NCBI GenBank assembly: GCA_028554795.2
Contig: CM068825.1
Span: 156,813,553-156,877,552, forward strand
Reading direction: 5' to 3'
Length of the DNA: 64,000 nt
DNA from: Sinohyriopsis cumingii
Lineage: Eukaryota > Mollusca > Bivalvia > Unionida > Unionidae
Part shown: positions 1 to 64,000 of the stretch, piece after piece
Layout of the letters: the number at the start of each line of letters is the position of its first letter
Numbering within the stretch: position 1 is the stretch's first letter
The notes under the pieces: generated by a model
The model's input: only the letters and a program-made list of their open reading frames with translations
What the model was told of the DNA's origin: nothing
Databases searched by the model: none
Made by a program: the position numbers and the translations under genes

Positions 1-1970
1 AACAAAATCCTGATTCTGGTCCGGTTAAAGAATGTATCTTGAAGGGTATTGAGTTGGTACCTGAAGCATATCGACAAAGGTTTATGAACTGCAGAAAAGA
101 AATTGGACAAACCTATGTCAAATTTGCAAGAGGAAAAAAACAACTGTTTGATCGATGTTGCTCCGCCAAAAGACTAATGAAGATTAATAAGATAACATGA
201 AACAACTCATATTGTTAAGGAAGTGTACTGAGAACTTGCTAATGTTCCTCTCCTTTATTTGCTGTTTAGAGTATTAATTTAGTACTAGACAATGCCCTAG
301 CTAAAGATAAGGTTTCGGTTCATCCACAGGAAACTTACAAGACTGATCCTTTTGAGAACAAAATCCCTGATTTGTGTCATGCTTGGGCAGTTACCTGGAC
401 TACGGCTAAAAGAGATTTTGAGAATGATGTTATGCTTGAAGTTATTCCTTTAGCTAATACATTTATTGGTCAGTCTTCTATAAAGTCACCATTGCTCCAT
501 GTGTTGATCAATCAATAAATATTGATGACAGTGCGCCTAGATATACTACCTTTTTCTAATCTAGGTGACAAAAAAACAATCACTACACTTGTAGGCCTTC
601 CCAAATATGTCCGGTCGATAAAGGGTCAAATTGTATGCCTCATATTTTCCAACATGTTATGCATGAATTAGGCATCCATGAGATTAAATCTTGTGATTTT
701 ATCCCTGAAAATCAATGGGCTCTGGATAGATTTATCAAACTTGGAAGAATTTGATTTGCACAAATGTTTTGATATCGGAAAAGATTAAAATAATGGCTTT
801 CATTGAATGGTGTTTGGTGTTAGGAAATCAGTTCAAGAATCGCTGGGGTTTAATCTTTTTGAACCAGCATTTTTGACCATACTGTCCGTGGACCATTGTA
901 ACTGTTTCAAATGCCGATTAATAAAGATTAATATTCTTGACTATGTTTCTGATTTCAAATATAAATTTGTAACGACTTGTGAAGTAGCAAGAACTGATCT
1001 TCACTCTACTAAGAATCCAAAAGGAATAAGAGAAATACAAAGTAAAGGAGTTTTCAACCTTAAAGTCTTCTTCGCATTAATTTGTATGGTCCTTATACAA
1101 TTGAAAAGAACGTAAATGACCTAACTAATATCATAAACATTCCTAGAAAACGGAAACATAAGCAACTTTATCAAACAAATATGTTAAAGGAACATTTTGG
1201 TAGAGATGGCCCAGATAGTTATCCAATCAATTTAGTTATACCTGTCCACATGGTGAGGATGACAACAATCTGACAGTAGTGACTCTGGTTTCACCAATCT
1301 TTGAAGTTTAGAAATATCAAAGAATCTAGACCAGAAACTTTCACATCTACAACCACAAAAACGAGTAAACTAAAACAGCTGTTAGGTGAATATAAACACA
1401 CTATTCCTGATGTTCCAAGATGCACAAATAAAATCTATCATGACGTTGTCGCTTCTACACCTGTTAAACATCATCCTTGCAGGATGAATCTTTTCAAGCG
1501 TTAATGTTTGGAAAAAAAGAAATTCTTAATTTGCTTGAGAGTGATTTGATAAAAAAAATAATAAAAGTAAATGTAGTTCACAACGCATTCTACTTCCTAA
1601 AAATATAATGCATTCCATATATGTATTGACCATAGAATTGTCAACAGTTTTCACCACAACGGATTTATTTCCATGACCAAAAATAAGATGATTGCATTTA
1701 CAAAATTGTAAATGTAAAATGTCAGCAAGTTTTACCTTTCAAAATGATTCTCGCAAATTTCACTCGCGGAAAGAGCAAAAGAAATGTTGGCATGTATAAT
1801 TTCCCAAATAGACTTTATCAGTATAACGTTGTGTCATTTATTATGAAAACCTCAACAATCCAGAGTTCTTGGAATTGATGACACCTGGTCGTACTACTCG
1901 TAACGTCATCATCTGCAAAGAAACATGGAAAGATCGCATGGAAAATTCTTTGATCGACTCAGTAATATAA
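1..1970 (+). mobile_element. Decayed Gmr1-like Ty3/gypsy retrotransposon, copy A
   Basis: Broken plus-strand reading frames match the minus-strand copy at 5,400-10,060 piece by piece. Positions 30-200 read as a gag segment (KGIELVPEAY, then LFDRCCSAKR). Positions 350-480 match the stretch between protease and integrase. Positions 807-1,010 match the integrase tail (SVQESLGF, then DYVSDFKYK). Positions 1,290-1,640 match the start of reverse transcriptase (HHPCRMN, then weak similarity). The order gag, integrase, RT agrees with copy B. There are many stops and frameshifts, so it is dead. The 5' end lies outside the window and no LTR was found. Its identity as a relative of copy B is seen directly; the family name is inferred from domain order. 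Confidence 0.75.
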
Positions 1971-4380
1971 ATCTGATAGGTAATTTAGGTAAACCTAATT
2001 TATGTGCCTGTGTTATATAATTTAAGGCATAATGTGGATAAAGGTCAAGCTATAACTGTAGAAGTTAGAAGTTAGAATTATTTCGCAATTCCCAGTAATT
2101 TTTAGTAAAAAGCAACAGATGCGATTTTTGCATTGCCGTTTATTATCGGAATTTTGATTAAACATTTATATTATTATCGGAGCTTATGGTGTTTCCGAAC
2201 GATCTACTACGTCGTAGATCAAATGGTTATATATATTAACTGCTGTAAGACATTATTGATTGTATTATTGTGATATATAAAGACATTTAAAACTATATGA
2301 ATTCATTCGGAACACTCTATACTTTTGGATTTGTAATCGAACATGTAGGATTATGTGGGATTCAATTCACAATACTGTGTCTCAAAGTTTCACTTTTCAG
2401 CTTAGAGAAGTAAATAATTACTTGATCTTATTAAACATGCTGGTTTTGATTTTTATGTTACGTAGTTTATAATCTAGTGTCGTATGCAATCATTTTGTTT
2501 ACAAATGACTATAACTTTAAGGTATCGTGTACAAAGAAAAAAGTTAAACACAACATATAAATATGCACTATTTGCAAGTGGGCCGAACAATTAGTTGATG
2601 TTACCGTTTATTACCATGTTTATTTTAAGTCATGTATATATTTTATCATCAATAGCGGATGAGACATTTGTGGTTTGAATGGAACCCGTGTACTCATACA
2701 GTCCTCCTTCTGTTAATACGCTAGCAATTGTAAATATATTGGCAGCGTGATTTATAGAATGGTACAATAGTTCAGTGGCTGAATACCGCATCTATCGAAG
2801 CTAACAATGTGTTTAATAATTAATTATAGTCATGTCGGCAAGTAAAGTATAGAAAATGAAGGAAGACATTTAACGTTAAAGCTTAAGCGAAAGGGAAGGC
2901 ATATTAAAAGATGACAATGGACTCATATGATATATACAGAATGCTACTTTCATGTGGAAGGAAGCAGTGCTGGTACGGGTGACCACCTTTTTTGTACAAA
3001 TCAGTGGCTATAAATTAATCACAGACGTTGACACAAGTATGCTATTCCAAAGAAGTTACTAAGCTAATCTCTCCTTGTTTCTCTGATACAGATACGATGC
3101 GAACATTAACCTCATATGAGTGCAATCCATCTGCAAATAATAGTGTATCTATCCTTATATTATAATAAACGTGATTAGGTCTCAAACATTAGTTACTCAT
3201 CTATATTGCATCCAAATGAATAATTGCTGATAAAGTTCTACACGTAACAATTCGAATTTACAGTTTTAAAATGAACTGAATGAGATTAAAATAAAATTGC
3301 TTGTTACTGTGATTTTTTGACACGCATATCGACAGGGAGATGTGTAAACTCTTCATGGGATTATAAAATGAATTCGGATTAGGATATCTATAAAATTAAC
3401 AAAGTAGTATAAGTATTTGTCTAAGGTAAAGTTCAGTCAATAAACACTTTATTCCAGTTTGCTTAAGATCGTGTCAGCTTTTGACACGTAGATATTATCT
3501 GACAACAGTAATAACGCCATCAAGTCCGTGACGAGCATGACCTTTCCATATTGCACTAACACATGATAAAGGGCTAAATATTTAGAAGAAATTTATGGAT
3601 CCAACCATGTTTTCGTAAAAGCCAGTAAATGAAACTTAGTATATAGCATGCATAATTTAGGTAAGATTATATAATATTTATAGCGAACGAATAATAGGTG
3701 TTGAGAAAAGTCAAGAGAACTAGAAAGGGACAGTTACCTGAGTCTGTAAATTAAGGTCCAGGATTTGAGTGATTATTGACCAATAATAAGCAAAGGAGTC
3801 GTGTAGACATCACAAAAATTTATCCACTATCGCACACTTTGAATAAGAACGATATACTAAAATTCATTTTATCGAGAACGCAATACAAAATTGTAATAAC
3901 AAGGAAACTTCCTATAAATACGGATAAGACTTCGTGATGGCCACAGGTAACTAGCATAATTAGTAGAAAATTTAAAATGAGTAGACATCACGATATGTCT
4001 TCTTGAGGAGAAAGTATGTGAAGAGACTTCAATAGGCAGAACCAGCGCCAATGCATGTCCGAAAGATTTCGAAGCACGAAAAAGAGTATTATGGAAAGTG
4101 ATCAATGTGTGTAGAAATAAATCAAATCGGGGAACTGGGGGAAAATGGTCTCGTCTGTTTCGATATTGCCAATTTACCCCACAGGGGTTTGTTACGTCAT
4201 GTATCAAAACATGAAAAATGGCAAAAGCCCCAAGACAAGAACAATAGCATCAAGTACAACTACTGGTATTGCTTAGATGATAAGGAAGTGGGGGTGGATG
4301 GGCGGTATATCTGTAGCATGGAATCCACCCTATATACCAGCGTGGTTTAAATGTGAACTTACTGAAGTAAATATACTCAC
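1971..4380. other. AT-rich non-coding stretch
   Basis: No convincing coding sequence. The frames are short and AT-driven. The first few hundred bases may be diverged RNase H or 3' sequence of retroelement copy A, but I cannot follow the match. The open frames at 3,869-4,207 (minus) and 4,105-4,350 (plus) overlap each other and look random in composition. Confidence 0.5.
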
Positions 4381-4394
4381 CTTTGTTCACAGAA

Positions 4395-5355
4395 GGACGT
4401 AAACACTATTATATCACGTGTTGAGGCTCGAATAAACAGTAACACAAGAAAAAGTGAAAACAACAAGCTTTGAAAAATAAAGAATAATTTATTTCCCTGG
4501 AAAAATTCTATAAAAATGAAAACATATGAACTTACGGTTTTAGGAATCAAGTCCAAAATAATCCAAAATTGATCCACGAACAAAATGTTATAACGATTTC
4601 AAGTTGAATCCCGGCGAAGAATCCAAGATGGAAGACGATGACTTATGCTGCAATCTGTAGTATTGAAGTATAATGTTCCTTGCAGAAACAAGAATTATCA
4701 CTCCGGTTTTGGAAATCCAAATTAATTTTTTAAAAGATCTGTCTTTGTTATGATTAAGAGACTCACGTGAGCAGATGTATTTTTCATGGAAAAATGCTTT
4801 AATCCTTTTTGAATCCAATTAATTTGAAATAACTCCAAACAGCACAAAATAGAGCTTCCAGTGTAACAATCCAACTTCTACTGAGAATAATTCTCCAAAA
4901 CAGTGTTTATATCGTCTTCTGAAACGTAAAAAGAGGGTCAAGTGCTCATAGCTCGTAGAAATCAGGTACTTGTTAACGATCCCGTCCACCCAATGTGGCC
5001 CTGACGAAATTCGATCATTTTACTCTCAGAAATAAAAAAAAATTGTTTTCATCTTTTATAGACACGTAGTCCCATCATGACCTCGACAACAACCATTCAT
5101 TTTAAAATAAAAAGAGAACTTATTTACGTTGTCGCTACTAATTTAGAAACAAGGCTATGATCTAGATCAACACCTGGTGTTTATAAAACGAACAGTCAAG
5201 GGCAAATTATTTTCTGGAAAAAATATCATCTCAAGTTAATAAATTTACATTGCAATGTCATCTAATGAAAAATATAAAAATTTAAAACTGACAAACACTT
5301 AAATTTCAATAAATATATATCAAATCAAATATAATTAAATCAAATATATATAACA
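4395..5355 (-). repeat. Possible 3' LTR of Gmr1-like copy B
   Basis: On the minus strand a purine tract (GGGGGAAG, 5,363-5,356) lies just past the RNase H remnant and is followed at once by TGTTA. That is the usual layout of a polypurine tract and an LTR start. The far end of the LTR is not clear. Similar AT-rich blocks with AATAATTTATTT-type motifs and a CTTACGG motif occur near 53,470-53,720 and 56,430-56,620 and may be related solo LTR pieces. The boundaries are guesses. Confidence 0.3.
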
Positions 5356-5519
5356 CTTCCCCCATAAAGAAAAAGAAAGATTTATACATAAAGTTTTATT
5401 TTTACCACAGACTAATTATACATGAGCTTAAAAAGAACTCGTATAAATTGCACATAGTGTACATGAAATAATATATTGTTATACACAGGAATGTGCGTCT
5501 GCTATTAAATTATCTTTTC

Positions 5520-6640
5520 CCTTGATGTGCCTGATGGCAAGATTATATTCCTGTAACAAACAACTGAACCTTAAGAGTCTCTGATATTTTCATTATCTTG
5601 CCGTTGAAAGTAAGGGGGTTGTGGTCTCTAAATACAATAATCGAAGAAGGAACTGAACTAAGGTAAACTTCAAAATGTTGTAATGTCAATCTCAAAGCCG
5701 AACATTCCTTCTCGAATGTTGAATAATTTCATTTGTGCTTATTTAATGTCTTAGAAAAATAGCACACAGGATGACCAATACCATTTTCATCTTCTTCAAT
5801 CAAACCTGCTCCAACCCCAACATCACATGCATCAACAGACAGTTTAAATGATTGGCTGAAATTTGGAACTGTAAGAAGTGGCACGCATTTAAGTATGGCT
5901 TTCAACTTGTCAAAGGCCTTACGACATTTTTCAGTCCAAAGTAACTAGTTTTTCCTACTCAATAACTTTGTCAGGGGCTCAGCAATTATAGAAAAATTTG
6001 ACTTTTGTTTCTCGATAATATCCAGCCATACCCAAAAATCGCATCAGCTGCTTTTTATTAACAGGCACGGGAAATTCAGAGATAGACTTGTCCTTAGCAT
6101 CTATAGGTTTAATTTGACCATATCCTACGATATGTCCTAGAAACGTTACACTAGCAGAACTCACTTTTAGATAAACAAATTGTCAAACATGCATCTGGCA
6201 GTCCGTCAAATTCCAGAGGTAATCATATTCATGAGACGTTGAAATTTACTTGGCAACCCTTTCATACCAAGCGGCATTACTTTATATTGGCACCGTCCAT
6301 CTGGAGTCACGAATGCTAAAATTTCCTTTGCTATTTCCGTTACTGGAATGTGCCCAAATCCTTTCAGAACGTCAAATTTGTTGGCATACCTGGCATTCCC
6401 GATCTTATAAGTACAGTCATCGATTATTGATAGTGGGAATGAATCTATTTTTGTCACACTATTTGCCTTTCTATAACCAGTACACATACGGAAAGTTTTA
6501 TCTGGTTTTGAAACAAGTATGCATGGTGAACTACATTCATATTTACTGGGCTTTATGAAATCATTCTCCAGCAAATATTGAATTTCTTTTTTCAAGCACT
6601 GCTGTTTGAGAGGGTTCATCCTGTACGGGTGTTTCTTGCT
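5520..6640 (-). pseudogene. Reverse transcriptase and RNase H remnant, copy B
   Basis: 6,619-6,206 encodes fingers and palm of a Ty3/gypsy RT (EIQYLLENDFIKPS, ILVSKPDKTFRMCTGYRKAN, FDVLKGFGHIPV, VMPLGMKGLPSKFQRLMN). The stretch with the YxDD box is damaged. 6,164-5,979 holds the connection (FLGHIVGYGQIKPIDAK, MRFLGMAGYYR). 5,950-5,520 holds an RNase H remnant with the DACDVGVGAGL region and an in-frame stop near 5,730. It is dead. Confidence 0.75.
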
Positions 6641-6989
6641 GGTTTAGATTTTATAATTCAAGGTCATGAAAAATTTCATTCGTCCTTCTAGGAACACCTG
6701 CAGGTAAGTGCTCATATTCAAAAAATAACTGTTTAAATTCGTTCCTTTCTTGCTCTAGCAAATGTGAAAGTTTCTGATCCAGACATTTCATAATTTCTGA
6801 ATTCCAAAGATTGTTCACTGCAATGTCAGTAGAATCCGATGATATTCCTTCACTTAAATCTTCACTGAGAGGGACAGGTACAACTAAATTAATTGCATGT
6901 TTAACCTGGCCATCTCTTTCAATATACTCTTGTTTATGTGACAGAGTTGGGATTTTTAACGGCTTCTATGCGTACTTATGATGTAATTT

Positions 6990-8110
6990 AAATCATTTAT
7001 TTTCCTGTCAACTGTGTAGGGACCATATTGCTTGGCCTGAAGAGGATTTTGTGGCACGGGGAAGAGAGCCAGGACTCTATCAACAGGCCAAAAGCACATT
7101 TCCTTCGAGTTTTTATTCTATCTTGACTTCTTTTTTGATTGAGTTGAATGCAGATTTGCTCTTGCGACCTCACAAGCCTTTGACAATAATACTTAAAATT
7201 AGAAACATAATCAAAAAGATTACGTTCAGAATCTTCATTAGAAAGAAGCTTCTCTTTCAATAACGTTAATGGTCCACGCACAAAAGCCAATTCAAAGGAC
7301 TAAAACCTAAAGATTCTTGAACCGATTCCCTAACAGCAAACAATAGTAAATGAATTTTTTCATCCCAATCTTTACACGTATCAAAACAATATGATCGAAT
7401 CATATTTTTCAAAGTCTGATGGAATCTTTATAATGCCCCTAGGCTCTCAGGATGATGGGCTGAAGATCTGAATTGTTGAATGCCTAATTCGTATATAACT
7501 TGCTGGATAATTCAAGACATGAAATCTGAGTCTTGATCAGACTATACTGACTTGGGAAGGACAAATTGAGGAAAGCACTACATCAAAGCTTTTACTATTG
7601 TTTTAGATTTTGTGTTCCTCAAGAGAATTGCCTCTGGAAACCTTGTTGACGAACACTTAATGGTCAACAAGTACTGGTTACCTGACTTGGTATTAGGTAA
7701 GGGACCAAAACAATCTACCATAATTCTACTAAATGGTTCGTCGAAGGCAGAAATAGGTTGTAGATGAGCCTTGAGAATTTTCTGATTGGGTTTTCTTACC
7801 ATTTGACAAGTACGATAAGATCTACAGCATTTACTAAAATCACTTTTGATTTTTGGCCAATAGAAGTGAGTCAAGATATTGTGATAAGTTTTATTATTCC
7901 TTAAATGACCAGCCAATGAAGTTTCATGGGCCAGACTAAGTAATTCCTGTCTGCAAGGTTTCGGAACTACAATATGGTAGTTCACTGACCATTCGTCATC
8001 AGCAGGTACCTCGGGAGATCTCAATTTTTTCATACGAATTCCATGTTTAATGAAATAACAGACAGGAACTTCAGTGGCTTCAATTTCACTAATTGCCCTT
8101 TGAAACAAAC
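6990..8110 (-). pseudogene. Ty3/gypsy integrase remnant, copy B
   Basis: Codons from 8,108 encode an HHCC zinc-binding domain (H..H in the AHETSLAGH region, then C-R-T-C spacing) followed by the start of the DDE core (IMVDCFGPLP). After a frameshift near 7,580 the core continues through a DxD-like and HHPES region to a helix with FHQTLK, and 7,290-6,997 is the C-terminal part (SNFKYYCQRL). It matches copy A at 807-1,230. Its location upstream of the RT is the unusual feature. Confidence 0.7.
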
Positions 8111-8339
8111 AGGATATTTCAGGATCTTTTCCTGTTCGACGACGAGTGATTGTCGTTCATCACCTTGATTAGAATAAAGAGAATGAAGCGTTAAAAGATT
8201 ATCAGTGTAATAAATATCTTTTGATTGATCAGAAAAAGGAGTGAAAGTGACCTTATCAAAAGCCTGACCAATACATGTGTACTTTTCCTTATCAATATCA
8301 TTCTCAAGACCTTTTTGTGCCACAGCTCTGGTAAATGCA

Positions 8340-8720
8340 CAAACTGGAAATAAATCAGGGATTTTTTTCTTTCAGTTGGGTCCACTTTCTGAACCAAGCA
8401 AGGCTTGTCAGTTACAAATGGATTAACCACAACATTGTCTCCTCTAGCTAGGTCATTGCCTGGTAATAAATGAATGCCCTCAACGGGTAAACCAGAGACT
8501 GTTCCGACTGTCACGGGTTCTGAGACTAAGTCTGATGACAAATTTACACAATGGAGAGGAACATTAACAAAGCTGCACTCTACTCCCTGAATAAAAACAC
8601 TTTCATTAGAAGAAGACTTCTCAGAAAATGGCAAAGTACCTGACAACAAAAGACTCTGAGAAGCTCATGTATCCCTTAAAATTTTAATAGGGATAGCATT
8701 GACCGAATCACCGAAAGAGT
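8340..8720 (-). pseudogene. Retroviral-type aspartic protease remnant, copy B
   Basis: The frame reads into the family active-site region (IPIKILRDT), but the codon after DT is a stop where the D-T/S-G triad needs glycine. The frame then continues with ASQSLLLSGTLPF, a typical protease flap lead-in, and further on with GLPVEGIHLLPGNDLA, which matches the C-terminal glycine-containing region of Ty3/gypsy proteases. The nonsense change in the catalytic motif means this copy cannot make an active protease. Confidence 0.65.
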
Positions 8721-9145
8721 GATATAGAACCCTTCGATATGAATGGTTCATAATTCTCCATAATAAATTCAGACTGGGGTTTATTAGACCCAACAAGTGC
8801 ATTGCTTTCAGTATATGACCTTGACCTTGACCTCTTAGAATTAAGAGCATTTGGATTAGGTCTGTCTCGATTCTGGTGCATATTTTTCAATTTGATGCGA
8901 TCAGAAATAACGTGTTTTTTTTGGGGGGGGGGATTGCAATATTTACACGTAGGAAGAGACATGGCTATTGTATTACGCTTCTCTGAAGATTGATTTTTAG
9001 AAGTTGTGCCAGTTTGAGTTTTAGAAAGGTCTGTATTAGGCTGAAATACTTTTCTGCCAGAAGACTGTTGAGTAGAAGTCTTATTTGCAAAAGGAGCTTT
9101 ATGAGTCAGAGAATACTCATCTGCAGCTCGAGCAGCATTTTCCAA
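8708..9145 (-). pseudogene. Gag C-terminal / nucleocapsid-like region, copy B
   Basis: This 145-codon open frame is rich in S, N, K and R with one CxxC pair (CKYC), as expected for a degraded zinc-knuckle linker. It ends in another frame from the protease. A G9 run near 8,930 (minus-strand C run) may mark one indel. The call rests mostly on its position between Gag capsid and protease. Confidence 0.45.
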
Positions 9146-10060
9146 GGTTTCAATCTGATGCTCGTTAAGTCAAGACTTAATGTCACTATGGACACAGTTT
9201 TTGAAATCTTCAAGTAATACAACTTATATGAAACTTTCGTAATCTCGTTCAACTCTTTTGGCTAAGCACCATCTATCAAATAACAACTCTTTTTCTCTAG
9301 CAAGTTCAATATGAGTTTGTCCAGCTTCTTTTCTATAGTTTCTGAATTTTTGCCAATAAGCTTCAGGGACTAAGTCAAAACCCCTTAGGATGCATTCTTT
9401 ATCCATATCATAGTCACCACTTGGTGAAATGACAGTGAATTGTGAATATCACTAACCTTACCAGTGAGTACATATTGTAATAACCGAGTCCAATGCTCCC
9501 TTGGCCACTTCAAATTTTCAGCAACCTTTTCAAAACCAGTAAAATATTTGTCTACTTCTTTTTCTCTGAAAGGGGTAAATAATCTAATATTCTTTGCAAG
9601 GCCGAAACTTAAATTTGGATTTGAAGCAGGAATGTGATTTTCACTTGCCAGTTCCATTTGTTATTATTCTACATTGATATTCTCTCTCTTCCTTATCTCT
9701 TTGCATTTTCATTTGCATCTGTATCTTTTTCTTTCTTTCTACCTTTTGCATTTGTTCTTTTTGTTACTGCATTTGCCTTTCTTTCTTTCTTCCTTATCAA
9801 ACTGCATTTGCATCTGTTTTTTTTCTTTCTCTCTTTCCTCTCTCTCTCTCTCACTCTCTGCTCTTTCTCATATTGTAATTACATTTGTTTTCTTGTATCT
9901 ACATTTGCATCTCTACCTCTTTCTCTCTTTCTTCTTTCTGAAGTTCCAGCTTCCTTAACTCCAATTCAATCTTGAATTTTAATTCTAATTCTTTTACTTT
10001 TGTGTCAGAGTCTAATACAGACTTACTGATCAATACTCGCAAAAGCTGGACGTTATTCAA
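9145..10060 (-). pseudogene. Gag polyprotein remnant, copy B
   Basis: The minus strand first encodes a stretch rich in E, R and K with heptad spacing (10,060-9,660, pyrimidine-rich on the plus strand), typical of the coiled coil at the start of Ty3/gypsy Gags but broken by stops. It continues into capsid-like sequence at 9,657-9,385 (VDKYFTGFEKVAENL, WPREHW) and 9,406-9,224 (ILRGFDLVPEAYWQKF). The two capsid pieces are in different frames, so there is at least one frameshift near 9,400. The second piece matches the start of copy A. Confidence 0.65.
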
Positions 10061-11297
10061 CTTGTTTCATAATTCAGTATTAAATCGTTATCTATCTGAG
10101 ATCCTCTATTTCTTGATATAGCGTATCTGTATGAGTTCATATCATGTTTATGGAGTTAAGCTTATTGACAATCTTTTCTGTAATGATCATAATGAATATA
10201 AGGAAATATATGCCGGTTTCAGTACAAACATAATTTGTATTGCGTTTTAGACCAAAAATGTTTTGCAAATGTTTTGAATAAGGAGTCAGTAAAAATATAC
10301 CTTTAAAATTCGAACTAATCCTACTGCATTTTTCAGTAGAAGGTACCTTTGAAATTGTAACTGATCCTATTACATGTTGCTGTATAAGAGACATTTTCAA
10401 ACCGCTATCATACCTTTGCCACATGATAAGTCCGACCATTGCAAAGGTACGAAAGTTTTCAAAGATATGTTAACAATCTATGTAATCAGAACATGTTAGT
10501 GCATTATACCAAACCTCTGCAATGTGAAATAAACATTTGTTAGCAGTTAGTGTCTTGATACGCTGTTGAATGCATTATGTTTCCCTCGTAATTGCGTATG
10601 TACTGCGTGTATACTGAATTAAATTAAATCACGTAGAAGATGGCACATTGAAACTCAATCGCTGCATATAACATACCTCTTTGCCCTTCTTTCTGCTTAC
10701 ATTAGTCGGGCCCCGACTGACAGTGAAAACTAGGGCTCTATAGTCTCGCGTTCCAGCTGTCCACCTTAGCGTATTTTAATTTCCTTGAATTAAATACAAA
10801 TGATCTTTGTTCAAATACTAATTTTTAATTATTTATCTACAAGAGAACGAAATATCAAAAGGAATGACAACCAAACTTAACAGATCGGAAACCAAATATA
10901 TTAGTCCTCAAATTATTTGAAATAAATATGTTTATTATAAAATGTTAGACCAGAAACACTCCTTCTGTAAAAACTCTGATAATAATGTGTGTGCATGTAT
11001 GGAAGAAAAATCCATCTCCAGAATTATTTCATACACTACTATCTTGATAACACCAAATATCAACATGATTTATTTTGACAATGAGTAGTTTGTGGGCATT
11101 ATCGTTATCATCATTGTCATTTTGTTTATTTGCTAATTGGTTTGTTTATTACCTAAATGGTTTTTACAAATAATAATCCATACATTAAAACAGCAGCGTG
11201 TGTATGCACTGTACTTTGTAATGGAGATTCTTCTCACTACAGCGTTGTCTATTTATCAGTCGAACGGTCCAGTCAACAGGTTCCTGACTCTTTTAAC
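10061..11297. other. Non-coding flank left of the Polinton
   Basis: I see no recognisable gene here. A short imperfect direct duplication lies around 10,300-10,375 (two blocks starting CTTTAAAATT and CTTTGAAATT). The 100-codon minus frame at 10,137-10,439 spans it and has no recognisable features. Confidence 0.4.
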
Positions 11298-11303
11298 AAT
11301 ATA
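11298..11303. repeat. Target-site duplication, left copy (AATATA)
   Basis: AATATA directly precedes the first base of the left terminal inverted repeat. The identical hexamer directly follows the right repeat at 28,402-28,407. A 6-bp duplication is the known integration signature of Polinton/Maverick elements. Confidence 0.95.
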
Positions 11304-11313
11304 AGTAGTAAAT

Positions 11314-11540
11314 GGGGTGAGATTAGCGACAATGGGAATTAGCATTACAGAGACCCCTGGGTCAGATTAGCGACAATGGAAATTTAACATGGCGAAAAAT
11401 CGTGGGTCAGATTAGCGACAAGGGAAATTAACATGGGAATAAATCGTGGGTCACTCTAGCGACAAGGGGAATTTAACATGGAACTATAGTGTGGGTCTGT
11501 CTAGTGACAAGGCGAAATTAACATGGGGAATAGAGTTCGG
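11314..11540. repeat. Sub-terminal tandem repeat in left TIR (about 45 bp x 5)
   Basis: Each unit contains a core of the type TTAGCGACAAGGGAAATTAA followed by a short variable stretch and GTGGGTC. Five units can be counted by their AGCGAC (one AGTGAC) cores. The mirror copy is in the right TIR. Such iterated sub-terminal motifs could bind a replication or integration protein, but that is inference. Confidence 0.85.
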
Positions 11541-11634
11541 GCTTTTGGGATTTTTTTTTAAAATTTAAATTTAAATTTAAATTTGAAAAAGGGGTAGGCA
11601 ATGGAAAGGCTATCTCTTTTCGAGAAATATGGCT

Positions 11635-11650
11635 GGCCCTGAAAAGGGCC
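11635..11650 (-). terminator. Histone-type 3' stem-loop (accessory gene 1)
   Basis: The minus strand reads GGCCCTTTTCAGGGCC, a perfect 6-bp stem with a 4-base loop equal to the animal replication-dependent histone mRNA 3' consensus. It lies 23 bases after the stop of the gene at 11,673-12,062. About 13 bases further downstream is CGAAAAGAGAT, a purine-rich stretch like the histone downstream element that pairs with U7 snRNA. Confidence 0.85.
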
Positions 11651-11672
11651 TTTGGGTTTTCTTCTTCTGCTT

Positions 11673-12062
11673 CTAATTTCTTCTTTTTCTCCACCAAGTT
11701 CTTATTTTATCTCCAACACTCTTTCTCTTCTTCTCTTTCTTTTCCTCCTGCTCTTCTTTCTTCTTCTTCTCTTCCTCCTCTTCTTTCTTCCTCTTCTCAT
11801 TTTCTTCTTCTTTTTCAATCTTTTCGTTCCATTTGCTTATTCTTATTCTTTCCTCTTCATCCTCCTTCTCCTCCTTTATCTCTTTCATGACACCACTAAT
11901 CTTGTCCTTTACCTTTTTTAAGTTATTAATTTCCATCTTTACACGATGGGGACTATAGGAATAATGGTCTTCAACCAGTCTTATTAACATCTGCTCCATC
12001 ATTCCTAAGTTGTCTAAAACGTCTTGTAATGTTTGTATTTTGTCCATTTGGTTAGAAGCCAT
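11673..12062 (-). CDS. Polinton accessory coiled-coil protein 1 (129 aa)
   Basis: I do not recognise a function. Residues 1-60 look helical with regular leucines, and residues 60-115 are almost only E, K and R, giving a long charged helix. The tail is basic (RTWWRKRRN). The ATG at 12,062 follows a TATA-like AGTATAAG near 12,112-12,120 and the shared 29-bp upstream motif at 12,123-12,151. A histone-type stem-loop follows the stop by 23 bases, inside the TIR. The gene is one of three similar cassettes on this arm and probably a paralogue of the genes at 12,820 and 13,692. The product may be a scaffold or nucleic-acid-binding accessory protein, which is inference. Confidence 0.7.
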   Translation of the reverse strand: MASNQMDKIQTLQDVLDNLGMMEQMLIRLVEDHYSYSPHRVKMEINNLKKVKDKISGVMKEIKEEKEDEEERIRISKWNEKIEKEEENEKRKKEEEEEKKKKEEQEEKKEKKRKSVGDKIRTWWRKRRN

Positions 12063-12122
12063 CTTCTTTTTTTATTCTTTGCTGAATGGTTTGAACGACG
12101 AATACTATGGGTTCTTATACTT

Positions 12123-12151
12123 AAAGCGCGTACGTGAAGGAAAACATCCCC
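12123..12151 (-). promoter_or_regulatory. Shared 29-bp upstream motif, copy 1
   Basis: The minus strand begins GGGGATGTTTTCCTTCACG and continues through a GCGC core to CTTT. The same motif sits at 13,256-13,284 and 14,112-14,140, each just upstream of an accessory gene, with extra copies at 12,191-12,220 and (degenerate) 13,327-13,350. It ends a few bases before a TATA-like box, so it is probably a promoter-proximal factor site. Confidence 0.75.
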
Positions 12152-12190
12152 ATAAAACGTAAAATTGATCTTACCTAGATCATGACCAAA

Positions 12191-12220
12191 CAACGCGCGA
12201 ACGTGAAGGAAAACATCCCC
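12191..12220 (-). promoter_or_regulatory. Shared upstream motif, distal copy
   Basis: Second copy of the 29-bp motif, about 70 bp upstream of copy 1. The spacer contains GATCTTACCTAGATCATGACC, also found between the two copies upstream of accessory gene 2. It differs from copy 1 at a few positions of the GCGC core. Confidence 0.6.
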
Positions 12221-12224
12221 CTAC

Positions 12225-12670
12225 TTTTTCATTTCATATAATAAAACCCAAACTATACTTTTTTCATTTCATATAATAAAAACCCAAACTATACTCTCCA
12301 CATACGCTAAGAAACAATAAACAAAATCCATAATCTACTATCCACACAATCTTACGTGAGCGCTTACAAAACCCAAACTATACTCTTCACATACGCTAAG
12401 AACAATAAACAAATCCATAATCTACTATTCACACAATCGTACGTGAGCGGGTACAAACACAAACACAAACACACAAACACAAACACACAAACACATACGC
12501 TAAGAACAATAAACTAATCCATAATCTACTATCCACACAATCGTACGTGAGCGCTTACAGAACCCTAACTATACTCTTCACCTACGCTAAGAAACAATAA
12601 AGAAACCCATAATCTACTATTCCCACAAACATACCTGAGCTCTTACAAGCACCAACACACAAACACATAC
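12225..12670. repeat. Degenerate tandem repeat between accessory genes 1 and 2
   Basis: About four to five units of 75-90 bp containing CATACGCTAAGAACAATAAA, then AATCTACTATCCACACAATC and ACGTGAGCG. A (CACAAA)n patch interrupts it at 12,455-12,495. Parts of the unit recur once upstream of accessory gene 2 (13,400-13,560). No coding sequence. Confidence 0.7.
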
Positions 12671-12769
12671 CCTCACACTATCTTAAAAAAGAGTTAGTGT
12701 TTATAATCACACTACTCTACCTACACACATTGGCAAATCGATCGTTATTTCTTTTCTAGAGTATTGGAT

Positions 12770-12785
12770 AGCCCTGAAAAGGGCT
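12770..12785 (-). terminator. Histone-type 3' stem-loop (accessory gene 2)
   Basis: The minus strand reads AGCCCTTTTCAGGGCT, a perfect 6-bp stem with TTTC loop. It is compensated at both stem ends compared with the copy at 11,635, so base pairing is conserved while sequence changes. It is followed downstream by CTAGAAAAGAAATAACG, a histone-downstream-element-like purine tract. Confidence 0.85.
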
Positions 12786-12819
12786 GTTTTGTTTTGTTTG
12801 GAACTTCATGGACACCTGG

Positions 12820-13194
12820 TTAATGGTGGCACCTTCCAGGCCTGGCGCCGCATACACATCTTATCCCCCAATTACTTTTTACCTTTTGAGGGGAGAGAGC
12901 AGAGGCAGGATATGTCGCTTCAGAATCCCAATTTTCGCTCTCTGGGATTCTGAAATTTCTTCTTCTTCTCTCCTTTTCCTCCTCCTCCTCTTCTTTGCAT
13001 CTTCTCTCCTCCTCTTTGTATCTTCTTTCCTCTTCTTTATATCTTCTCTCCTCCTCTTCTTTGTTTCTTCTTTCCTCCTCCTCTCTTATCCTTCCCTCCT
13101 CCACAATGGCTTCCGCGGCCAGTTCATTTAATATGCGCCTGGCATATTCCAGATGCACATGAAGTTCCAACAGTTTCTCCAGTCTCGTGTTCAT
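12820..13194 (-). CDS. Polinton accessory coiled-coil protein 2 (124 aa)
   Basis: Function not recognised. Residues 1-30 (LEKLLELHVHLEYARRIL) form a leucine-rich helix similar to the start of the protein at 13,692. Residues 33-80 are imperfect repeats of REEEERRYK type, a charged single helix or coiled coil. The C-terminal 45 residues lose this bias and contain CVCGARPGRC. The ATG at 13,194 follows a TATA box (CTATAAATTG, minus, near 13,245-13,254) and the shared motif at 13,256-13,284. The stop is followed 34 bases later by a histone-type stem-loop. Confidence 0.7.
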   Translation of the reverse strand: MNTRLEKLLELHVHLEYARRILNELAAEAIVEEGRIREEEERRNKEEEERRYKEEERRYKEEERRCKEEEEEEKERRRRNFRIPESENWDSEATYPASALSPQKVKSNWGIRCVCGARPGRCHH

Positions 13195-13255
13195 TTTTGG
13201 TGTTGATCAATCAACAAGGGTAGCTGGACTGCCGAACGAGTTTCAATTTATAGTG

Positions 13256-13284
13256 AAAGCGCGGACGTGAACGAAAACATCCCC
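13256..13284 (-). promoter_or_regulatory. Shared 29-bp upstream motif, copy 2
   Basis: Same motif as at 12,123, with one change (TTCGTTCACG). It abuts a clear TATA box (minus CTATAAATTG), and the gene start is about 60 bp downstream. A degenerate extra copy is at 13,327-13,350. Confidence 0.75.
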
Positions 13285-13647
13285 TAAAAACATAAAATTG
13301 ATCTTACCTACATCATGACCATAAAACAACGCGCGGACCTAAAAGAAACACTCACTCACTTTTTATGCTACCCATCACTATTTTAAAATTTTTTATAAAT
13401 CACTTCAATAGACTATCCACATACGCAAAGCAATCCAATCTAACCCCAAATTTACACCTCAAACACCAAAAAAAAAAGACATCATTTTAATCTACTATCC
13501 ATACCAACTTACTTAACCACTTACAAACACAAACACACAAACACATACCCTCACATTTTTTTAAAAAAGAGTTAGTGTTTATTTTCACACTACTCTACCT
13601 ACACACATTGGCAAATCGATTGTTATTTCTTTTCTAGAGTATTGGGT

Positions 13648-13663
13648 AGCCCTGAAAAGGGCT
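13648..13663 (-). terminator. Histone-type 3' stem-loop (accessory gene 3)
   Basis: The minus strand reads AGCCCTTTTCAGGGCT, identical to the loop at 12,770. The downstream sequence (CTAGAAAAGAAATAACAATC) is also nearly identical, so the 3' cassettes of accessory genes 2 and 3 share a recent common origin. Confidence 0.85.
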
Positions 13664-13691
13664 GTTTTTTTTGTTTGCTATGGCATTCTTT

Positions 13692-14048
13692 TTAGTTTCT
13701 AAGAATGCGATGTCCTCTGAGGATAGACTTTCTGGCGATAGGTCTGCTTCTTCGGAAAGAGAAGAAGAACTCTTTGGTGTCGATACGACAATCGACAAAG
13801 CCTCTGTCAGCTTCAGGTTGCTGCTGCTGCTCTTGTTGTTGTTGTTGCTGCTGTCTCTGAAGTCTGTACTTCTCTGTCCATTCTTCTTTTTCCCTGTTCA
13901 TTTCTTCTCTGAAGAGCTCTTCTATCAGGTCTTCAGTGATTTTTAACATTCTCACATTCTCTATTTCTTCTGGCTTCGGTATCAGACTGTGTCTGACCCT
14001 ATGCAAATTCACGTAGGCTTCGTTGAGTTTAGCTAGTTTGGAGCACAT
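13692..14048 (-). CDS. Polinton accessory protein 3 with polyglutamine (118 aa)
   Basis: Function not recognised. The first in-frame ATG is at 14,048 (MCSKLAKLNEAYVNLHRV). The N-terminal pattern L-x-K-L-x-E-x-x-V-x-L resembles accessory protein 2. A helix with KEEWTEKYRLQRQ is followed by two glutamine runs, then a basic tail (RRSRPIARKSILRG). The shared motif lies at 14,112-14,140. The TATA position is weak (CTTTTAGAAC). A histone-type stem-loop follows the stop by 28 bases. Confidence 0.65.
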   Translation of the reverse strand: MCSKLAKLNEAYVNLHRVRHSLIPKPEEIENVRMLKITEDLIEELFREEMNREKEEWTEKYRLQRQQQQQQQEQQQQPEADRGFVDCRIDTKEFFFSFRRSRPIARKSILRGHRILRN

Positions 14049-14111
14049 CTTCTTAGGAGGATGAGTCGACAATGGATGGTTAGACTGGAAACTGCCCCGG
14101 TTCTAAAAGTC

Positions 14112-14140
14112 AAAGCGCGGACGTGAAGGAAAACATCCCC
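14112..14140 (-). promoter_or_regulatory. Shared 29-bp upstream motif, copy 3
   Basis: Nearly identical to the copies at 12,123 and 13,256 and 64 bp upstream of the start codon of accessory gene 3. Only one full copy is present here. Confidence 0.75.
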
Positions 14141-14239
14141 CACACGGTTTTTGAGTCGCAACGTTCAGTGAGTGTCATGAGAGGGATAGTAAGAAATGAA
14201 AGAGCATCAATCCAACATTCTTATAGCTAAACAAAAGAC

Positions 14240-14440
14240 AAAGGCATTTTTTTTCAAAACACAACATTTTTTATTCAAAAATCACTTAACACTAAACAAC
14301 AACTCTAACATTTTTAACAATAATCCAACAATATAACATCAAACAATTTTTTCAAAACACAACATTTTTTATTCAAAAATCACTTAACACTAAACAACAA
14401 CAACTCTAACATTTTTTAACAACAATGCAACACTAAAAGT
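14240..14440 (-). terminator. Duplicated 3' region with two AATAAA signals for the capsid block
   Basis: Two tandem copies of an about 100-bp unit (CAAAACACAACATTTTTTATTC) follow the major capsid gene. On the minus strand each gives AATAAA (14,270-14,275 and 14,368-14,373), a canonical poly(A) signal. The capsid transcripts are therefore probably polyadenylated, unlike the accessory genes. Confidence 0.65.
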
Positions 14441-14481
14441 TTCTCCACTAGGTAAAGAGGGATAACAGTCTTCCATGGTTT

Positions 14482-15795
14482 CTAGTAATCTAGGATGACT
14501 TCTCTCAAACTGTTGATTTCTATGGTATTATCGAATTCTGCATACAGGATGACGTTCACCGTTTCATCAGGGTCTCGGTCTTTAAACTGAATTTCCACAC
14601 GAATCTGGCCGGATTTTATAGGGTGGAAATGTCCCTCGTCGCTGCCTTGGTCTGGAGTGAAATCGAAAGCCCACAAAGCGTAGCCTCCTGCATAATCCTC
14701 GTACGTAATACCGTGACTGGTATTGGTTCCTAACTGTCCGGTGGCTTCGTACAGGGACAAGTACGATCTCAAGTAATTCTTCTTGGTAAAGTCAGGTTCG
14801 AAAGGTCGGGTACACAAGGTCTTGCCATCGCGACTGACTTCGATTTTGGACACACCAAAGTGTTGAAAGTAGAAAGGATTTTTTTCGGCAGCTCCGTTGA
14901 AGGCTGTATTCTCGACGATACCAACGATCAAACGTTTGGGTAACTGTCCTTGGAACAGATAATCTTCGATCATGGATCGCTGTCCCTTGGGAATGGTGAA
15001 GGTTTTCACTTCCACGCGCCGTATGGGATACTTGGCGGTCGTTCTGCTCAACGTCTGACTGATGTCGTTTCCCACTTTAGGTAACACTTCCACACGGCGT
15101 ACGTAGAGTCTGGCTTCTAGGATTTTGGTTTTGTAACCGTCACTATCAGCCATCAAATGGAAAGCGGCACTGCTACGATTCAGTCTCAGGCGGACATCCA
15201 CCCCGTTCAGCAAATACTTTTCTTGCAACCACATGTCCAAATGCAAACGATCCATCAGTTCTAAACTTGTGTCGGCTCCCGTGATTCTCTTTCTTCGTTC
15301 TACAAATCCATCATTGTTGTCTTTCTTTTCATCAGTTTCCAATATTTCAAACTTGGTAGGTTCGTCAGCTTCCCATACCACACAGGCATTGAGATGAGTG
15401 TTCTTGGCATCTATTCCGTACGTCAAGAGATTTTCCAGGTAGGCACGATAAGGGTAAGTATCCATGCTGCTACTGACCAGTTTGTTATTCAAGTACAAGT
15501 CCACTCCACTGAACAAGGAATGCATGAAATTGTTGACGGGAGCTACTGCTTCATCGTCTATAGCACCTCCAGTCTTATCTAGAATTTTGACTTTCAGGTA
15601 CAAGTAACTGCTATTCAGATCGATGTAATCTTCGGGCTGTCCTTTGATTTCAAACTCGATGGGAGCGGAATCGGTCAGTGAGGAGACGGGGTGAAATTCC
15701 ACCCACTGGGATTCTTGCATCGTCATCATCGTGGGGGGCATGGCAAACAGATCCAGTTCCGTCTTGGAACAAGCGCAAGACTCTCGGTGCATCAT
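14482..15795 (-). CDS. Polinton major capsid protein (double jelly roll), about 437 aa
   Basis: The sequence matches the major capsid family of Polintons/polintoviruses: a virion-shell protein, predicted double jelly roll, forming pseudo-hexameric capsomers. Recognisable stretches are WVEFHPVSSLTDSAPIEFEI, DYIDLNSSYLYLKVKI, NNFMHSLFSGVDLYLNNKLV, YPYRAYLENLLTYG and a C-terminal HPIKSGQIRVEIQF. The open frame runs upstream to a TTG at 15,816, but the first ATG is at 15,795, 18 bases after the preceding stop, and is preferred. A possible TATA box (CTATAAATGCC, minus) is at 15,951-15,961 inside the upstream gene. No internal lesion is seen. Confidence 0.92.
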   Translation of the reverse strand: MMHRESCACSKTELDLFAMPPTMMTMQESQWVEFHPVSSLTDSAPIEFEIKGQPEDYIDLNSSYLYLKVKILDKTGGAIDDEAVAPVNNFMHSLFSGVDLYLNNKLVSSSMDTYPYRAYLENLLTYGIDAKNTHLNACVVWEADEPTKFEILETDEKKDNNDGFVERRKRITGADTSLELMDRLHLDMWLQEKYLLNGVDVRLRLNRSSAAFHLMADSDGYKTKILEARLYVRRVEVLPKVGNDISQTLSRTTAKYPIRRVEVKTFTIPKGQRSMIEDYLFQGQLPKRLIVGIVENTAFNGAAEKNPFYFQHFGVSKIEVSRDGKTLCTRPFEPDFTKKNYLRSYLSLYEATGQLGTNTSHGITYEDYAGGYALWAFDFTPDQGSDEGHFHPIKSGQIRVEIQFKDRDPDETVNVILYAEFDNTIEINSLREVILDY

Positions 15796-15812
15796 TTTTT
15801 TTGTCTCTTTTC

Positions 15813-16229
15813 TCAATAATCGAAAACGTCTAAGTCTCGAACGGTTCTTCTTTTCTTGGCCTTTCTCGCTTGAAGTCTGGTGAAAGGGTGTTTTCTTCGT
15901 CGTCTCTTTCTGCCTTGTCCTTGCTGAATGCCTGATTCGGTAGCGTGCAGGGCATTTATAGGTGTTTCTCGTTGGCCTAAAATGTCTTTGCCCGTTTGCA
16001 GCAAGACATTTTTGCCTGCCCTCATGAAGGCTTCTTTAGGGTTTTGTTTGTCGATGATGACATTTTGGAGAAATTCTTTGCCTTGTGTCAGTGCCGCATC
16101 TTTCAAGGCGTGCAATCCGCGTGTCACCATCGGTTTCAACACCGGGGCCACCGAACGAAAGGCCGATTTTAACATATCTCCTAAGCCGTGTCCTCGCTGT
16201 CGAGCAACCCCTCGGTACACTGGATACAT
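15813..16229 (-). CDS. Basic virion core/minor capsid-like protein (138 aa)
   Basis: A small basic protein between penton-like and major capsid genes. Residues 14-60 (RGHGLGDMLKSAFRSV and on) can form amphipathic helices, and residues 105-130 are strongly basic (GRKRRRRKH, ARKAKKRR). This resembles adenovirus pVI/pX-type minor proteins and similar proteins of polintoviruses and adintoviruses, but I cannot assign the exact family. Likely roles are DNA condensation or membrane action in the virion. It starts 7 bases after the penton-like gene stop. A TATA box (CTATAAAAGGA, minus) lies at 16,321-16,331. Confidence 0.7.
   Translation of the reverse strand: MYPVYRGVARQRGHGLGDMLKSAFRSVAPVLKPMVTRGLHALKDAALTQGKEFLQNVIIDKQNPKEAFMRAGKNVLLQTGKDILGQRETPINALHATESGIQQGQGRKRRRRKHPFTRLQARKAKKRRTVRDLDVFDY
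15951..15961 (-). promoter_or_regulatory. TATA box candidate for major capsid gene
   Basis: The minus strand reads CTATAAATGCC inside the core-protein frame, about 155 bp upstream of the major capsid ATG. It is one of several TATA matches placed before individual genes of the block. Confidence 0.4.
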
Positions 16230-16236
16230 GACTTAC

Positions 16237-17160
16237 TTACGAGTCGTGAGAGAACCGTTTTCGAAAATGGAGTTTCACCGTGACTTTTCCTTTGGTGAAT
16301 GGAATATTTTGTCCCAAATCTCCTTTTATAGCAATGTTGACCGTGTCCAAATACGACTTGCTGACCGGCAAATAGTGAGGATGTACAAATTCGCGGTGGA
16401 CGTGGTAAGTGTTTCCACCTTCCTCGTCAGCGTTCGTGGCAGAATCCACTTTGAAAGGAATGACACGCAGTAACGGTACGGAGGTGTGTCCCACCACGTT
16501 GTACTCCACCACATCGGAATACACAAACATCAAATTCAGTCCTTGGTTCAGTTCTACCGGGGCACGAAATAACTTGCTAAAAGACTCGTTGTCGTAAACG
16601 ATGGGTAATTCGGTTTTCTTGATCATGGCCTTTCTCATGTCCATGTCACCGCCCAACATGTCAAACAATTCAGGACAAAATAAAATGGACAGGATTTTAC
16701 TTCGTTCAAATTTCATCAAGAAGCGACGAGCTGCTTTGTGGTACTCCATGGTGACATTTTTGTTGACATGCTCCAAAGCTTTCAGAAACACGGTATTAAA
16801 CCTGGAGGTTATGGTGCTAACCAAATGTTGACCACTAAAATAATAGCCTGGGGGAATGAACAAGTGATAGGTGGTGTACTTTTGTGTACGGGTTTTCTTG
16901 TCATATTTGACATTGCTATCCATCCACTGTTGCATTTGCTCGTCATGAACTTCCACATCAAAAAAATTTTGATTGGGAAGGACATTGAGGACTTGGGTCG
17001 GGTGAATCATTTCTACTAAAGCCACTTCCCAATGGGCTTCGTGATCTAACTAGATGGCTTGAGGTAATTTGGCCGTGTAACAGCACAACGTGTTCTTGGG
17101 AAACACCTCCATGGAACTGTCACTGGGTAAGGTTAAGTAAAATTGGTTTTGGTGACACAT
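16237..17160 (-). pseudogene. Penton-like minor capsid protein with in-frame TAG
   Basis: The minor capsid (penton-like, single jelly roll) gene of Polintons. The natural start is the ATG at 17,160, because the first codons carry the family N-terminal pattern (FYLTLPSDSSMEVFP). Codon 37 is TAG at 17,050-17,052, after which the same frame runs open to 16,237 with the conserved WEVALVEMIHPTQ and a C-terminal GKVTVKLHFRKR. The total is 307 codons. The stop sits in the conserved N-terminal strand region. A downstream ATG at 17,025 would lose the first strand. Nonsense mutation, readthrough or assembly error are possible, and a mutation is most likely. Confidence 0.85.
16321..16331 (-). promoter_or_regulatory. 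TATA box candidate for basic core protein gene
   Basis: The minus strand reads CTATAAAAGGA, about 95 bp upstream of the ATG at 16,229 and within the penton-like coding sequence. Confidence 0.45.
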
Positions 17161-17573
17161 AATTCCAGAGTTCTGTGGCTGTCCGAGGGGTTACTGGACG
17201 TCAGAGGAGTGTCTCCGTCTAAAATGGGGTTCTGGTTGTGATTGAAGTGGTGACTGGCACTGGCACTGGACACAAGGTTCCCGGGGTTCCCGTTCGAGGT
17301 GAATTTCAGGGAGGGATTAGGAAGCAGGTAACCGATGCAACTGCTCAATAAAATGGTCCACAATTGTTTGTCTCCTTGTTGCAAACTCAAATTGGCGATG
17401 GCTGCCCCGATGACACAATACACCACGAAGATTTGGCAGAAAAAGACGATTTGCGTTTTAGGCACACGTTCTCCACACCACACCCACAAGGGTTGTTTTT
17501 GTAAATCTTGCACAGAAGAACTAGGTGAAGGAGGAGTGGTCGACGTAGCTGCGTCTGCTGTGTGAAAGGGCAT
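17133..17573 (-). CDS. Polinton conserved small membrane protein (146 aa)
   Basis: Two hydrophobic segments, around residues 45-65 (IVFFCQIFVVYCVIGAAIANL) and 72-90 (LWTILLSSCIGYLLPNPSLK), follow a proline/serine-rich head. Proteins with this GERVPKTQIVFF and IGYLLPNP pattern recur in animal Mavericks, but their role is unknown. Membrane anchoring during virion assembly or entry is inference. The first ATG (17,573) is 5 bases after the integrase stop. The 3' end overlaps the penton-like start by 28 bases. A TATA box (CTATAAAAA, minus) is at 17,586-17,594. Confidence 0.7.
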   Translation of the reverse strand: MPFHTADAATSTTPPSPSSSVQDLQKQPLWVWCGERVPKTQIVFFCQIFVVYCVIGAAIANLSLQQGDKQLWTILLSSCIGYLLPNPSLKFTSNGNPGNLVSSASASHHFNHNQNPILDGDTPLTSSNPSDSHRTLELCVTKTNFT

Positions 17574-17578
17574 GATGG

Positions 17579-18688
17579 TCACTTCTTTTTATAGTCGATG
17601 ACTTGCGAAGCGTCGATCCAAGAATCGAAACTGGGTGGATATCCTTTCCAACGTACTTTGACTTCTTTGACACGTCGTTTGCCCACTTTACGGGTTCTGC
17701 GTTCGAGAATGCTTTCGATGTCGTACACGTCGTCTTCTTTTTTGCTGACACGTTGTAACTCGGGCAAATAAAACGTTCCTTTGAGCACTTCTCCGTTCAT
17801 GTCTTCTAATTTATAGACGGCAGGATGACGGCCATGCACTCGTCCAGTGACGCGAAACAATTCGGTCGTCCAGTTAGGTAAGTAACCTTTGTCGAAAGTG
17901 CGTTTGGTTTTGCCAATGCGCACCCAATCTCCTACGGCCAACTCTCCACTTTTCTTGGGGACAGCCCTCGTCGGGGACGTACCAAACAGGTGCTCAAACA
18001 CCAACACTTCGTTGTCGGGAGTCACGTCTTGCGGGGCACGTCCGATGCTTCGATGGTAAGATTGGTTGTACGCTTGCACCAGGTGCGGTAAGATGTCGAT
18101 GTACTTCAGAGTGTGGTGATGCGTAAAATATTTCCACATGCGTTCTTTCAAAGTGCGTTGAAAACGTTCCACGATGCTGGCTTTGGTTTCGGGATTCTCG
18201 GTGGTAAAAAAATGAATGTCACGTTTCTTTAATTCTTTTTGGAAAGCTTGGTTCAGAAATTCGGTGCCTTTGTCCGTTTGCCATCGAAGAGGGTGACGAC
18301 CGCTTTGTTTCAACACCCGTTGCAGGGCTCGCACTAACTCGCTGCTCGATTTGGAAGTCAAGGGCACGACCCAGGCAAATTTGGAAAAGACGTCGTTGAC
18401 ACAAAACAAATATTTGTAGCCACGATTGTAGCTGGCCAAATGAGAGACATCGGCTAAATCGGCTTGCCATTGATGATCGATGCCTTCCACTCGGGTGCGA
18501 CTTCTGGCAAACTTGAGTCGAATGGGTTTGTGTAAAGTGTAGGTAGCTTGTTCTTGTAACCATCGTTGCACTTGAGGTAAACGGAGACTTTTCAGTCGCG
18601 TTTTGGCAGCACGATACAATTTTTGAACTCCTGCGTAACCTGCAGGATGTGAGGGATCGTAGTAAATGCTGGCTAAGACTTTTTCCAT
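17579..18688 (-). CDS. Polinton integrase with C-terminal chromodomain (369 aa)
   Basis: Retroviral-type DDE integrase that inserts the linear element DNA and makes the 6-bp duplication. Catalytic residues are visible: D77 (WQADLADVS), D139 (RWQTDKGTEF) and E174 (ASIVERFQRTL), a D-x35-E spacing. An SH3-like region (about 245-310, VGDWVRIGKTKRTFDKGYLPNW) is followed by a chromodomain at about 321-366 (YDIESILERR, VRWKGYPPSFDSWI). Chromodomains read methylated histone tails, so insertion may be guided to heterochromatin, which is inference. The frame is intact. The ATG at 18,688 is 21 bases after the preceding stop. Confidence 0.95.
   Translation of the reverse strand: MEKVLASIYYDPSHPAGYAGVQKLYRAAKTRLKSLRLPQVQRWLQEQATYTLHKPIRLKFARSRTRVEGIDHQWQADLADVSHLASYNRGYKYLFCVNDVFSKFAWVVPLTSKSSSELVRALQRVLKQSGRHPLRWQTDKGTEFLNQAFQKELKKRDIHFFTTENPETKASIVERFQRTLKERMWKYFTHHHTLKYIDILPHLVQAYNQSYHRSIGRAPQDVTPDNEVLVFEHLFGTSPTRAVPKKSGELAVGDWVRIGKTKRTFDKGYLPNWTTELFRVTGRVHGRHPAVYKLEDMNGEVLKGTFYLPELQRVSKKEDDVYDIESILERRTRKVGKRRVKEVKVRWKGYPPSFDSWIDASQVIDYKKK
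17586..17594 (-). promoter_or_regulatory. TATA box candidate for membrane/penton-like genes
   Basis: The minus strand reads CTATAAAAA inside the last codons of the integrase, just upstream of the membrane-protein ATG at 17,573. It is close enough that transcripts might start at or after that ATG and serve mainly the penton-like gene. Confidence 0.4.
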
Positions 18689-18709
18689 TTTTTTGTGTTG
18701 ATTGGTGTG

Positions 18710-19348
18710 TTAATAAGACACCCATTCTTGGAGGATGCTACTCTTTTTCTCTTGGGGTATTTTCTTGGATTGCAATGCTTTGCGTGTGCGGCCAGCAATA
18801 GGTGTCGAAGAGGAGAAGGATGTCTGAGCGGGGGATATCGGTTCTTGTTTCACTTCTGTCTTCACTTCTGTCTTCACTTTCTTTTTCTCTTGTGAGGAAG
18901 AAGGGGTGGCCATCATCTTTTTAATCCATCCAATTCTGGAGGTAGGTGGTGTTGTTAACTTGCGTACTTTTTCTGGTGGAGTTTGAAACCCTTCCTCTTC
19001 TTCTCCTTTTTCTGTCTTGGTCACGGGTACTGGTGGTACTGGTACTGGTACTGGTGATGGTGCTGGACTTTTCATCAAGGTCTTAAAATCTTTCAGAGTG
19101 GGTAGAGCTGTTTCGTCTAAAGCTTTCTGGTGAAAGAGTTGCAGTCGTTGCAAGAGTTGACCGTACTTTTGCGATTTTTCTGTTTCGGACAAATCTTGGC
19201 GATCCATCAAGGACTGCAATTCGTGTTGTAACTGGGACATCTCGCTCAAATGGGGATTGGGAGGTAATTGCGGGGTGTGTTGTTCTTGCCACCGATGGTA
19301 TTCCATCCATCGTTTGTAAGGCACTAAAGCTAGTTTTCGTCCTTCCAT
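18710..19348 (-). CDS. Polinton conserved charged protein (212 aa), unknown function
   Basis: Starts EGRKLALVPYKRWMEY, a basic-VPY opening I associate with a recurrent Maverick protein of unknown role. Residues 35-85 are helical with coiled-coil spacing (LQHELQSLMDRQDL). The middle is a P/V repeat (SPVPVPVPPVPVT), then acidic and lysine/threonine-rich segments. Possible roles are scaffold or core protein. The ATG at 19,348 follows a TATA-like AAGATAAAAAGGCC (minus, 19,390-19,403). The frame is intact. Confidence 0.65.
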   Translation of the reverse strand: MEGRKLALVPYKRWMEYHRWQEQHTPQLPPNPHLSEMSQLQHELQSLMDRQDLSETEKSQKYGQLLQRLQLFHQKALDETALPTLKDFKTLMKSPAPSPVPVPVPPVPVTKTEKGEEEEGFQTPPEKVRKLTTPPTSRIGWIKKMMATPSSSQEKKKVKTEVKTEVKQEPISPAQTSFSSSTPIAGRTRKALQSKKIPQEKKSSILQEWVSY

Positions 19349-19389
19349 GGGGTTGTCAGGGGTCGATTCTGAGATCTTGGGACTTCCGA

Positions 19390-19403
19390 GGCCTTTTTAT
19401 CTT
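19390..19403 (-). promoter_or_regulatory. TATA-like element with AAAAAGGCC
   Basis: The minus strand reads AAGATAAAAAGGCC, about 42 bp before the ATG at 19,348. It shares ATAAAAA(A)GGCC with the element at 19,834-19,847 before the next gene upstream, suggesting a common promoter class. Confidence 0.5.
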
Positions 19404-19783
19404 GCTCCCACCAGTCCTCCCAACATGGTTCCCAAGACTCCTTTCAGTATGGGGCCTAACAAGAGAGGTAAAATGCCTCCACGTTGCACTAACATCTTCT
19501 TTTTTTGACGAATGGGAATTTTCTTTTGAACCATTTGGCGAAGAACGTGACGATGTTTGCCTAAGCATTGTTTCTGGTGTTTGGACAAAGGGATCGTGCC
19601 TTTCAAAACGTTGAAACAACATTCGCACACGGTATCGATGACCTCTTTGGAGGCTGTTTGAATGAGTTTTTTTCGTAGGGGTGGAGAAGCTTTGGACAGG
19701 ACAGATAACATGTCCCCATGTTTGGCTAAACGTGGTGGCAGTCCTTTCCTTTTCTTTCCTTGGGGTTTTCTGGAGGGTGACAT
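19397..19783 (-). CDS. Polinton conserved virion/core-like protein (128 aa)
   Basis: A well-known but functionally unassigned Maverick protein: a helical domain (LSVLSKASPPLRKKLIQT, EVIDTVCECCFNVLKG), a basic segment (KKIPIRQKKKMLVQRGG) and a hydrophobic glycine-rich tail (ILPLLLGPILKGVLG). The basic plus hydrophobic-tail layout recalls minor virion proteins. The first ATG is at 19,783 (MSPSRKPQGKKRKG). The longer frame begins with GTG. It is homologous in layout to residues 5-110 of the protein encoded at 19,842-20,762. A TATA box lies about 55 bp upstream. Confidence 0.75.
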   Translation of the reverse strand: MSPSRKPQGKKRKGLPPRLAKHGDMLSVLSKASPPLRKKLIQTASKEVIDTVCECCFNVLKGTIPLSKHQKQCLGKHRHVLRQMVQKKIPIRQKKKMLVQRGGILPLLLGPILKGVLGTMLGGLVGAR

Positions 19784-19833
19784 CTTTGAGTCTTCAGGAG
19801 CACCAAAAAACACTGATACCCGACTTGGTCACA

Positions 19834-19847
19834 GGCCTTTTTTATAC
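19834..19847 (-). promoter_or_regulatory. TATA box for the 128-aa core-like gene
   Basis: The minus strand reads GTATAAAAAAGGCC. The distance to the ATG (19,783) leaves a plausible start site near 19,810. It lies across the stop of the neighbouring upstream gene. Confidence 0.55.
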
Positions 19848-20762
19848 TGGAACGCGTCGCCACTGATTGTCTTTACGTCGTATTAGTTTGAGGACAGGCA
19901 TGACACGTCGTGCAGGGGTACGTAACGGACTAAATCGAACCAGTTCTTGCTTGGACAAATCCAGTAAACTTTGTAACATGCCCGATCTTTCTTGAACTTT
20001 GATTTTGGGAGAAGGTACTTTGTGAGCAGCAGCCACTGCCACTAAATTGGAAGGTCCTGCCACTGGGGAAGTTCTTTTGGGGGTCATCAACGGAGAAGTT
20101 CTTGGTGTGATCAACGTCTCCAAGTACTCTTCAGTTCTGGGTGTCATCAACGGAGAAGTGGACAAACGTGAAGCTGCCGGAGACGCAGTCACTGCCGTGG
20201 CAGGTCGTGGTTTGCGAGTGTAAGGTTGCGTCCTGGCCGAAGTGCCTCTCTTGCGACTAGTTTTCTGTGGACTTTTCTTTTTCTGGGGGCTTCTTTTCTT
20301 TTTCCGGGGTGGTGGTGGTGTCTGGTCAGAGGAGGGTCCTGCCACTGGAGAAGTTCTCCTTGGGGACCTGGCCTTTTTCTTCTTGGGGCTTCGTTGGACT
20401 TTTGTCTTGGGTATAACTTTGGGGGCATTAGGATCCCATCTTAAGAGTGAGCGAATGATGACCCCTCCTAGAGTACCGCTCCCTCCAGGTTTCAAAATAA
20501 TTTGTTTTTTGGTTTGAGTGTCGATGCGGGGATCGGCCAGTTGGACCAAAGCGACTTTGTTTCGATCGAAAAAGCGTTTGGTTTGATGAGGAATCTGAAT
20601 GATTCCTTGGAGTAATTGACGTGCCGTCACCGTGAACCATCGTAAGACTTCTTTGAGACTAGCTTCTAAGACACGAGCTCGTGTTTGTGGATTTTTTTCT
20701 CGACTGATGCCATACAAGGCACGAATCAATTTGACGGGAAGATGCGACTGAAGGGACGTCAT
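19842..20762 (-). CDS. Polinton core-like protein with long basic tail (306 aa)
   Basis: The preferred start is the ATG at 20,762, because the longer frame only overlaps the ATPase gene. Residues 1-115 align with the 128-aa protein at 19,397: a helical region (LYGISREKNPQTRARVLEASLKEVL is the matching part), then IDTQTKKQIILKPGGSG and a hydrophobic helix. The rest is lysine/arginine/proline-rich with repeats (RTSPVAGPS twice, SPLMTP and similar four times). This suggests a DNA-binding core protein. The frame is intact. The role is inferred from composition. Confidence 0.7.
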   Translation of the reverse strand: MTSLQSHLPVKLIRALYGISREKNPQTRARVLEASLKEVLRWFTVTARQLLQGIIQIPHQTKRFFDRNKVALVQLADPRIDTQTKKQIILKPGGSGTLGGVIIRSLLRWDPNAPKVIPKTKVQRSPKKKKARSPRRTSPVAGPSSDQTPPPPRKKKRSPQKKKSPQKTSRKRGTSARTQPYTRKPRPATAVTASPAASRLSTSPLMTPRTEEYLETLITPRTSPLMTPKRTSPVAGPSNLVAVAAAHKVPSPKIKVQERSGMLQSLLDLSKQELVRFSPLRTPARRVMPVLKLIRRKDNQWRRVPV

Positions 20763-20815
20763 GTTCGCACTGTGTGAGACAGACGAAAAAGGGTCTGAGG
20801 TTTTAATAGATTTTT

Positions 20816-21559
20816 TTATGGGGAGTGAAATGAAGTCGAGGACGGAGACGTGTACAGGACAGGCCCTCCGTCTTGGCACCAGTGGTGAAACAAGTGGGTA
20901 CGAAATCGCAAATCCTCGGGAGTCGTAGGTTTCAAATCGACGAGTAAATAGGCGTGTGGTGTTTGAGTGGCATCGTCGTACGCCTGAGTCAGCCAAGGCG
21001 TTCCTAACTGTTTGGCTAAGACTTGCACTTGCGATTTATCTCGAGGGCTTTTAAACAAGACCACGTAATGCGCATTGAGACTGATGGTGCGATGGGGTTT
21101 ACTTTGTTGAAACAAATTTTGGGTGATGTAAACGACACTGGCATTACGGTGATGCCCTTTGCGCGTGAACCACAGTTTAATTTCTTCTTCGTCTTCTCCT
21201 AACATGTCGTCGAAAATGACCAAATGGGTTAGACGGGAGTCAGAGACGATGCCGTCGTCTTCTTTAGGAATGCCTTCCACAAACACGATGGAATCGCCTT
21301 GACTTTCTCGCAAGAGGCTGTACGCCGATTGCCACTCTTTGTAACACCACACGATTCGTTGAGGGGGTCGATCGATCAAATGATGTTTATGTTCGATCAA
21401 ACGTTTGACGAATTCGGTTTTGCCTGAACCGCTAGGTCCAGCAATGAGCATGTTAAAGGGATGGCGAAGATACAAAGCCTCCCAACTGGCACGATCTAAG
21501 TGTTCGTCGATGACTTTGACAGTAGAGGAAGAGGGAGCAGAGACAGCAGAGGTAGCCAT
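20816..21559 (-). CDS. Polinton A32-type DNA-packaging ATPase (247 aa)
   Basis: FtsK/HerA-superfamily ATPase that powers genome packaging into the capsid. With the start at 21,559 the Walker A motif GPSGSGKT is at residues 41-48 and Walker B (THLVIFDDML) around 113-120, followed by the sensor region (ASVVYITQNLF). The open frame extends to 21,598, but the ATG at 21,559 is preferred because a TATA box at 21,607-21,614 would put the transcript start near 21,580. It is the first gene of the minus-strand capsid block. The frame is intact. Confidence 0.93.
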   Translation of the reverse strand: MATSAVSAPSSSTVKVIDEHLDRASWEALYLRHPFNMLIAGPSGSGKTEFVKRLIEHKHHLIDRPPQRIVWCYKEWQSAYSLLRESQGDSIVFVEGIPKEDDGIVSDSRLTHLVIFDDMLGEDEEEIKLWFTRKGHHRNASVVYITQNLFQQSKPHRTISLNAHYVVLFKSPRDKSQVQVLAKQLGTPWLTQAYDDATQTPHAYLLVDLKPTTPEDLRFRTHLFHHWCQDGGPVLYTSPSSTSFHSP

Positions 21560-21606
21560 GGTGTGAGAAATGTCACTTGTGACACGAAAAACAAACAAGA
21601 CAAGAG

Positions 21607-21614
21607 TTTATATA
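21607..21614 (-). promoter_or_regulatory. TATA box of the ATPase gene
   Basis: The minus strand reads TATATAAA, 48 bp before the ATG at 21,559, just below the AATAAA of the polymerase unit. Confidence 0.65.
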
Positions 21615-21629
21615 CTTTTTCAGAACACG

Positions 21630-21635
21630 TTTATT
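21630..21635 (-). terminator. AATAAA poly(A) signal of the polymerase unit
   Basis: The minus strand reads AATAAA 8 bases after the stop of the membrane protein gene (21,643). It separates the polymerase transcription unit from the ATPase/capsid block. Confidence 0.65.
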
Positions 21636-21642
21636 GAATGTT

Positions 21643-21993
21643 TCAAACATAAATACGAAAGACAAAAATGCATAAAAGCCAAAGGCTTAAGTACAAGAAT
21701 AAAAGGCACATGATAACCATGAACGTGGAATAAAAACAAGTGTCTGTACAACAACCACATGTTCTGGGTAAAGTTGTAACCAGTTCTATAGTAGGGGGTA
21801 AGGTCACACAAGTGTCCTCCCGAAAGGGTCTTTCAGGCCTGTCCACGACAGTCGTGTCCTGGGTGACGGGTTCTTCTGGCACCGTCACTAACACAGGTTG
21901 AAAAGTAACTTTTTTCCTTGAATAACTCTCGTGCATACTGGGCCACCTCTTGTGTCCAAGCCTCAAAACCCTGGTCTCGGTGATGTCCAACAT
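21643..21993 (-). CDS. Small C-terminally anchored membrane protein (116 aa)
   Basis: Function not recognised. From the first ATG (21,993) the protein has a hydrophilic head with many V, T and P residues, a CGCC motif, and one C-terminal membrane segment (about residues 90-114, FMVIMCLLFLYLSLWLLCIF). The same frame is open upstream to about 22,070, overlapping the polymerase end, but lacks an ATG there. It could be expressed from the polymerase transcript. A virion or membrane role is inference. Confidence 0.5.
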   Translation of the reverse strand: MLDITETRVLRLGHKRWPSMHESYSRKKVTFQPVLVTVPEEPVTQDTTVVDRPERPFREDTCVTLPPTIELVTTLPRTCGCCTDTCFYSTFMVIMCLLFLYLSLWLLCIFVFRIYV

Positions 21994-22060
21994 TTGACTC
22001 CTAACCAATCTGGTTTCTTCTTCGTCAACGACATGGTAAGTTACTTCAATGAACAATGAA

Positions 22061-25000
22061 CTATCGATCTTGCCTAGGGTTCCTTTTCATATACAGACCA
22101 ATACCGACGTGACCGTACGGTAAGGTGAAGTGATTGGGAAGTCGCACTCGCTTCTGGTATACAATTTGATAGACTTTTTCCAAGGGTCGACTGACGATGT
22201 GGTGAGTGGGTAAACGTACAATCTTGTTCGGTTGATAGGTGGTCACTTTAAAGTTTCCATCCTCTCCCGATTGCAAGGCTTCTTTCAATACCCCAAAGTT
22301 GACCACTCGACTGGTACGATGATTCAGAGTCAGTCCTTTCACTTTGCACGTCGTGTGCACTTCTCCTTGTTTGTCACGGTATTCGTAGCCGTAATTTTTG
22401 GGACCACCACTGACGAAACTTAGAATCTTGTCGTCGGGATGCTCGTCTGTCCAGGCTCCTAAACGGTCTCCTTCGATGTCAGGGTGCTGTTGAATCGGGT
22501 GATGGATGTAAATGCAACTGTCCGTGTCAAAGTACAGGACGCGTTCTTCTAACAGTTCTAAAGCTTCGTACAATTTTAAGCGAGCATGAGCTGTCACGTA
22601 AGCCGCAATGATGACATTTCCAAAAGGGTCGTCTTGTACAAAGTCCAGATACTTCTTCGTAATTGACCAAGATCAAATTCTCTCGAACGACGTCCACGTG
22701 TTTCATGTATTTGGTTTTGTCGTGAATCATCTGGAAGTAGCGTGAAGGTTCTGTCAAATATTCCGTCTTGGGTAAACACGGTCGTTGTGCCATTTTACCC
22801 CACAAGCAATTTAACATCACTTTGGCAAACGATCGCCTGCCTTCGTTTTTTTCGATGTGGTCTAAAGAGATGCCTTCTTGTGCGTAGTATTTCTCTTTGA
22901 ATTGTATTTGGTCTTCGGGAGTGTGACACCAGGAAGGATAGCCGCTGGCTTCTTGTTTCAGTTTCAAAAAGGCATCCACGTAGTCGGCGAAAATGCCTTT
23001 CTGAGTAGGGTCACCCTTGTGGTACTGTTGTGTCTTGGGAAAGTGGCAAATTTCGTACACTTCTAACAGTTGGTATCCCATGTCCAGAGCTTTGAACAAT
23101 TCCACGCTGACCCAGGTTCCCGTCAAGGCACGTTCTTCCTGGCTGTGATGGCAAGGCTGGTCCTGGTTGCACGTTTCGGCACAAGTACGGCACAAGGGAA
23201 ACATCAGTTTGCCTTGACAATGGTGAGGTAAGACGGGATGGTATAGGTTCGTGGGAGGCAAAACTTTACACTTGATCAAGCCTTCGTATTGTCGAATGTT
23301 TTTCAGGTCAATGTGTTCCGTCAACAATTGCGGGTGCCCTACAGGAAAGCGACAATATTTGCACACGTAGGGATACAGCGAACACACGTCCAAGTATTTG
23401 ATTTCTTCTCCTTTCTCTTCGTCGGCTTGGTACAGCAAACAGGTGGCATTGGTCCTTCCTCCGTACAAACTATCCCTCGGGTTCAGCGGGTCCATGAACT
23501 GGTAACTTTCCACGAGGCGTTTAAACTCGGGATCGGTTTTCAAACGGTGATTGTACTCGTGTTCCCACATTTCCACCACTTGGTATCCTTGCTGTTCTAA
23601 CTTTAGGCGTCGCTGACAAGTGTCCTGGTACAAGTCTTCCATGGTTCGTTGCAAAAACTGATTTTAGTGTCACGGTCAGGGTAACAGACGGGACATCCGT
23701 GAAATAAGCAACCGTTAAACTCGTACACGATCTTGGGGTTTTCTAAGTCCCAGCCATCTACCGAATACGTTCCGATGGTCTTTTCGCCTCCTCCGTTGCG
23801 GGCATGCTGAATCCATTTGTCTTCCTTGTCGCACAAGTAATGTAACCAACGTAGGGCTTTGACCGAGTATTGACGCTTGACATAGTGGGTCGTTTGAGGA
23901 CTGATGACAGCCACGGTGTTTTCAGGCATGAATCGTTGGCGGTACACTAAGGAACACGCTTTGGCAATGGTGCAAGCTTCTTTCAAAGGATCGACCCCTC
24001 CGTGTTCCATGAACAGTTCTCGAAATTTTCCACAGCAACGTCGTAAAATGTCCACGTCGGAACGACAATACTTTAGCATTTCTTCCTGAAAGTCGAAAGG
24101 GTCGGAGGCATGAGCCTGGTACCAAGCGTAGAAAGCTTCTCGTTGTTCGGTACGCATGTTGTCGGGGTCGTAATAGTGAGCCTCAGGCAAATGGGGTAGA
24201 ACGGCATGTTGATTGGCTTCCGTATTGAAAAAGTGTGGAAAGTACCCTTTAGCCATTTCTGTCATTCCAAACGTTTTAGGCATTCGACTCAAAGGCATGG
24301 CCAAGTAACTCATCGAATCTTTAAACTGTACTTGTCCCACTTGCATGAAAATGATTTTGGCTCCGTTCAAAGTGACTTTAGGACGCTCGGTGCCTTGTTC
24401 CGCATAGTACCTCAAAAGAAACTGTCCATCGTATCCGGAGAAATTGTGAGCCATCACCGTGGCATGACGATGACAATCTCCGTAACGTTCGATGTCCTCT
24501 TGGCTCCACGTCTTGTCGATGGGGTCTAAGAGCCATTGGGCAAAATCGGCTAACGTGTTTGGTTCCCGAAAGATTTTTTCACGCCCTCCGGGAATCTTGC
24601 TGCAGTGAGGTCAATGACTGAAGATAGGTTCTTGAATGCACTTCTCGCACGCTCGATGAGCCACGCAGAAATTAGGAATGTGAATGCCGGTCTCTTGCAT
24701 ACATTCGAAATCGAAAAAGATGAAATTGCCTTTCTTCTTGTGACCGTCCTCTTTCTCTGGTGGGGGTTGGTATTTTTGCACGTAGCATTGGTGTTCCAAG
24801 TCCACGATGCGGTGACAAATGTGACATTTTTTTTTTCCTGAACATACGTATGCCTTGGTACTATTGGTACGTATGCCTTGTCTACACGTAGGGCACAATC
24901 TCAAGAGTTGACAAACACATTTCTGCTGTGAACCTTGCGTCTTCAGATGTTGTTGGTAACAGGTAGGACTGACAAACGTGCGCAAACAAGTCGAACAAGG

Positions 25001-26122
25001 CACTGGTCCTTCGCTCAGACAGGGTGGAGAGGCCAAACATCCTGGGCATTTCATTCCACAATGCTTGTGTTGCTCTCGATTGTTATAACCATAGTCACAT
25101 TTCTCACAATAATAACTGTATCCCAGGAATCCAGTGATACTGGTAATGGTATCGAAATGGTCATCGTGATGATAGACATGAATGTATTTTCCGTCCTTAA
25201 AATCTTGGCCTCGAAACAACAGAGTTCCACGCATTTCTTGAGGGTGCACTTTCAAGGTGTAGCGTGGAGCTAGGGCATCTTGCAATTTTTGCATCTCAGG
25301 AATGCCACAGGGTGTGTCTTTGGACAGTCCGGCTTGTTGTAACAGGAGTTCTGCTTCGTTTCGTTGTTTGGCTCGATCGCATCGTTGAATAGTTTTCCAG
25401 GTTCTTCTCCATTCTACCGTGTCGTTCTTGTTGGCATTGGTTCGTCCCACCACGATGGCACGGGCTAAACTCATCTGGTCTTGAGGGTTGTTAATTCGGA
25501 CGAGACTCTTTTTGGTGTTGCGAAGGTCGTCCACCAATAACATCTTTTTGCATCCAGTTCCTTGAGGAGGAGAGACGTGGGCCATTTTCAGTGTGGCTTT
25601 ACCATCGGTGATGTCAAACTGGTCATTAGATTGTTGCACCTGTTGTATCTTGTCCATGACTTTGGAAGGGGTCAGTTCTGCGGGTCTGCTAAACTCGATC
25701 CAAACAGGGGATTTCAAACCGTCGTGATCTATGGATAGTGTCAAGCGATCGTCTTCTTTGGCTTGACATTGTCGCTTGAGTGCGGTGAGCAAAGAATCCC
25801 ACATCTCGGTGATAAACCCTTCTGCTTTCTCCAAGGGTACGTCGGCCTTGGAATCTTTAAACTTCACCGTGTAGGTGTAAGCCGTGGTTCTAAATTTTCT
25901 AGAGGAGCGCTTTTCCGTCTCTCGAATGGAATAGTACTTTTCAGGGTTGACTAAGGGTGGTGAACTTGGTTTAGAGGGTTCGGATTCTGGTTCACTCATG
26001 TCCTCTTCAAAATCACTGGCATGAATTTGTGCCAAGATTTCAGCCCTGGTACGAGGCGATAGATCACGTTTCTGCCTCTTACTTTCTTCTTCTTTCTTCT
26101 CGAATGATAAGGATCGTTTCAT
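22061..26122 (-). pseudogene. Protein-primed-type DNA polymerase B, disrupted by one stop and two frameshifts
   Basis: Replicative polymerase of the element. From the ATG at 26,122: a lysine-rich head, a conserved N-terminal domain (AELTPSKVMDKIQQVQ), a cysteine/histidine-rich zinc region (about residues 333-460), and ExoI (IFFDFECMQETG). An in-frame TGA follows at 24,611-24,613. The same frame then gives ExoII (AHNFSGYDGQFLLRY) and ExoIII (YCRSDVDILRRC). A frameshift near the A5/T5 run at 23,653-23,665 leads to motif A (YLDVCSLYPYVC) and motif B (FAKVMLNCLWGKM). A second frameshift near 22,650-22,660 leads to motif C (YFDTDS). All catalytic motifs survive, so decay is recent. The total is about 1,350 codons, normal for Polintons. 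Confidence 0.95.
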
Positions 26123-26256
26123 CTTGAGTGAAAATCGTCAAATGACTCAAGTTTAAACACCATAGACTAATTTATAGTCATGGCAGGCCAGCGTATATAA
26201 AAGGGTGTGTGTCTTGTCCTTTCACTATTCATTTCACTCTCAAGCTGAGCACAACG
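26123..26256. promoter_or_regulatory. Bidirectional promoter between polymerase B and zinc-knuckle gene
   Basis: Two TATA boxes face outward within 134 bp. On the minus strand CTATAAATTAG (26,167-26,177) serves polymerase. On the plus strand TATATAAAAG (26,194-26,203) serves the zinc-knuckle gene. The boxes are only about 17 bp apart. Confidence 0.7.
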
Positions 26257-26725
26257 ATGGAAGAGACTACCCAGATGGAACGTTTCGTCAGAGCTTTGCG
26301 AGGGGTCATTAGAAAATTCTCTTCAGACCAGCCGACGGACTACTCTCCTTCCTTTCGAGATAAAAGTCAAGATACTTGCTATATCTGTCAGAAGAAAGGG
26401 CATTGGTCTTCAGAGTGTCCAGACCGTCAAAAAAAAAAAAACAGGGGCTAAAAAAGACAAAAGTCAAGATACCTGTTATTATTGTAAAGAAAAAGGACAT
26501 TGGTCTCCAGATTGCCCAAAAAAGAAACAAGAGGAGTCAGAAGAAAAGAGGGATTCTTCAGAAGAAGAGAGGGATTCTTCGAAAGAAGAGAGGGCTTCTT
26601 CAGAGGAAGAAGAGGAAGAAAGAAGACAATTCTATTTAAAAGAAACAAAGAAACAGGAGAAGAAAAGAAGAAGGGAAGAAAATGAGGAAAAAACGGTGAA
26701 GAAATTGAAAAAACAGAGAGACTAA
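26257..26725 (+). pseudogene. Two-CCHC zinc-knuckle protein, frame broken at an A13 run
   Basis: The first ATG after the TATA box is at 26,257. The first knuckle (CYICQKKGHWSSEC) is followed by a run of 13 A (26,429-26,441), where the frame ends soon after. A different frame continues with a second near-identical knuckle (CYYCKEKGHWSPDC), then DSSEEERDSSKEERASSEEE repeats and a lysine/arginine-rich end at 26,725. CCHC knuckles bind single-stranded nucleic acid. The run may be an indel, a polymerase-slippage site or an assembly error. The gene points away from polymerase B. Confidence 0.7.
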
Positions 26726-26972
26726 ATAAGGAGAAAGAAGAAGTGTAAGAACTTTTTAAAGTGTTCTGTGGTGAATTGTGAATTGGATTGTAAAAAATGG
26801 ATAAAAGAATACATGAATGATATAAGGTAAGTGTCTTTGAGTTTTGATTTTAAAATAAGAAGCTACACTCAAGCACTCATACACAGACACGTACTATAAG
26901 GGTAAAATGGGTGGGGTTTATTTTTGAGTTATTGGCAAATTGAAATTGTATTTCTTTTCGAGAAATGTGGGT
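26726..26972. other. AT-rich spacer between convergent genes
   Basis: No gene seen. AAAATAAGAAGC near 26,852 contains no perfect AATAAA. The GGTGGGG-TTATTTTTGAG patch precedes the stem-loop region of the minus-strand neighbour. Confidence 0.4.
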
Positions 26973-26988
26973 GGCCCTGAAAAGGGCC
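26973..26988 (-). terminator. Histone-type 3' stem-loop (186-aa gene)
   Basis: The minus strand reads GGCCCTTTTCAGGGCC, perfect, 27 bases after the stop at 27,016. Downstream is TTTCTCGAAAAGAAATAC, again like a histone downstream element. Confidence 0.85.
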
Positions 26989-27015
26989 TTTTTTCTTTAT
27001 GGTGTAGGAGTGAGT

Positions 27016-27576
27016 TTAACCAATCAACTTTAACTGCCTTAAGCCTTTGCCACGGCCAAGGCCTACTTCTGATGATTGGGTTGAAATCACTAAGGGTGGT
27101 ACGACAGGCTTAGTCACAGGGTTGGCGGGTTTAGCTCGGGAAGGTCGTATTCTCTTCGGTCGTGATAAAGAAGTCTGATACATTTGTTTCAGACTTCTTA
27201 ACTCCGCTAAAATGTCCAACAGTACCGTAGCCGTTTGATTTTCACCCTCTTGTTTCTTTGCTGCTACTTCTTCTTGCTGTTGTTGCTGTTGTTTTTTTCT
27301 TACCTCTTCTTGTTGCTGTTGCTGTTGCTGTAGGAGAAAAGCTTGTTCCGCTTCCTTTTGTCGTTGCATAAATTTCTCCAGTTCTTCTTTCTGTCTCTGT
27401 CTAAAATTCTCCACTTGCGGTAATGAAGAAGGTAACGAAGGTTCCGGAACAAATTCTTGCGAGGCAAGAAAATCCACAAAATCCCAATGTACCTCTTCTG
27501 AAAGTAAGTCCGGGTTCCCTTGGGCAGTCTCCCCTGCTGGTGCACCCCAATGGATCGTTTTCTGAGTTTCCGTCAT
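27016..27576 (-). CDS. Polinton glutamine-rich coiled-coil accessory protein (186 aa)
   Basis: Function not recognised. The head is acidic (LLSEEVHWDFVDFLASQEF). A central helix (FRQRQKEELEKFMQRQKEAEQ) leads into two Q runs of seven with EEV spacers. A short leucine helix (LLDILAELRSLKQMY) is followed by a basic proline-rich end. The ATG at 27,576 lies below TATATAGATT (minus, about 27,621-27,630). A histone-type stem-loop terminates the transcript. Remains of a similar coiled coil plus stem-loop are seen in the decayed Polinton near 47,650-48,050. Confidence 0.7.
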   Translation of the reverse strand: MTETQKTIHWGAPAGETAQGNPDLLSEEVHWDFVDFLASQEFVPEPSLPSSLPQVENFRQRQKEELEKFMQRQKEAEQAFLLQQQQQQQEEVRKKQQQQQQEEVAAKKQEGENQTATVLLDILAELRSLKQMYQTSLSRPKRIRPSRAKPANPVTKPVVPPLVISTQSSEVGLGRGKGLRQLKLIG

Positions 27577-27795
27577 GTTGAATCACTGTCGCATAGATTG
27601 ACTGCACACAAGCGCTAACGAATCTATATAGACCACGTGACGTCACAGACTGCTCTCTTCGGATTGGATGCGAGCTGACTGAATTTTGTAACGCGTGTTC
27701 GGATTGGTGAATGAATTCAATCCGTTTCAATCCTTCCTGTACCTATAAATAAGCGCAGTTCACTGCATTGATTCACTTGTTCTCGTCGCTTCAAG
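27577..27795. promoter_or_regulatory. Divergent promoter with CRE and E-box
   Basis: A consensus cAMP-response element TGACGTCA (27,638-27,645) overlaps an E-box CACGTG (27,634-27,639). A minus-strand TATATA (27,625-27,630) serves the 186-aa gene. A plus-strand TATAAATA (27,744-27,751) serves the 77-aa gene. Factor binding is inferred from consensus only. A CACGT core is also present in the shared left-arm motif. Confidence 0.6.
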
Positions 27796-28029
27796 ATGTG
27801 GACCGATGTGCAATCTTCTACGCTTGTGTCTTCCATGATGTTTAGGACGGACATGCTCATGTATGTCCGATCCAAGTGGACCATTGTCCACAGGACAAAC
27901 ACCAGCCTGTGGATACGTAGGATCTACGTTGAAAGACAAGGATGCCTGAAAAGAGTGCTGATTTACGGACCAACAGTGAGACGTAGCCTAAGGACAAGAA
28001 GAAGACCAATGCGGTACCATTTATGTTAA
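27796..28029 (+). CDS. Polinton terminal accessory protein, basic (77 aa)
   Basis: Function not recognised. The ATG at 27,796 lies about 45 bp after a TATA box (27,744-27,751). The protein is arginine-rich (RRIYVERQGCLKRV, RRSLRTRRRPMR), with several methionines and a short hydrophobic patch. It ends 24 bases before a perfect histone-type stem-loop in the right TIR, mirroring accessory gene 1 at the left end. The length, basic character and stem-loop together recall a small histone-like transcript, but there is no histone fold. Confidence 0.6.
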   Translation: MWTDVQSSTLVSSMMFRTDMLMYVRSKWTIVHRTNTSLWIRRIYVERQGCLKRVLIYGPTVRRSLRTRRRPMRYHLC

Positions 28030-28044
28030 TGAATACATTAACAT

Positions 28045-28401
28045 AAACCCAAAGGCCCTTTTCAGGGCCAGCCATATTTCTCGAAAAGAGATAGCCTTTC
28101 CATTGCCTACCCCTTTTTTAAATTTAAATTTAAATTTAAATTTTAAAAAAAAAATCCCAATAGCACGAACTCTATTCCCCATGTTAATTTCCCCTTGTCG
28201 CTAGACAGACCCACACTATAGTTCCATGTTAAATTCCCCTTGTCGCTAGAGTGACCCACGATTTATTCCCATGTTAATTTCCCTTGTCGCTAATCTGACC
28301 CACGATTTTTCGCCATGTTAAATTTCCATTGTCACTAATCTGACCCAGGGGTCTCTGTAATGCTAATTCCCATCGTCGCTAATCTCACCCCATTTACTAC
28401 T
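28045..28401. repeat. Right terminal inverted repeat of the Polinton
   Basis: Inverted match to 11,304-11,659: stem-loop at the inner edge, CATTGCCTACCCC, AAATTT block, five 45-bp units, and the end CCCCATTTACTACT at 28,401. A few substitutions and small indels separate the arms. Confidence 0.95.
28054..28069 (+). terminator. Histone-type 3' stem-loop (77-aa gene)
   Basis: The plus strand reads GGCCCTTTTCAGGGCC, followed by ACC-like AGCC and then CGAAAAGAGAT about 13 bases downstream. It is identical to the left-TIR copy because both lie inside the inverted repeat. Confidence 0.85.
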
Positions 28402-28407
28402 AATATA
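28402..28407. repeat. Target-site duplication, right copy (AATATA)
   Basis: Identical to 11,298-11,303 and directly adjacent to the right TIR end. Confidence 0.95.
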
Positions 28408-28894
28408 TTATAAACTAAATTTATATAATTGTATTTGATTTCAAAACAACTGTAGAGCAAACCGTTGTAAATGATGAAGAAATCATTCATTCTATTGACT
28501 ACCTTGAAGACTAAAAAATTATTTTAAATCAATACGTATATATTTGTGCATGTGAAGTAGATTCACTCTTTACTTCTCCTTCAAGATCTCTAGCGTTTCC
28601 ACAATTTACCTGGAGATAGAAATCACATCGCCCATAATCTTCTTCACACGTTAATGCAAGTATCCCTTACCTGTTTTTTTTCCATTCTGTCCTGAGACTC
28701 TTTCTAGTAAAATCATAACATCAGAACTTCACTCAAAACTTTTTTTTTCGTTTCCACACACTACATGCCTTATCTATATATATCCGTTTTCCAACATGTC
28801 AACAGGTTTAGTTTGTGAACATACAATATGTGATAAAAAAAAACAAAACAAATACTATCCGCTATAGTTGGCAACGTCCTCAGCACAGTTGCAA

Positions 28895-29560
28895 TCCTTT
28901 TTCTTTCTTCGATGGGCACATGTTCAACCAACCTCGGCAATCATTGTCAACCAGGCAACAACTATAAATTTGACTCAGGGTTTATATATGGTGAAGGGCT
29001 TATATATGGTAATGATTAATTTGGGGACGGCGGTGGACCCTTTCCACCGGGTTCAAGACTTGTTTCCAGGGATAGTAAGAGTTTAAAGCACTTCTAATAT
29101 GTCTACGGGAAGCTAACACATCTTGTATATGGGGAAAATAGCCCAACTAAGACCAGCTTTAAGAGGAACAGCAGCAACTCAAATAGTATACAGAGAAATG
29201 GAAGAGCAAGGCAAATGAGCATTGAACTGGCTAACTGGCAACTTTGGTTTCAAACTCTTTTCTCTCTATATGTGCCACAGTTTCACACCAAACTCGGCAT
29301 TCATTGCCGACTAGGCCAGGCTATAAATCTATGTCAGAGCTAATTAACGTTGATTACTTATTTGGGGAAGGACATGGACCCCCTGCGCTGGATACAAGAC
29401 CTGATGGCATAGAGAAGGTAAGTGGTGAAGCGTGGTTAAATGCACTACTGACATGTCCATAGGAGACAAAAGCATCTCGTAGATGACGAATACGAGCCAG
29501 AAGTAGACAAACTACAATAGGAGCAGCATCAATACTAGCAACAGTGGAGACATGGGAGTG
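28895..29560. repeat. Diverged tandem duplication (about 350-bp unit, two copies)
   Basis: Block 28,915-29,180 and block 29,270-29,560 align in order. Both have CTCGGCA-TCATTG, then ACTATAAAT/GCTATAAAT, then AATTTGGGGA/TATTTGGGGA, a GTGGACC/ATGGACC region, then ATATGTCTACGGGA/ACATGTCCATAGGA. Divergence is high. No long frame spans either copy. Origin unknown; it may be an old transposon piece or exons. Confidence 0.6.
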
Positions 29561-30130
29561 TGAAAGAGTCTCACATTTCTCTGTCAGTCTGGAACCAGGA
29601 TCGTTGGAAAATGAGGTGTACTGGCCGTGGAACCTATTCCGGAGGTGTTATGACTAAAACCAGCCCGTCTCAAGCAAACATGGATGGTCGGCATGGTCTC
29701 AGTCAGTAGTAAGGTATTTTGGTCAGTAAGGGTGAGGGTTTGTCTGTATTTAGGTTTGTTTTACATACCCCAATCAATTCCTATAGAGTCATAAAACAAC
29801 CTATCCTATTTAACTCCCACACAGTGATAACTTTGTGTTTGTATGAAAGCAAATATATACCCTATCCCTTATGTTGGATTTTAAGTATAAGTGTGATAAT
29901 GATCCCATCCCGACAGCAGATCAACCTTCTATTACTCTTTTAAAAGTTAATAAATATTTACATTGTACCTTCCAAGCACTGAAAATACACTATACACATA
30001 AATTCGACACGTGAATGTTTAATACGCTTTTCAAGTTCTCTAGAGAGTAATATGTCTACGCTTCTAAATATGGAATAAAAATTTCTATTGCACATTCAAA
30101 GTTTTAAAAATACACTCAAAACATTAAATC

Positions 30131-31203
30131 ACCTGGTAATTTACAACGTACTTTCGAGGTTCTACAGATAGTAAAATGTCACTGGTAATTTACAATGTGC
30201 TTTCCAGGTTCTAGAGATGGTAAAATGTCACTGGTAATTTACAATGTGCTTTCGAGGTTCTAGAGATAGTAAAATGTCACTGGTAATTTACAATGTGCTC
30301 TCGAGGTTCTAGTAAAATGTCACTGGTAATTTACAATGTGCTTTCGAGGTTCTAGAGATAGTAAAATGTCTCTGGTAATTTACAATGCGCTTTCCAGGTT
30401 CTAGAGACAGTAAAATGTCACTGGTAATTTACATTGTGCTTTCCAGGTTCTAGAGATGCTAAAGTGTCACTGGTAATTTACAATGTGCCTTCGAGGTTGT
30501 AGAGATAGTAAAATGTCACTGGTAATTTACAATGTGCCTTCGAGGTTGTAGAGATAGTAAAATGTCACTGGTAATTTACAATGTGCCTTCGAGGTTCTAG
30601 GGATAGTAAAATGTCACTGGTAATTTACAATGTGCTTTCCAGGTTCTAGAGATAGTAAAATGTCACTGGTAATTTACAATGTGCTTTCCAGGTTCTAGAG
30701 ATAGTAAAATGTCACTGGTAATTTACAATGTGCTTTCGAGGTTCTAGAGATAGTAAAATGTCACTGGTAATTTACAATGTGCTTTCCAAGTTCTAGGGAT
30801 AGTAAAATGTCACTGGTAATTTACAATGTGCTTTCCAGGTTCTAGAGATAGTAAAATGTCACTGGTAATTTACAATGTGCTTTCCAGGTTAAAGAGATAG
30901 TAAAATGTCACTGGTAATTTACAATGTGCCTTCGAGGTTCTAGAGATAGTAAAATGTCACTGGTAATTTACAAAGTGCCTTCAAGGTTCTAGAGATAGTA
31001 AAATGTCACTGGTAATTTACAATGTGCTTTCGAGGTTCTAGAGATAATAAAATGTCACTGGTAATTTACAATGTGCCTTCGAGGTTCTAGAGATAGTAAA
31101 ATGTCACTGGTAATTTACAACGTGCTTTCGAGGTTCTAGAGATAGTAAAATGTCACTGGTAATTTACACTGTGCCTTCGAGGTTCTAGAGATAGTAAAAT
31201 GTC
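30131..31203. repeat. 49-bp minisatellite, about 22 copies
   Basis: Tandem units containing ATGTCACTGGTAATTTACAA, then TGTGCTTTCGAGGTTCTAGA and GATAGTAAA. Most units differ by one to three bases. One unit near 30,310 lost about 10 bp. No frame is conserved. Confidence 0.95.
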
Positions 31204-31339
31204 TCGTTTACCGTCACTAGTTGATAAATAATCAAGGTACATATACCTAACGAAGCCCAGTGGTTCCTGTATACAGGCGCCCAAATGTATTTGGTACACA
31301 CACGCACACGTACAGACACATACATAAAGTCATATAGTA

Positions 31340-31402
31340 TGTATGTATGTATGTATGAATGTGAATGTGTGTGTGTGTGTGTCTGTGTGTATATATATAT
31401 AT

Positions 31403-31472
<70 letters not shown>

Positions 31473-31604
31473 CGTTAAAAGGTATAAATGTGTCACACAG
31501 TTTATGTTATACAGTGAAAATTCTCTTTACGACATTACCATGACTAAATGAAAATTGGTACATCAGCGGGATGGTCTAACTATCCATCAGGTAGTGGTCA
31601 TATA

Positions 31605-31635
<31 letters not shown>

Positions 31636-31672
31636 ATGTATGTATGTATGCATGTGTGTGTGTGTGTGTGCA
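31340..31672. repeat. (TATG)n, (GT)n and (TA)n microsatellite cluster
   Basis: TATG repeats at 31,338-31,360, GT at 31,366-31,390, TA at about 31,390-31,471, and a second GT/TATG/GT block at 31,605-31,672. Confidence 0.95.
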
Positions 31673-31689
31673 TGTCAATATATATGGAT

Positions 31690-33290
31690 AATAATCTCAT
31701 CGGATACAAAGGAGACATGTATAAGTTATCATGACATATTAATAAACATTTTGTCAGCCCGGGTGCGATACGTATTCCCACCCTCACCAGTCAAACGTTT
31801 AATCTTATTATTTCAGGTAATTCAAAAGAAGGTGGACGCGTCCTTATGCCTATTACAAAATCTTGCAAAGTTATCTGTGTGCTAAAGTTGATTATTTTTT
31901 ATATTTTTAGGGTGTTCAGAGCAGCTCACTCTCAACACTCCCCACCCCACCCCATCCACACACCCACATACACTTAACCACCATCATGGCGGCGCTGTTT
32001 GTATTCACAGACGAATATTAATAGGACATATCAAACAAGACTGGAATACCACAATGTCTTGTAAGCAACAGTGTAATCTAGGAAATCCAACTCAACGGTC
32101 AGAAATTCTGATCCCGAGGGTGGAATTTACCTATCTAACACTTGTGCGTAGTGATCGATTATTTTCCTTCCATTGTTGAAGTCAGTGTCACAGTCAAAAT
32201 AGCGTACGCTGAATACAGATGAAACTTAAAGCATCATAATACCGATTGAACATTTTATGTTCTTAAGAAGCAAGGGAGGCCAGCGCACCATTTTTTAGCG
32301 CCGGCATATACATAGAACGTAGAAAGCCCCTAAAAAAAAAAACTCATTTTAACTTAATATGCGTTTATATGGGTATACAAAAAGAGGAGTGGGGATGAGC
32401 GAACGTTATTCGCGTACCGCTAAGTATATAAAAACAGAACTAAACATGGAACGCTAACTCAACGCGGTACTGACAATGAAGCAATTTGGCACACTGAAGA
32501 AGCAAATACTTGTACAACTGTAGCGTTAAATAGACAAGTTACATTTATAAAGCTGTCATTGTGGTGCCAGTGCTAACACTGTCGCTCGCAGAAAACATCA
32601 TCAGATCAATCTATGTTGTCATTGCTGTCTATGACCACCGACGCAGTTCATGGGCTTTCATCGTCGACTCGTCTACCCAAAAATTAACGAGCTTGCGTAA
32701 ATAGACAAATTAAGGGAGATCAGTATTCATTGTATTTAGCTAGCAGGACTTGTTGTAAAGACTGATGTTCAAAATTGGTGCTGATTTTTCTTTTAGAAAA
32801 TAATTCTTAGACGTTCTCTCTTTCTCTCTCTCTCTCTCGGTCTTTTAAATTTTCTAAAAGGATGTTTCCTTTCAAATTCACAGCTAACTGGTTTAAGGTA
32901 TATATTTATGTACAAGTCAGAGTGGAGTTCTTCATTAGTGAGGTAGCAAATTGGCATATGCTAATGAGGTATGATTCCAGCATGCAGCATGGAATCCTTG
33001 CTTGATATAATATTTGCTCACACGGCCTCTGTTCTCGAAAGTAGACTGCAGATGTTGAATAAAAGAATAATAAAATGAATCAATACGAAACATCGACACC
33101 GTATACATTCGGTTTGTTTGTTTTGTTCGTGACAGTGCTAGAGTACAATTAGACTCGTTGAAACCAAAATACAATTTTGACTTCTTTCATGCAGAACGAA
33201 GTTATGTAGTTGTATCGCATAACCCGAGACTGTACAATCAAATAAATAAATAAACTACCCACTTTCATGCTTGTGCTTGCGTTATGTATG

Positions 33291-33329
<39 letters not shown>

Positions 33330-33460
33330 CTTGAAACATGTAGGTATCTATATTATGTAGCTTTTTTCATGACTATAAATTGTAATGATTATCTACCTGA
33401 AGAAAGTATTACGATTCTGTTGGTGTATTATTGCACAGATACAATCAAAATGATATTGCA
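31690..33460. other. Non-coding stretch
   Basis: No gene recognised. It contains a pyrimidine (TC)n patch near 32,818-32,840 and a (TATG/TA)n run at 33,283-33,327. A GC-richer part around 32,560-32,700 has no long frame. Confidence 0.4.
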
Positions 33461-33473
33461 GGCCAAATTTCCT

Positions 33474-33727
33474 GTTGTTGTTGTTGTTGTGGGGTTTAAC
33501 GCCATATTTCAGCACAGGATAGGCTATACATGGCGGCCAGTATTAATGGTGGAGGGAGAACCCGGGAAAACCTCGAAAAGAACCACCGACCCACCAGAAG
33601 CTACTGGCAAGCTTTCTCACATACCCACATTGGCTGAATCCGAGACTTGAACCGCCGCAGGCAGCGGTGAGATGGCAGTGATCCGTAACGGAGGGCGCTT
33701 TAGACCACTCGGCCACTCGGGGCCCCC
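33474..33727 (-). mobile_element. tRNA-derived SINE with (AAC)n tail
   Basis: On the minus strand the element begins GGGGCCCCGAGTGGCCGAG. It has an A-box-like TGGCCGAGTGG and a B-box-like GGTTCAAGTC about 60 bases on, then a tRNA-unrelated body ending GGCGTTAAACCCC and an (AAC)n tail. Flanks CCAAATTTCCTGT (33,464-33,476) and CCAAACTTCCTGT (33,726-33,738) form a 13-bp target-site duplication with one mismatch. The GGCGTTAAAC tail type is common in molluscan SINEs, as I recall. Confidence 0.85.
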
Positions 33728-34711
33728 AAACTTCCTGTAATGACTGGACTGCAATTCGACGATTCGGCGTGGAAGCATCCCATGGTTATATGTCCATCTC
33801 GATTAGATAAACACAACCGATAATATTCTTGATGGGAAAACATTACCATGTTTGAAGTTATTCATGTGGGCAGAGCGTGCTATACAGACACTCGCACTGT
33901 CTCCAATGTACAACAATATTTGCGCCGATTATGTGAAGGCTGCATCTACAAGCTCAAAAAAAAAAAATTTGGCTGGCTAATATTATGGGTTGCACTATTA
34001 CTCTTGAAAGTAAGAACTAGTAGTCGTTCTACTAGCACATTATGAATCTACGTTGCCCTGGCTTCCTTGCTGACGTCGCTGCATATGTCCCAGGACCGTC
34101 GCTTATATTCAGAGGCGGACCAGCCCCTCATGTGTTGAAGGGACGGTGACCATAAAACAACAATGGCAGACCTAGTTCAAATATGTGACACGTGACGATC
34201 TGGCGTGGTACCGTATCTCCTTTTACCTTGAGAAAAGTTTGATGACGTGTACTTAACGGCCGACATTATTACGTCAGTTGGTGCGTTTACGACAACATGT
34301 GTCTGATGGTATCTCTGAGTTTCAACGCAAGACTTTCAAAACATTGGTGGTTTTACACGCAGCAACGATAACAACACTATCATTGTCCCAGGCGCTGGGA
34401 TTTACTTCGTAGTAAAGTCAATCCGATTTACAACAGGTGGTTAATGACCTGAATACTTTAGGTGGAGTTTATGACTGATACGCGTGTATTAATGTATCAG
34501 GACAGATGCACCTGTATAAATGTACCAGACAGTTTTGAAAAGAAAAACAATTGAGGATATTCTCCACTTCTCAGCTGGTATGAGAAAGAATTTTATTTCT
34601 AGCCTTTACGAAAGACATGCCTTCGTTAAGCTTATCGCAATTGAACTCACACTTGATATCACATACGAACCATAAATATAACAAAATCTTGTCAGGGAAA
34701 GGACGCAACAC

Positions 34712-35104
34712 TCAAGTAGAACATTTCATAATGCCATGATTCATAAATTCGTCTAGTCTTCCAGCTTGAACATCAGTGGACTCTTGGCAATACAATGTCA
34801 TAAATTTAAAAAAATCATTGAGTGCTTGGGACAGTTTAATATGTATAAAGGGTCTGTTTTGAAACTCTAAATATGTTAATAAACAAGTAAAACATAAAGA
34901 TTCAAATAGATTATAGTATGTTGGTGCATTGCCAAGTAATCTATAATAATGTCCATTAGCCATGAGAGGCAAATGCAACTTTTTTGTCATCGGTATCATG
35001 TAACATTCTAAAACAATGTCATCTAAAAACATATATATAACATTATAAGGACTATGTTTCTCTAGGTTACTTTGTGTATGTTTAAGTTCAAGGTCTCCAT
35101 CCAA
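34712..35104 (-). CDS. Hypothetical ORF (130 aa), doubtful
   Basis: An open frame with fairly balanced composition (HSPYNVIYMFLDDIVLECYM, QALNDFFKFMTLYCQES), longer than most chance frames in this AT-rich area. No family recognised. No neighbouring exons or promoter could be placed. It may be a transposon remnant, a host exon or chance. Confidence 0.2.
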   Translation of the reverse strand: MDGDLELKHTQSNLEKHSPYNVIYMFLDDIVLECYMIPMTKKLHLPLMANGHYYRLLGNAPTYYNLFESLCFTCLLTYLEFQNRPFIHIKLSQALNDFFKFMTLYCQESTDVQAGRLDEFMNHGIMKCST

Positions 35105-35167
35105 CTTAAAATATTTATACCTCTCACTCCACAGATTTGTTTTATGTATCTGTGGCCTCTATGGCAC

Positions 35168-35203
<36 letters not shown>

Positions 35204-35227
35204 TAGACAGACAGAGAGAGAGAGAGG
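35168..35227. repeat. (AGAC)n / (AG)n microsatellite
   Basis: A run of AGAC units between two AG runs. Confidence 0.9.
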
Positions 35228-36865
35228 GAGCGATCTCGATGAAATTGTCTAACATATTTAATTCATTTATATAATATTTTCTCTCGTTATTGCATTATGC
35301 TATTCGTCACTAACAGGAGGATTAGAGGATATTCGTCAATGATCTAGAGGGTATAGAACCAATAGGCTAATGTTGAAACCACAGTTATATGCGTATTCAT
35401 AAGCGATAGGTGAATCCCAATTTTATATACTGTAGCTTTGCTATGCCTAACGGTTTTATACAAACATATTAACAGCCATGCTTTTTAATGTGTGTTGTGT
35501 ATATAAACAGGAAAAGACAATTCAGGTACATATGTTTAGAAAGTGTGCGCGACGAGAAAACGATTTAAAATTTAAATTTGGTCAACTCCGACAAAAGATG
35601 CAAAATTCGTTACTCTTCTCTACACTTGGCACTGTTTTGAAGTCAATACGAATTTTAACACTATTTCATATGCTTGACATATCAGCGATCCAATCAAGTT
35701 AGAGCCTTGAAGTTTCTTTCGAGAAACATACAGATAAAATTGATATTTCACTTTCAAAGAAAATATAGTTCTTGACAGTTGGCAGAAAAGACAATCGCTA
35801 CAAATAAATGTATTAACTTAGAAAAGAAAGATAGGCGAAAGAAAAAATCAATACCCTAGATACACACGTACATAAAACATGAAATGAACATAAATGACCT
35901 TCCAGATGATTTTTATTCGAAATAGGCAAAACATAAATCGGGGTTTTTCTTCCTTCTCTATTTATATTTTTCATATTTTAGACTATACTCACATCAACAA
36001 ACATCAATGACTTCATTCAAAAGGCTAAATTTCAGCATGTGAAGAAACAAACAACATGTTTAAGACAAATCGAGAAGAAAATTCATCCATTGTACTGTTT
36101 CATCTTCTAGATTCGAAAGGAACTGGAAATGAATTCGTGCTTCTAATATCTTAAATTGTTAGTTCGAATTTTTATCTTCGTTCTTTGATACTTAAATAAT
36201 TTATTTGTGTATCGTTAACTTCTTTCAATATAGCTTTTCTCATCACAACTTTGTTAAACGACTTCATGTAATCTTATATATAAGAATGACTCGGAAAAGA
36301 CACAAATAAATAAAATTAGTTCAGTATTATATCGAAGCACACATATCCTTTAATGGGGGTGGAGGCGGGAGGCTCAGGGAAGGAGACACTATTACGGATG
36401 AATGGTACCAATGCTTGTTGTTCAATACGAATTTAACGACAAAAGTATTTGAAGAAAGAAAGAAAACAATATAACTAATTTGACCCAATGAACTAAATGG
36501 ATAATATTTATAAGTTTAATGCATTAACTTACGTGAAAGTAACATATATACTGATGTTGCACGGTTGTTTGCTACTGACTTTGAACTCAGTTTACAATTG
36601 TTTTCTCTATACGGTCCCTTTATTCATATGTTATTACTGTATTTTCGATTGTGCCCAAATCCTAATAAATCATAGGTTGCCAAAAATATGTTCAAAGATG
36701 AACTCAAGATTTAGTTTTTGTCACATGTTAAATGGCATCTTCTGATAAGAAGAACTGTAAACAAAACTATGAGACCAGGGTCACAGATTTATCATTCAGC
36801 TCCATTTCACTTCCTGATTACTCATTCTGTACCGTTGCCATGCCGACAAAAGACACACATATAAT

Positions 36866-37045
36866 CGCGCCATAGTGCTCATATTCTCAGGACTAAACAT
36901 CAACACCAAGAATTCCTGAATCTAAGCCAAAGCATCACCATAAAAAAGACAGGAAAGATTTTTTTTCAATATAGTTTGGGACTACATTGACGGGTACTGA
37001 GAATACTGTATTAAGCGTGATCTGAGTCAAAATAGGACACGTTAT
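36866..37045. repeat. Dispersed repeat, copy 1
   Basis: Shares GCCATAGTGCTCATATT, then AATCTAAGCCAAAGCATCA and TGATCTGAG in order with 40,532-40,690. Family unknown. Confidence 0.5.
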
Positions 37046-37747
37046 TTATGGCCCATTTTATCACAGTTCTATATTTGGATTATCGTGGCAAATAATAGTT
37101 GTGATAAGTCACAGAATTATGAAGGGTTGATGTTTATCAACGTGCAGGTTTAGGAAAAAAATGCTTTTTAGCCTCACAACTAAATTTAAGGTATTTTTAA
37201 TGCAATAAAACTTTCTTGCTTTAATTTGTCAAAATATGTTTATAGTTGAAAATCAGAGAGAACTTTAAATTTAGTAGATTTTTTTCTTCATAAATTAATT
37301 TTGAAAAGGTTTTTAAACAATTAAATTTTTGAATAAATGCACAACTTGAAAAACTACAGAATTGTGGACAGTAAAGTTGTTCAAAGAATGATATTTAAGA
37401 CATCTGGTAGCTGGGTCTTTGTAATTTATGACAATTGGCGCTATAGTTCACGATGATTTTTTTTTTTTGTCTTTATTTAGGGCAGATTGCGGTATTACTG
37501 TAAAATATCTATTGGTATACACACCATGGAAAGAATGACAAGTGCTATATTCCAGATTTACTGTGACAGGAACCCAGTTAGTGGTTAGTGTACATAAATA
37601 CCTACTTAAATTTCCCGAAGTGGTGACACCAATACCATGCTAAATAGCAAATATGCAAATGACTTACGTGTCAGTAACAATAAAAGGCGATACTGAAATA
37701 GGAATATACAGCTTGAGAAAACATCTACATTACTGAATAGAGCTATT

Positions 37748-37750
<3 letters not shown>

Positions 37751-37790
<40 letters not shown>
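37751..37790. repeat. (CT)n microsatellite
   Basis: An uninterrupted CT run of about 40 bp. Confidence 0.95.
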
Positions 37791-37794
<4 letters not shown>

Positions 37795-39189
37795 GTCCTA
37801 TGAAATACTATATAACAGTGTAGTAATATGAACTAATCCCGATGACATCTGCAGGCTGCATTGGACATGTCATAATGAGGCATTGGTATCACATCTGATA
37901 GCCGGAGAGATTCCAAGACATGAGAGCTCTTTTGCCTTGCTCCAAATTCCAGGCCAGACCTGAAAAGTGATACTGTACATTTTTGTATTAATTTTACAAT
38001 CTCATCGATCAGTGAGAAGTATATTAATGGCTTTAAAACCTGGTACATATGGTAGTTTTGAGATGACATAAGGTCACATGTAAAAATTAAACTTTACATA
38101 GTGACACTAGTAAATGTGATGCAACGTACTTGTATTATGGATATTATGAGCTTTCCGAAAGTATGTTTATCAGAGTATGTCCAACCATTAGTATGCTAAA
38201 TAGGTAATAAGTGACACCAACTATAATTAAATTTGATGTGGTGTAGGGACGATGAAGTTTAATAATTTGCAGAAAATGTTATAGCATAAAGGAATACAGG
38301 AATGTTGAGTGACAAGAGCTATATTGAAAGATATTACCATAAGCAGGCTATTTTATAATGAAGTAACATTTCTGAGACAGTTCTAGTACTTGCAGTCTAT
38401 TATGTGCACGATTAATCAAATACATTTACAATCAAATCCTCAGTCATTAACTAAATGTAAAATTAAACAATCATGGACATTTGTTTTTGTTGTTTATGTA
38501 ACCACGTACGTTGTAAGATCAGATATACAAAGGTAGTCCAAATCATTATTCGAATATTTCTGGAGTCAGTTAAAAATTAATAAGCCAAAAGAGTCATTAG
38601 ACTTTGCCATCAGCCTAGGCTGCAATGCCCCATTCAGTCAGTCAATTTTTTCCTACCGATAAGCCAACACAACGAGAGGAAAGTATATTTCATCCATATG
38701 ACATAAGTGTCTCATCACGTGTCATTCTGACAGTTAAAAGTGGCTTAGTCGACAGACTAAGTGAGCTGTACTGTATAGTCTTCATTCTCTATTGAAACGC
38801 AGAGCAATTATGTTTATAAAGAAATATTTTTAGTTAAATTAAGACTATACTCACATAAAATAACTACTTGGATCCATAATAAATAGTGTAAGTTACATGC
38901 CAGGATGTTATAAAGAGAGATAACTCTTCCTCTGTTTTGGATAAAGACCCCGTTCTGATATCTAAAGATATTTCCTCCTTTAAGAGAAAGAGTCACATGT
39001 TTCAGTAGAGATCCTGTACTTGTTGGCAAAAATAGATTCAACAAAAATATAGAAATTGGGACAAGAATTTAATTTATATAGGAAAATAAGTTAATTACTA
39101 TAAATACCATATCTGAGTGTGAAATTCTTGTTCTTTTAATAGTTTATATGAAATAGCTTTCCACCTATCCTTGTATTCTACTCATCTGT

Positions 39190-39475
39190 GTATTCTTCTC
39201 TCCAATTCCTCCAATTCCTTCTCCTCTTCCTCCTGACTTTCTACAAATTCCGTCTCCTCCTCGATTTCTCTATACTCCTCCTCTCTTTCCACTTTCTCCT
39301 CCTCGACTTCTTTTCTTCCTCCTCTTTGGCTCTATGCCGACTAGACTTGTCGACTCTGACTGCTCTGCTAGTCTCACTTCCATCTCCCCTCTTAGAGACT
39401 CAGGACTCACTGAACCGGAAAGTATGTCCCCCAAAGCTTCCTGTGAAAACACAAGCAAGGTACAATATTTTCCTT
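39190..39475 (-). pseudogene. Possible retroelement Gag-like fragment
   Basis: Minus-strand frames give LGDILSGSVSPESLRGEMEV and EPKRRKKRSRGG in one frame, then a glutamate-rich coiled-coil stretch in another. This resembles parts of LTR-retrotransposon Gags. No RT or integrase is nearby, so the call is weak. The pyrimidine-rich plus strand can also mimic such frames. Confidence 0.25.
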
Positions 39476-40531
39476 AGCATTCTCATGTCACACTAAACCC
39501 AGCCTAACATCAAATCATGGGTATTAATATTATTCGGTCACGCATTCTTTCACATGGAAATACGTCGTAATAAAAGCACGGTATCAATTACTTCTCTTAT
39601 ATATATATATCAATAAATTGCGTCCCATTAATACATATTCCTAATAACATTATGTTAGCAATATCATATCAATTAGACGCATTTCTTTACAACTCAACTC
39701 ATACAAAGTACACAAATATTCAAATATCCATGCTATGATATATTCGTAAATCTATATTAACTAATCTTACACACTTCAATCATTTTCCAAATTCACAAGT
39801 CAAGCATGTGTAAAATCTAACATATCACACGAATAAATGCACTAGTTTACTACGAAGTAACTTAATAGCGAAATACAAAATTATTCGGACCACAAGCTAA
39901 CAATCTACATAATTCTCGGCATAATACTCAAACTCATTTCTAAAATACGCATGTAAATTAAACACTACAAAGGTATTTCTACGTAGTAAACGATCCTAGT
40001 AATTAAGTATACATACTACACATAATTACAATTACAATGCCGTAATATTCCGCAAATATCGAGCAAATAACCTACTGACCTTTACAAAGCTTTGTCTTTC
40101 ATTATAATCTCATTTCTAAGTTATACCGCCAAATTACGAGTGGCTCTCTCAGTGTAACGCTATATTGCTCAGCAATCTTCCTAGGCGAGACTAAATGTTC
40201 GCATGCTAATTAGAAATTATAATTCGGATAGACATTGTTATCACACTCTCCGTTTCAATTCCGATTTGATGTTGCTTTGACTCGATCCAATTAAACTTAG
40301 CAGACAATGTCCTTCTCACTGCCTGTCCACGTGGGAATGGAATTAGAACTCGCCCTGTTCATCGCGGTTCCTCTGATCTTTGTAACATATAGGTGGGAAG
40401 TCGCTCGATCTAACGCCTGTGCCGATCCAAGATGCGGGTCTTCTCTCTGGTCAAGGTAACCTTGCGTAAGAGATTAACTCTAGCCTGCGGCAATGTGCAA
40501 ACTTTAGATATGGCTTGTAATAATACAAACA

Positions 40532-40690
40532 CGCCATAATGCTCATATTTTAAACAAATTCTTGAAATCAATACCAAAATGCATAATCTAAGCCAAGCAT
40601 CAACACTGAAAAGGAGAGGGAAAAGGAATATTTTAAAACTAGATTGCGACTGTTAAACCAGAAAAAACAACTGTGATCTGAGCCCACTTT
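40532..40690. repeat. Dispersed repeat, copy 2
   Basis: Relative of 36,866-37,045 in the same orientation (CGCCATAATGCTCATATT, then AATCTAAGCCAAGCATCAAC). The GC-richer stretch 40,140-40,500 just before it may belong to the same element. Confidence 0.5.
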
Positions 40691-40699
40691 ACACATTTA

Positions 40700-42576
40700 G
40701 CTCTCAATACGCTTCAGGGTTTAGTTCCTTTTATTTTCGACTATTGCGTATATACAATATCTTCTTCAGGCAGACCATCAAGTGATTTTGTGAAGTCCAC
40801 ACGTAATGTTATTAAGGTCTCGAGAGAGTCAGGATGACTGAAACTATGTCATAATGCTGTCCAGTTGACTTTACCAGACAACTCTACTTCTTACGCAGAC
40901 TGTTTGACTTTTAATACATTTTCAACAGACATTTTTATATTTTAATTTTGACGCCAAGGAATGATGACAAGACAAGAACATATTGTGTTAAGTCTTCTAA
41001 TCCTCAAAATATTAGAAAATGAAATTGCTGTTACTGCTGTGTAAAAGTTATGTAATTTGTAACTTAATTTAGAATGTACTTCTTTTGTTCATGTTTCCCT
41101 GTTTTTCATGATATAAATCCCATATTTTTACAGTTTCGCTTATAAACTGAGTTTGTACATTACTATCCAAGGTCACGGTCATGTGACATATAGCAAAGGA
41201 TCTAACAAAATTGTACAAGGATGTTATTCACTTCTTTCTTGTATAAACCTAAATTATTAGAATGCATTTCTAGCAACAGTTAAAGAAGAAAAGCATGACG
41301 TTTCGTATTAAACATACATGTGATCACGTTAATATGTTGTTGTGATTTCGTACGAGCTATTTATTCTGTAACCATGTGATGATACCCATGCAAACTTTAG
41401 GTGTTAGTTGAAATCACGTTTTGTTTTTAAAATATATTTGTCGATGTAATTTTTTGATTTGACTATTATAAGGATTAAGTAATCGTGGCCGAGAATTCAT
41501 CAAAATGTAGATTTTGCTAATCACTCACAAAGTAAATAAAGTTCTAAGACTCCTATATATCATCTACTCTATCAGTCATTATGAATTTAGTTAGCATTTG
41601 AACAACTCGTGCAACACACAGCCACTGCCTCATCTAAAGATTGTTTATTATTGTTTTAGCCCTAGACAAAAATGTCCTCATGATTGATCAGTTAGACGTA
41701 CGATAAACTTGGATCTGGTTATGCGGACAAAAAATGTGGGCACGAACCAATAAATAGTTGAATAAATGCGTGCAGTTTGTTTTTATGTGAGGAATGAAAG
41801 CGACCGTAAAGTGATTTACGTATCTACGATGCGGATATTTTCATACGCGGGGGGGGGGGGGGGGGGGCGAGCTTTTCGTGAAAGATGCTTTAAAATTTGT
41901 CTTATGTCTTTTAGATCTGTAAACCTATATATAACTGCTGTGGCATAAAGGACAGCATTATATGGTCCCGTCAGTGTCCATTATAGACAGGTTACATTAC
42001 CATCGAATGCACAGTCCTTGTATTCATATTTCGTTGTAATTGAAAAAGCCTTCTTTCTTTGGGCTTGCTATATTGCTATAGTTCACTCAAGTTTCTCTTG
42101 TAACCAATGAACATGCATTCGAAGGCTGGTTTTATCTATATATGGTGATTGGACGTCATAATGCGGTATCGAATTTATTTAAAAACTTGTGTATGTAAGT
42201 ATTTGGTATCGGAGTTAAGTGCTTTAACCTGGCTTTTTTGCTGTTACAATACACAAACAATTATTCTATATAATGTTTGTACAAGTATCTAATGTACACC
42301 TACATGAAAACGGTAGACATAGAACTGACGTAGTAAATGTGCTGCTGATCGGGTATATGCTGTTCGATGGAAACAACAACTAACACATACTTCCGAGACA
42401 CTAACAAGGTGCATATACACAAGCTTCCTACCAGCTGACAATCTGTTTATTTCAATAGCCTGAGGCTAATAACGTTGATCTTCTTATTCTGAAAGCAGAA
42501 TGATTCACGTCGCCATCACGACATTGCTATTTTTTCATGTGTTTGGATAAAGCTAAATGTTTATAAAACGCTTTAA

Positions 42577-42654
<78 letters not shown>

Positions 42655-45600
42655 TTCGGTGTGTGTGTGTGTGTGTTTGTGTGCGTGTGTGCATTTAAGC
42701 CCCAATGCCAACGTTACGTGCAAGATGTATTATATGTCAGATCATCTAAATAACAAGATGTCAAAAGGGTAATGATTTAATACTGAATTTATAAAACGAG
42801 TTGAATAATGTCCATCTTTTGTGAGCCCTTGCCTTTTTATCTCAATTTTTTTTTGTCAGTGGAAATTTTTGAGACAGAATTTAGTTCATTTGTGGTGAGT
42901 AAAAAATAGTTCCAAACAAAGTCGAACTAGTATTAACTTTTAAAAGTAGATTATTATTTTTTGACAAACTATATGTAAAACAACAAGCTTCCTTCCCCAA
43001 AAAACCAGAACAGTTGACACTGACAAAATCATTTTTCAACACAGAATGTCTAATTAGCGTGATGTCGCATTGTTTGATGCAGTACCCGCTAGAGTGCAGT
43101 AGATTATCAGTTTACGTAATCAAACGTGTCACCTTTGCAACTAAATATTACATTGTTGCAACATTCATTTGAAAGAATTTGTACTGGATGCGGAAATTCC
43201 CATATTTACTGTAATGTATTTGTGTCCAGTTTTTGCAGTACTGGACTTGGTACAGTAGAATACAGAGTATGCTAAAAATAATTCATTTCGAGTACGAAAT
43301 GCATAATCTATTTGCCGCCTACATATGCAATAGTAGAATAAACTTCTGTCACTTTGGAGACCGGTTCATGTCCATATTATTCTGTAAACAGAAGAGAGTT
43401 TACTTACTTTTGTAAGTTAACATTTAAACCATGTATGTAAATACGGTGGGTTCCATGCTACATTTTTACCGTCCCCTCCACAGCCTCCCCACACACCCAC
43501 TATCAACTGCGCAATACCCTTAGTGCAACTTGTTGTTGTTGTCGTTGTTGTTGTCTTGGGGTTTTAGCCAATTTTAATTTTATGATATGTTAAACATGAC
43601 ATAACAAGCCCCTGTGGTGGTACATTGGCCATATTCAGACAGCCGATACCATTATTCCCCAATTATTTTTGTGATTCGAATGGAAGAATGGCCGCAAAAA
43701 TGTTCATTGAAAACAAAAACTTCCAGAAGGCGGGGTTAAAAAAGGTTTTCTCACTAACGCAGCCAGTCAGAAAAGATCATGCTGCACACTAATCTGATGT
43801 GCTTTTTTGGACCAATCAAAACCACATAAAGTGAAATGTTCACGTTATAATATCAAAAATACTAAACTGCGCACACTTTAGGCAAAGTATACCGACTACG
43901 TGATAATTACTAATTATTGAAAGATGTGGGTCCTAAACTTCGTTAGGTTCTATTGAAACCAGATAAAATGTTCTATGACCTTTCTCGTAAAATGTCCGGC
44001 AACTGCTGAAATGATTGTAAGTGTTAGGAGCTTTTGTAATGGTATCACACTATTTTCGACAGTTGCTAATATACTTTTTATCCAAGGTAATTGTTGATAC
44101 CAGATATTTTGTGCACTCAATCATGGGCTATAGGTCAATACCAGATGTTGCTGCAGGAGGGCAATATTTGAGAGCGTTTCATACCTAATTTGACCTGGAT
44201 GAGCTGATTTCATACGTTTCTTGGACTTTTGCTCAGTTTTCCATTGCTGTCAACACTGTGTCAAACTCAGCAATGCTAAATATGTTTCCTCAAAGCTATC
44301 GAGTTCATTAATTGTATTGATACTGCTTTTTGACCCAGCGACAAATTGTGAACGGAGACGTATTCGTGAATACAGCCGCAACGAGAATATTTTATCATTG
44401 CTCCCAGTCTCAACTGTTCCAATATATATTGCTACAGGAATTATTCCGATTGATTCATCTATCATAGTTGCAGTAGCTGTGCTTCAAGCCGGACCCTTGC
44501 CAAGAGTGGCTGCCTCGGCGATTCCTCAAATAGCGTAACGCGTAGGCGTTTATATATCCCGAGTGGCGCGGTTCTCGTAGTGATTTCATCTCGCAGTTCT
44601 TATTTCGCTTCGACTTTTTTTCACGTCTGTAGCCCTGAGGGTATAACATAGTTTTTCAATTAATAATGCGATCGGTTAGTATAATTTCATGTCAGGCATA
44701 ACGTATCCATACTCATCAAGTCCTTGTGCTATATGCACGTGCCCTTCTAACACATTCTTCTTTTCTTCTGGTAAAACTGTCATACGATTCTACAAACAAT
44801 CTGCCTGATGAATGTTTAAGTCTGGAGATTGTGCGTTCAGGAAACCCAACACCGCGCTTTATGCACTTCTACCAAATTCTTCTTTTTCCGGGTACAAATG
44901 TCATGCGATTATACAAAGTATCTGCCTATGAATATTTAAGTCTCTGGCGAATATACGTTCTGGAAACTCAACACCGCATTGATATAAAAACAATAACAAA
45001 TACGCAAATGAATGGCATCTGAAACGAATATTCTTATCTTCGTCCAAACACTGTAACCAGAACAAGTGCCTTCCTGGTTAATAGCAGTTGAGATTTTTCT
45101 ATTCTTGGTTGAGTCAGTCATGGTGGAACATAATCAACGTGGAATGCAAACGAGGTTGATTTGTATGTGAACTCAACTTCATCCTGGTAGAACCAATCCC
45201 TGAGTGTTATTGTGCCTAGCTTTGCAGACAACGGCATTCCGTGTTCACGTTCTAGTACAGAGATTCTAAGATGACTATGGACTATGGGTTGGTATTTCCA
45301 CGCCAGGATTTCTATTTAACCCTGTAAAAGCTTATTTCTCCGTGTAGCCGGTGGTTGGTTTACACCGTTTTCACTCAGATATACATCAACAAATGGAACA
45401 AAATTGTTATTATTGATGATATCACTTGTCAGCTGATCCAACATTCAGTGTGTAAATTGCGCAAGCTCATTAACGTTGTCAGAATCAATCGCTTATACGC
45501 AATAGTACATTTAATCGTAAACTCAAGCACCAACCGTGGTTACTGAAACTTATTCACATTGATCTATTATTTCGTCAATATTAATCTTCAACACGGCTGC

Positions 45601-46085
45601 AACGAAATAGGTTTCAAATGAGTTGTCTTTAGAATCTGAAGTAAATATAGTAATAAGTTGTATGATACGTTTGGGGGTCATACAGGGTCTAGCATTTGTC
45701 AGTAGACTTACATATATTATGCGCTTATGACAATGGAAAATCGTTTGTTAATTTGTTAACACGGTTCATAGACTTACATGAAGATGGCACTGCAATTTGG
45801 ATCAAGGCGAAATCGTATTTTAAAGGGGTCCATAGTTTTACATCTGAAATGGTATTACAAGATCAAAAGTGTTTATAGGGTCTAACGGAAATGGTAATGT
45901 TAAAACATATATAGAATCCAATACATCAAATTCCAACCCCCAACACCATATTATCTGATCAAAACGCGTAGGAAGTGTTGGTACCCACACGTTCTCACAA
46001 ACGTTTTGCTACAATATTTGAAGGGTAAAGAAGTGTGCATAGACACGCTACAGTACGATTACATGTAAACATCTTGCTACATACA
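40700..46085. other. Long non-coding AT-rich stretch
   Basis: No gene recognised. It contains a G19 homopolymer at 41,849-41,867, a (TA)n run of about 72 bp at 42,580-42,652 followed by (GT)n to about 42,690, and a (TTG)n/GGGGTTTTAGCC fragment near 43,530-43,570 that resembles a SINE tail. Open frames at 44,221-44,649 overlap on both strands and look like chance. Confidence 0.4.
41849..41867. repeat. G19 homopolymer
   Basis: Nineteen consecutive G on the plus strand, unusual in this AT-rich region. Confidence 0.95.
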
Positions 46086-46120
46086 CTAATAGGAAGTGTT
46101 TATAGGCTCTAATATATCAT

Positions 46121-46825
46121 TACATACAAGCATACTATCACACACAGGAATAGAAAGGCTGTATAAATACACTGGTAGGCCCTTACATACAAGCATACTA
46201 TCACACACAAAAATAGAAAGGCTGTATAAACACACTGGTAGGTCCTTACATACAAGCATACTATCCCACACAGGAATAGAAATGCGTATAAACACACTGG
46301 CATGCCCTTACATACAAGCATACTATCACACACAAGAATAGAAAGGCTGTATAAACACACTGGCATGCCCTTACATACAAGCATACTATCACACACAGGA
46401 ATAGAAAGGCTGTATAAATACACTGGTAGGTCCTTACATACAAGCATACTATCACACACAGGAATAGAAAGGCTGTATAAACACACTGGCATGCCCTTAC
46501 ATACAAGCATACTATTACACACAGGAATAGAAAGGCTGTATAAACACACTGGTAGGTCCTTACATACAAGCATACTATCACACACAGGAATAGAAATGCG
46601 TATAAACACACTGGCATGCCCTTACATACAAGCATACTATCACGCACAGGAATAGAAAGGCTGTATAAATACACTGGTAGGCCCTTACATACAAGCATAC
46701 TATCACACACAGGAACTGAAAGGCTGTATAAACACACTGGTAGGCCCTTACATACAAGCATACTATCACACACAGGAATTGAAAGGCTGTATAAACACAC
46801 TGGTAGGCCCTTACATACAAACACA
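46121..46825. repeat. 63-bp minisatellite, about 11-12 copies
   Basis: Units contain ACATACAAGCATACTATCAC, then ACACAGGAATAGAAAGGCTG and TATAAACACACTGG plus a variable GTAGG/CATGC junction. Two shorter units lack about 3 bp, and because 63 and 60 are multiples of three, frames stay open on both strands. This explains the long repetitive open frames here, which I do not call as genes. Confidence 0.95.
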
Positions 46826-46973
46826 GGCTATCAATAGAGAAGTGGTCAAAGTGGATATTTAGCTTCAATTGTCAACACAATAGTCAAAAACAATCATTTA
46901 CATATATAAAACAAACTTGAAACAATCGTTTTGGAAAATAGTCTCAGTATCTCTCTTTTCTAGAGGTTCGCGT

Positions 46974-46989
46974 GACCCTAAACAGGGCC
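46974..46989 (-). terminator. Degenerate histone-type stem-loop
   Basis: The minus strand reads GGCCCTGTTTAGGGTC, still able to form a 6-bp stem with one G-T pair. Next to it, CTAGAAAAGAGAGA matches the downstream element found at the intact Polinton's loops. Confidence 0.55.
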
Positions 46990-47639
46990 GTTGGGACTTG
47001 TTAACCAAATTGGTTAGCATAAGTGACATCCCCTTACAGGTCCTCTTCTAAAACTTTGTCGCACGGTGGGTCAATATACGAGGACCTCCTTTATGCACCC
47101 CTCCTCTCAACAAAGATACTTCTCTTTCGTATTGATGTGTCTGTGCTCGTAGTAATAGTCCACCATGTACACACATAAAGTGGTAGTCCGAGTTAAACAG
47201 AATGCCCGAAACAATGGTTATGACTTAACGCTAGTCAGCAATTCGCTTGAGTTGTATCGAGAAGAGGACACGTCATAGGAAAACGCACTTGTATATATCG
47301 CGTAAGATAGGATAGACTCGTACTGAAATGTTCCTTTAATCCAAACATGTGTTATGCTTTACATAATTCATTAAGAGCGTGGGGGTATTGCTTATATGGC
47401 CGAAACAAAGAATACAATGTATTGTGGTGCGAATACCTCATATATTTTGTGTCACAGTACTTCGACTATTACTGCAGCTGTAACCAGGACTATCTTTGCA
47501 TAAAAGGATGATATCAATTTAGCTTTGGCTGATTTCATGTCGTATAGGCATGAACTTTTGCATCCAACGGTAGTATCAAAAATCATCTCCTTCTCCAAAG
47601 TTGCCATTGGTGGATGATTTCATAAAAGATAGAAAGAAT

Positions 47640-48075
47640 CAGTAGTAGCATTTATTCAAGAACGGCTTGAAGAGTTACTAAGAGAGCAGAAGAAGATGCA
47701 GAACAGAAGGGGAAATATTTGAATTGCTAAGGACAGAAGTAAGTGAGTGAAAACAAAACGCTGTGTAAGCTACAAGTGTATCAGATTCTTTTCAGCTAGA
47801 CCTAAGAGAAAGATGCCTTTATGTGCCATGAGTTCAAGTCATTACATCACTACATTGAAGATAACTGCCACTGAGGAGCCGGCAGTTACTTCTACCACTA
47901 ACGATGCAGCAACAGGAGCAGGAGGACGGACTAGGACAAGACCATGGATAGGGACGGAGACAATTACAGCTATTCATGTCAAGTCCATAGGTTTCTCAAA
48001 CGAAACACGCAACGATCCTTTGTAAGGCCCCTTATATCTCTTAGAAAAGAGATACTTCTCAATTATTGCCAAATC
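47640..48075 (+). pseudogene. Remnant of Q/E-rich accessory gene with truncated stem-loop
   Basis: Plus-strand sequence around 47,650-47,715 reads as a short coiled coil (IQERLEELLREQKKMQNRR) like the helix of the 186-aa protein. At 48,025-48,035 GGCCCCTT keeps only the 5' half of the stem-loop. It is followed by TCTTAGAAAAGAGATA and ATTGCC, which match the intact downstream region. The 92-codon open frame at 47,747-48,025 itself shows no clear homology. Confidence 0.4.
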
Positions 48076-48407
48076 AAGTCTCTCTCCTCATGGTTTAATG
48101 ATGTGCGTGTATGATTATGTCTTTAAATATCTTATCCACTCTCTAAAAACCAAACATAAGAGTCACTAAAGTTTTCTTAGATATGTTGTATTTTTAATCA
48201 CAATGAAGTTGTATAACACGTCACCAAATTAGATTTTATTCTTTCTTACAATTTCTGTCCCTTTTTTCCAACTTCTTTACTGGAATGAGCTCTTCCTCTT
48301 ACCTGTCTTCAAATTGTCGTGCCTTCATGCATTTCCTCACAGATATGGATTTTTGGTATGTCACAGTCTGAAAAGTAAATGAATTACTGTGTGTGTCTTT
48401 ATCTCCA

Positions 48408-48419
<12 letters not shown>

Positions 48420-48489
<70 letters not shown>

Positions 48490-48501
48490 TCAAAATTAAA
48501 A

Positions 48502-48570
<69 letters not shown>
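48420..48570. repeat. (CT)n and two (TA)n microsatellites
   Basis: CT at about 48,420-48,455, TA at 48,455-48,486 and TA at 48,505-48,570. Confidence 0.95.
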
Positions 48571-48572
<2 letters not shown>

Positions 48573-48744
48573 AAGTACATGTCAGTGACTTTGAAGGTAA
48601 CGTGAGTGAGCCTGCAACAACAACATCAACGTTGGCCACAACATCAAGAGGGGCCGGATCCAGCAAAATAAGGAAGTCCTTCAATAACTTAAGTCAATTC
48701 TCACTCTCCAGCGACGCCAAAACAGACCTCTAGAAAAATAATCT

Positions 48745-49033
48745 AGATCCACAGCTTACACCTACATGGATAAATTTAAAGAGTTGAAGACTGAAGTAGC
48801 ACCCGAGAAAGCAGCAATTTTCGTTATAGTTTTGTCGAATTCTATATTAGGGACATTAAAACGATAATGACATTACTTACAACAGCATGAAGTCTCATAT
48901 CCGGACCGAGTTTAGTATACCGGCAGAATTAACACCGTCCAAAGTCATAAACAAAATTAAACATATTCAACTATGCAATGACGTGTTTAACGTCACCGAT
49001 GCAAACACCAATCTTTACATGACACAAGGATAA
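48745..49033 (+). pseudogene. DNA polymerase B N-terminal remnant (decayed Polinton)
   Basis: Translation gives STAYTYMDKFKELKTEV, NSILGTLKR, then after a small disruption PAELTPSKVINKIKHIQ and FNVTDANTNLYM. These align in order with TTAYTYTVKFKDSKADV, DSLLTALKR, PAELTPSKVMDKIQQVQ and FDITDGKATLKM of the intact polymerase. A stop ends the frame at 49,031. Weaker similarity may continue to about 49,140. Confidence 0.85.
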
Positions 49034-49745
49034 ATCAGGAGCAACACATTTAATGCTGATAGCGATGCCAGGATCATTTATCAGCCACGAAATGCAATCC
49101 TAAAAGAAAAGGACGCTTTCAATGCTCGACTTCCAAAACAAAAAACTAAAAGTACAAATGAAATAACGAATGATTTACGTCATTCACCCCATAACATGAC
49201 CGCTATCCATTTGATAAATATCACAAATGTAAACCTCTATAATCAAACATCGAAAACCTACAAGGTCACTATATAATCTACTCTTATCTGATAAAAAATC
49301 CCTTATTGCTCACTTTTTTTTAACCATATCATTGGTATCTGAACACTGCCAGTAAAGACTATACATTTAATGTATCACCAAAATAAGAAGAACTAAAGTA
49401 CCAGCAGTTTCGTATAATTCTTCAAAATATAGACAACGAAATAAAAGAGGAAAACGCTGGTAAAAAGTATCTAGATAAGATGTCCGAAAGTGGTTCGAGT
49501 CTTCCTTACCTTACACTTGGAACAGTGGTTTGAGTCTTCGTCACTACACACTTTGAACAGTTAATAATTTAAAAGGCATAACTTACTAACTTATTTGCTT
49601 CTCTCGGAATGCGAATAACACTCGTTGGATTTATTGCTAAGGTTCCAGGATCTGGAGAAACTTACTATTACGAATTAGGTTATTATTTCTTTACCCATAT
49701 ACCCCATTTTTTGTGTTGCCAAATATACCCCTTGTACAGCTGTAA

Positions 49746-49948
49746 CAATAAGACTAATACTGCTAAAATATGCGAATGCTATGGCAAGCTGATAACAAAA
49801 AGACTAATACTGCTAAAATATGCGAATGCTATGGCAAGCTGATAACAAAAAGACTAATACTGCTAAAATATGCGAATGCTATGGCAAGCTGATAACAATA
49901 AGACTAATACTGCTAAAATATGCGAATGTTATGGCAAGCTGATAAAAA
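49746..49948. repeat. 50-bp tandem repeat, four copies
   Basis: Exact 50-bp period (AGACTAATACTGCTAAAATA at 49,751, 49,801, 49,851 and 49,901), nearly identical units. Confidence 0.95.
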
Positions 49949-49949
49949 A

Positions 49950-52900
49950 TAATTCGTCCAGCTGATTATAAAGCCCGCCTATTTCTCTGGCAATGATACC
50001 AAGCAATGATGCTGCTTTTTAAGATAGCGCAAATAAATCGTTGTCAATATTTGTCGTCCCTTATCTACTGAAGAAATTTGTGCTACGTTATCAACACTTC
50101 TACCACTGGATCCAACTTCTCAAACTCATTTCTGTTTTTATGAACTTTATCTCCTATAGAATGTACTTAATATAACACCAAGCATATGTCGCGTTGAATC
50201 TAAGTATTTGGATTCAATGCCTGAAATATTCTAGATTTCGTCATATAAATTAGTCTAGAATTCTCATCATTACAGAATTTAAGTTAAGCCTATTTATATG
50301 TAATCTTCTTTATCTTCTTTGTTCCCTTCTGTTGTACACATTTGTGTATTTATTCCATTATTCTTAGTTTTATTTCTTCCGATTTTGTTGTAGATGCTAT
50401 TTTGTTTCCTCCAATTTAATATAAGGTTGCAATAATCGGTTTGGTTGAACTCAGTTATTTTATTATGTCCTAACATCAAGGACACTTATTATCATAACTT
50501 TATACTGCATTATGTTTAAACAAGTTCCAGCTACTCAATGTCTACTACAATCTTCCGTCAACATGATGCGTGCAATTCCACGTGAACTTCAAGTAAAATA
50601 TGATACTGGGTAATTAGTTTTCACTTCGCCCAGAAGCATTTGTTGCACAAACTGCACGTGTTGCAAGCAAAACCAAATCAACGCCTAAGATAAAAGTAAC
50701 TTAACAAAGGAAAAGATCCGCCTTGAGTGGATGTTGAGTGGAGTATAGTACGCAATCAGACAAAGGTTCACAAGACTTCAAACAATACAAATCAGATTGG
50801 TCAAGCATAATCAAGGAAAAACCATGTGAAATACATAATAAAAGTACCTTAAAGAAACACAAAAAAAAACATAAAATGATAAAGAGATTTCACTTGTTAG
50901 ATTGTGATATTCTTGTCATAGTATTAGGTATCACATTGATGTATATAAAGAAATCACCGAAAACCCAGTAAATGTGTTGAAGAGCAAGCAAAGTTTGTAA
51001 ATGTTGTAGTAGACGCAGATATTTGCATTGTTTACATTTAACTCAGCTTTTGCAGTTAGTTAGATCATGCTTTTCATGAAGATGGTAATATATTAACGAA
51101 CAAACATAGATTTTGAAGATAATATTAAGTAGTTTTTTCTGATTACTTTGAGTCAGTTTACGATGTAATATATCATAGGACAATGGATACTACCAAAGAA
51201 CATAATGAATTTAATAAATAAATTAAGCTAAAGGTGGATGCGGTGGACCAAAGAATAATAACATATCCTTTCTAAAAGCCAACAGAAGAAAACGAATAAG
51301 TTTGAGAGCATGGTGGAAAATTTTGTAACAAAATGCCTAATAAATCTGACAAAAATCCAAACTTCAAGCCGTACCATTTATTTGTACATCTAAATGTGAA
51401 AAAAAAATACCAAGTAAGTTAAACAGTATCGTTAAAATGGATAGGAAGGCATAAGTCATGAATACTTACATTTCATTATTGTACGATATCGCAAGTATTG
51501 AGAAGGTGGGAAAGAAAATATAGGAAAAAGCGAGCATGGAGAAGCTTAAGGATTGCACATAAGAGGAATTCTGTATTTATGAATTGTTTAAATGTTAACT
51601 GATTCAGCTTACGCTAAATATTGTTTTGCATATTTAATTTGCATTGTTTGTTAGTTTTGTATAATTGTTTTTAAAATTTCATTTCATGTTATTGTAATGT
51701 AACATTGTATATTTGACGACCTTGTCTAAAAATGAATTCATTTCTGCTTGAGATGAATTTACTTTTTTCTGTAAACCACTAATACATAGCTAAATTATCA
51801 TCTACGTATTTGGGTTTAAAGACAGAATTTTTATTAATAGAAGTAAATCTGTTAATTTGGGTCTAGGTCTAGGTTTTGAATTTCCTAAGTGTATTTGACA
51901 TAGTCCAGGTTATGATTTCTAATAATAATTAATATTCTTATTTTGTAAAGATTAAATTATTCTAGGCGACTTTTTTCATTAGGTAATAGTTTGTTTTGCT
52001 TTAGAAATGATGTAACCTGAGGTCAAATGGAGAACTACAACTTTTGTAACTGAGAGGATTTTTCATTCGTGCTTTAAAACGTAGCACAATCAAGTTGTAT
52101 TATAAGTTGTGTTCAGTAATTTATTTCGGGTAGAATCTAATTCTTCAAATTCTAGAAATACAACAGTGCTCTGATAAAATTCTTGGATAGAGACATTCAT
52201 TGGAATTTATAGTCAAATCAAACCTGGAATTATATTATTGTTCATTTAAAAGAAAAAACTGTTGGCTCATTCACACTCTAAGAGCTACCACAGACACATC
52301 ATCATTTTTTGTTTTGAATTTAATTTGTACTTCTACTGAGTTATATTCAGGACTTTAAATTTTTTAGAACTTTTGTCAGTAATTTTGGGATTATTTTGGG
52401 ATTTAAATCGCAATACCACAAGTTCTATTTTATTTCCACTTTATATTCTAGGGAAAGAAATTATTTGTTGAATTTCACAAAGCTTGTTGCTTTTTACTCT
52501 TTTCTGTTACTTATTTTAAGAGCTTAGATTCGTAACAATATATTAAATGTTTTACTACCAGTGAGGTTAGTCTGAAAAAATATATTGTTTTATAAATATG
52601 TTCATAACACTGATCGTAATATATCCTTTTCATCTCAAAGAACAGATATTGTAGTCGGATATTACAATATTTAAAGTGATTCGAACATACATTTGATTCT
52701 AGTAGATCAACGAAAACAATTAAATAAACTCTTTTAACGTATGTTCGCAAGGTAAATAAATAATAACACGAGAGAAATATATTATGCCGTTCTAGTGATT
52801 TTGGTTTCTTATCTCCCAAGAAAGCAGATATGAAATATGGTGGACCACATAAAACAAGAAACAATGACTTAAACTACAATAATAACTTTATTAAAAAAGG

Positions 52901-53120
52901 TGATTTGCAAAATCAACTGACGTCGGTACCTGGCATTTAGTTCAAAGACGGGTTGATATTCAGATAGGTAAGTAATTGGGTAATGATCATTTGAAAACAA
53001 CTACAAGCAACTGGGACCAACTTAAAGATCTACTAAAATTAACGACATGCAAGAATAGATTGACGATAAGGGTAAAAAACAAAACAAAAATAGAATACAA
53101 TTGGGATGTATAGTGCTTTA
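49950..53120. other. Non-coding AT-rich stretch
   Basis: No gene or repeat family recognised. Open frames are short and AT-driven. Confidence 0.4.
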
Positions 53121-53129
53121 AGAACTTTT

Positions 53130-53275
53130 GCACCAGATGGTCTACCGATCTTGCAGGACAAAGACATGCCACCAAAGCTGACCGAGTTTGGTCCGATGGT
53201 ATTATTATAAATAACCAACCCTTTTGGTCGTGAGTTCGGCTTGCTAACCACTGAGCCAAAGTGGCTTAGGAAAAT
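53130..53275 (-). mobile_element. Possible tRNA-derived SINE fragment
   Basis: The minus strand has CACTTTGGCTCAGTGGTTAG, with an A-box-like TGGCTCAGTGG, and a nearby CGAACTCACGACC that resembles a T-arm. The rest is not tRNA-like. Confidence 0.35.
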
Positions 53276-53959
53276 ATTGAGGTATATATGATGACCAGGT
53301 AAGACATCATGACGGGTTTTATTACTTTGTGGAAAAATAACCATTTAAAAGGTGTTTTTGCTATCCACTAATTATTTCGTATCATAATGAAACCCAATGT
53401 AACCTGATTCAGGTACTTCTGTACAGCTCATGATTGTAGGTAATTTTGTATATCTCATGATGGCAGGTAATTGTTACGTCCTACGGTCTTAAACAAATTA
53501 ATAGAACAGTGAGAAATTCAACACGTTTTGTAAAATTCAGCAAATAATTTATTTTTCTAGAATACAAATTGAAATGGTAAATCAACTTACGGAATTGTGA
53601 ATTGCGAATTAAATCCAAATATTTCTAGACTTACTAGCACAGGTCCTAATGAATAGAATACTAAATAAACTTCAGTGGTATTCTAAAATAAATCCAACGC
53701 TGAATGAGTTTATATGCCTATAATGGCCTGTGGCTTTAAGATCTGAGAAAGAGTTTTTTTTATTGAAATTATTATAATATAATTCAAAGAATAAATCCTG
53801 GTTTCAATTCACTATAATTTGAGGGTAATATTTCCTTCAAAGAGTATCATATAGAGCACTTTGTATTTACAAAGAAGAATAAAAAAAAATCACAATATAA
53901 TTGAATACTGCTCATACATTATCCCAGGAATAATTTTTTTCTTCCAGTAAACAATATCA

Positions 53960-54530
53960 GGTACTCTTCTATATTTAATGATGGTAGGTATCCTTATATA
54001 TTTCATGATGGTATATACTATTGTTTATCGCTTGATTGTACGTAATACAGTATATTTCATGATGGTAGGTTATTTTGTATGTCATAATGGAAGTTAATGT
54101 TATTTTACCTCATGACGGTCGATAGTAATGCATATATTACGACTGTATGTAATACTGTATATCTCATTATGGTAGATAATATTGTATATCCCAGGATTAT
54201 ATGTTAGACTGGATATCCCATGATTGTATGTAAGACTGTATATCCCATGATGGTATGTAAGACTGGATATCCCATGGTGGTATGTAAGACTGTATATCCC
54301 ATGATGGTATGTAAGACTATATATCCCATGATTATATGTAAGACTGGATATCCCATGATTGTATGTAAGACTGTATATCCCATGATGGTATGTAAGACTG
54401 TATATCCCATGATGGTATGTATGACTGTATATCCCGTGATTCTAAGTAAGACTGTATATCCCATGATGGTATGTAAGACTGTACATCCCATGATCGTATG
54501 TAAGACTGTATATCCCATGACTGTATATGT
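53960..54530. repeat. 27-bp minisatellite, degenerate then regular
   Basis: Unit TATCCCATGATGGTATGTAA plus GACTGTA. About 12 regular copies at 54,205-54,530, preceded by diverged ones from about 53,960. The 27-bp period keeps frames open on both strands, so the 104-110-codon frames here are not called as genes. Confidence 0.95.
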
Positions 54531-55032
54531 ATATCAGGTTGGTAAGATCTGATGAAATTCATCTCTTGATGATTTTATAGTCTGCCTAAATAGATAATAT
54601 TTCAGTTATGAATTCTTTCGTATGACAGACTGTTTAATGTACTTGCGGATATCGTTTAAAAATGTGTCAGCCCTAGAAAATATACTGTTTACTTCAAACA
54701 CCACAAACATCTTATACTGCTTGATCATTCAACTCGTCTTTAAATAGTTTCGGTAAATTCGTATTCATTTAAGAAACATCAAATGAAGTATAGTTATTGT
54801 AATCATTTGAGCCGTAAAATATAATATTGTTCTGTCATATAATCGCTAAAGCTATCAGTCTCTATATGAATACGTAACTAATCCGTATATGACATTTAAA
54901 CATTTTTGTTACCATATTGCTTTATGAGTTTGTTATAGCAGAAGTGATACATAACTTATGTATTATCACTCTGAAGTCATAATTATTTGCCTTGATTCAT
55001 TTTGCTTATTTTTTTATAAACTGACTAGTACC

Positions 55033-55036
<4 letters not shown>

Positions 55037-55064
<28 letters not shown>

Positions 55065-56220
55065 TAATAATAATAATAATAATAATAAAATAATAATAAT
55101 AATGAGGACTTTGTATAGCGCCTAATCTTAGGAAGCTGTAAGCGCTTTACAACATTAGACGACACCTATAAGATAAAAAACTTATATAATGATATGATTA
55201 CAAAAACAAACAACATGAAATTAGAAAACATTAAAAACATTCTTAAAATATCTAAGGTAGGAAACATTATTAGGTCTTTAAGTTTGTTCTTGCAGTCGAA
55301 ATAAGTGAGTTTTGAGAGCACTCTTGAATGAGATCACTGTGTCTTTGTATCTAAGTTCAGTGGGCAATTCATTCCACGTTGCTGGGCCCTGGTATGCAAA
55401 AGAACGCTGTCCATATGACTTTGTTTTCATAGTGGGAATAATGAGTATACGATGTTGGACTGGAGTCCGTCAGTGAAACGTAGCACAGAGAACAAATTTT
55501 GTGTTTGATTCTGGATCGAATGGATAGCCAGTGTAGAGTACAGAGCAGCGGGGAGGTGTACTCTAATCGTGGTACTCTAAGTATGATCCGAGCAGCTGTG
55601 TTTTGAACTTTTTGAAGTTTCTGGAGTAGATATTGAGATGAACCAGACATAATTGAGTTACAATAGTCCAGTCTTGAAGGTACTGATGAACATACAAGTG
55701 TTTTAGTGGCATCAATTGAAAGATATTTGCGAATGGAGCTGATGCGTCTCAGCTCAAGATATGCAGCCTTGCATATGTTCATGACATGTTGGTGCATTGT
55801 GAGAGTACTGTCCAGAGTAACACCTAGGTTTCGTACTGATTGTGTGAATTTAATGTTGGTGTTGCAGATATTTATTGTTTGAGGTAAAGGATGTGAATAA
55901 GAAAGTCTTTGTGTTGTGATCAGAATGGCTTCAGTTTTATCATCATTCTTCAGCAGCTTGTTACATATCATCCATGATTTCACATCAGAAATGCACCTCT
56001 CTACACCTTGGATGGTAGCATCAACTTCAGTTGGGTGGCTAGATTTGTATATTTGGGTGCCATCAGCGTACAATTGGTGAGACACTGGATGATGACCTAT
56101 GACACTTGAGAGCGGCTGAGTGTATAGAATGAAGAGAACATGTCCAAGAACAGACCCCTGTGCAACACCACAACATAGATCAACTGGGCTGGAGTGTATT
56201 CTATTTGCAGATACAATATA
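55037..56220 (-). mobile_element. 5'-truncated LINE (CR1/L2-like) with (ATT)n tail
   Basis: The minus strand encodes the C-terminal part of a non-LTR reverse transcriptase in one frame from about 56,220 to 55,369: GVAQGSVLGHVLFILY, then QLYADGTQIY (YADD box changed to YADG), NLGVTLDSTLTM and LHWLSIRSRIKHKI. A 3' region with AAGCGCTTACAGCTTCC follows and ends in an (ATT)n microsatellite (55,037-55,102). The tail and sequence fit the Jockey/CR1/L2 group. The catalytic box is mutated and the 5' end missing, so it is dead. Confidence 0.85.
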
Positions 56221-56229
56221 TCAATGTTC

Positions 56230-57840
56230 TTCTTATAAATAACATATAATTCTGAAATGGTGAAATATTTCGTTCTTCTGTGAAAACTTTCCTTTGTTTC
56301 CTTTCTTTTTCGGATTACCCAGAACAGCATGCAAATGATTAAAGTAACCGTTTCAACAAATTGGTTGATATTCAAGCTGTTAGACTCGGTGGTTCTAAGT
56401 TAGGTATATTCAAGCTGTTAGACTCGGTGGTTATAATTTAGGTTACAGAAACGAAAGAAAACAAACGTTTTGTAAAATTCAATAAATAATTTGTTTTGCT
56501 CTAATAAAAAATGAAAATTTAGAAACAAATTTCAGTACTATGAATTAACTCTTAGATAGTCATCAAGGGTATATCATAAGTCCAGAACCAAATGAATTTC
56601 AACTTAAAATGTGTTGTTCTACAAATAGCTTAGTATAATACTTATGTGCTAACAATCGTGTTGTATCACAAAAATATAATCCAAAATGTTCTCGAAATGA
56701 GTTAACAATAATCCCAAAATAGTGATTTATTGCTAACGTGAAGGAAGACCTTGTGATTTCAATGAATAGTTTAAATAAATAAATCCTCACAAATACTAAC
56801 TGAAACACAACTTAATATGATTCCATTAAGATTGATGTTAAGACATGGGATGAGTAATTCTGAAGTAAACATATTTATATCACTCACCACGTGACCTTTG
56901 TCACAATAATCATTTTTCAAAAAAAGACTGTTATCTTAATGGGATTTTCCATTGAATTCGTACAGAAGATCTTGTACGTTTACCGAAATCTTAAGCAAAC
57001 TACTTGCTAAAGGGCGGGTAGGCCATTTTTTTAGCAAGGGAGTACCAATGTTCTGATTTCAGATCACTGCAAACATGCTTATCTCCAAATAATGGTAATC
57101 TTAATATAAATTCTGAAATCATTAAACAATAATATCTATGTAAAATGTTGTTCATAAAAAGATACTAGTGAGCTATACCCAACTACTACCCGCAATTATG
57201 GATAAAGGTCAATGACACAATACAAATTAAGTATAGATACTAAATTCTGTGTATGGTTTTAATCATAGTTCTAGAATAAACGAAATGTATACATTGTAAT
57301 ATCCTATGGGGTATACAGAAAAGAGAAGATTTCAAGATTTAAAAGATTTCTTAAATATATCATGAAACGTCACTATCAACTTCTAATAATATAGGGCTCA
57401 CAACAGTTCATCTAGATGCCACACGTCAACGTTATTATCTGCATTTTCAGATTGAAATTAATTATATTATTGTTTTACATAATGAGAGCTCAATTTCTTT
57501 CATTGACTGTATTACGTTCTAACTTAGTAACATGATCTCTCAATGGAAATTTGATTTTATTACGAGTGAACTTGAGCAGTGTGATGGGATATAGCAGTGG
57601 CTTCATAAAGAATTTAAACATAATAGTTAAGTTATTTAAATTTAGTGGCAATCATGTAATAACTCATAAGTAATCTGATTTACCTCTGGAATGTTTATTG
57701 TTAAATTCAGTATTGTTCTATATGATAAATAATGTGTGATTTATTGTGTTTTGGGTGTATGGCTGATATTCTGTTCAAATACATGACTTAAGCTAGCCAA
57801 TCAAAGGTTGTCCGTCTCATGGCTATCTATGGCGGTTGCC
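56230..57840. other. Non-coding stretch
   Basis: No gene seen. A short direct duplication (ATATTCAAGCTGTTAGACTC) occurs at about 56,367 and 56,406, and an LTR-like AT-rich block follows to about 56,620. Confidence 0.4.
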
Positions 57841-57846
57841 AAGTCA

Positions 57847-58086
57847 AGCAGCAGAGGGGGCGAATCCGACATTTTGTCCAATCGTTATTTTGCTTAATTA
57901 TTACTTTCTGCACTCAGCGGATCCGGTGTAGTCAGCGCCTGGTAAAAAAAAAAACGACGACGGTCCATCCTACACGACGGTGACGTCATTTGGTTTAATA
58001 CACTTTTCTGCGCGCCGATCCCAGCGTCGTCAGCGTCCGGTAAACACAGCGACGACCGCGTCGATGTCATTGCCCCCTCTGCTGCT
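57847..58086. repeat. Candidate left terminal region with inverted 15-mer and sub-terminal repeats
   Basis: AGCAGCAGAGGGGGC at 57,847-57,861 recurs inverted at 58,072-58,086. Between them two related blocks about 99 bp apart (CTTTCTGCACTCAGCGGATC and CTTTTCTGCGCGCCGATCCC, each followed by a TCAGCG-TGGTAAA or -CCGGTAAA motif) form a tandem repeat. It could be the element's TIR or a separate small foldback element. Confidence 0.5.
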
Positions 58087-58118
58087 AAGGGGCTATTTAC
58101 AATGAAAATTAGTTACAA

Positions 58119-58793
58119 CTAACCGAATATTTGGTCAAGTCCGATACGATATCGTGTCCGAGGATCATGTAAATTTATCGTTACAAATTCATGTGGGGTC
58201 GACTGAGCATGACTAAAAAAGTTTCGAAAACCATTAAAGTCCATGTCACCGCCACACCAAGTTTGCCAGATATTTCGTAGCGTGTGTGTATCAACACCGT
58301 TAAATACAGCAAGAATATTACAGTTGTCTCTGATTACTTTTGGAATCTGAGTGTATCGTTGAGTGACATATATCACGTCGGTGTTTTTATGCCTGCCTCT
58401 GGAAAATATCCTAGCTGGGTTTTTTTGATTGTCTAACATAACATCATCGTACACGACTAGATTGTTAACGTCGCCATCAATATCATCAATACCTGGTGCA
58501 TCATTGATATCTGTAATAAACTCAATAACATTTTTTTCAGCGATCGCTGATGCATTCTCGTTAAAATCTTTCAACACCTCGTAGCATCGTTGATCATCTA
58601 CGCTAGGGGCGATTAAATACAACTTATCCCACTTCATCTATCTCATTATTAAATTAAGTAACAATTGCGTCTTGCCGGATCCAGATGGTCCGATGATAAT
58701 CATCCGGATCGAGTTTGGTAACGCTGCAACATGCTTAACTGGTTCTCTCGTTTTAGTCGCCGAAAAATCAATTATATTCATATCTCTATACAT
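58119..58793 (-). pseudogene. A32-type packaging ATPase with in-frame TAG
   Basis: Genome-packaging ATPase. From the ATG at 58,793, Walker A GPSGSGKT is at residues 35-42. Codon 52 is TAG (58,638-58,640), immediately followed by ATG. The same frame then runs 172 codons with Walker B (NNLVVYDDVML), DVIYVTQRY sensor and a C-terminal PHEFVTINLHDPR. Stop-start adjacency allows termination-reinitiation in principle, but Walker A and B would be on separate chains. A simple nonsense mutation is more likely. The start codon is 5 bp from the divergent zinc-ribbon start. Confidence 0.85.
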
Positions 58794-58798
58794 AAATT

Positions 58799-59077
58799 AT
58801 GGATTTATATTGTGTGAAGTGTAGAGTGCGTACTGGCACAAATGATATGACAACCGTTACAACAAGAAATAACAGATCGGCACTTACTGGTAAGTGTGTA
58901 CAATGCGGTACAAAGAAATTTAGATTTATTTCTATTAGACCCGGGGATGTTTTAAAAAAAAGCGAGGAGGTGATATTGCAGCCAAGTTATCAAAACTCCC
59001 CGGAACACCGTGGGCAAAGTATCCAGGAGAAAAGCACCTCCCAGGATATAACTACTGTGGCCCCGGAACACGATTAG
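58799..59077 (+). CDS. Zinc-ribbon protein (DUF5679-like), 92 aa, frame 0 product
   Basis: Starts MDLYCVKCRVRT and continues to GKCVQCGTKKFRFI: two CxxC pairs about 30 residues apart, a zinc ribbon of the small DUF5679-like type found in many large-virus and virus-like genomes. The C-terminal part after residue about 55 (KSEEVILQ and on) looks unlike protein, because it is the alternate frame of the PLA2 domain. A slippery U UUA AAA sits at 58,951-58,957. It may be a short product of a frameshift gene. Confidence 0.7.
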   Translation: MDLYCVKCRVRTGTNDMTTVTTRNNRSALTGKCVQCGTKKFRFISIRPGDVLKKSEEVILQPSYQNSPEHRGQSIQEKSTSQDITTVAPEHD

Positions 59078-59337
59078 ATATCAGACTCGATGATCAAAAT
59101 CGGCCCAAACCCGGTGAGTATCCAATAAACGCTATCGACGAAGCATGTCGGATACATGATATAGCTTATCGGAGCGGTGATCTGCAACAGCGTCATATCG
59201 CGGATGTAAAATTAATTCACGCGTTAAATGCTATTCCTGATAAATCATTCAAAGAAAAATTGGCTTCATGGTTGGTAAAATCGGCTATGAAAGGTAAATT
59301 AATGATTGGAAGCGGAGCTTCTCGCGCTGGTAATTGA
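58939..59337 (+). CDS. Parvovirus VP1-like phospholipase A2 domain (-1 frame)
   Basis: In the -1 frame relative to the zinc ribbon: KLPGTPWAKYPGEKHLPGYN, then YCGPGTRLD (calcium-loop YxGPGN-like), then DEACRIHDIAYRSGD (catalytic HD pair) and a helical tail ending IGSGASRAGN at 59,337. This matches the secreted-PLA2-like domain of parvovirus VP1, used to breach endosomal membranes during entry. There is no ATG at its start, so expression would need a -1 shift at the A8 run (58,954-58,961). A frameshift mutation or assembly error would also explain it. Confidence 0.8.
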   Translation, partial: TRGCFKKKRGGDIAAKLSKLPGTPWAKYPGEKHLPGYNYCGPGTRLDIRLDDQNRPKPGEYPINAIDEACRIHDIAYRSGDLQQRHIADVKLIHALNAIPDKSFKEKLASWLVKSAMKGKLMIGSGASRAGN

Positions 59338-59362
59338 AAACGCTAGCGTTTATAATAACAAC

Positions 59363-60308
59363 ATGGAATCCATCTATTATTCTCCGAGAGGATACTGGAA
59401 GGGGAAGGCCGCAATTGGTAAACTCGCAAGCGCTGCAAAGGTAACAAAGGCCACTGCGGCTAATTGGTTATCCAAACAGGCTATATGGCAAATTTATCTA
59501 CCACCGCCTAAACAAATCAACTTTTCGCGCTTTGATGTCAGCGTACCCAATGAAGTTCATCAAGCTGACATATTATTTCTGCCGCATGACAACGGTTACA
59601 AATACGCGCTAACTGTAGTTGATGTTGCGAGTCGATACAAACAAGCGGAGCCGTTAAAAACAAAGTCAGCAACTGAAGTAGCCGATGCGTTTGAGCGGAT
59701 TTACCGAAGGGGTCCTCTGCGCTGGCCAAATCTATTACAAGTTGATCCTGGCAATGAATTTCGCGGTGCTGTTTTATCAACGCTGAAACATCATAGCGTC
59801 GCGATACGACGAGGTCATACTGCGCTACATCGTGATCAGGCAATTGTTGAACGATTCAATCGGACTCTTGCTGAACGGTTATTTGGATATCAATACGCGA
59901 AAGAATTCATCCAGGAAAAACGATCTCGTGAATGGGTCAAAAGGTTGCCAGGCGTAATTGCAGCGTTAAATAACGAGATTACCCGAGCAATTAACATGAA
60001 GCCCAGCGACGCGATTAAAAAAAAAGTATATACCCGGAAGATCAAAAATAGATAGCGTTTCCAAGCCGATTCTCGGCGATGTTACTGTTAGATATCTGTA
60101 TGAACCAGGAGAGCTTGAAGGCGGTAAAAAAAGAGCTACTGATCCTATTTGGAGTGTTACCACACATAACATATCAACGATAACACGATCAACTGGTAGA
60201 CCACCGATCTATAGACTGGATTCAACTGCTCCTCAGCGCGGATTTACTCGCGAGCAACTACAAGTGATACCTGACGATACTCAATTGCCCCCGCGTGGTC
60301 TTAACTAG
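59363..60308 (+). pseudogene. Retroviral-type integrase, C-terminal domain in another frame
   Basis: The first in-frame ATG is 59,363 (MESIYYSPRGYWKGKAAIGK), aligning with the start of the first Polinton's integrase. The DDE core is visible: D in HQADILFLPHD, D in LLQVDPGNEFRG, E in AIVERFNRTLAERL. At a run of nine A (60,017-60,025) the frame is lost and ends at 60,055. The SH3-like C-terminal region (ILGDVTVRYLYEPGELEGG, then GFTREQLQVIPDD) continues in the +1 frame to a stop at 60,306-60,308. No chromodomain. The 3' end overlaps the convergent polymerase-helicase gene by 8 bp. Confidence 0.85.
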
Positions 60309-62754
60309 CGCCGTTGCGTCTATTGCACTCAAGACAGGTCAACCTTACATTGTTTTTGACATGACCGAGACTGTTATCGATCCTGTCCACGGTAAATTGG
60401 CGAGCGTCTTTATCCGAATAACGCCAGCGCATTACACAATTGCAACTCGCGCAGTGATTATTCTGTTGTTGTCGTAACGCAATTATTAATTCGGCATCAA
60501 TATCAAAACGCCGCTGTTTTTTTTTATCCTGTTGGCGGTAACCCGAGAGTTTTCTATCAATGACGCTAGCATCAATAATGTCATCGTTGTCGCCGGCTTC
60601 GTCGGTGGCTTCGTCAATAACAATTCTTCGAAGCTGATTCATTCTCCGTACTCGGGACACTGCAAGATAGACTAGATTTGACCATTCGATGCGATTATCA
60701 ACCATCCAAACAATTGTATCCGTGATAGTCAATCCCTGCGAGGAATGTATTGTCGTTGCGTATCCTAGCGTCCACGGGGATTTATCAGCACGTAGCGCGT
60801 CCTCGACGACGCTGATATCAACGAGCACAATATCATTCAGCACAAGAATTTGTTTTTTTGTCCCTGACGCTGTCGGGCCCGGGATTTCAACTTCAATGTT
60901 CTGCCGCCGTGTATCCGCGGGTCTATAACATAACGGCACTGGGCGCGTTGGAAACTTTTCCTTATGCAACGCAAACAACTTCCGCTGAAGTGTGTCTCTG
61001 ACTATCTTTCTGCTCGCTACAATCAAATCGTTTGGTTTCCATGTTTCCCAGAATTCATTTAACGGCGTTTCCGGAATCACCTCGCGGATTATTTCACATT
61101 GAACTCTATCCGGCTGTAATCTGATTAATTTTTTAACCTCGCGCAGTTGTTCATCAAGTGCTCGGTAATCAGTATCGGTTTCTTCATAATAGTCCACAAA
61201 ACCCTTTAACCAATCATGTGGACCCTCGCCGACAAATGGTGCTGGTTGGCCATGGTCGCCACACATGATTACCGCTGTATTCGCGCGCAGCAACCACTCA
61301 AGAAACATTTGTAAAGTATCTAACGAAACAGTACATATCTCATCCCAGATGATAACCTCAGGAATAAATTTTTCCCCCATTCGATCAGGAGTCCACTCAC
61401 CGCCGCTGTATCGAAAAAAGCTGTGATAAGTAACGGCGTCAACACTTCGTTGTTTTATCTCTCGCGCTAGTCTATGGGTCGGTGTAAGCACGATTATACT
61501 TGCCCGCGTTCGAAATAATTCAATTGCCCGAGTCGTCTTTCCTGACCCGCCACAGCCGCTTAAATAAACTGTTTTATATCTACAAATTGGATCAGAACAC
61601 GGTGGTGCATTAGACCATTCTGATAGATTATCACCGCGTAAGTAATTATTTTCAACGGTGACATCTGCTGACGGGGAATAATCGCGTCGTATTTCATTTT
61701 TAATTCTCCATATACCCCAACTCTCGTCCGGACTAGTAAACTCGGCTATGTTTCCCTTGTACTTTACGTCTATGTAAAATGAATCAACGGCTACTCTAAC
61801 CGCGGTGTCGGGAAATCTATTTATCATCGAGAATAAATTGATAGCGGCGTAACCCAGCATAGACGCCCTCAAATGTGGATACGCGGGGCTGTCTCCATCG
61901 CTGTAGGAAACAACTGTACCCAACTTTGTTCCATTGGACAAGAAAGCTGTTTTGCAGTTCACGTATCTATTTTTTGCCACTGCGTCCTTGATTACGAAAT
62001 CATATTCTGCGTCATCTATAATCAGCCGTGAGCAATATCGTTTGTAGTCGCAGTTTTTTCCACATTGTGTGAACTTACCAATTATTCTTCTACCGAGATC
62101 TTTTGCCTCGCAGTTTCGTTGGTTGAATATCTTTTTGGACCATTCGATGATATATTCCTCGTCGGCATCAATGTGTGCTCTGGACTCGTCAATTATGCTA
62201 TCTAGACGCTCTGGTTCTGGTAACCAGACTTCAGTCTGTGCCCGGTATGATATAATCGCGTCACTGACAATCAACGATACAAGCATGCTACAATCAATCA
62301 TAAACCGTAGCAGCGCTATTGGCAGCCACTTCTTTTCAGCCATGTGTCTACCGATCCAAATATAACAACAGCGATGAAGTCCTGCCGCGAATTCAAATGA
62401 TACTATGCGAGCGAATCCGGTTAAATCAAAATCAGGCAGTGGTCCATTAATAGCAACACGAGTCATTTCATGTCTGGGGTGTCCAAATCGTTTGAAGTAC
62501 ACAGCGGCGGATCCATACCCGAGAAAACTCGCTGGATAACAGGCAACCATATCAACCGAGATCATAGCGTCGCGGTTGTATTCAGTGTTCCATAGTCCAC
62601 CGTGATAATATTCCAAACAACTGGATTGTACATCCGGTAGAAATTCCTTGCGCGTTGGTCTCCACGCATTTTTCCTTGCTGCAACATGAGCCGCAACCGA
62701 TGGAATCGTAAAACAATTTGTTAGCAGTTGTTCATCATGCTGTTCAAATTCCAT
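60301..62754 (-). CDS. DNA polymerase B - SF1 helicase - HNH nuclease fusion (817 aa)
   Basis: Three domains in one intact frame. Residues 60-335 are a family B polymerase palm: motif A SVDMVACYPASF (D68), motif-B-like RRIIGKFTQ (223-230), motif C RVAVDSFYID (320-329, with the first Asp of DTDS replaced). Residues 395-715 are a Pif1/RecD-like SF1 helicase: Walker A SGCGGSGKTTRA (399-410), VIIWDE (467-472), CGDHGQP (498-504), TIHSSQGLTI (668-677), YLAVSRVRR (696-704). Residues 765-815 are an HNH/treble clef: HCASCNC, FTVDRIDN, LTCLECNRRNG. It probably replicates and processes the element. The ATG at 62,754 overlaps the upstream ORF. Confidence 0.85.
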   Translation of the reverse strand: MEFEQHDEQLLTNCFTIPSVAAHVAARKNAWRPTRKEFLPDVQSSCLEYYHGGLWNTEYNRDAMISVDMVACYPASFLGYGSAAVYFKRFGHPRHEMTRVAINGPLPDFDLTGFARIVSFEFAAGLHRCCYIWIGRHMAEKKWLPIALLRFMIDCSMLVSLIVSDAIISYRAQTEVWLPEPERLDSIIDESRAHIDADEEYIIEWSKKIFNQRNCEAKDLGRRIIGKFTQCGKNCDYKRYCSRLIIDDAEYDFVIKDAVAKNRYVNCKTAFLSNGTKLGTVVSYSDGDSPAYPHLRASMLGYAAINLFSMINRFPDTAVRVAVDSFYIDVKYKGNIAEFTSPDESWGIWRIKNEIRRDYSPSADVTVENNYLRGDNLSEWSNAPPCSDPICRYKTVYLSGCGGSGKTTRAIELFRTRASIIVLTPTHRLAREIKQRSVDAVTYHSFFRYSGGEWTPDRMGEKFIPEVIIWDEICTVSLDTLQMFLEWLLRANTAVIMCGDHGQPAPFVGEGPHDWLKGFVDYYEETDTDYRALDEQLREVKKLIRLQPDRVQCEIIREVIPETPLNEFWETWKPNDLIVASRKIVRDTLQRKLFALHKEKFPTRPVPLCYRPADTRRQNIEVEIPGPTASGTKKQILVLNDIVLVDISVVEDALRADKSPWTLGYATTIHSSQGLTITDTIVWMVDNRIEWSNLVYLAVSRVRRMNQLRRIVIDEATDEAGDNDDIIDASVIDRKLSGYRQQDKKKQRRFDIDAELIIALRQQQNNHCASCNCVMRWRYSDKDARQFTVDRIDNSLGHVKNNVRLTCLECNRRNGAS

Positions 62755-63782
62755 GGCGGTTTTTTCATCTTGTTGTGAAACGCTTCAGTGCGATATAATT
62801 CACCGTTTGGTCTTACAAACTGATCAAAGGTATCCATGTCGTTTTCAGCGCTGCGAAGTAACCACACTGATACAGGGTCATTTTTACACAAGCAGGCAAT
62901 AGCATCAAATAGTTTCCTCTCCGCGAGAAAACTATCCTCTCCCAGGAATTCCCCCGGGATATACTTTACTGTTCTATCCCGTGGAAATATTGTGACCGCG
63001 GTCGTCCACGCGTGTTCGTTATGATCAATAATTTTGATTGGGGCTCCATTTGATTTATACTTTGATTCGTATAATACTTCACCGGTTATTGTTGTAACGG
63101 TTATTGGAAATCTCAGCGACGTTTCTAATCTCGCTATGTCGCTTATGGTTGCTCCTCGCTCGCGCACTGTCTCCCCCCATTGGTTTATTTTGCTACGTCG
63201 TAAATCAGTCAATTTATTTCCTCGACACGCATTTGTAAAATGCTCTATTACTCGTTCTGCTACACAATTTATCCCCGTTGACTGTTTCATCGGCGCTAGT
63301 TTTCCGATATCAGGTTTCTTATTTAACGGGTATATTCCATAGACAACTGCTGTTTCAGGATACGCTCGTTCATAGTATGGTCTGTCAATTCCGGTTAACA
63401 GCCCGGGCTTGGAGTCGCGGCTAACAGTGACTGTTTTCTTGTCGCTGAGAACCGGTTCAAATTTATCACGTATGATCCAATTGCCTGATTCCACCCGGAC
63501 AATAAATTTTACTCTGAAGAAATACTTGCTGGAGCCAAGTTGTGATATTATCGTTGCCGCGCGTTTGTCGTTCATGGTAGCATCAACAACACCATCAATT
63601 CGAAATGTTGACCAACTATGAGATGCACCATCACGCTTGAATTCATTGATACAATCGCGTATTTTATTTAACAGGGTTCTATCGTTTATTGACGCTTTTG
63701 GTGCGTCCTTGAGGACTCTATCGAGATTGAACTTAATATTTTTCCAGGGCTTAATTGCTGCTAATCTCTCGAACTCCTCCAT
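62721..63782 (-). CDS. N-terminal part of the polymerase (353 aa), separate frame
   Basis: From the ATG at 63,782 (MEEFERLAAIKPWKNIKFNL). No exonuclease motifs were recognised with confidence. The stretch TGINCVAERVIEHF, a KIIDHNEHAW segment and the end (DTFDQFVRPNGELYRTEAFH) appear to lead directly into the 817-aa protein, whose frame starts 34 bp before this one stops. An A6 run at the junction suggests a -1 shift or an indel, so the two may form one about 1,170-residue polymerase. It is divergent from the cysteine-rich ORF, with 39 bp between starts. Confidence 0.65.
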   Translation of the reverse strand: MEEFERLAAIKPWKNIKFNLDRVLKDAPKASINDRTLLNKIRDCINEFKRDGASHSWSTFRIDGVVDATMNDKRAATIISQLGSSKYFFRVKFIVRVESGNWIIRDKFEPVLSDKKTVTVSRDSKPGLLTGIDRPYYERAYPETAVVYGIYPLNKKPDIGKLAPMKQSTGINCVAERVIEHFTNACRGNKLTDLRRSKINQWGETVRERGATISDIARLETSLRFPITVTTITGEVLYESKYKSNGAPIKIIDHNEHAWTTAVTIFPRDRTVKYIPGEFLGEDSFLAERKLFDAIACLCKNDPVSVWLLRSAENDMDTFDQFVRPNGELYRTEAFHNKMKKPPWNLNSMMNNC

Positions 63783-63821
63783 ATAATTAAAACAAGTATT
63801 CAAATGAAAGAATATAGTATA

Positions 63822-64000
63822 ATGAATCACTGCAAATGGTTGATGATTGGGTCGACAACCCCGTGCAATAAATCATGTAGAGGTGAATTCTGCGGGTATC
63901 ATTTACAAAGCGTTCGTAATGGTTCTCTTGGCCCCCTACCGTGCTTGGTTTGCCACGTTGGTGTAAGAGGAAAATCGCAGTTGTGTATCAATTGTGGCGG
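63822..64000 (+). CDS. Cysteine-rich zinc-binding protein, cut by window end
   Basis: ATG at 63,822. The visible 59 residues hold nine cysteines: CKWLMIGSTTPCNKSC, GEFCGYH, PCLVCHVG, LCINCGG. The spacing suggests two or more zinc ribbons or knuckles. Function unknown. The position suggests a regulatory or nucleic-acid-binding protein of the second element. Confidence 0.65.
   Translation, partial: MNHCKWLMIGSTTPCNKSCRGEFCGYHLQSVRNGSLGPLPCLVCHVGVRGKSQLCINCG

What the first reader, a model, noticed from the sequence alone, without database searches (positions are those of the whole stretch)
11635..28069. Polinton accessory genes end in histone-type stem-loops
Five small genes of one Polinton (stem-loops at 11,635, 12,770, 13,648, 26,973 and 28,054) are each followed within 23-34 bases by a 16-nt hairpin identical to the replication-dependent histone mRNA 3' consensus. 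A purine-rich CGAAAAGA/AGAAAAGA tract follows 10-18 bases further on, like the U7 target. Two versions differ by compensating changes at the outer stem pair, so structure is selected. Histone mRNAs with this end are made in S phase and lack poly(A). A virus-like element using it could tie accessory gene expression to host DNA replication. I know of no description of this in Polintons.
Basis: partly seen in the sequence, partly recalled or inferred. Interest (0 to 1): 0.88.

Follow-up and report, generated by a model that had tools for sequence, protein, structure and literature searches.

The report
Virus-like transposon with histone-type mRNA ends
A virus-like mobile element (a Polinton) in an animal genome ends five small genes with the RNA hairpin and downstream signal normally seen on histone genes, and the same hairpin is kept in many copies of the element, so the element probably borrows the host's histone-mRNA machinery.

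Summary
Five histone-type 3' stem-loops lie 22-34 nt after the stops of five small ORFs in a bounded 17,098-bp Polinton, 11304-28401 (TIR about 356 bp, TSD AATATA). Rfam Histone3 finds 5 of 5 at E <= 3.2e-4, three above its cut-off, and no other Histone3 match in the window at E <= 3. Two loops are the two TIR copies and two lie in a duplicated unit, so there are three versions.
In the 2.9-Gb host assembly 75 Histone3 matches were scored (a truncated list). I fetched 70: all 70 lie in copies of this Polinton, none beside a core histone gene by tblastn. Among 154 loops counted there, 153 follow one of the five genes on the same strand, and 148 have the purine core AAAGA(G/A/T) 16-17 nt downstream. 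In a gene E sample, partly chosen by loop score, the loop differs 12-fold less than third codon positions.
Most likely these genes use the host SLBP/U7 route to make histone-like mRNAs without poly(A). Cleavage and S-phase coupling are inferred. Host histone genes, SLBP and U7 could not be checked (searches unanswered). The literature searches made found no description of this.

The parts
11304..28401 (.). Polinton element, 17,098 bp, flanked by 6-bp duplication AATATA (11298-11303 and 28402-28407)
   Evidence: core genes
11304..11659 (.). left terminal inverted repeat; its inner edge carries loop A and its purine tract
28045..28401 (.). right terminal inverted repeat; its inner edge carries loop E and its purine tract
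11673..12062 (-). gene A, 129 aa, Lys/Glu-rich
11635..11650 (-). stem-loop A (GGCCCTTTTCAGGGCC), then AGCCA and AAAGAG at 11619-11614
12820..13194 (-). gene B, 124 aa, Arg/Glu-rich
12770..12785 (-). stem-loop B (AGCCCTTTTCAGGGCT), then ATCCA and AAAGAA at 12754-12749
13692..14048 (-). gene C, read from the ATG at 14048 (the mechanical ORF starts at 14072 with TTG)
13648..13663 (-). stem-loop C (AGCCCTTTTCAGGGCT), then ACCCA and AAAGAA at 13632-13627
27016..27576 (-). gene D, 186 aa; 9 relatives in environmental protein sets
26973..26988 (-). stem-loop D (GGCCCTTTTCAGGGCC), then ACCCA and AAAGAA at 26957-26952; best Rfam score in the window, 41.2 bits
27796..28029 (+). gene E, 77 aa, very basic (computed pI 11.6), divergent to gene D
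   Evidence: coding constraint
28054..28069 (+). stem-loop E (right TIR copy, GGCCCTTTTCAGGGCC), then AGCCA and AAAGAG at 28085-28090
12126..12151 (-). shared upstream motif GGGGATGTTTTCNTTCACGTNCGCGC starting 89 nt upstream of the gene A ATG; further copies start at 13284 (gene B, 90 nt), 14140 (gene C, 92 nt) and 12220
14482..15816 (-). capsid-like protein (predicted double jelly-roll major capsid fold), 444 aa; followed on its strand by AATAAA at 14373 and 14275, no histone loop
17579..18688 (-). integrase (rve) with chromodomain
20816..21598 (-). A32-type packaging ATPase, partial match
22527..26122 (-). DNA polymerase B region, read in three frames in this copy (interrupted)

Best explanation
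This Polinton family carries five short genes at its two ends whose pre-mRNAs end in working histone-type 3' signals. Inferred mechanism: host SLBP binds the hairpin, host U7 snRNP pairs with the purine core 16 nt downstream, and the host nuclease cuts about 5 nt after the loop. The mRNAs then end in the loop without poly(A), are exported and translated through SLBP, and are most abundant in S phase, when the host replicates DNA and the element's own polymerase would have nucleotides to work with. The core block (PolB, ATPase, integrase, capsid) carries no such loop and probably uses ordinary polyadenylation. Shown here: sequence, position, orientation, spacing, retention in many copies. Inferred: cleavage, lack of poly(A), S-phase timing, the role of the small proteins (gene E could be a basic DNA-condensing protein).
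For: Rfam Histone3 at 5 of 5 loops and no other Histone3 match at E <= 3 in the window. Loops follow the stops by 22-34 nt. In the host genome, 70 of 70 fetched of 75 scored Histone3 places lie in copies of this element. In 71 sources 154 loops were counted (at least 13 of 16 bases alike): 153 downstream of gene A-E on the same strand, ACCCA in 119, AAAGA(G/A/T) at +16 in 145 and at +17 in 3. Published: purine core AAAGAG of mouse H2a pairs with U7 CUCUUU (PMC7026596, passages); 106 of 154 have exactly AAAGAG. Published cleavage sites are 5 and 7 nt after the stem-loop, at ACCCA and ACCCACA (PMC6303110, passages). Gene E, 17 same-length ORFs: loop pairwise difference 0.022 against 0.269 at third codon positions; third-position excess also in 27 intact ORFs. 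Loops not used to select the loci, window included: A 2 of 2, E 4 of 4, D 10 of 14, B 9 of 13 have the class sequence. AATAAA within 130 nt after the loop in only 14 of 133, against two AATAAA just after the capsid-like gene in the window.
Against: No RNA data. Host SLBP, U7 and histone genes not seen: those genome searches did not complete. The loci were chosen by loop score and loops below 13 of 16 were not counted, which inflates conservation; among unselected loops several are changed or broken, and one gene D copy (L128) has lost its end and loop and was dropped. In the gene E sample the 5 nt after the loop (0.171) and the stretch 16-25 nt after it (0.178) vary far more than the loop, though less than third codon positions. 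Gene D shows only a small third-position excess among 25 intact ORFs (0.038, 0.040, 0.062). In this copy loops A, B and E are not followed by ACCCA, and loops B and C score below Rfam's cut-off. AATAAA at 13583 and 26922, after loops C and D, would allow polyadenylation. Seven partial contigs of distant Polintons show no loop. In the control one of 14 genomes (Lactococcus lactis) also gave a match, below the cut-off.
Confidence: 0.8

Rival explanations
1. The loops form RNA 3' ends through the histone machinery, but S-phase timing is not the point. The element uses them to make compact mRNAs without poly(A), to stop transcription at the TIR edge, or to avoid competition for polyadenylation factors.
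For: The TIR copies sit at the inner TIR edge and would end outward transcription from both sides. The genes are short. Same sequence evidence as the main reading.
Against: The internal loops B, C and D are not at the element edge. In animals this signal is tied to S-phase SLBP (recalled).
Confidence: 0.3
2. A host histone 3' end was captured once, duplicated within the element and is carried passively.
For: The five 3' ends are alike beyond the loop, so they probably share one origin; two pairs arose by TIR copying and by duplication of a unit. The purine stretch and the 5 nt after the loop vary noticeably in the gene E sample.
Against: Loop differences are 12-fold below third codon positions of gene E, in a sample partly chosen by loop score; the outer pair is G-C or A-U in 147 of 154; the purine core spacing is almost constant.
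Confidence: 0.07
3. The hairpin is a DNA-level signal of the element (replication, packaging or integration), not an RNA signal.
For: One loop lies in each TIR.
Against: Three of five loops are internal, all five are in sense orientation just after a stop codon, and the downstream purine tract and ACCCA match RNA processing signals.
Confidence: 0.04
4. Chance hairpins.
For: The bare 16-mer also turns up 101 times in the viral contig collection; reading the printed contexts of these 101 (a few cut short by contig ends) I saw none with the ACCCA plus purine arrangement.
Against: E-values down to 9.6e-9 in the window, and 70 of 70 fetched genome places in the same family.
Confidence: 0.005

Closest known systems
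Metazoan replication-dependent histone mRNA 3' ends (Rfam RF00032, SLBP / U7 snRNP route)
   Same: Hairpin, cleavage-site motif, purine-rich downstream element with the AAAGAG core, short genes; a divergent pair (D/E) with TATA-like boxes recalls histone gene pairs (recalled)
   Different: The genes are not recognisable histones and belong to a virus-like transposon. [quoted passage not shown]
Polintons / Mavericks and adintoviruses
   Same: PolB, rve integrase with chromodomain, A32-type ATPase, capsid-like fold, TIRs, 6-bp TSD
   Different: Histone-type 3' ends on the accessory genes; none in 7 partial contigs of more distant relatives. 'Histoid' genes reported in adomaviruses (PMC11071296, passages) are histone-like proteins, a different matter.
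Mimivirus hairpin rule for polyadenylation (recalled, no call)
   Same: A virus-coded palindrome marks mRNA 3' ends
   Different: As recalled, it leads to polyadenylation and is not the histone consensus

Membership tests
Polinton / Maverick | family B DNA polymerase of the viral/organellar type | tested here: met
   PF03175 in two frames; interrupted in this copy
Polinton / Maverick | retrovirus-type integrase | tested here: met
   PF00665 plus chromodomain PF00385
Polinton / Maverick | A32-type packaging ATPase | tested here: met
   PF04665, E 1.7e-7, over its cut-off, short best stretch
Polinton / Maverick | double jelly-roll major capsid protein | tested here: met
   predicted fold of moderate confidence (pLDDT 61, pTM 0.69); best Foldseek match E 1.7e-14, a capsid protein
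Polinton / Maverick | terminal inverted repeats and 6-bp target duplication | tested here: met
   TIR about 356 bp, AATATA on both sides
Polinton / Maverick | protease and minor capsid protein | not tested
   no such Pfam match among the ORFs given; not pursued
Histone-type mRNA 3' end | hairpin scoring with the Histone3 model | tested here: met
   3 of 5 over the cut-off, 5 of 5 at E <= 3.2e-4
Histone-type mRNA 3' end | cleavage motif ACCCA after the loop | tested here: met
   119 of 154 loops; in the window 2 of 5 exact (C, D), the others AGCCA or ATCCA
Histone-type mRNA 3' end | purine-rich downstream element able to pair with U7 | tested here: met
   AAAGA(G/A/T) in 148 of 154; pairing inferred from mouse U7 in PMC7026596, host U7 not seen
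Histone-type mRNA 3' end | mature mRNA without poly(A), cut after the loop | not testable with these tools
   no RNA data
Histone-type mRNA 3' end | host has SLBP and U7 snRNP and its own histone loops | not tested
   genome searches for PF15247, RF00066 and PF00125 did not complete (and later repeats)
Replication-dependent histone gene | encodes a histone | tested here: not met
   0 Pfam matches for A, B, C and D (E was not given to that call); no tblastn match to human core histones at 70 of 70 places

The most novel reading that the evidence does not exclude
A lineage of virus-like Polintons has adopted the animal histone mRNA 3'-end system for a regulon of five accessory genes. It makes poly(A)-less, SLBP-dependent mRNAs that rise and fall with host DNA replication. 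These would be the first protein-coding genes other than histones known to use this end in animals, and the first virus-like element to do so.
Probability: 0.6. Interest if true: 0.93.

Novelty: new variant of a known kind. Interest (0 to 1): 0.86.

Why it matters
Histone mRNAs are described as the only known animal protein-coding mRNAs that end in a stem-loop in place of poly(A) (PMC6303110, abstract, 2018). A mobile, capsid-coding element with the same ends on several non-histone genes would break that rule. It would show a way to tie a virus-like element to host S phase, and would give natural non-histone substrates for asking what SLBP and U7 require. It could also explain why such transcripts would be missed in poly(A)-selected RNA data. 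It is directly testable with total RNA of the host species.

Tried and rejected
Chance hairpins: rejected (the simple pattern test is weaker, 1 of 100 shuffles reached the observed count). DNA-level TIR signal: rejected because three loops are internal. Scan of viral contigs with the bare 16-mer: 101 stretches, contexts read by eye, none seen with the ACCCA/purine arrangement. A loop-plus-purine pattern gave 0. Integrase and PolB scans of viral contigs gave no relatives. The genome-contig scan gave 7 contaminant contigs with no Histone3 match at E <= 0.01 and no loop by a looser pattern; they are partial, so absence there is weak evidence. The first pair survey counted 175 loop-like hits; 21 copies of one chance match, AGTACTTTTCAGGGTT, were dropped to reach the 154 used. 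Loops with fewer than 13 of 16 bases alike, or without TTTT, were not counted there. In one search, loops under 12 of 16 were dropped (gene D of L128, whose end is missing), and one gene D row (L114) is the TIR loop read backwards and is left out of D 10 of 14. Gene assignment used tblastn at E 0.01 without low-complexity filter, so A/B/C labels of charged genes are loose. PDB sequence searches with two core ORFs found nothing useful.
Full report
What is there. The window holds a bounded Polinton at 11304-28401 (17,098 bp). Its ends start AGTAGTAAAT, with inverted repeats of about 356 bp and the 6-bp duplication AATATA on both sides. By my reading of that alignment the two arms differ by 7 substitutions and one 1-base indel. 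Core genes on the minus strand: integrase with chromodomain and a Pox_A32-type ATPase, PF03175 DNA polymerase B in more than one frame, and an ORF at 14482-15816 whose predicted model (pLDDT 61, pTM 0.69) matches double jelly-roll capsid proteins (best E 1.7e-14). The polymerase is interrupted in this copy. Among the listed relatives that bear an organism's name, those of the integrase come from oysters and lancelets (120 of 2401 listed) and those of the polymerase from a clam, an oyster and an aphid (17 listed). The host is probably a marine invertebrate; it is not identified.

The five stem-loops. Rfam Histone3 matches at 26949-26993, 11610-11655 and 28049-28094 are above the curated cut-off. 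Those at 13623-13668 and 12745-12790 are below it, with E 6.4e-5 and 3.2e-4. At E <= 3 there is no other Histone3 match in the 64 kb. The loops start 22, 34, 28, 27 and 24 nt after the stops of genes A, B, C, D and E. They are not five independent sites: A and E are the two TIR copies, and B and C lie in a duplicated unit of 185 nt. Genes A, B and C also share an upstream motif, GGGGATGTTTTCNTTCACGTNCGCGC, that starts 89-92 nt before their ATG. These three genes thus look like expression cassettes with a common start and a common end.

The host genome. One genome search was answered: the window lies in a 2.90-Gb assembly of 1138 contigs. Of 589,472 candidates 75 were scored, all 75 above the Histone3 cut-off; in the tool's control, 1 of 14 named genomes gave a match, below the cut-off. 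I fetched 70 of the 75 (30 as L102-L131; 40 as L139-L178). In 70 of 70 the place lies in a copy of this Polinton: 69 show tblastn matches to genes A-E and one (L146) to the capsid-like gene; none matches human H2A, H2B, H3 or H4 (for the first 30). One element can hold several places, so 70 places may be fewer than 70 elements, but they lie on many contigs and mostly far apart. The scored list is truncated (the window's own loops are not in it), so this does not say that host histones lack loops. It does say that the best histone-like loops the search reached belong to this element family.

Conservation. In the 70 loci plus the window element (71 sources) there are 154 loops with at least 13 of 16 bases like one of the two class sequences, after dropping 21 chance matches. 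153 follow one of genes A-E on the same strand; the remaining one is at the edge of its fetched stretch. Pair 1-16 is G-C in 118 and A-U in 29; the second pair is G-C in 150; the loop bases are TTTC in 149. ACCCA follows in 119. The purine core AAAGAG, AAAGAA or AAAGAT starts 16 nt after the loop in 145 and 17 nt after it in 3; 6 have none. These shares are conditional on the counting rule. For gene E an intact ORF was found in 27 of 71 sources (many stretches do not reach the gene), with codon-position differences 0.13, 0.074 and 0.305; 26 of 27 had a loop by the pattern used. In the 17 ORFs of the window's length the loop differs by 0.022 per site against 0.269 at third positions, 0.171 in the 5 nt after the loop and 0.178 in nt 16-25 after it. 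Gene D: 25 intact ORFs, 22 with a loop, and only a small third-position excess (0.038, 0.040, 0.062). The loci were chosen by loop score, so the fairest numbers are those for loops not used for selection (window included): A 2 of 2, E 4 of 4, D 10 of 14 and B 9 of 13 have the class sequence, with one further gene D (L128) that has lost its end. In alignments by gene class the mean majority share is 0.95-1.00 in the loop and 0.93-0.97 in the purine stretch, against 0.84-0.90 upstream (-150 to -60) and 0.53-0.85 at +61 to +110. Gene D has 9 environmental relatives; the 8 I aligned are 69-95% identical to it.

How it most likely works. The order loop, ACCCA, purine core with AAAGAG is that of animal histone pre-mRNA. 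Cleavage occurs 5 and 7 nt after the loop (PMC6303110, passages), and the purine core AAAGAG pairs with U7 CUCUUU in mouse (PMC7026596, passages). [quoted passage not shown] The simplest reading is that genes A-E are processed by host SLBP and U7 snRNP. Core genes differ: none has a Histone3 match, and the capsid-like gene is followed by two AATAAA. Only 14 of 133 loops have an AATAAA within 130 nt downstream. S-phase expression follows from what is known of the pathway but is not shown here.

What stands against it. No RNA evidence. Host histone genes, SLBP and U7 could not be looked up, since the genome tool did not answer those requests. In this copy three of five cleavage motifs are imperfect, and loops C and D have an AATAAA downstream. 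The purine stretch varies more than the loop. Seven contigs of distant Polintons, contaminants in bacterial bins, hold no Rfam match at E <= 0.01 in 60,413 bases and no loop by a looser pattern. The trait may therefore be confined to one lineage, although those contigs are partial.

Novelty. Full-text searches of the held library found 0 papers with histone stem-loop and Polinton, histone stem-loop and transposable element, histone mRNA with stem-loop and Maverick, adintovirus with Polinton and polyadenylation, or stem-loop binding protein with viral transcripts and histone-like. The 13 papers listed for histone stem-loop, virus and SLBP, the 6 and the 20 listed of 45 do not appear to describe it by title and start of abstract; I did not read them beyond that, except passages of PMC11071296. 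Subscription literature was not searched.

Noticed in passing
window 26257-26740, + strand: A plus-strand gene between the polymerase and gene D encodes a zinc-knuckle (CCHC) motif in the ORF 26257-26451, with a second, repeated motif just after it (read by eye) and a charged tail; the frame is interrupted and no histone loop follows it.
   Followed up: partly
L132-L138: Seven contigs binned as bacterial genomes (among them tubeworm and mussel symbionts) encode Polinton integrase, and 6 of 7 further core Polinton genes; most likely animal or viral DNA contaminating the bins.
   Followed up: partly
window 30022-31344: Tandem array of a 49-bp unit about 1.6 kb outside the right end of the element.
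   Followed up: no
window 12236-12681: Five copies of a 78-nt repeat between genes A and B.
   Followed up: no
window 60301-62754, - strand: Long ORF (817 aa) with helicase-type AAA domains, followed by a 369-aa ORF at 62721-63830; possibly another mobile element.
   Followed up: no
   Followed up: partly
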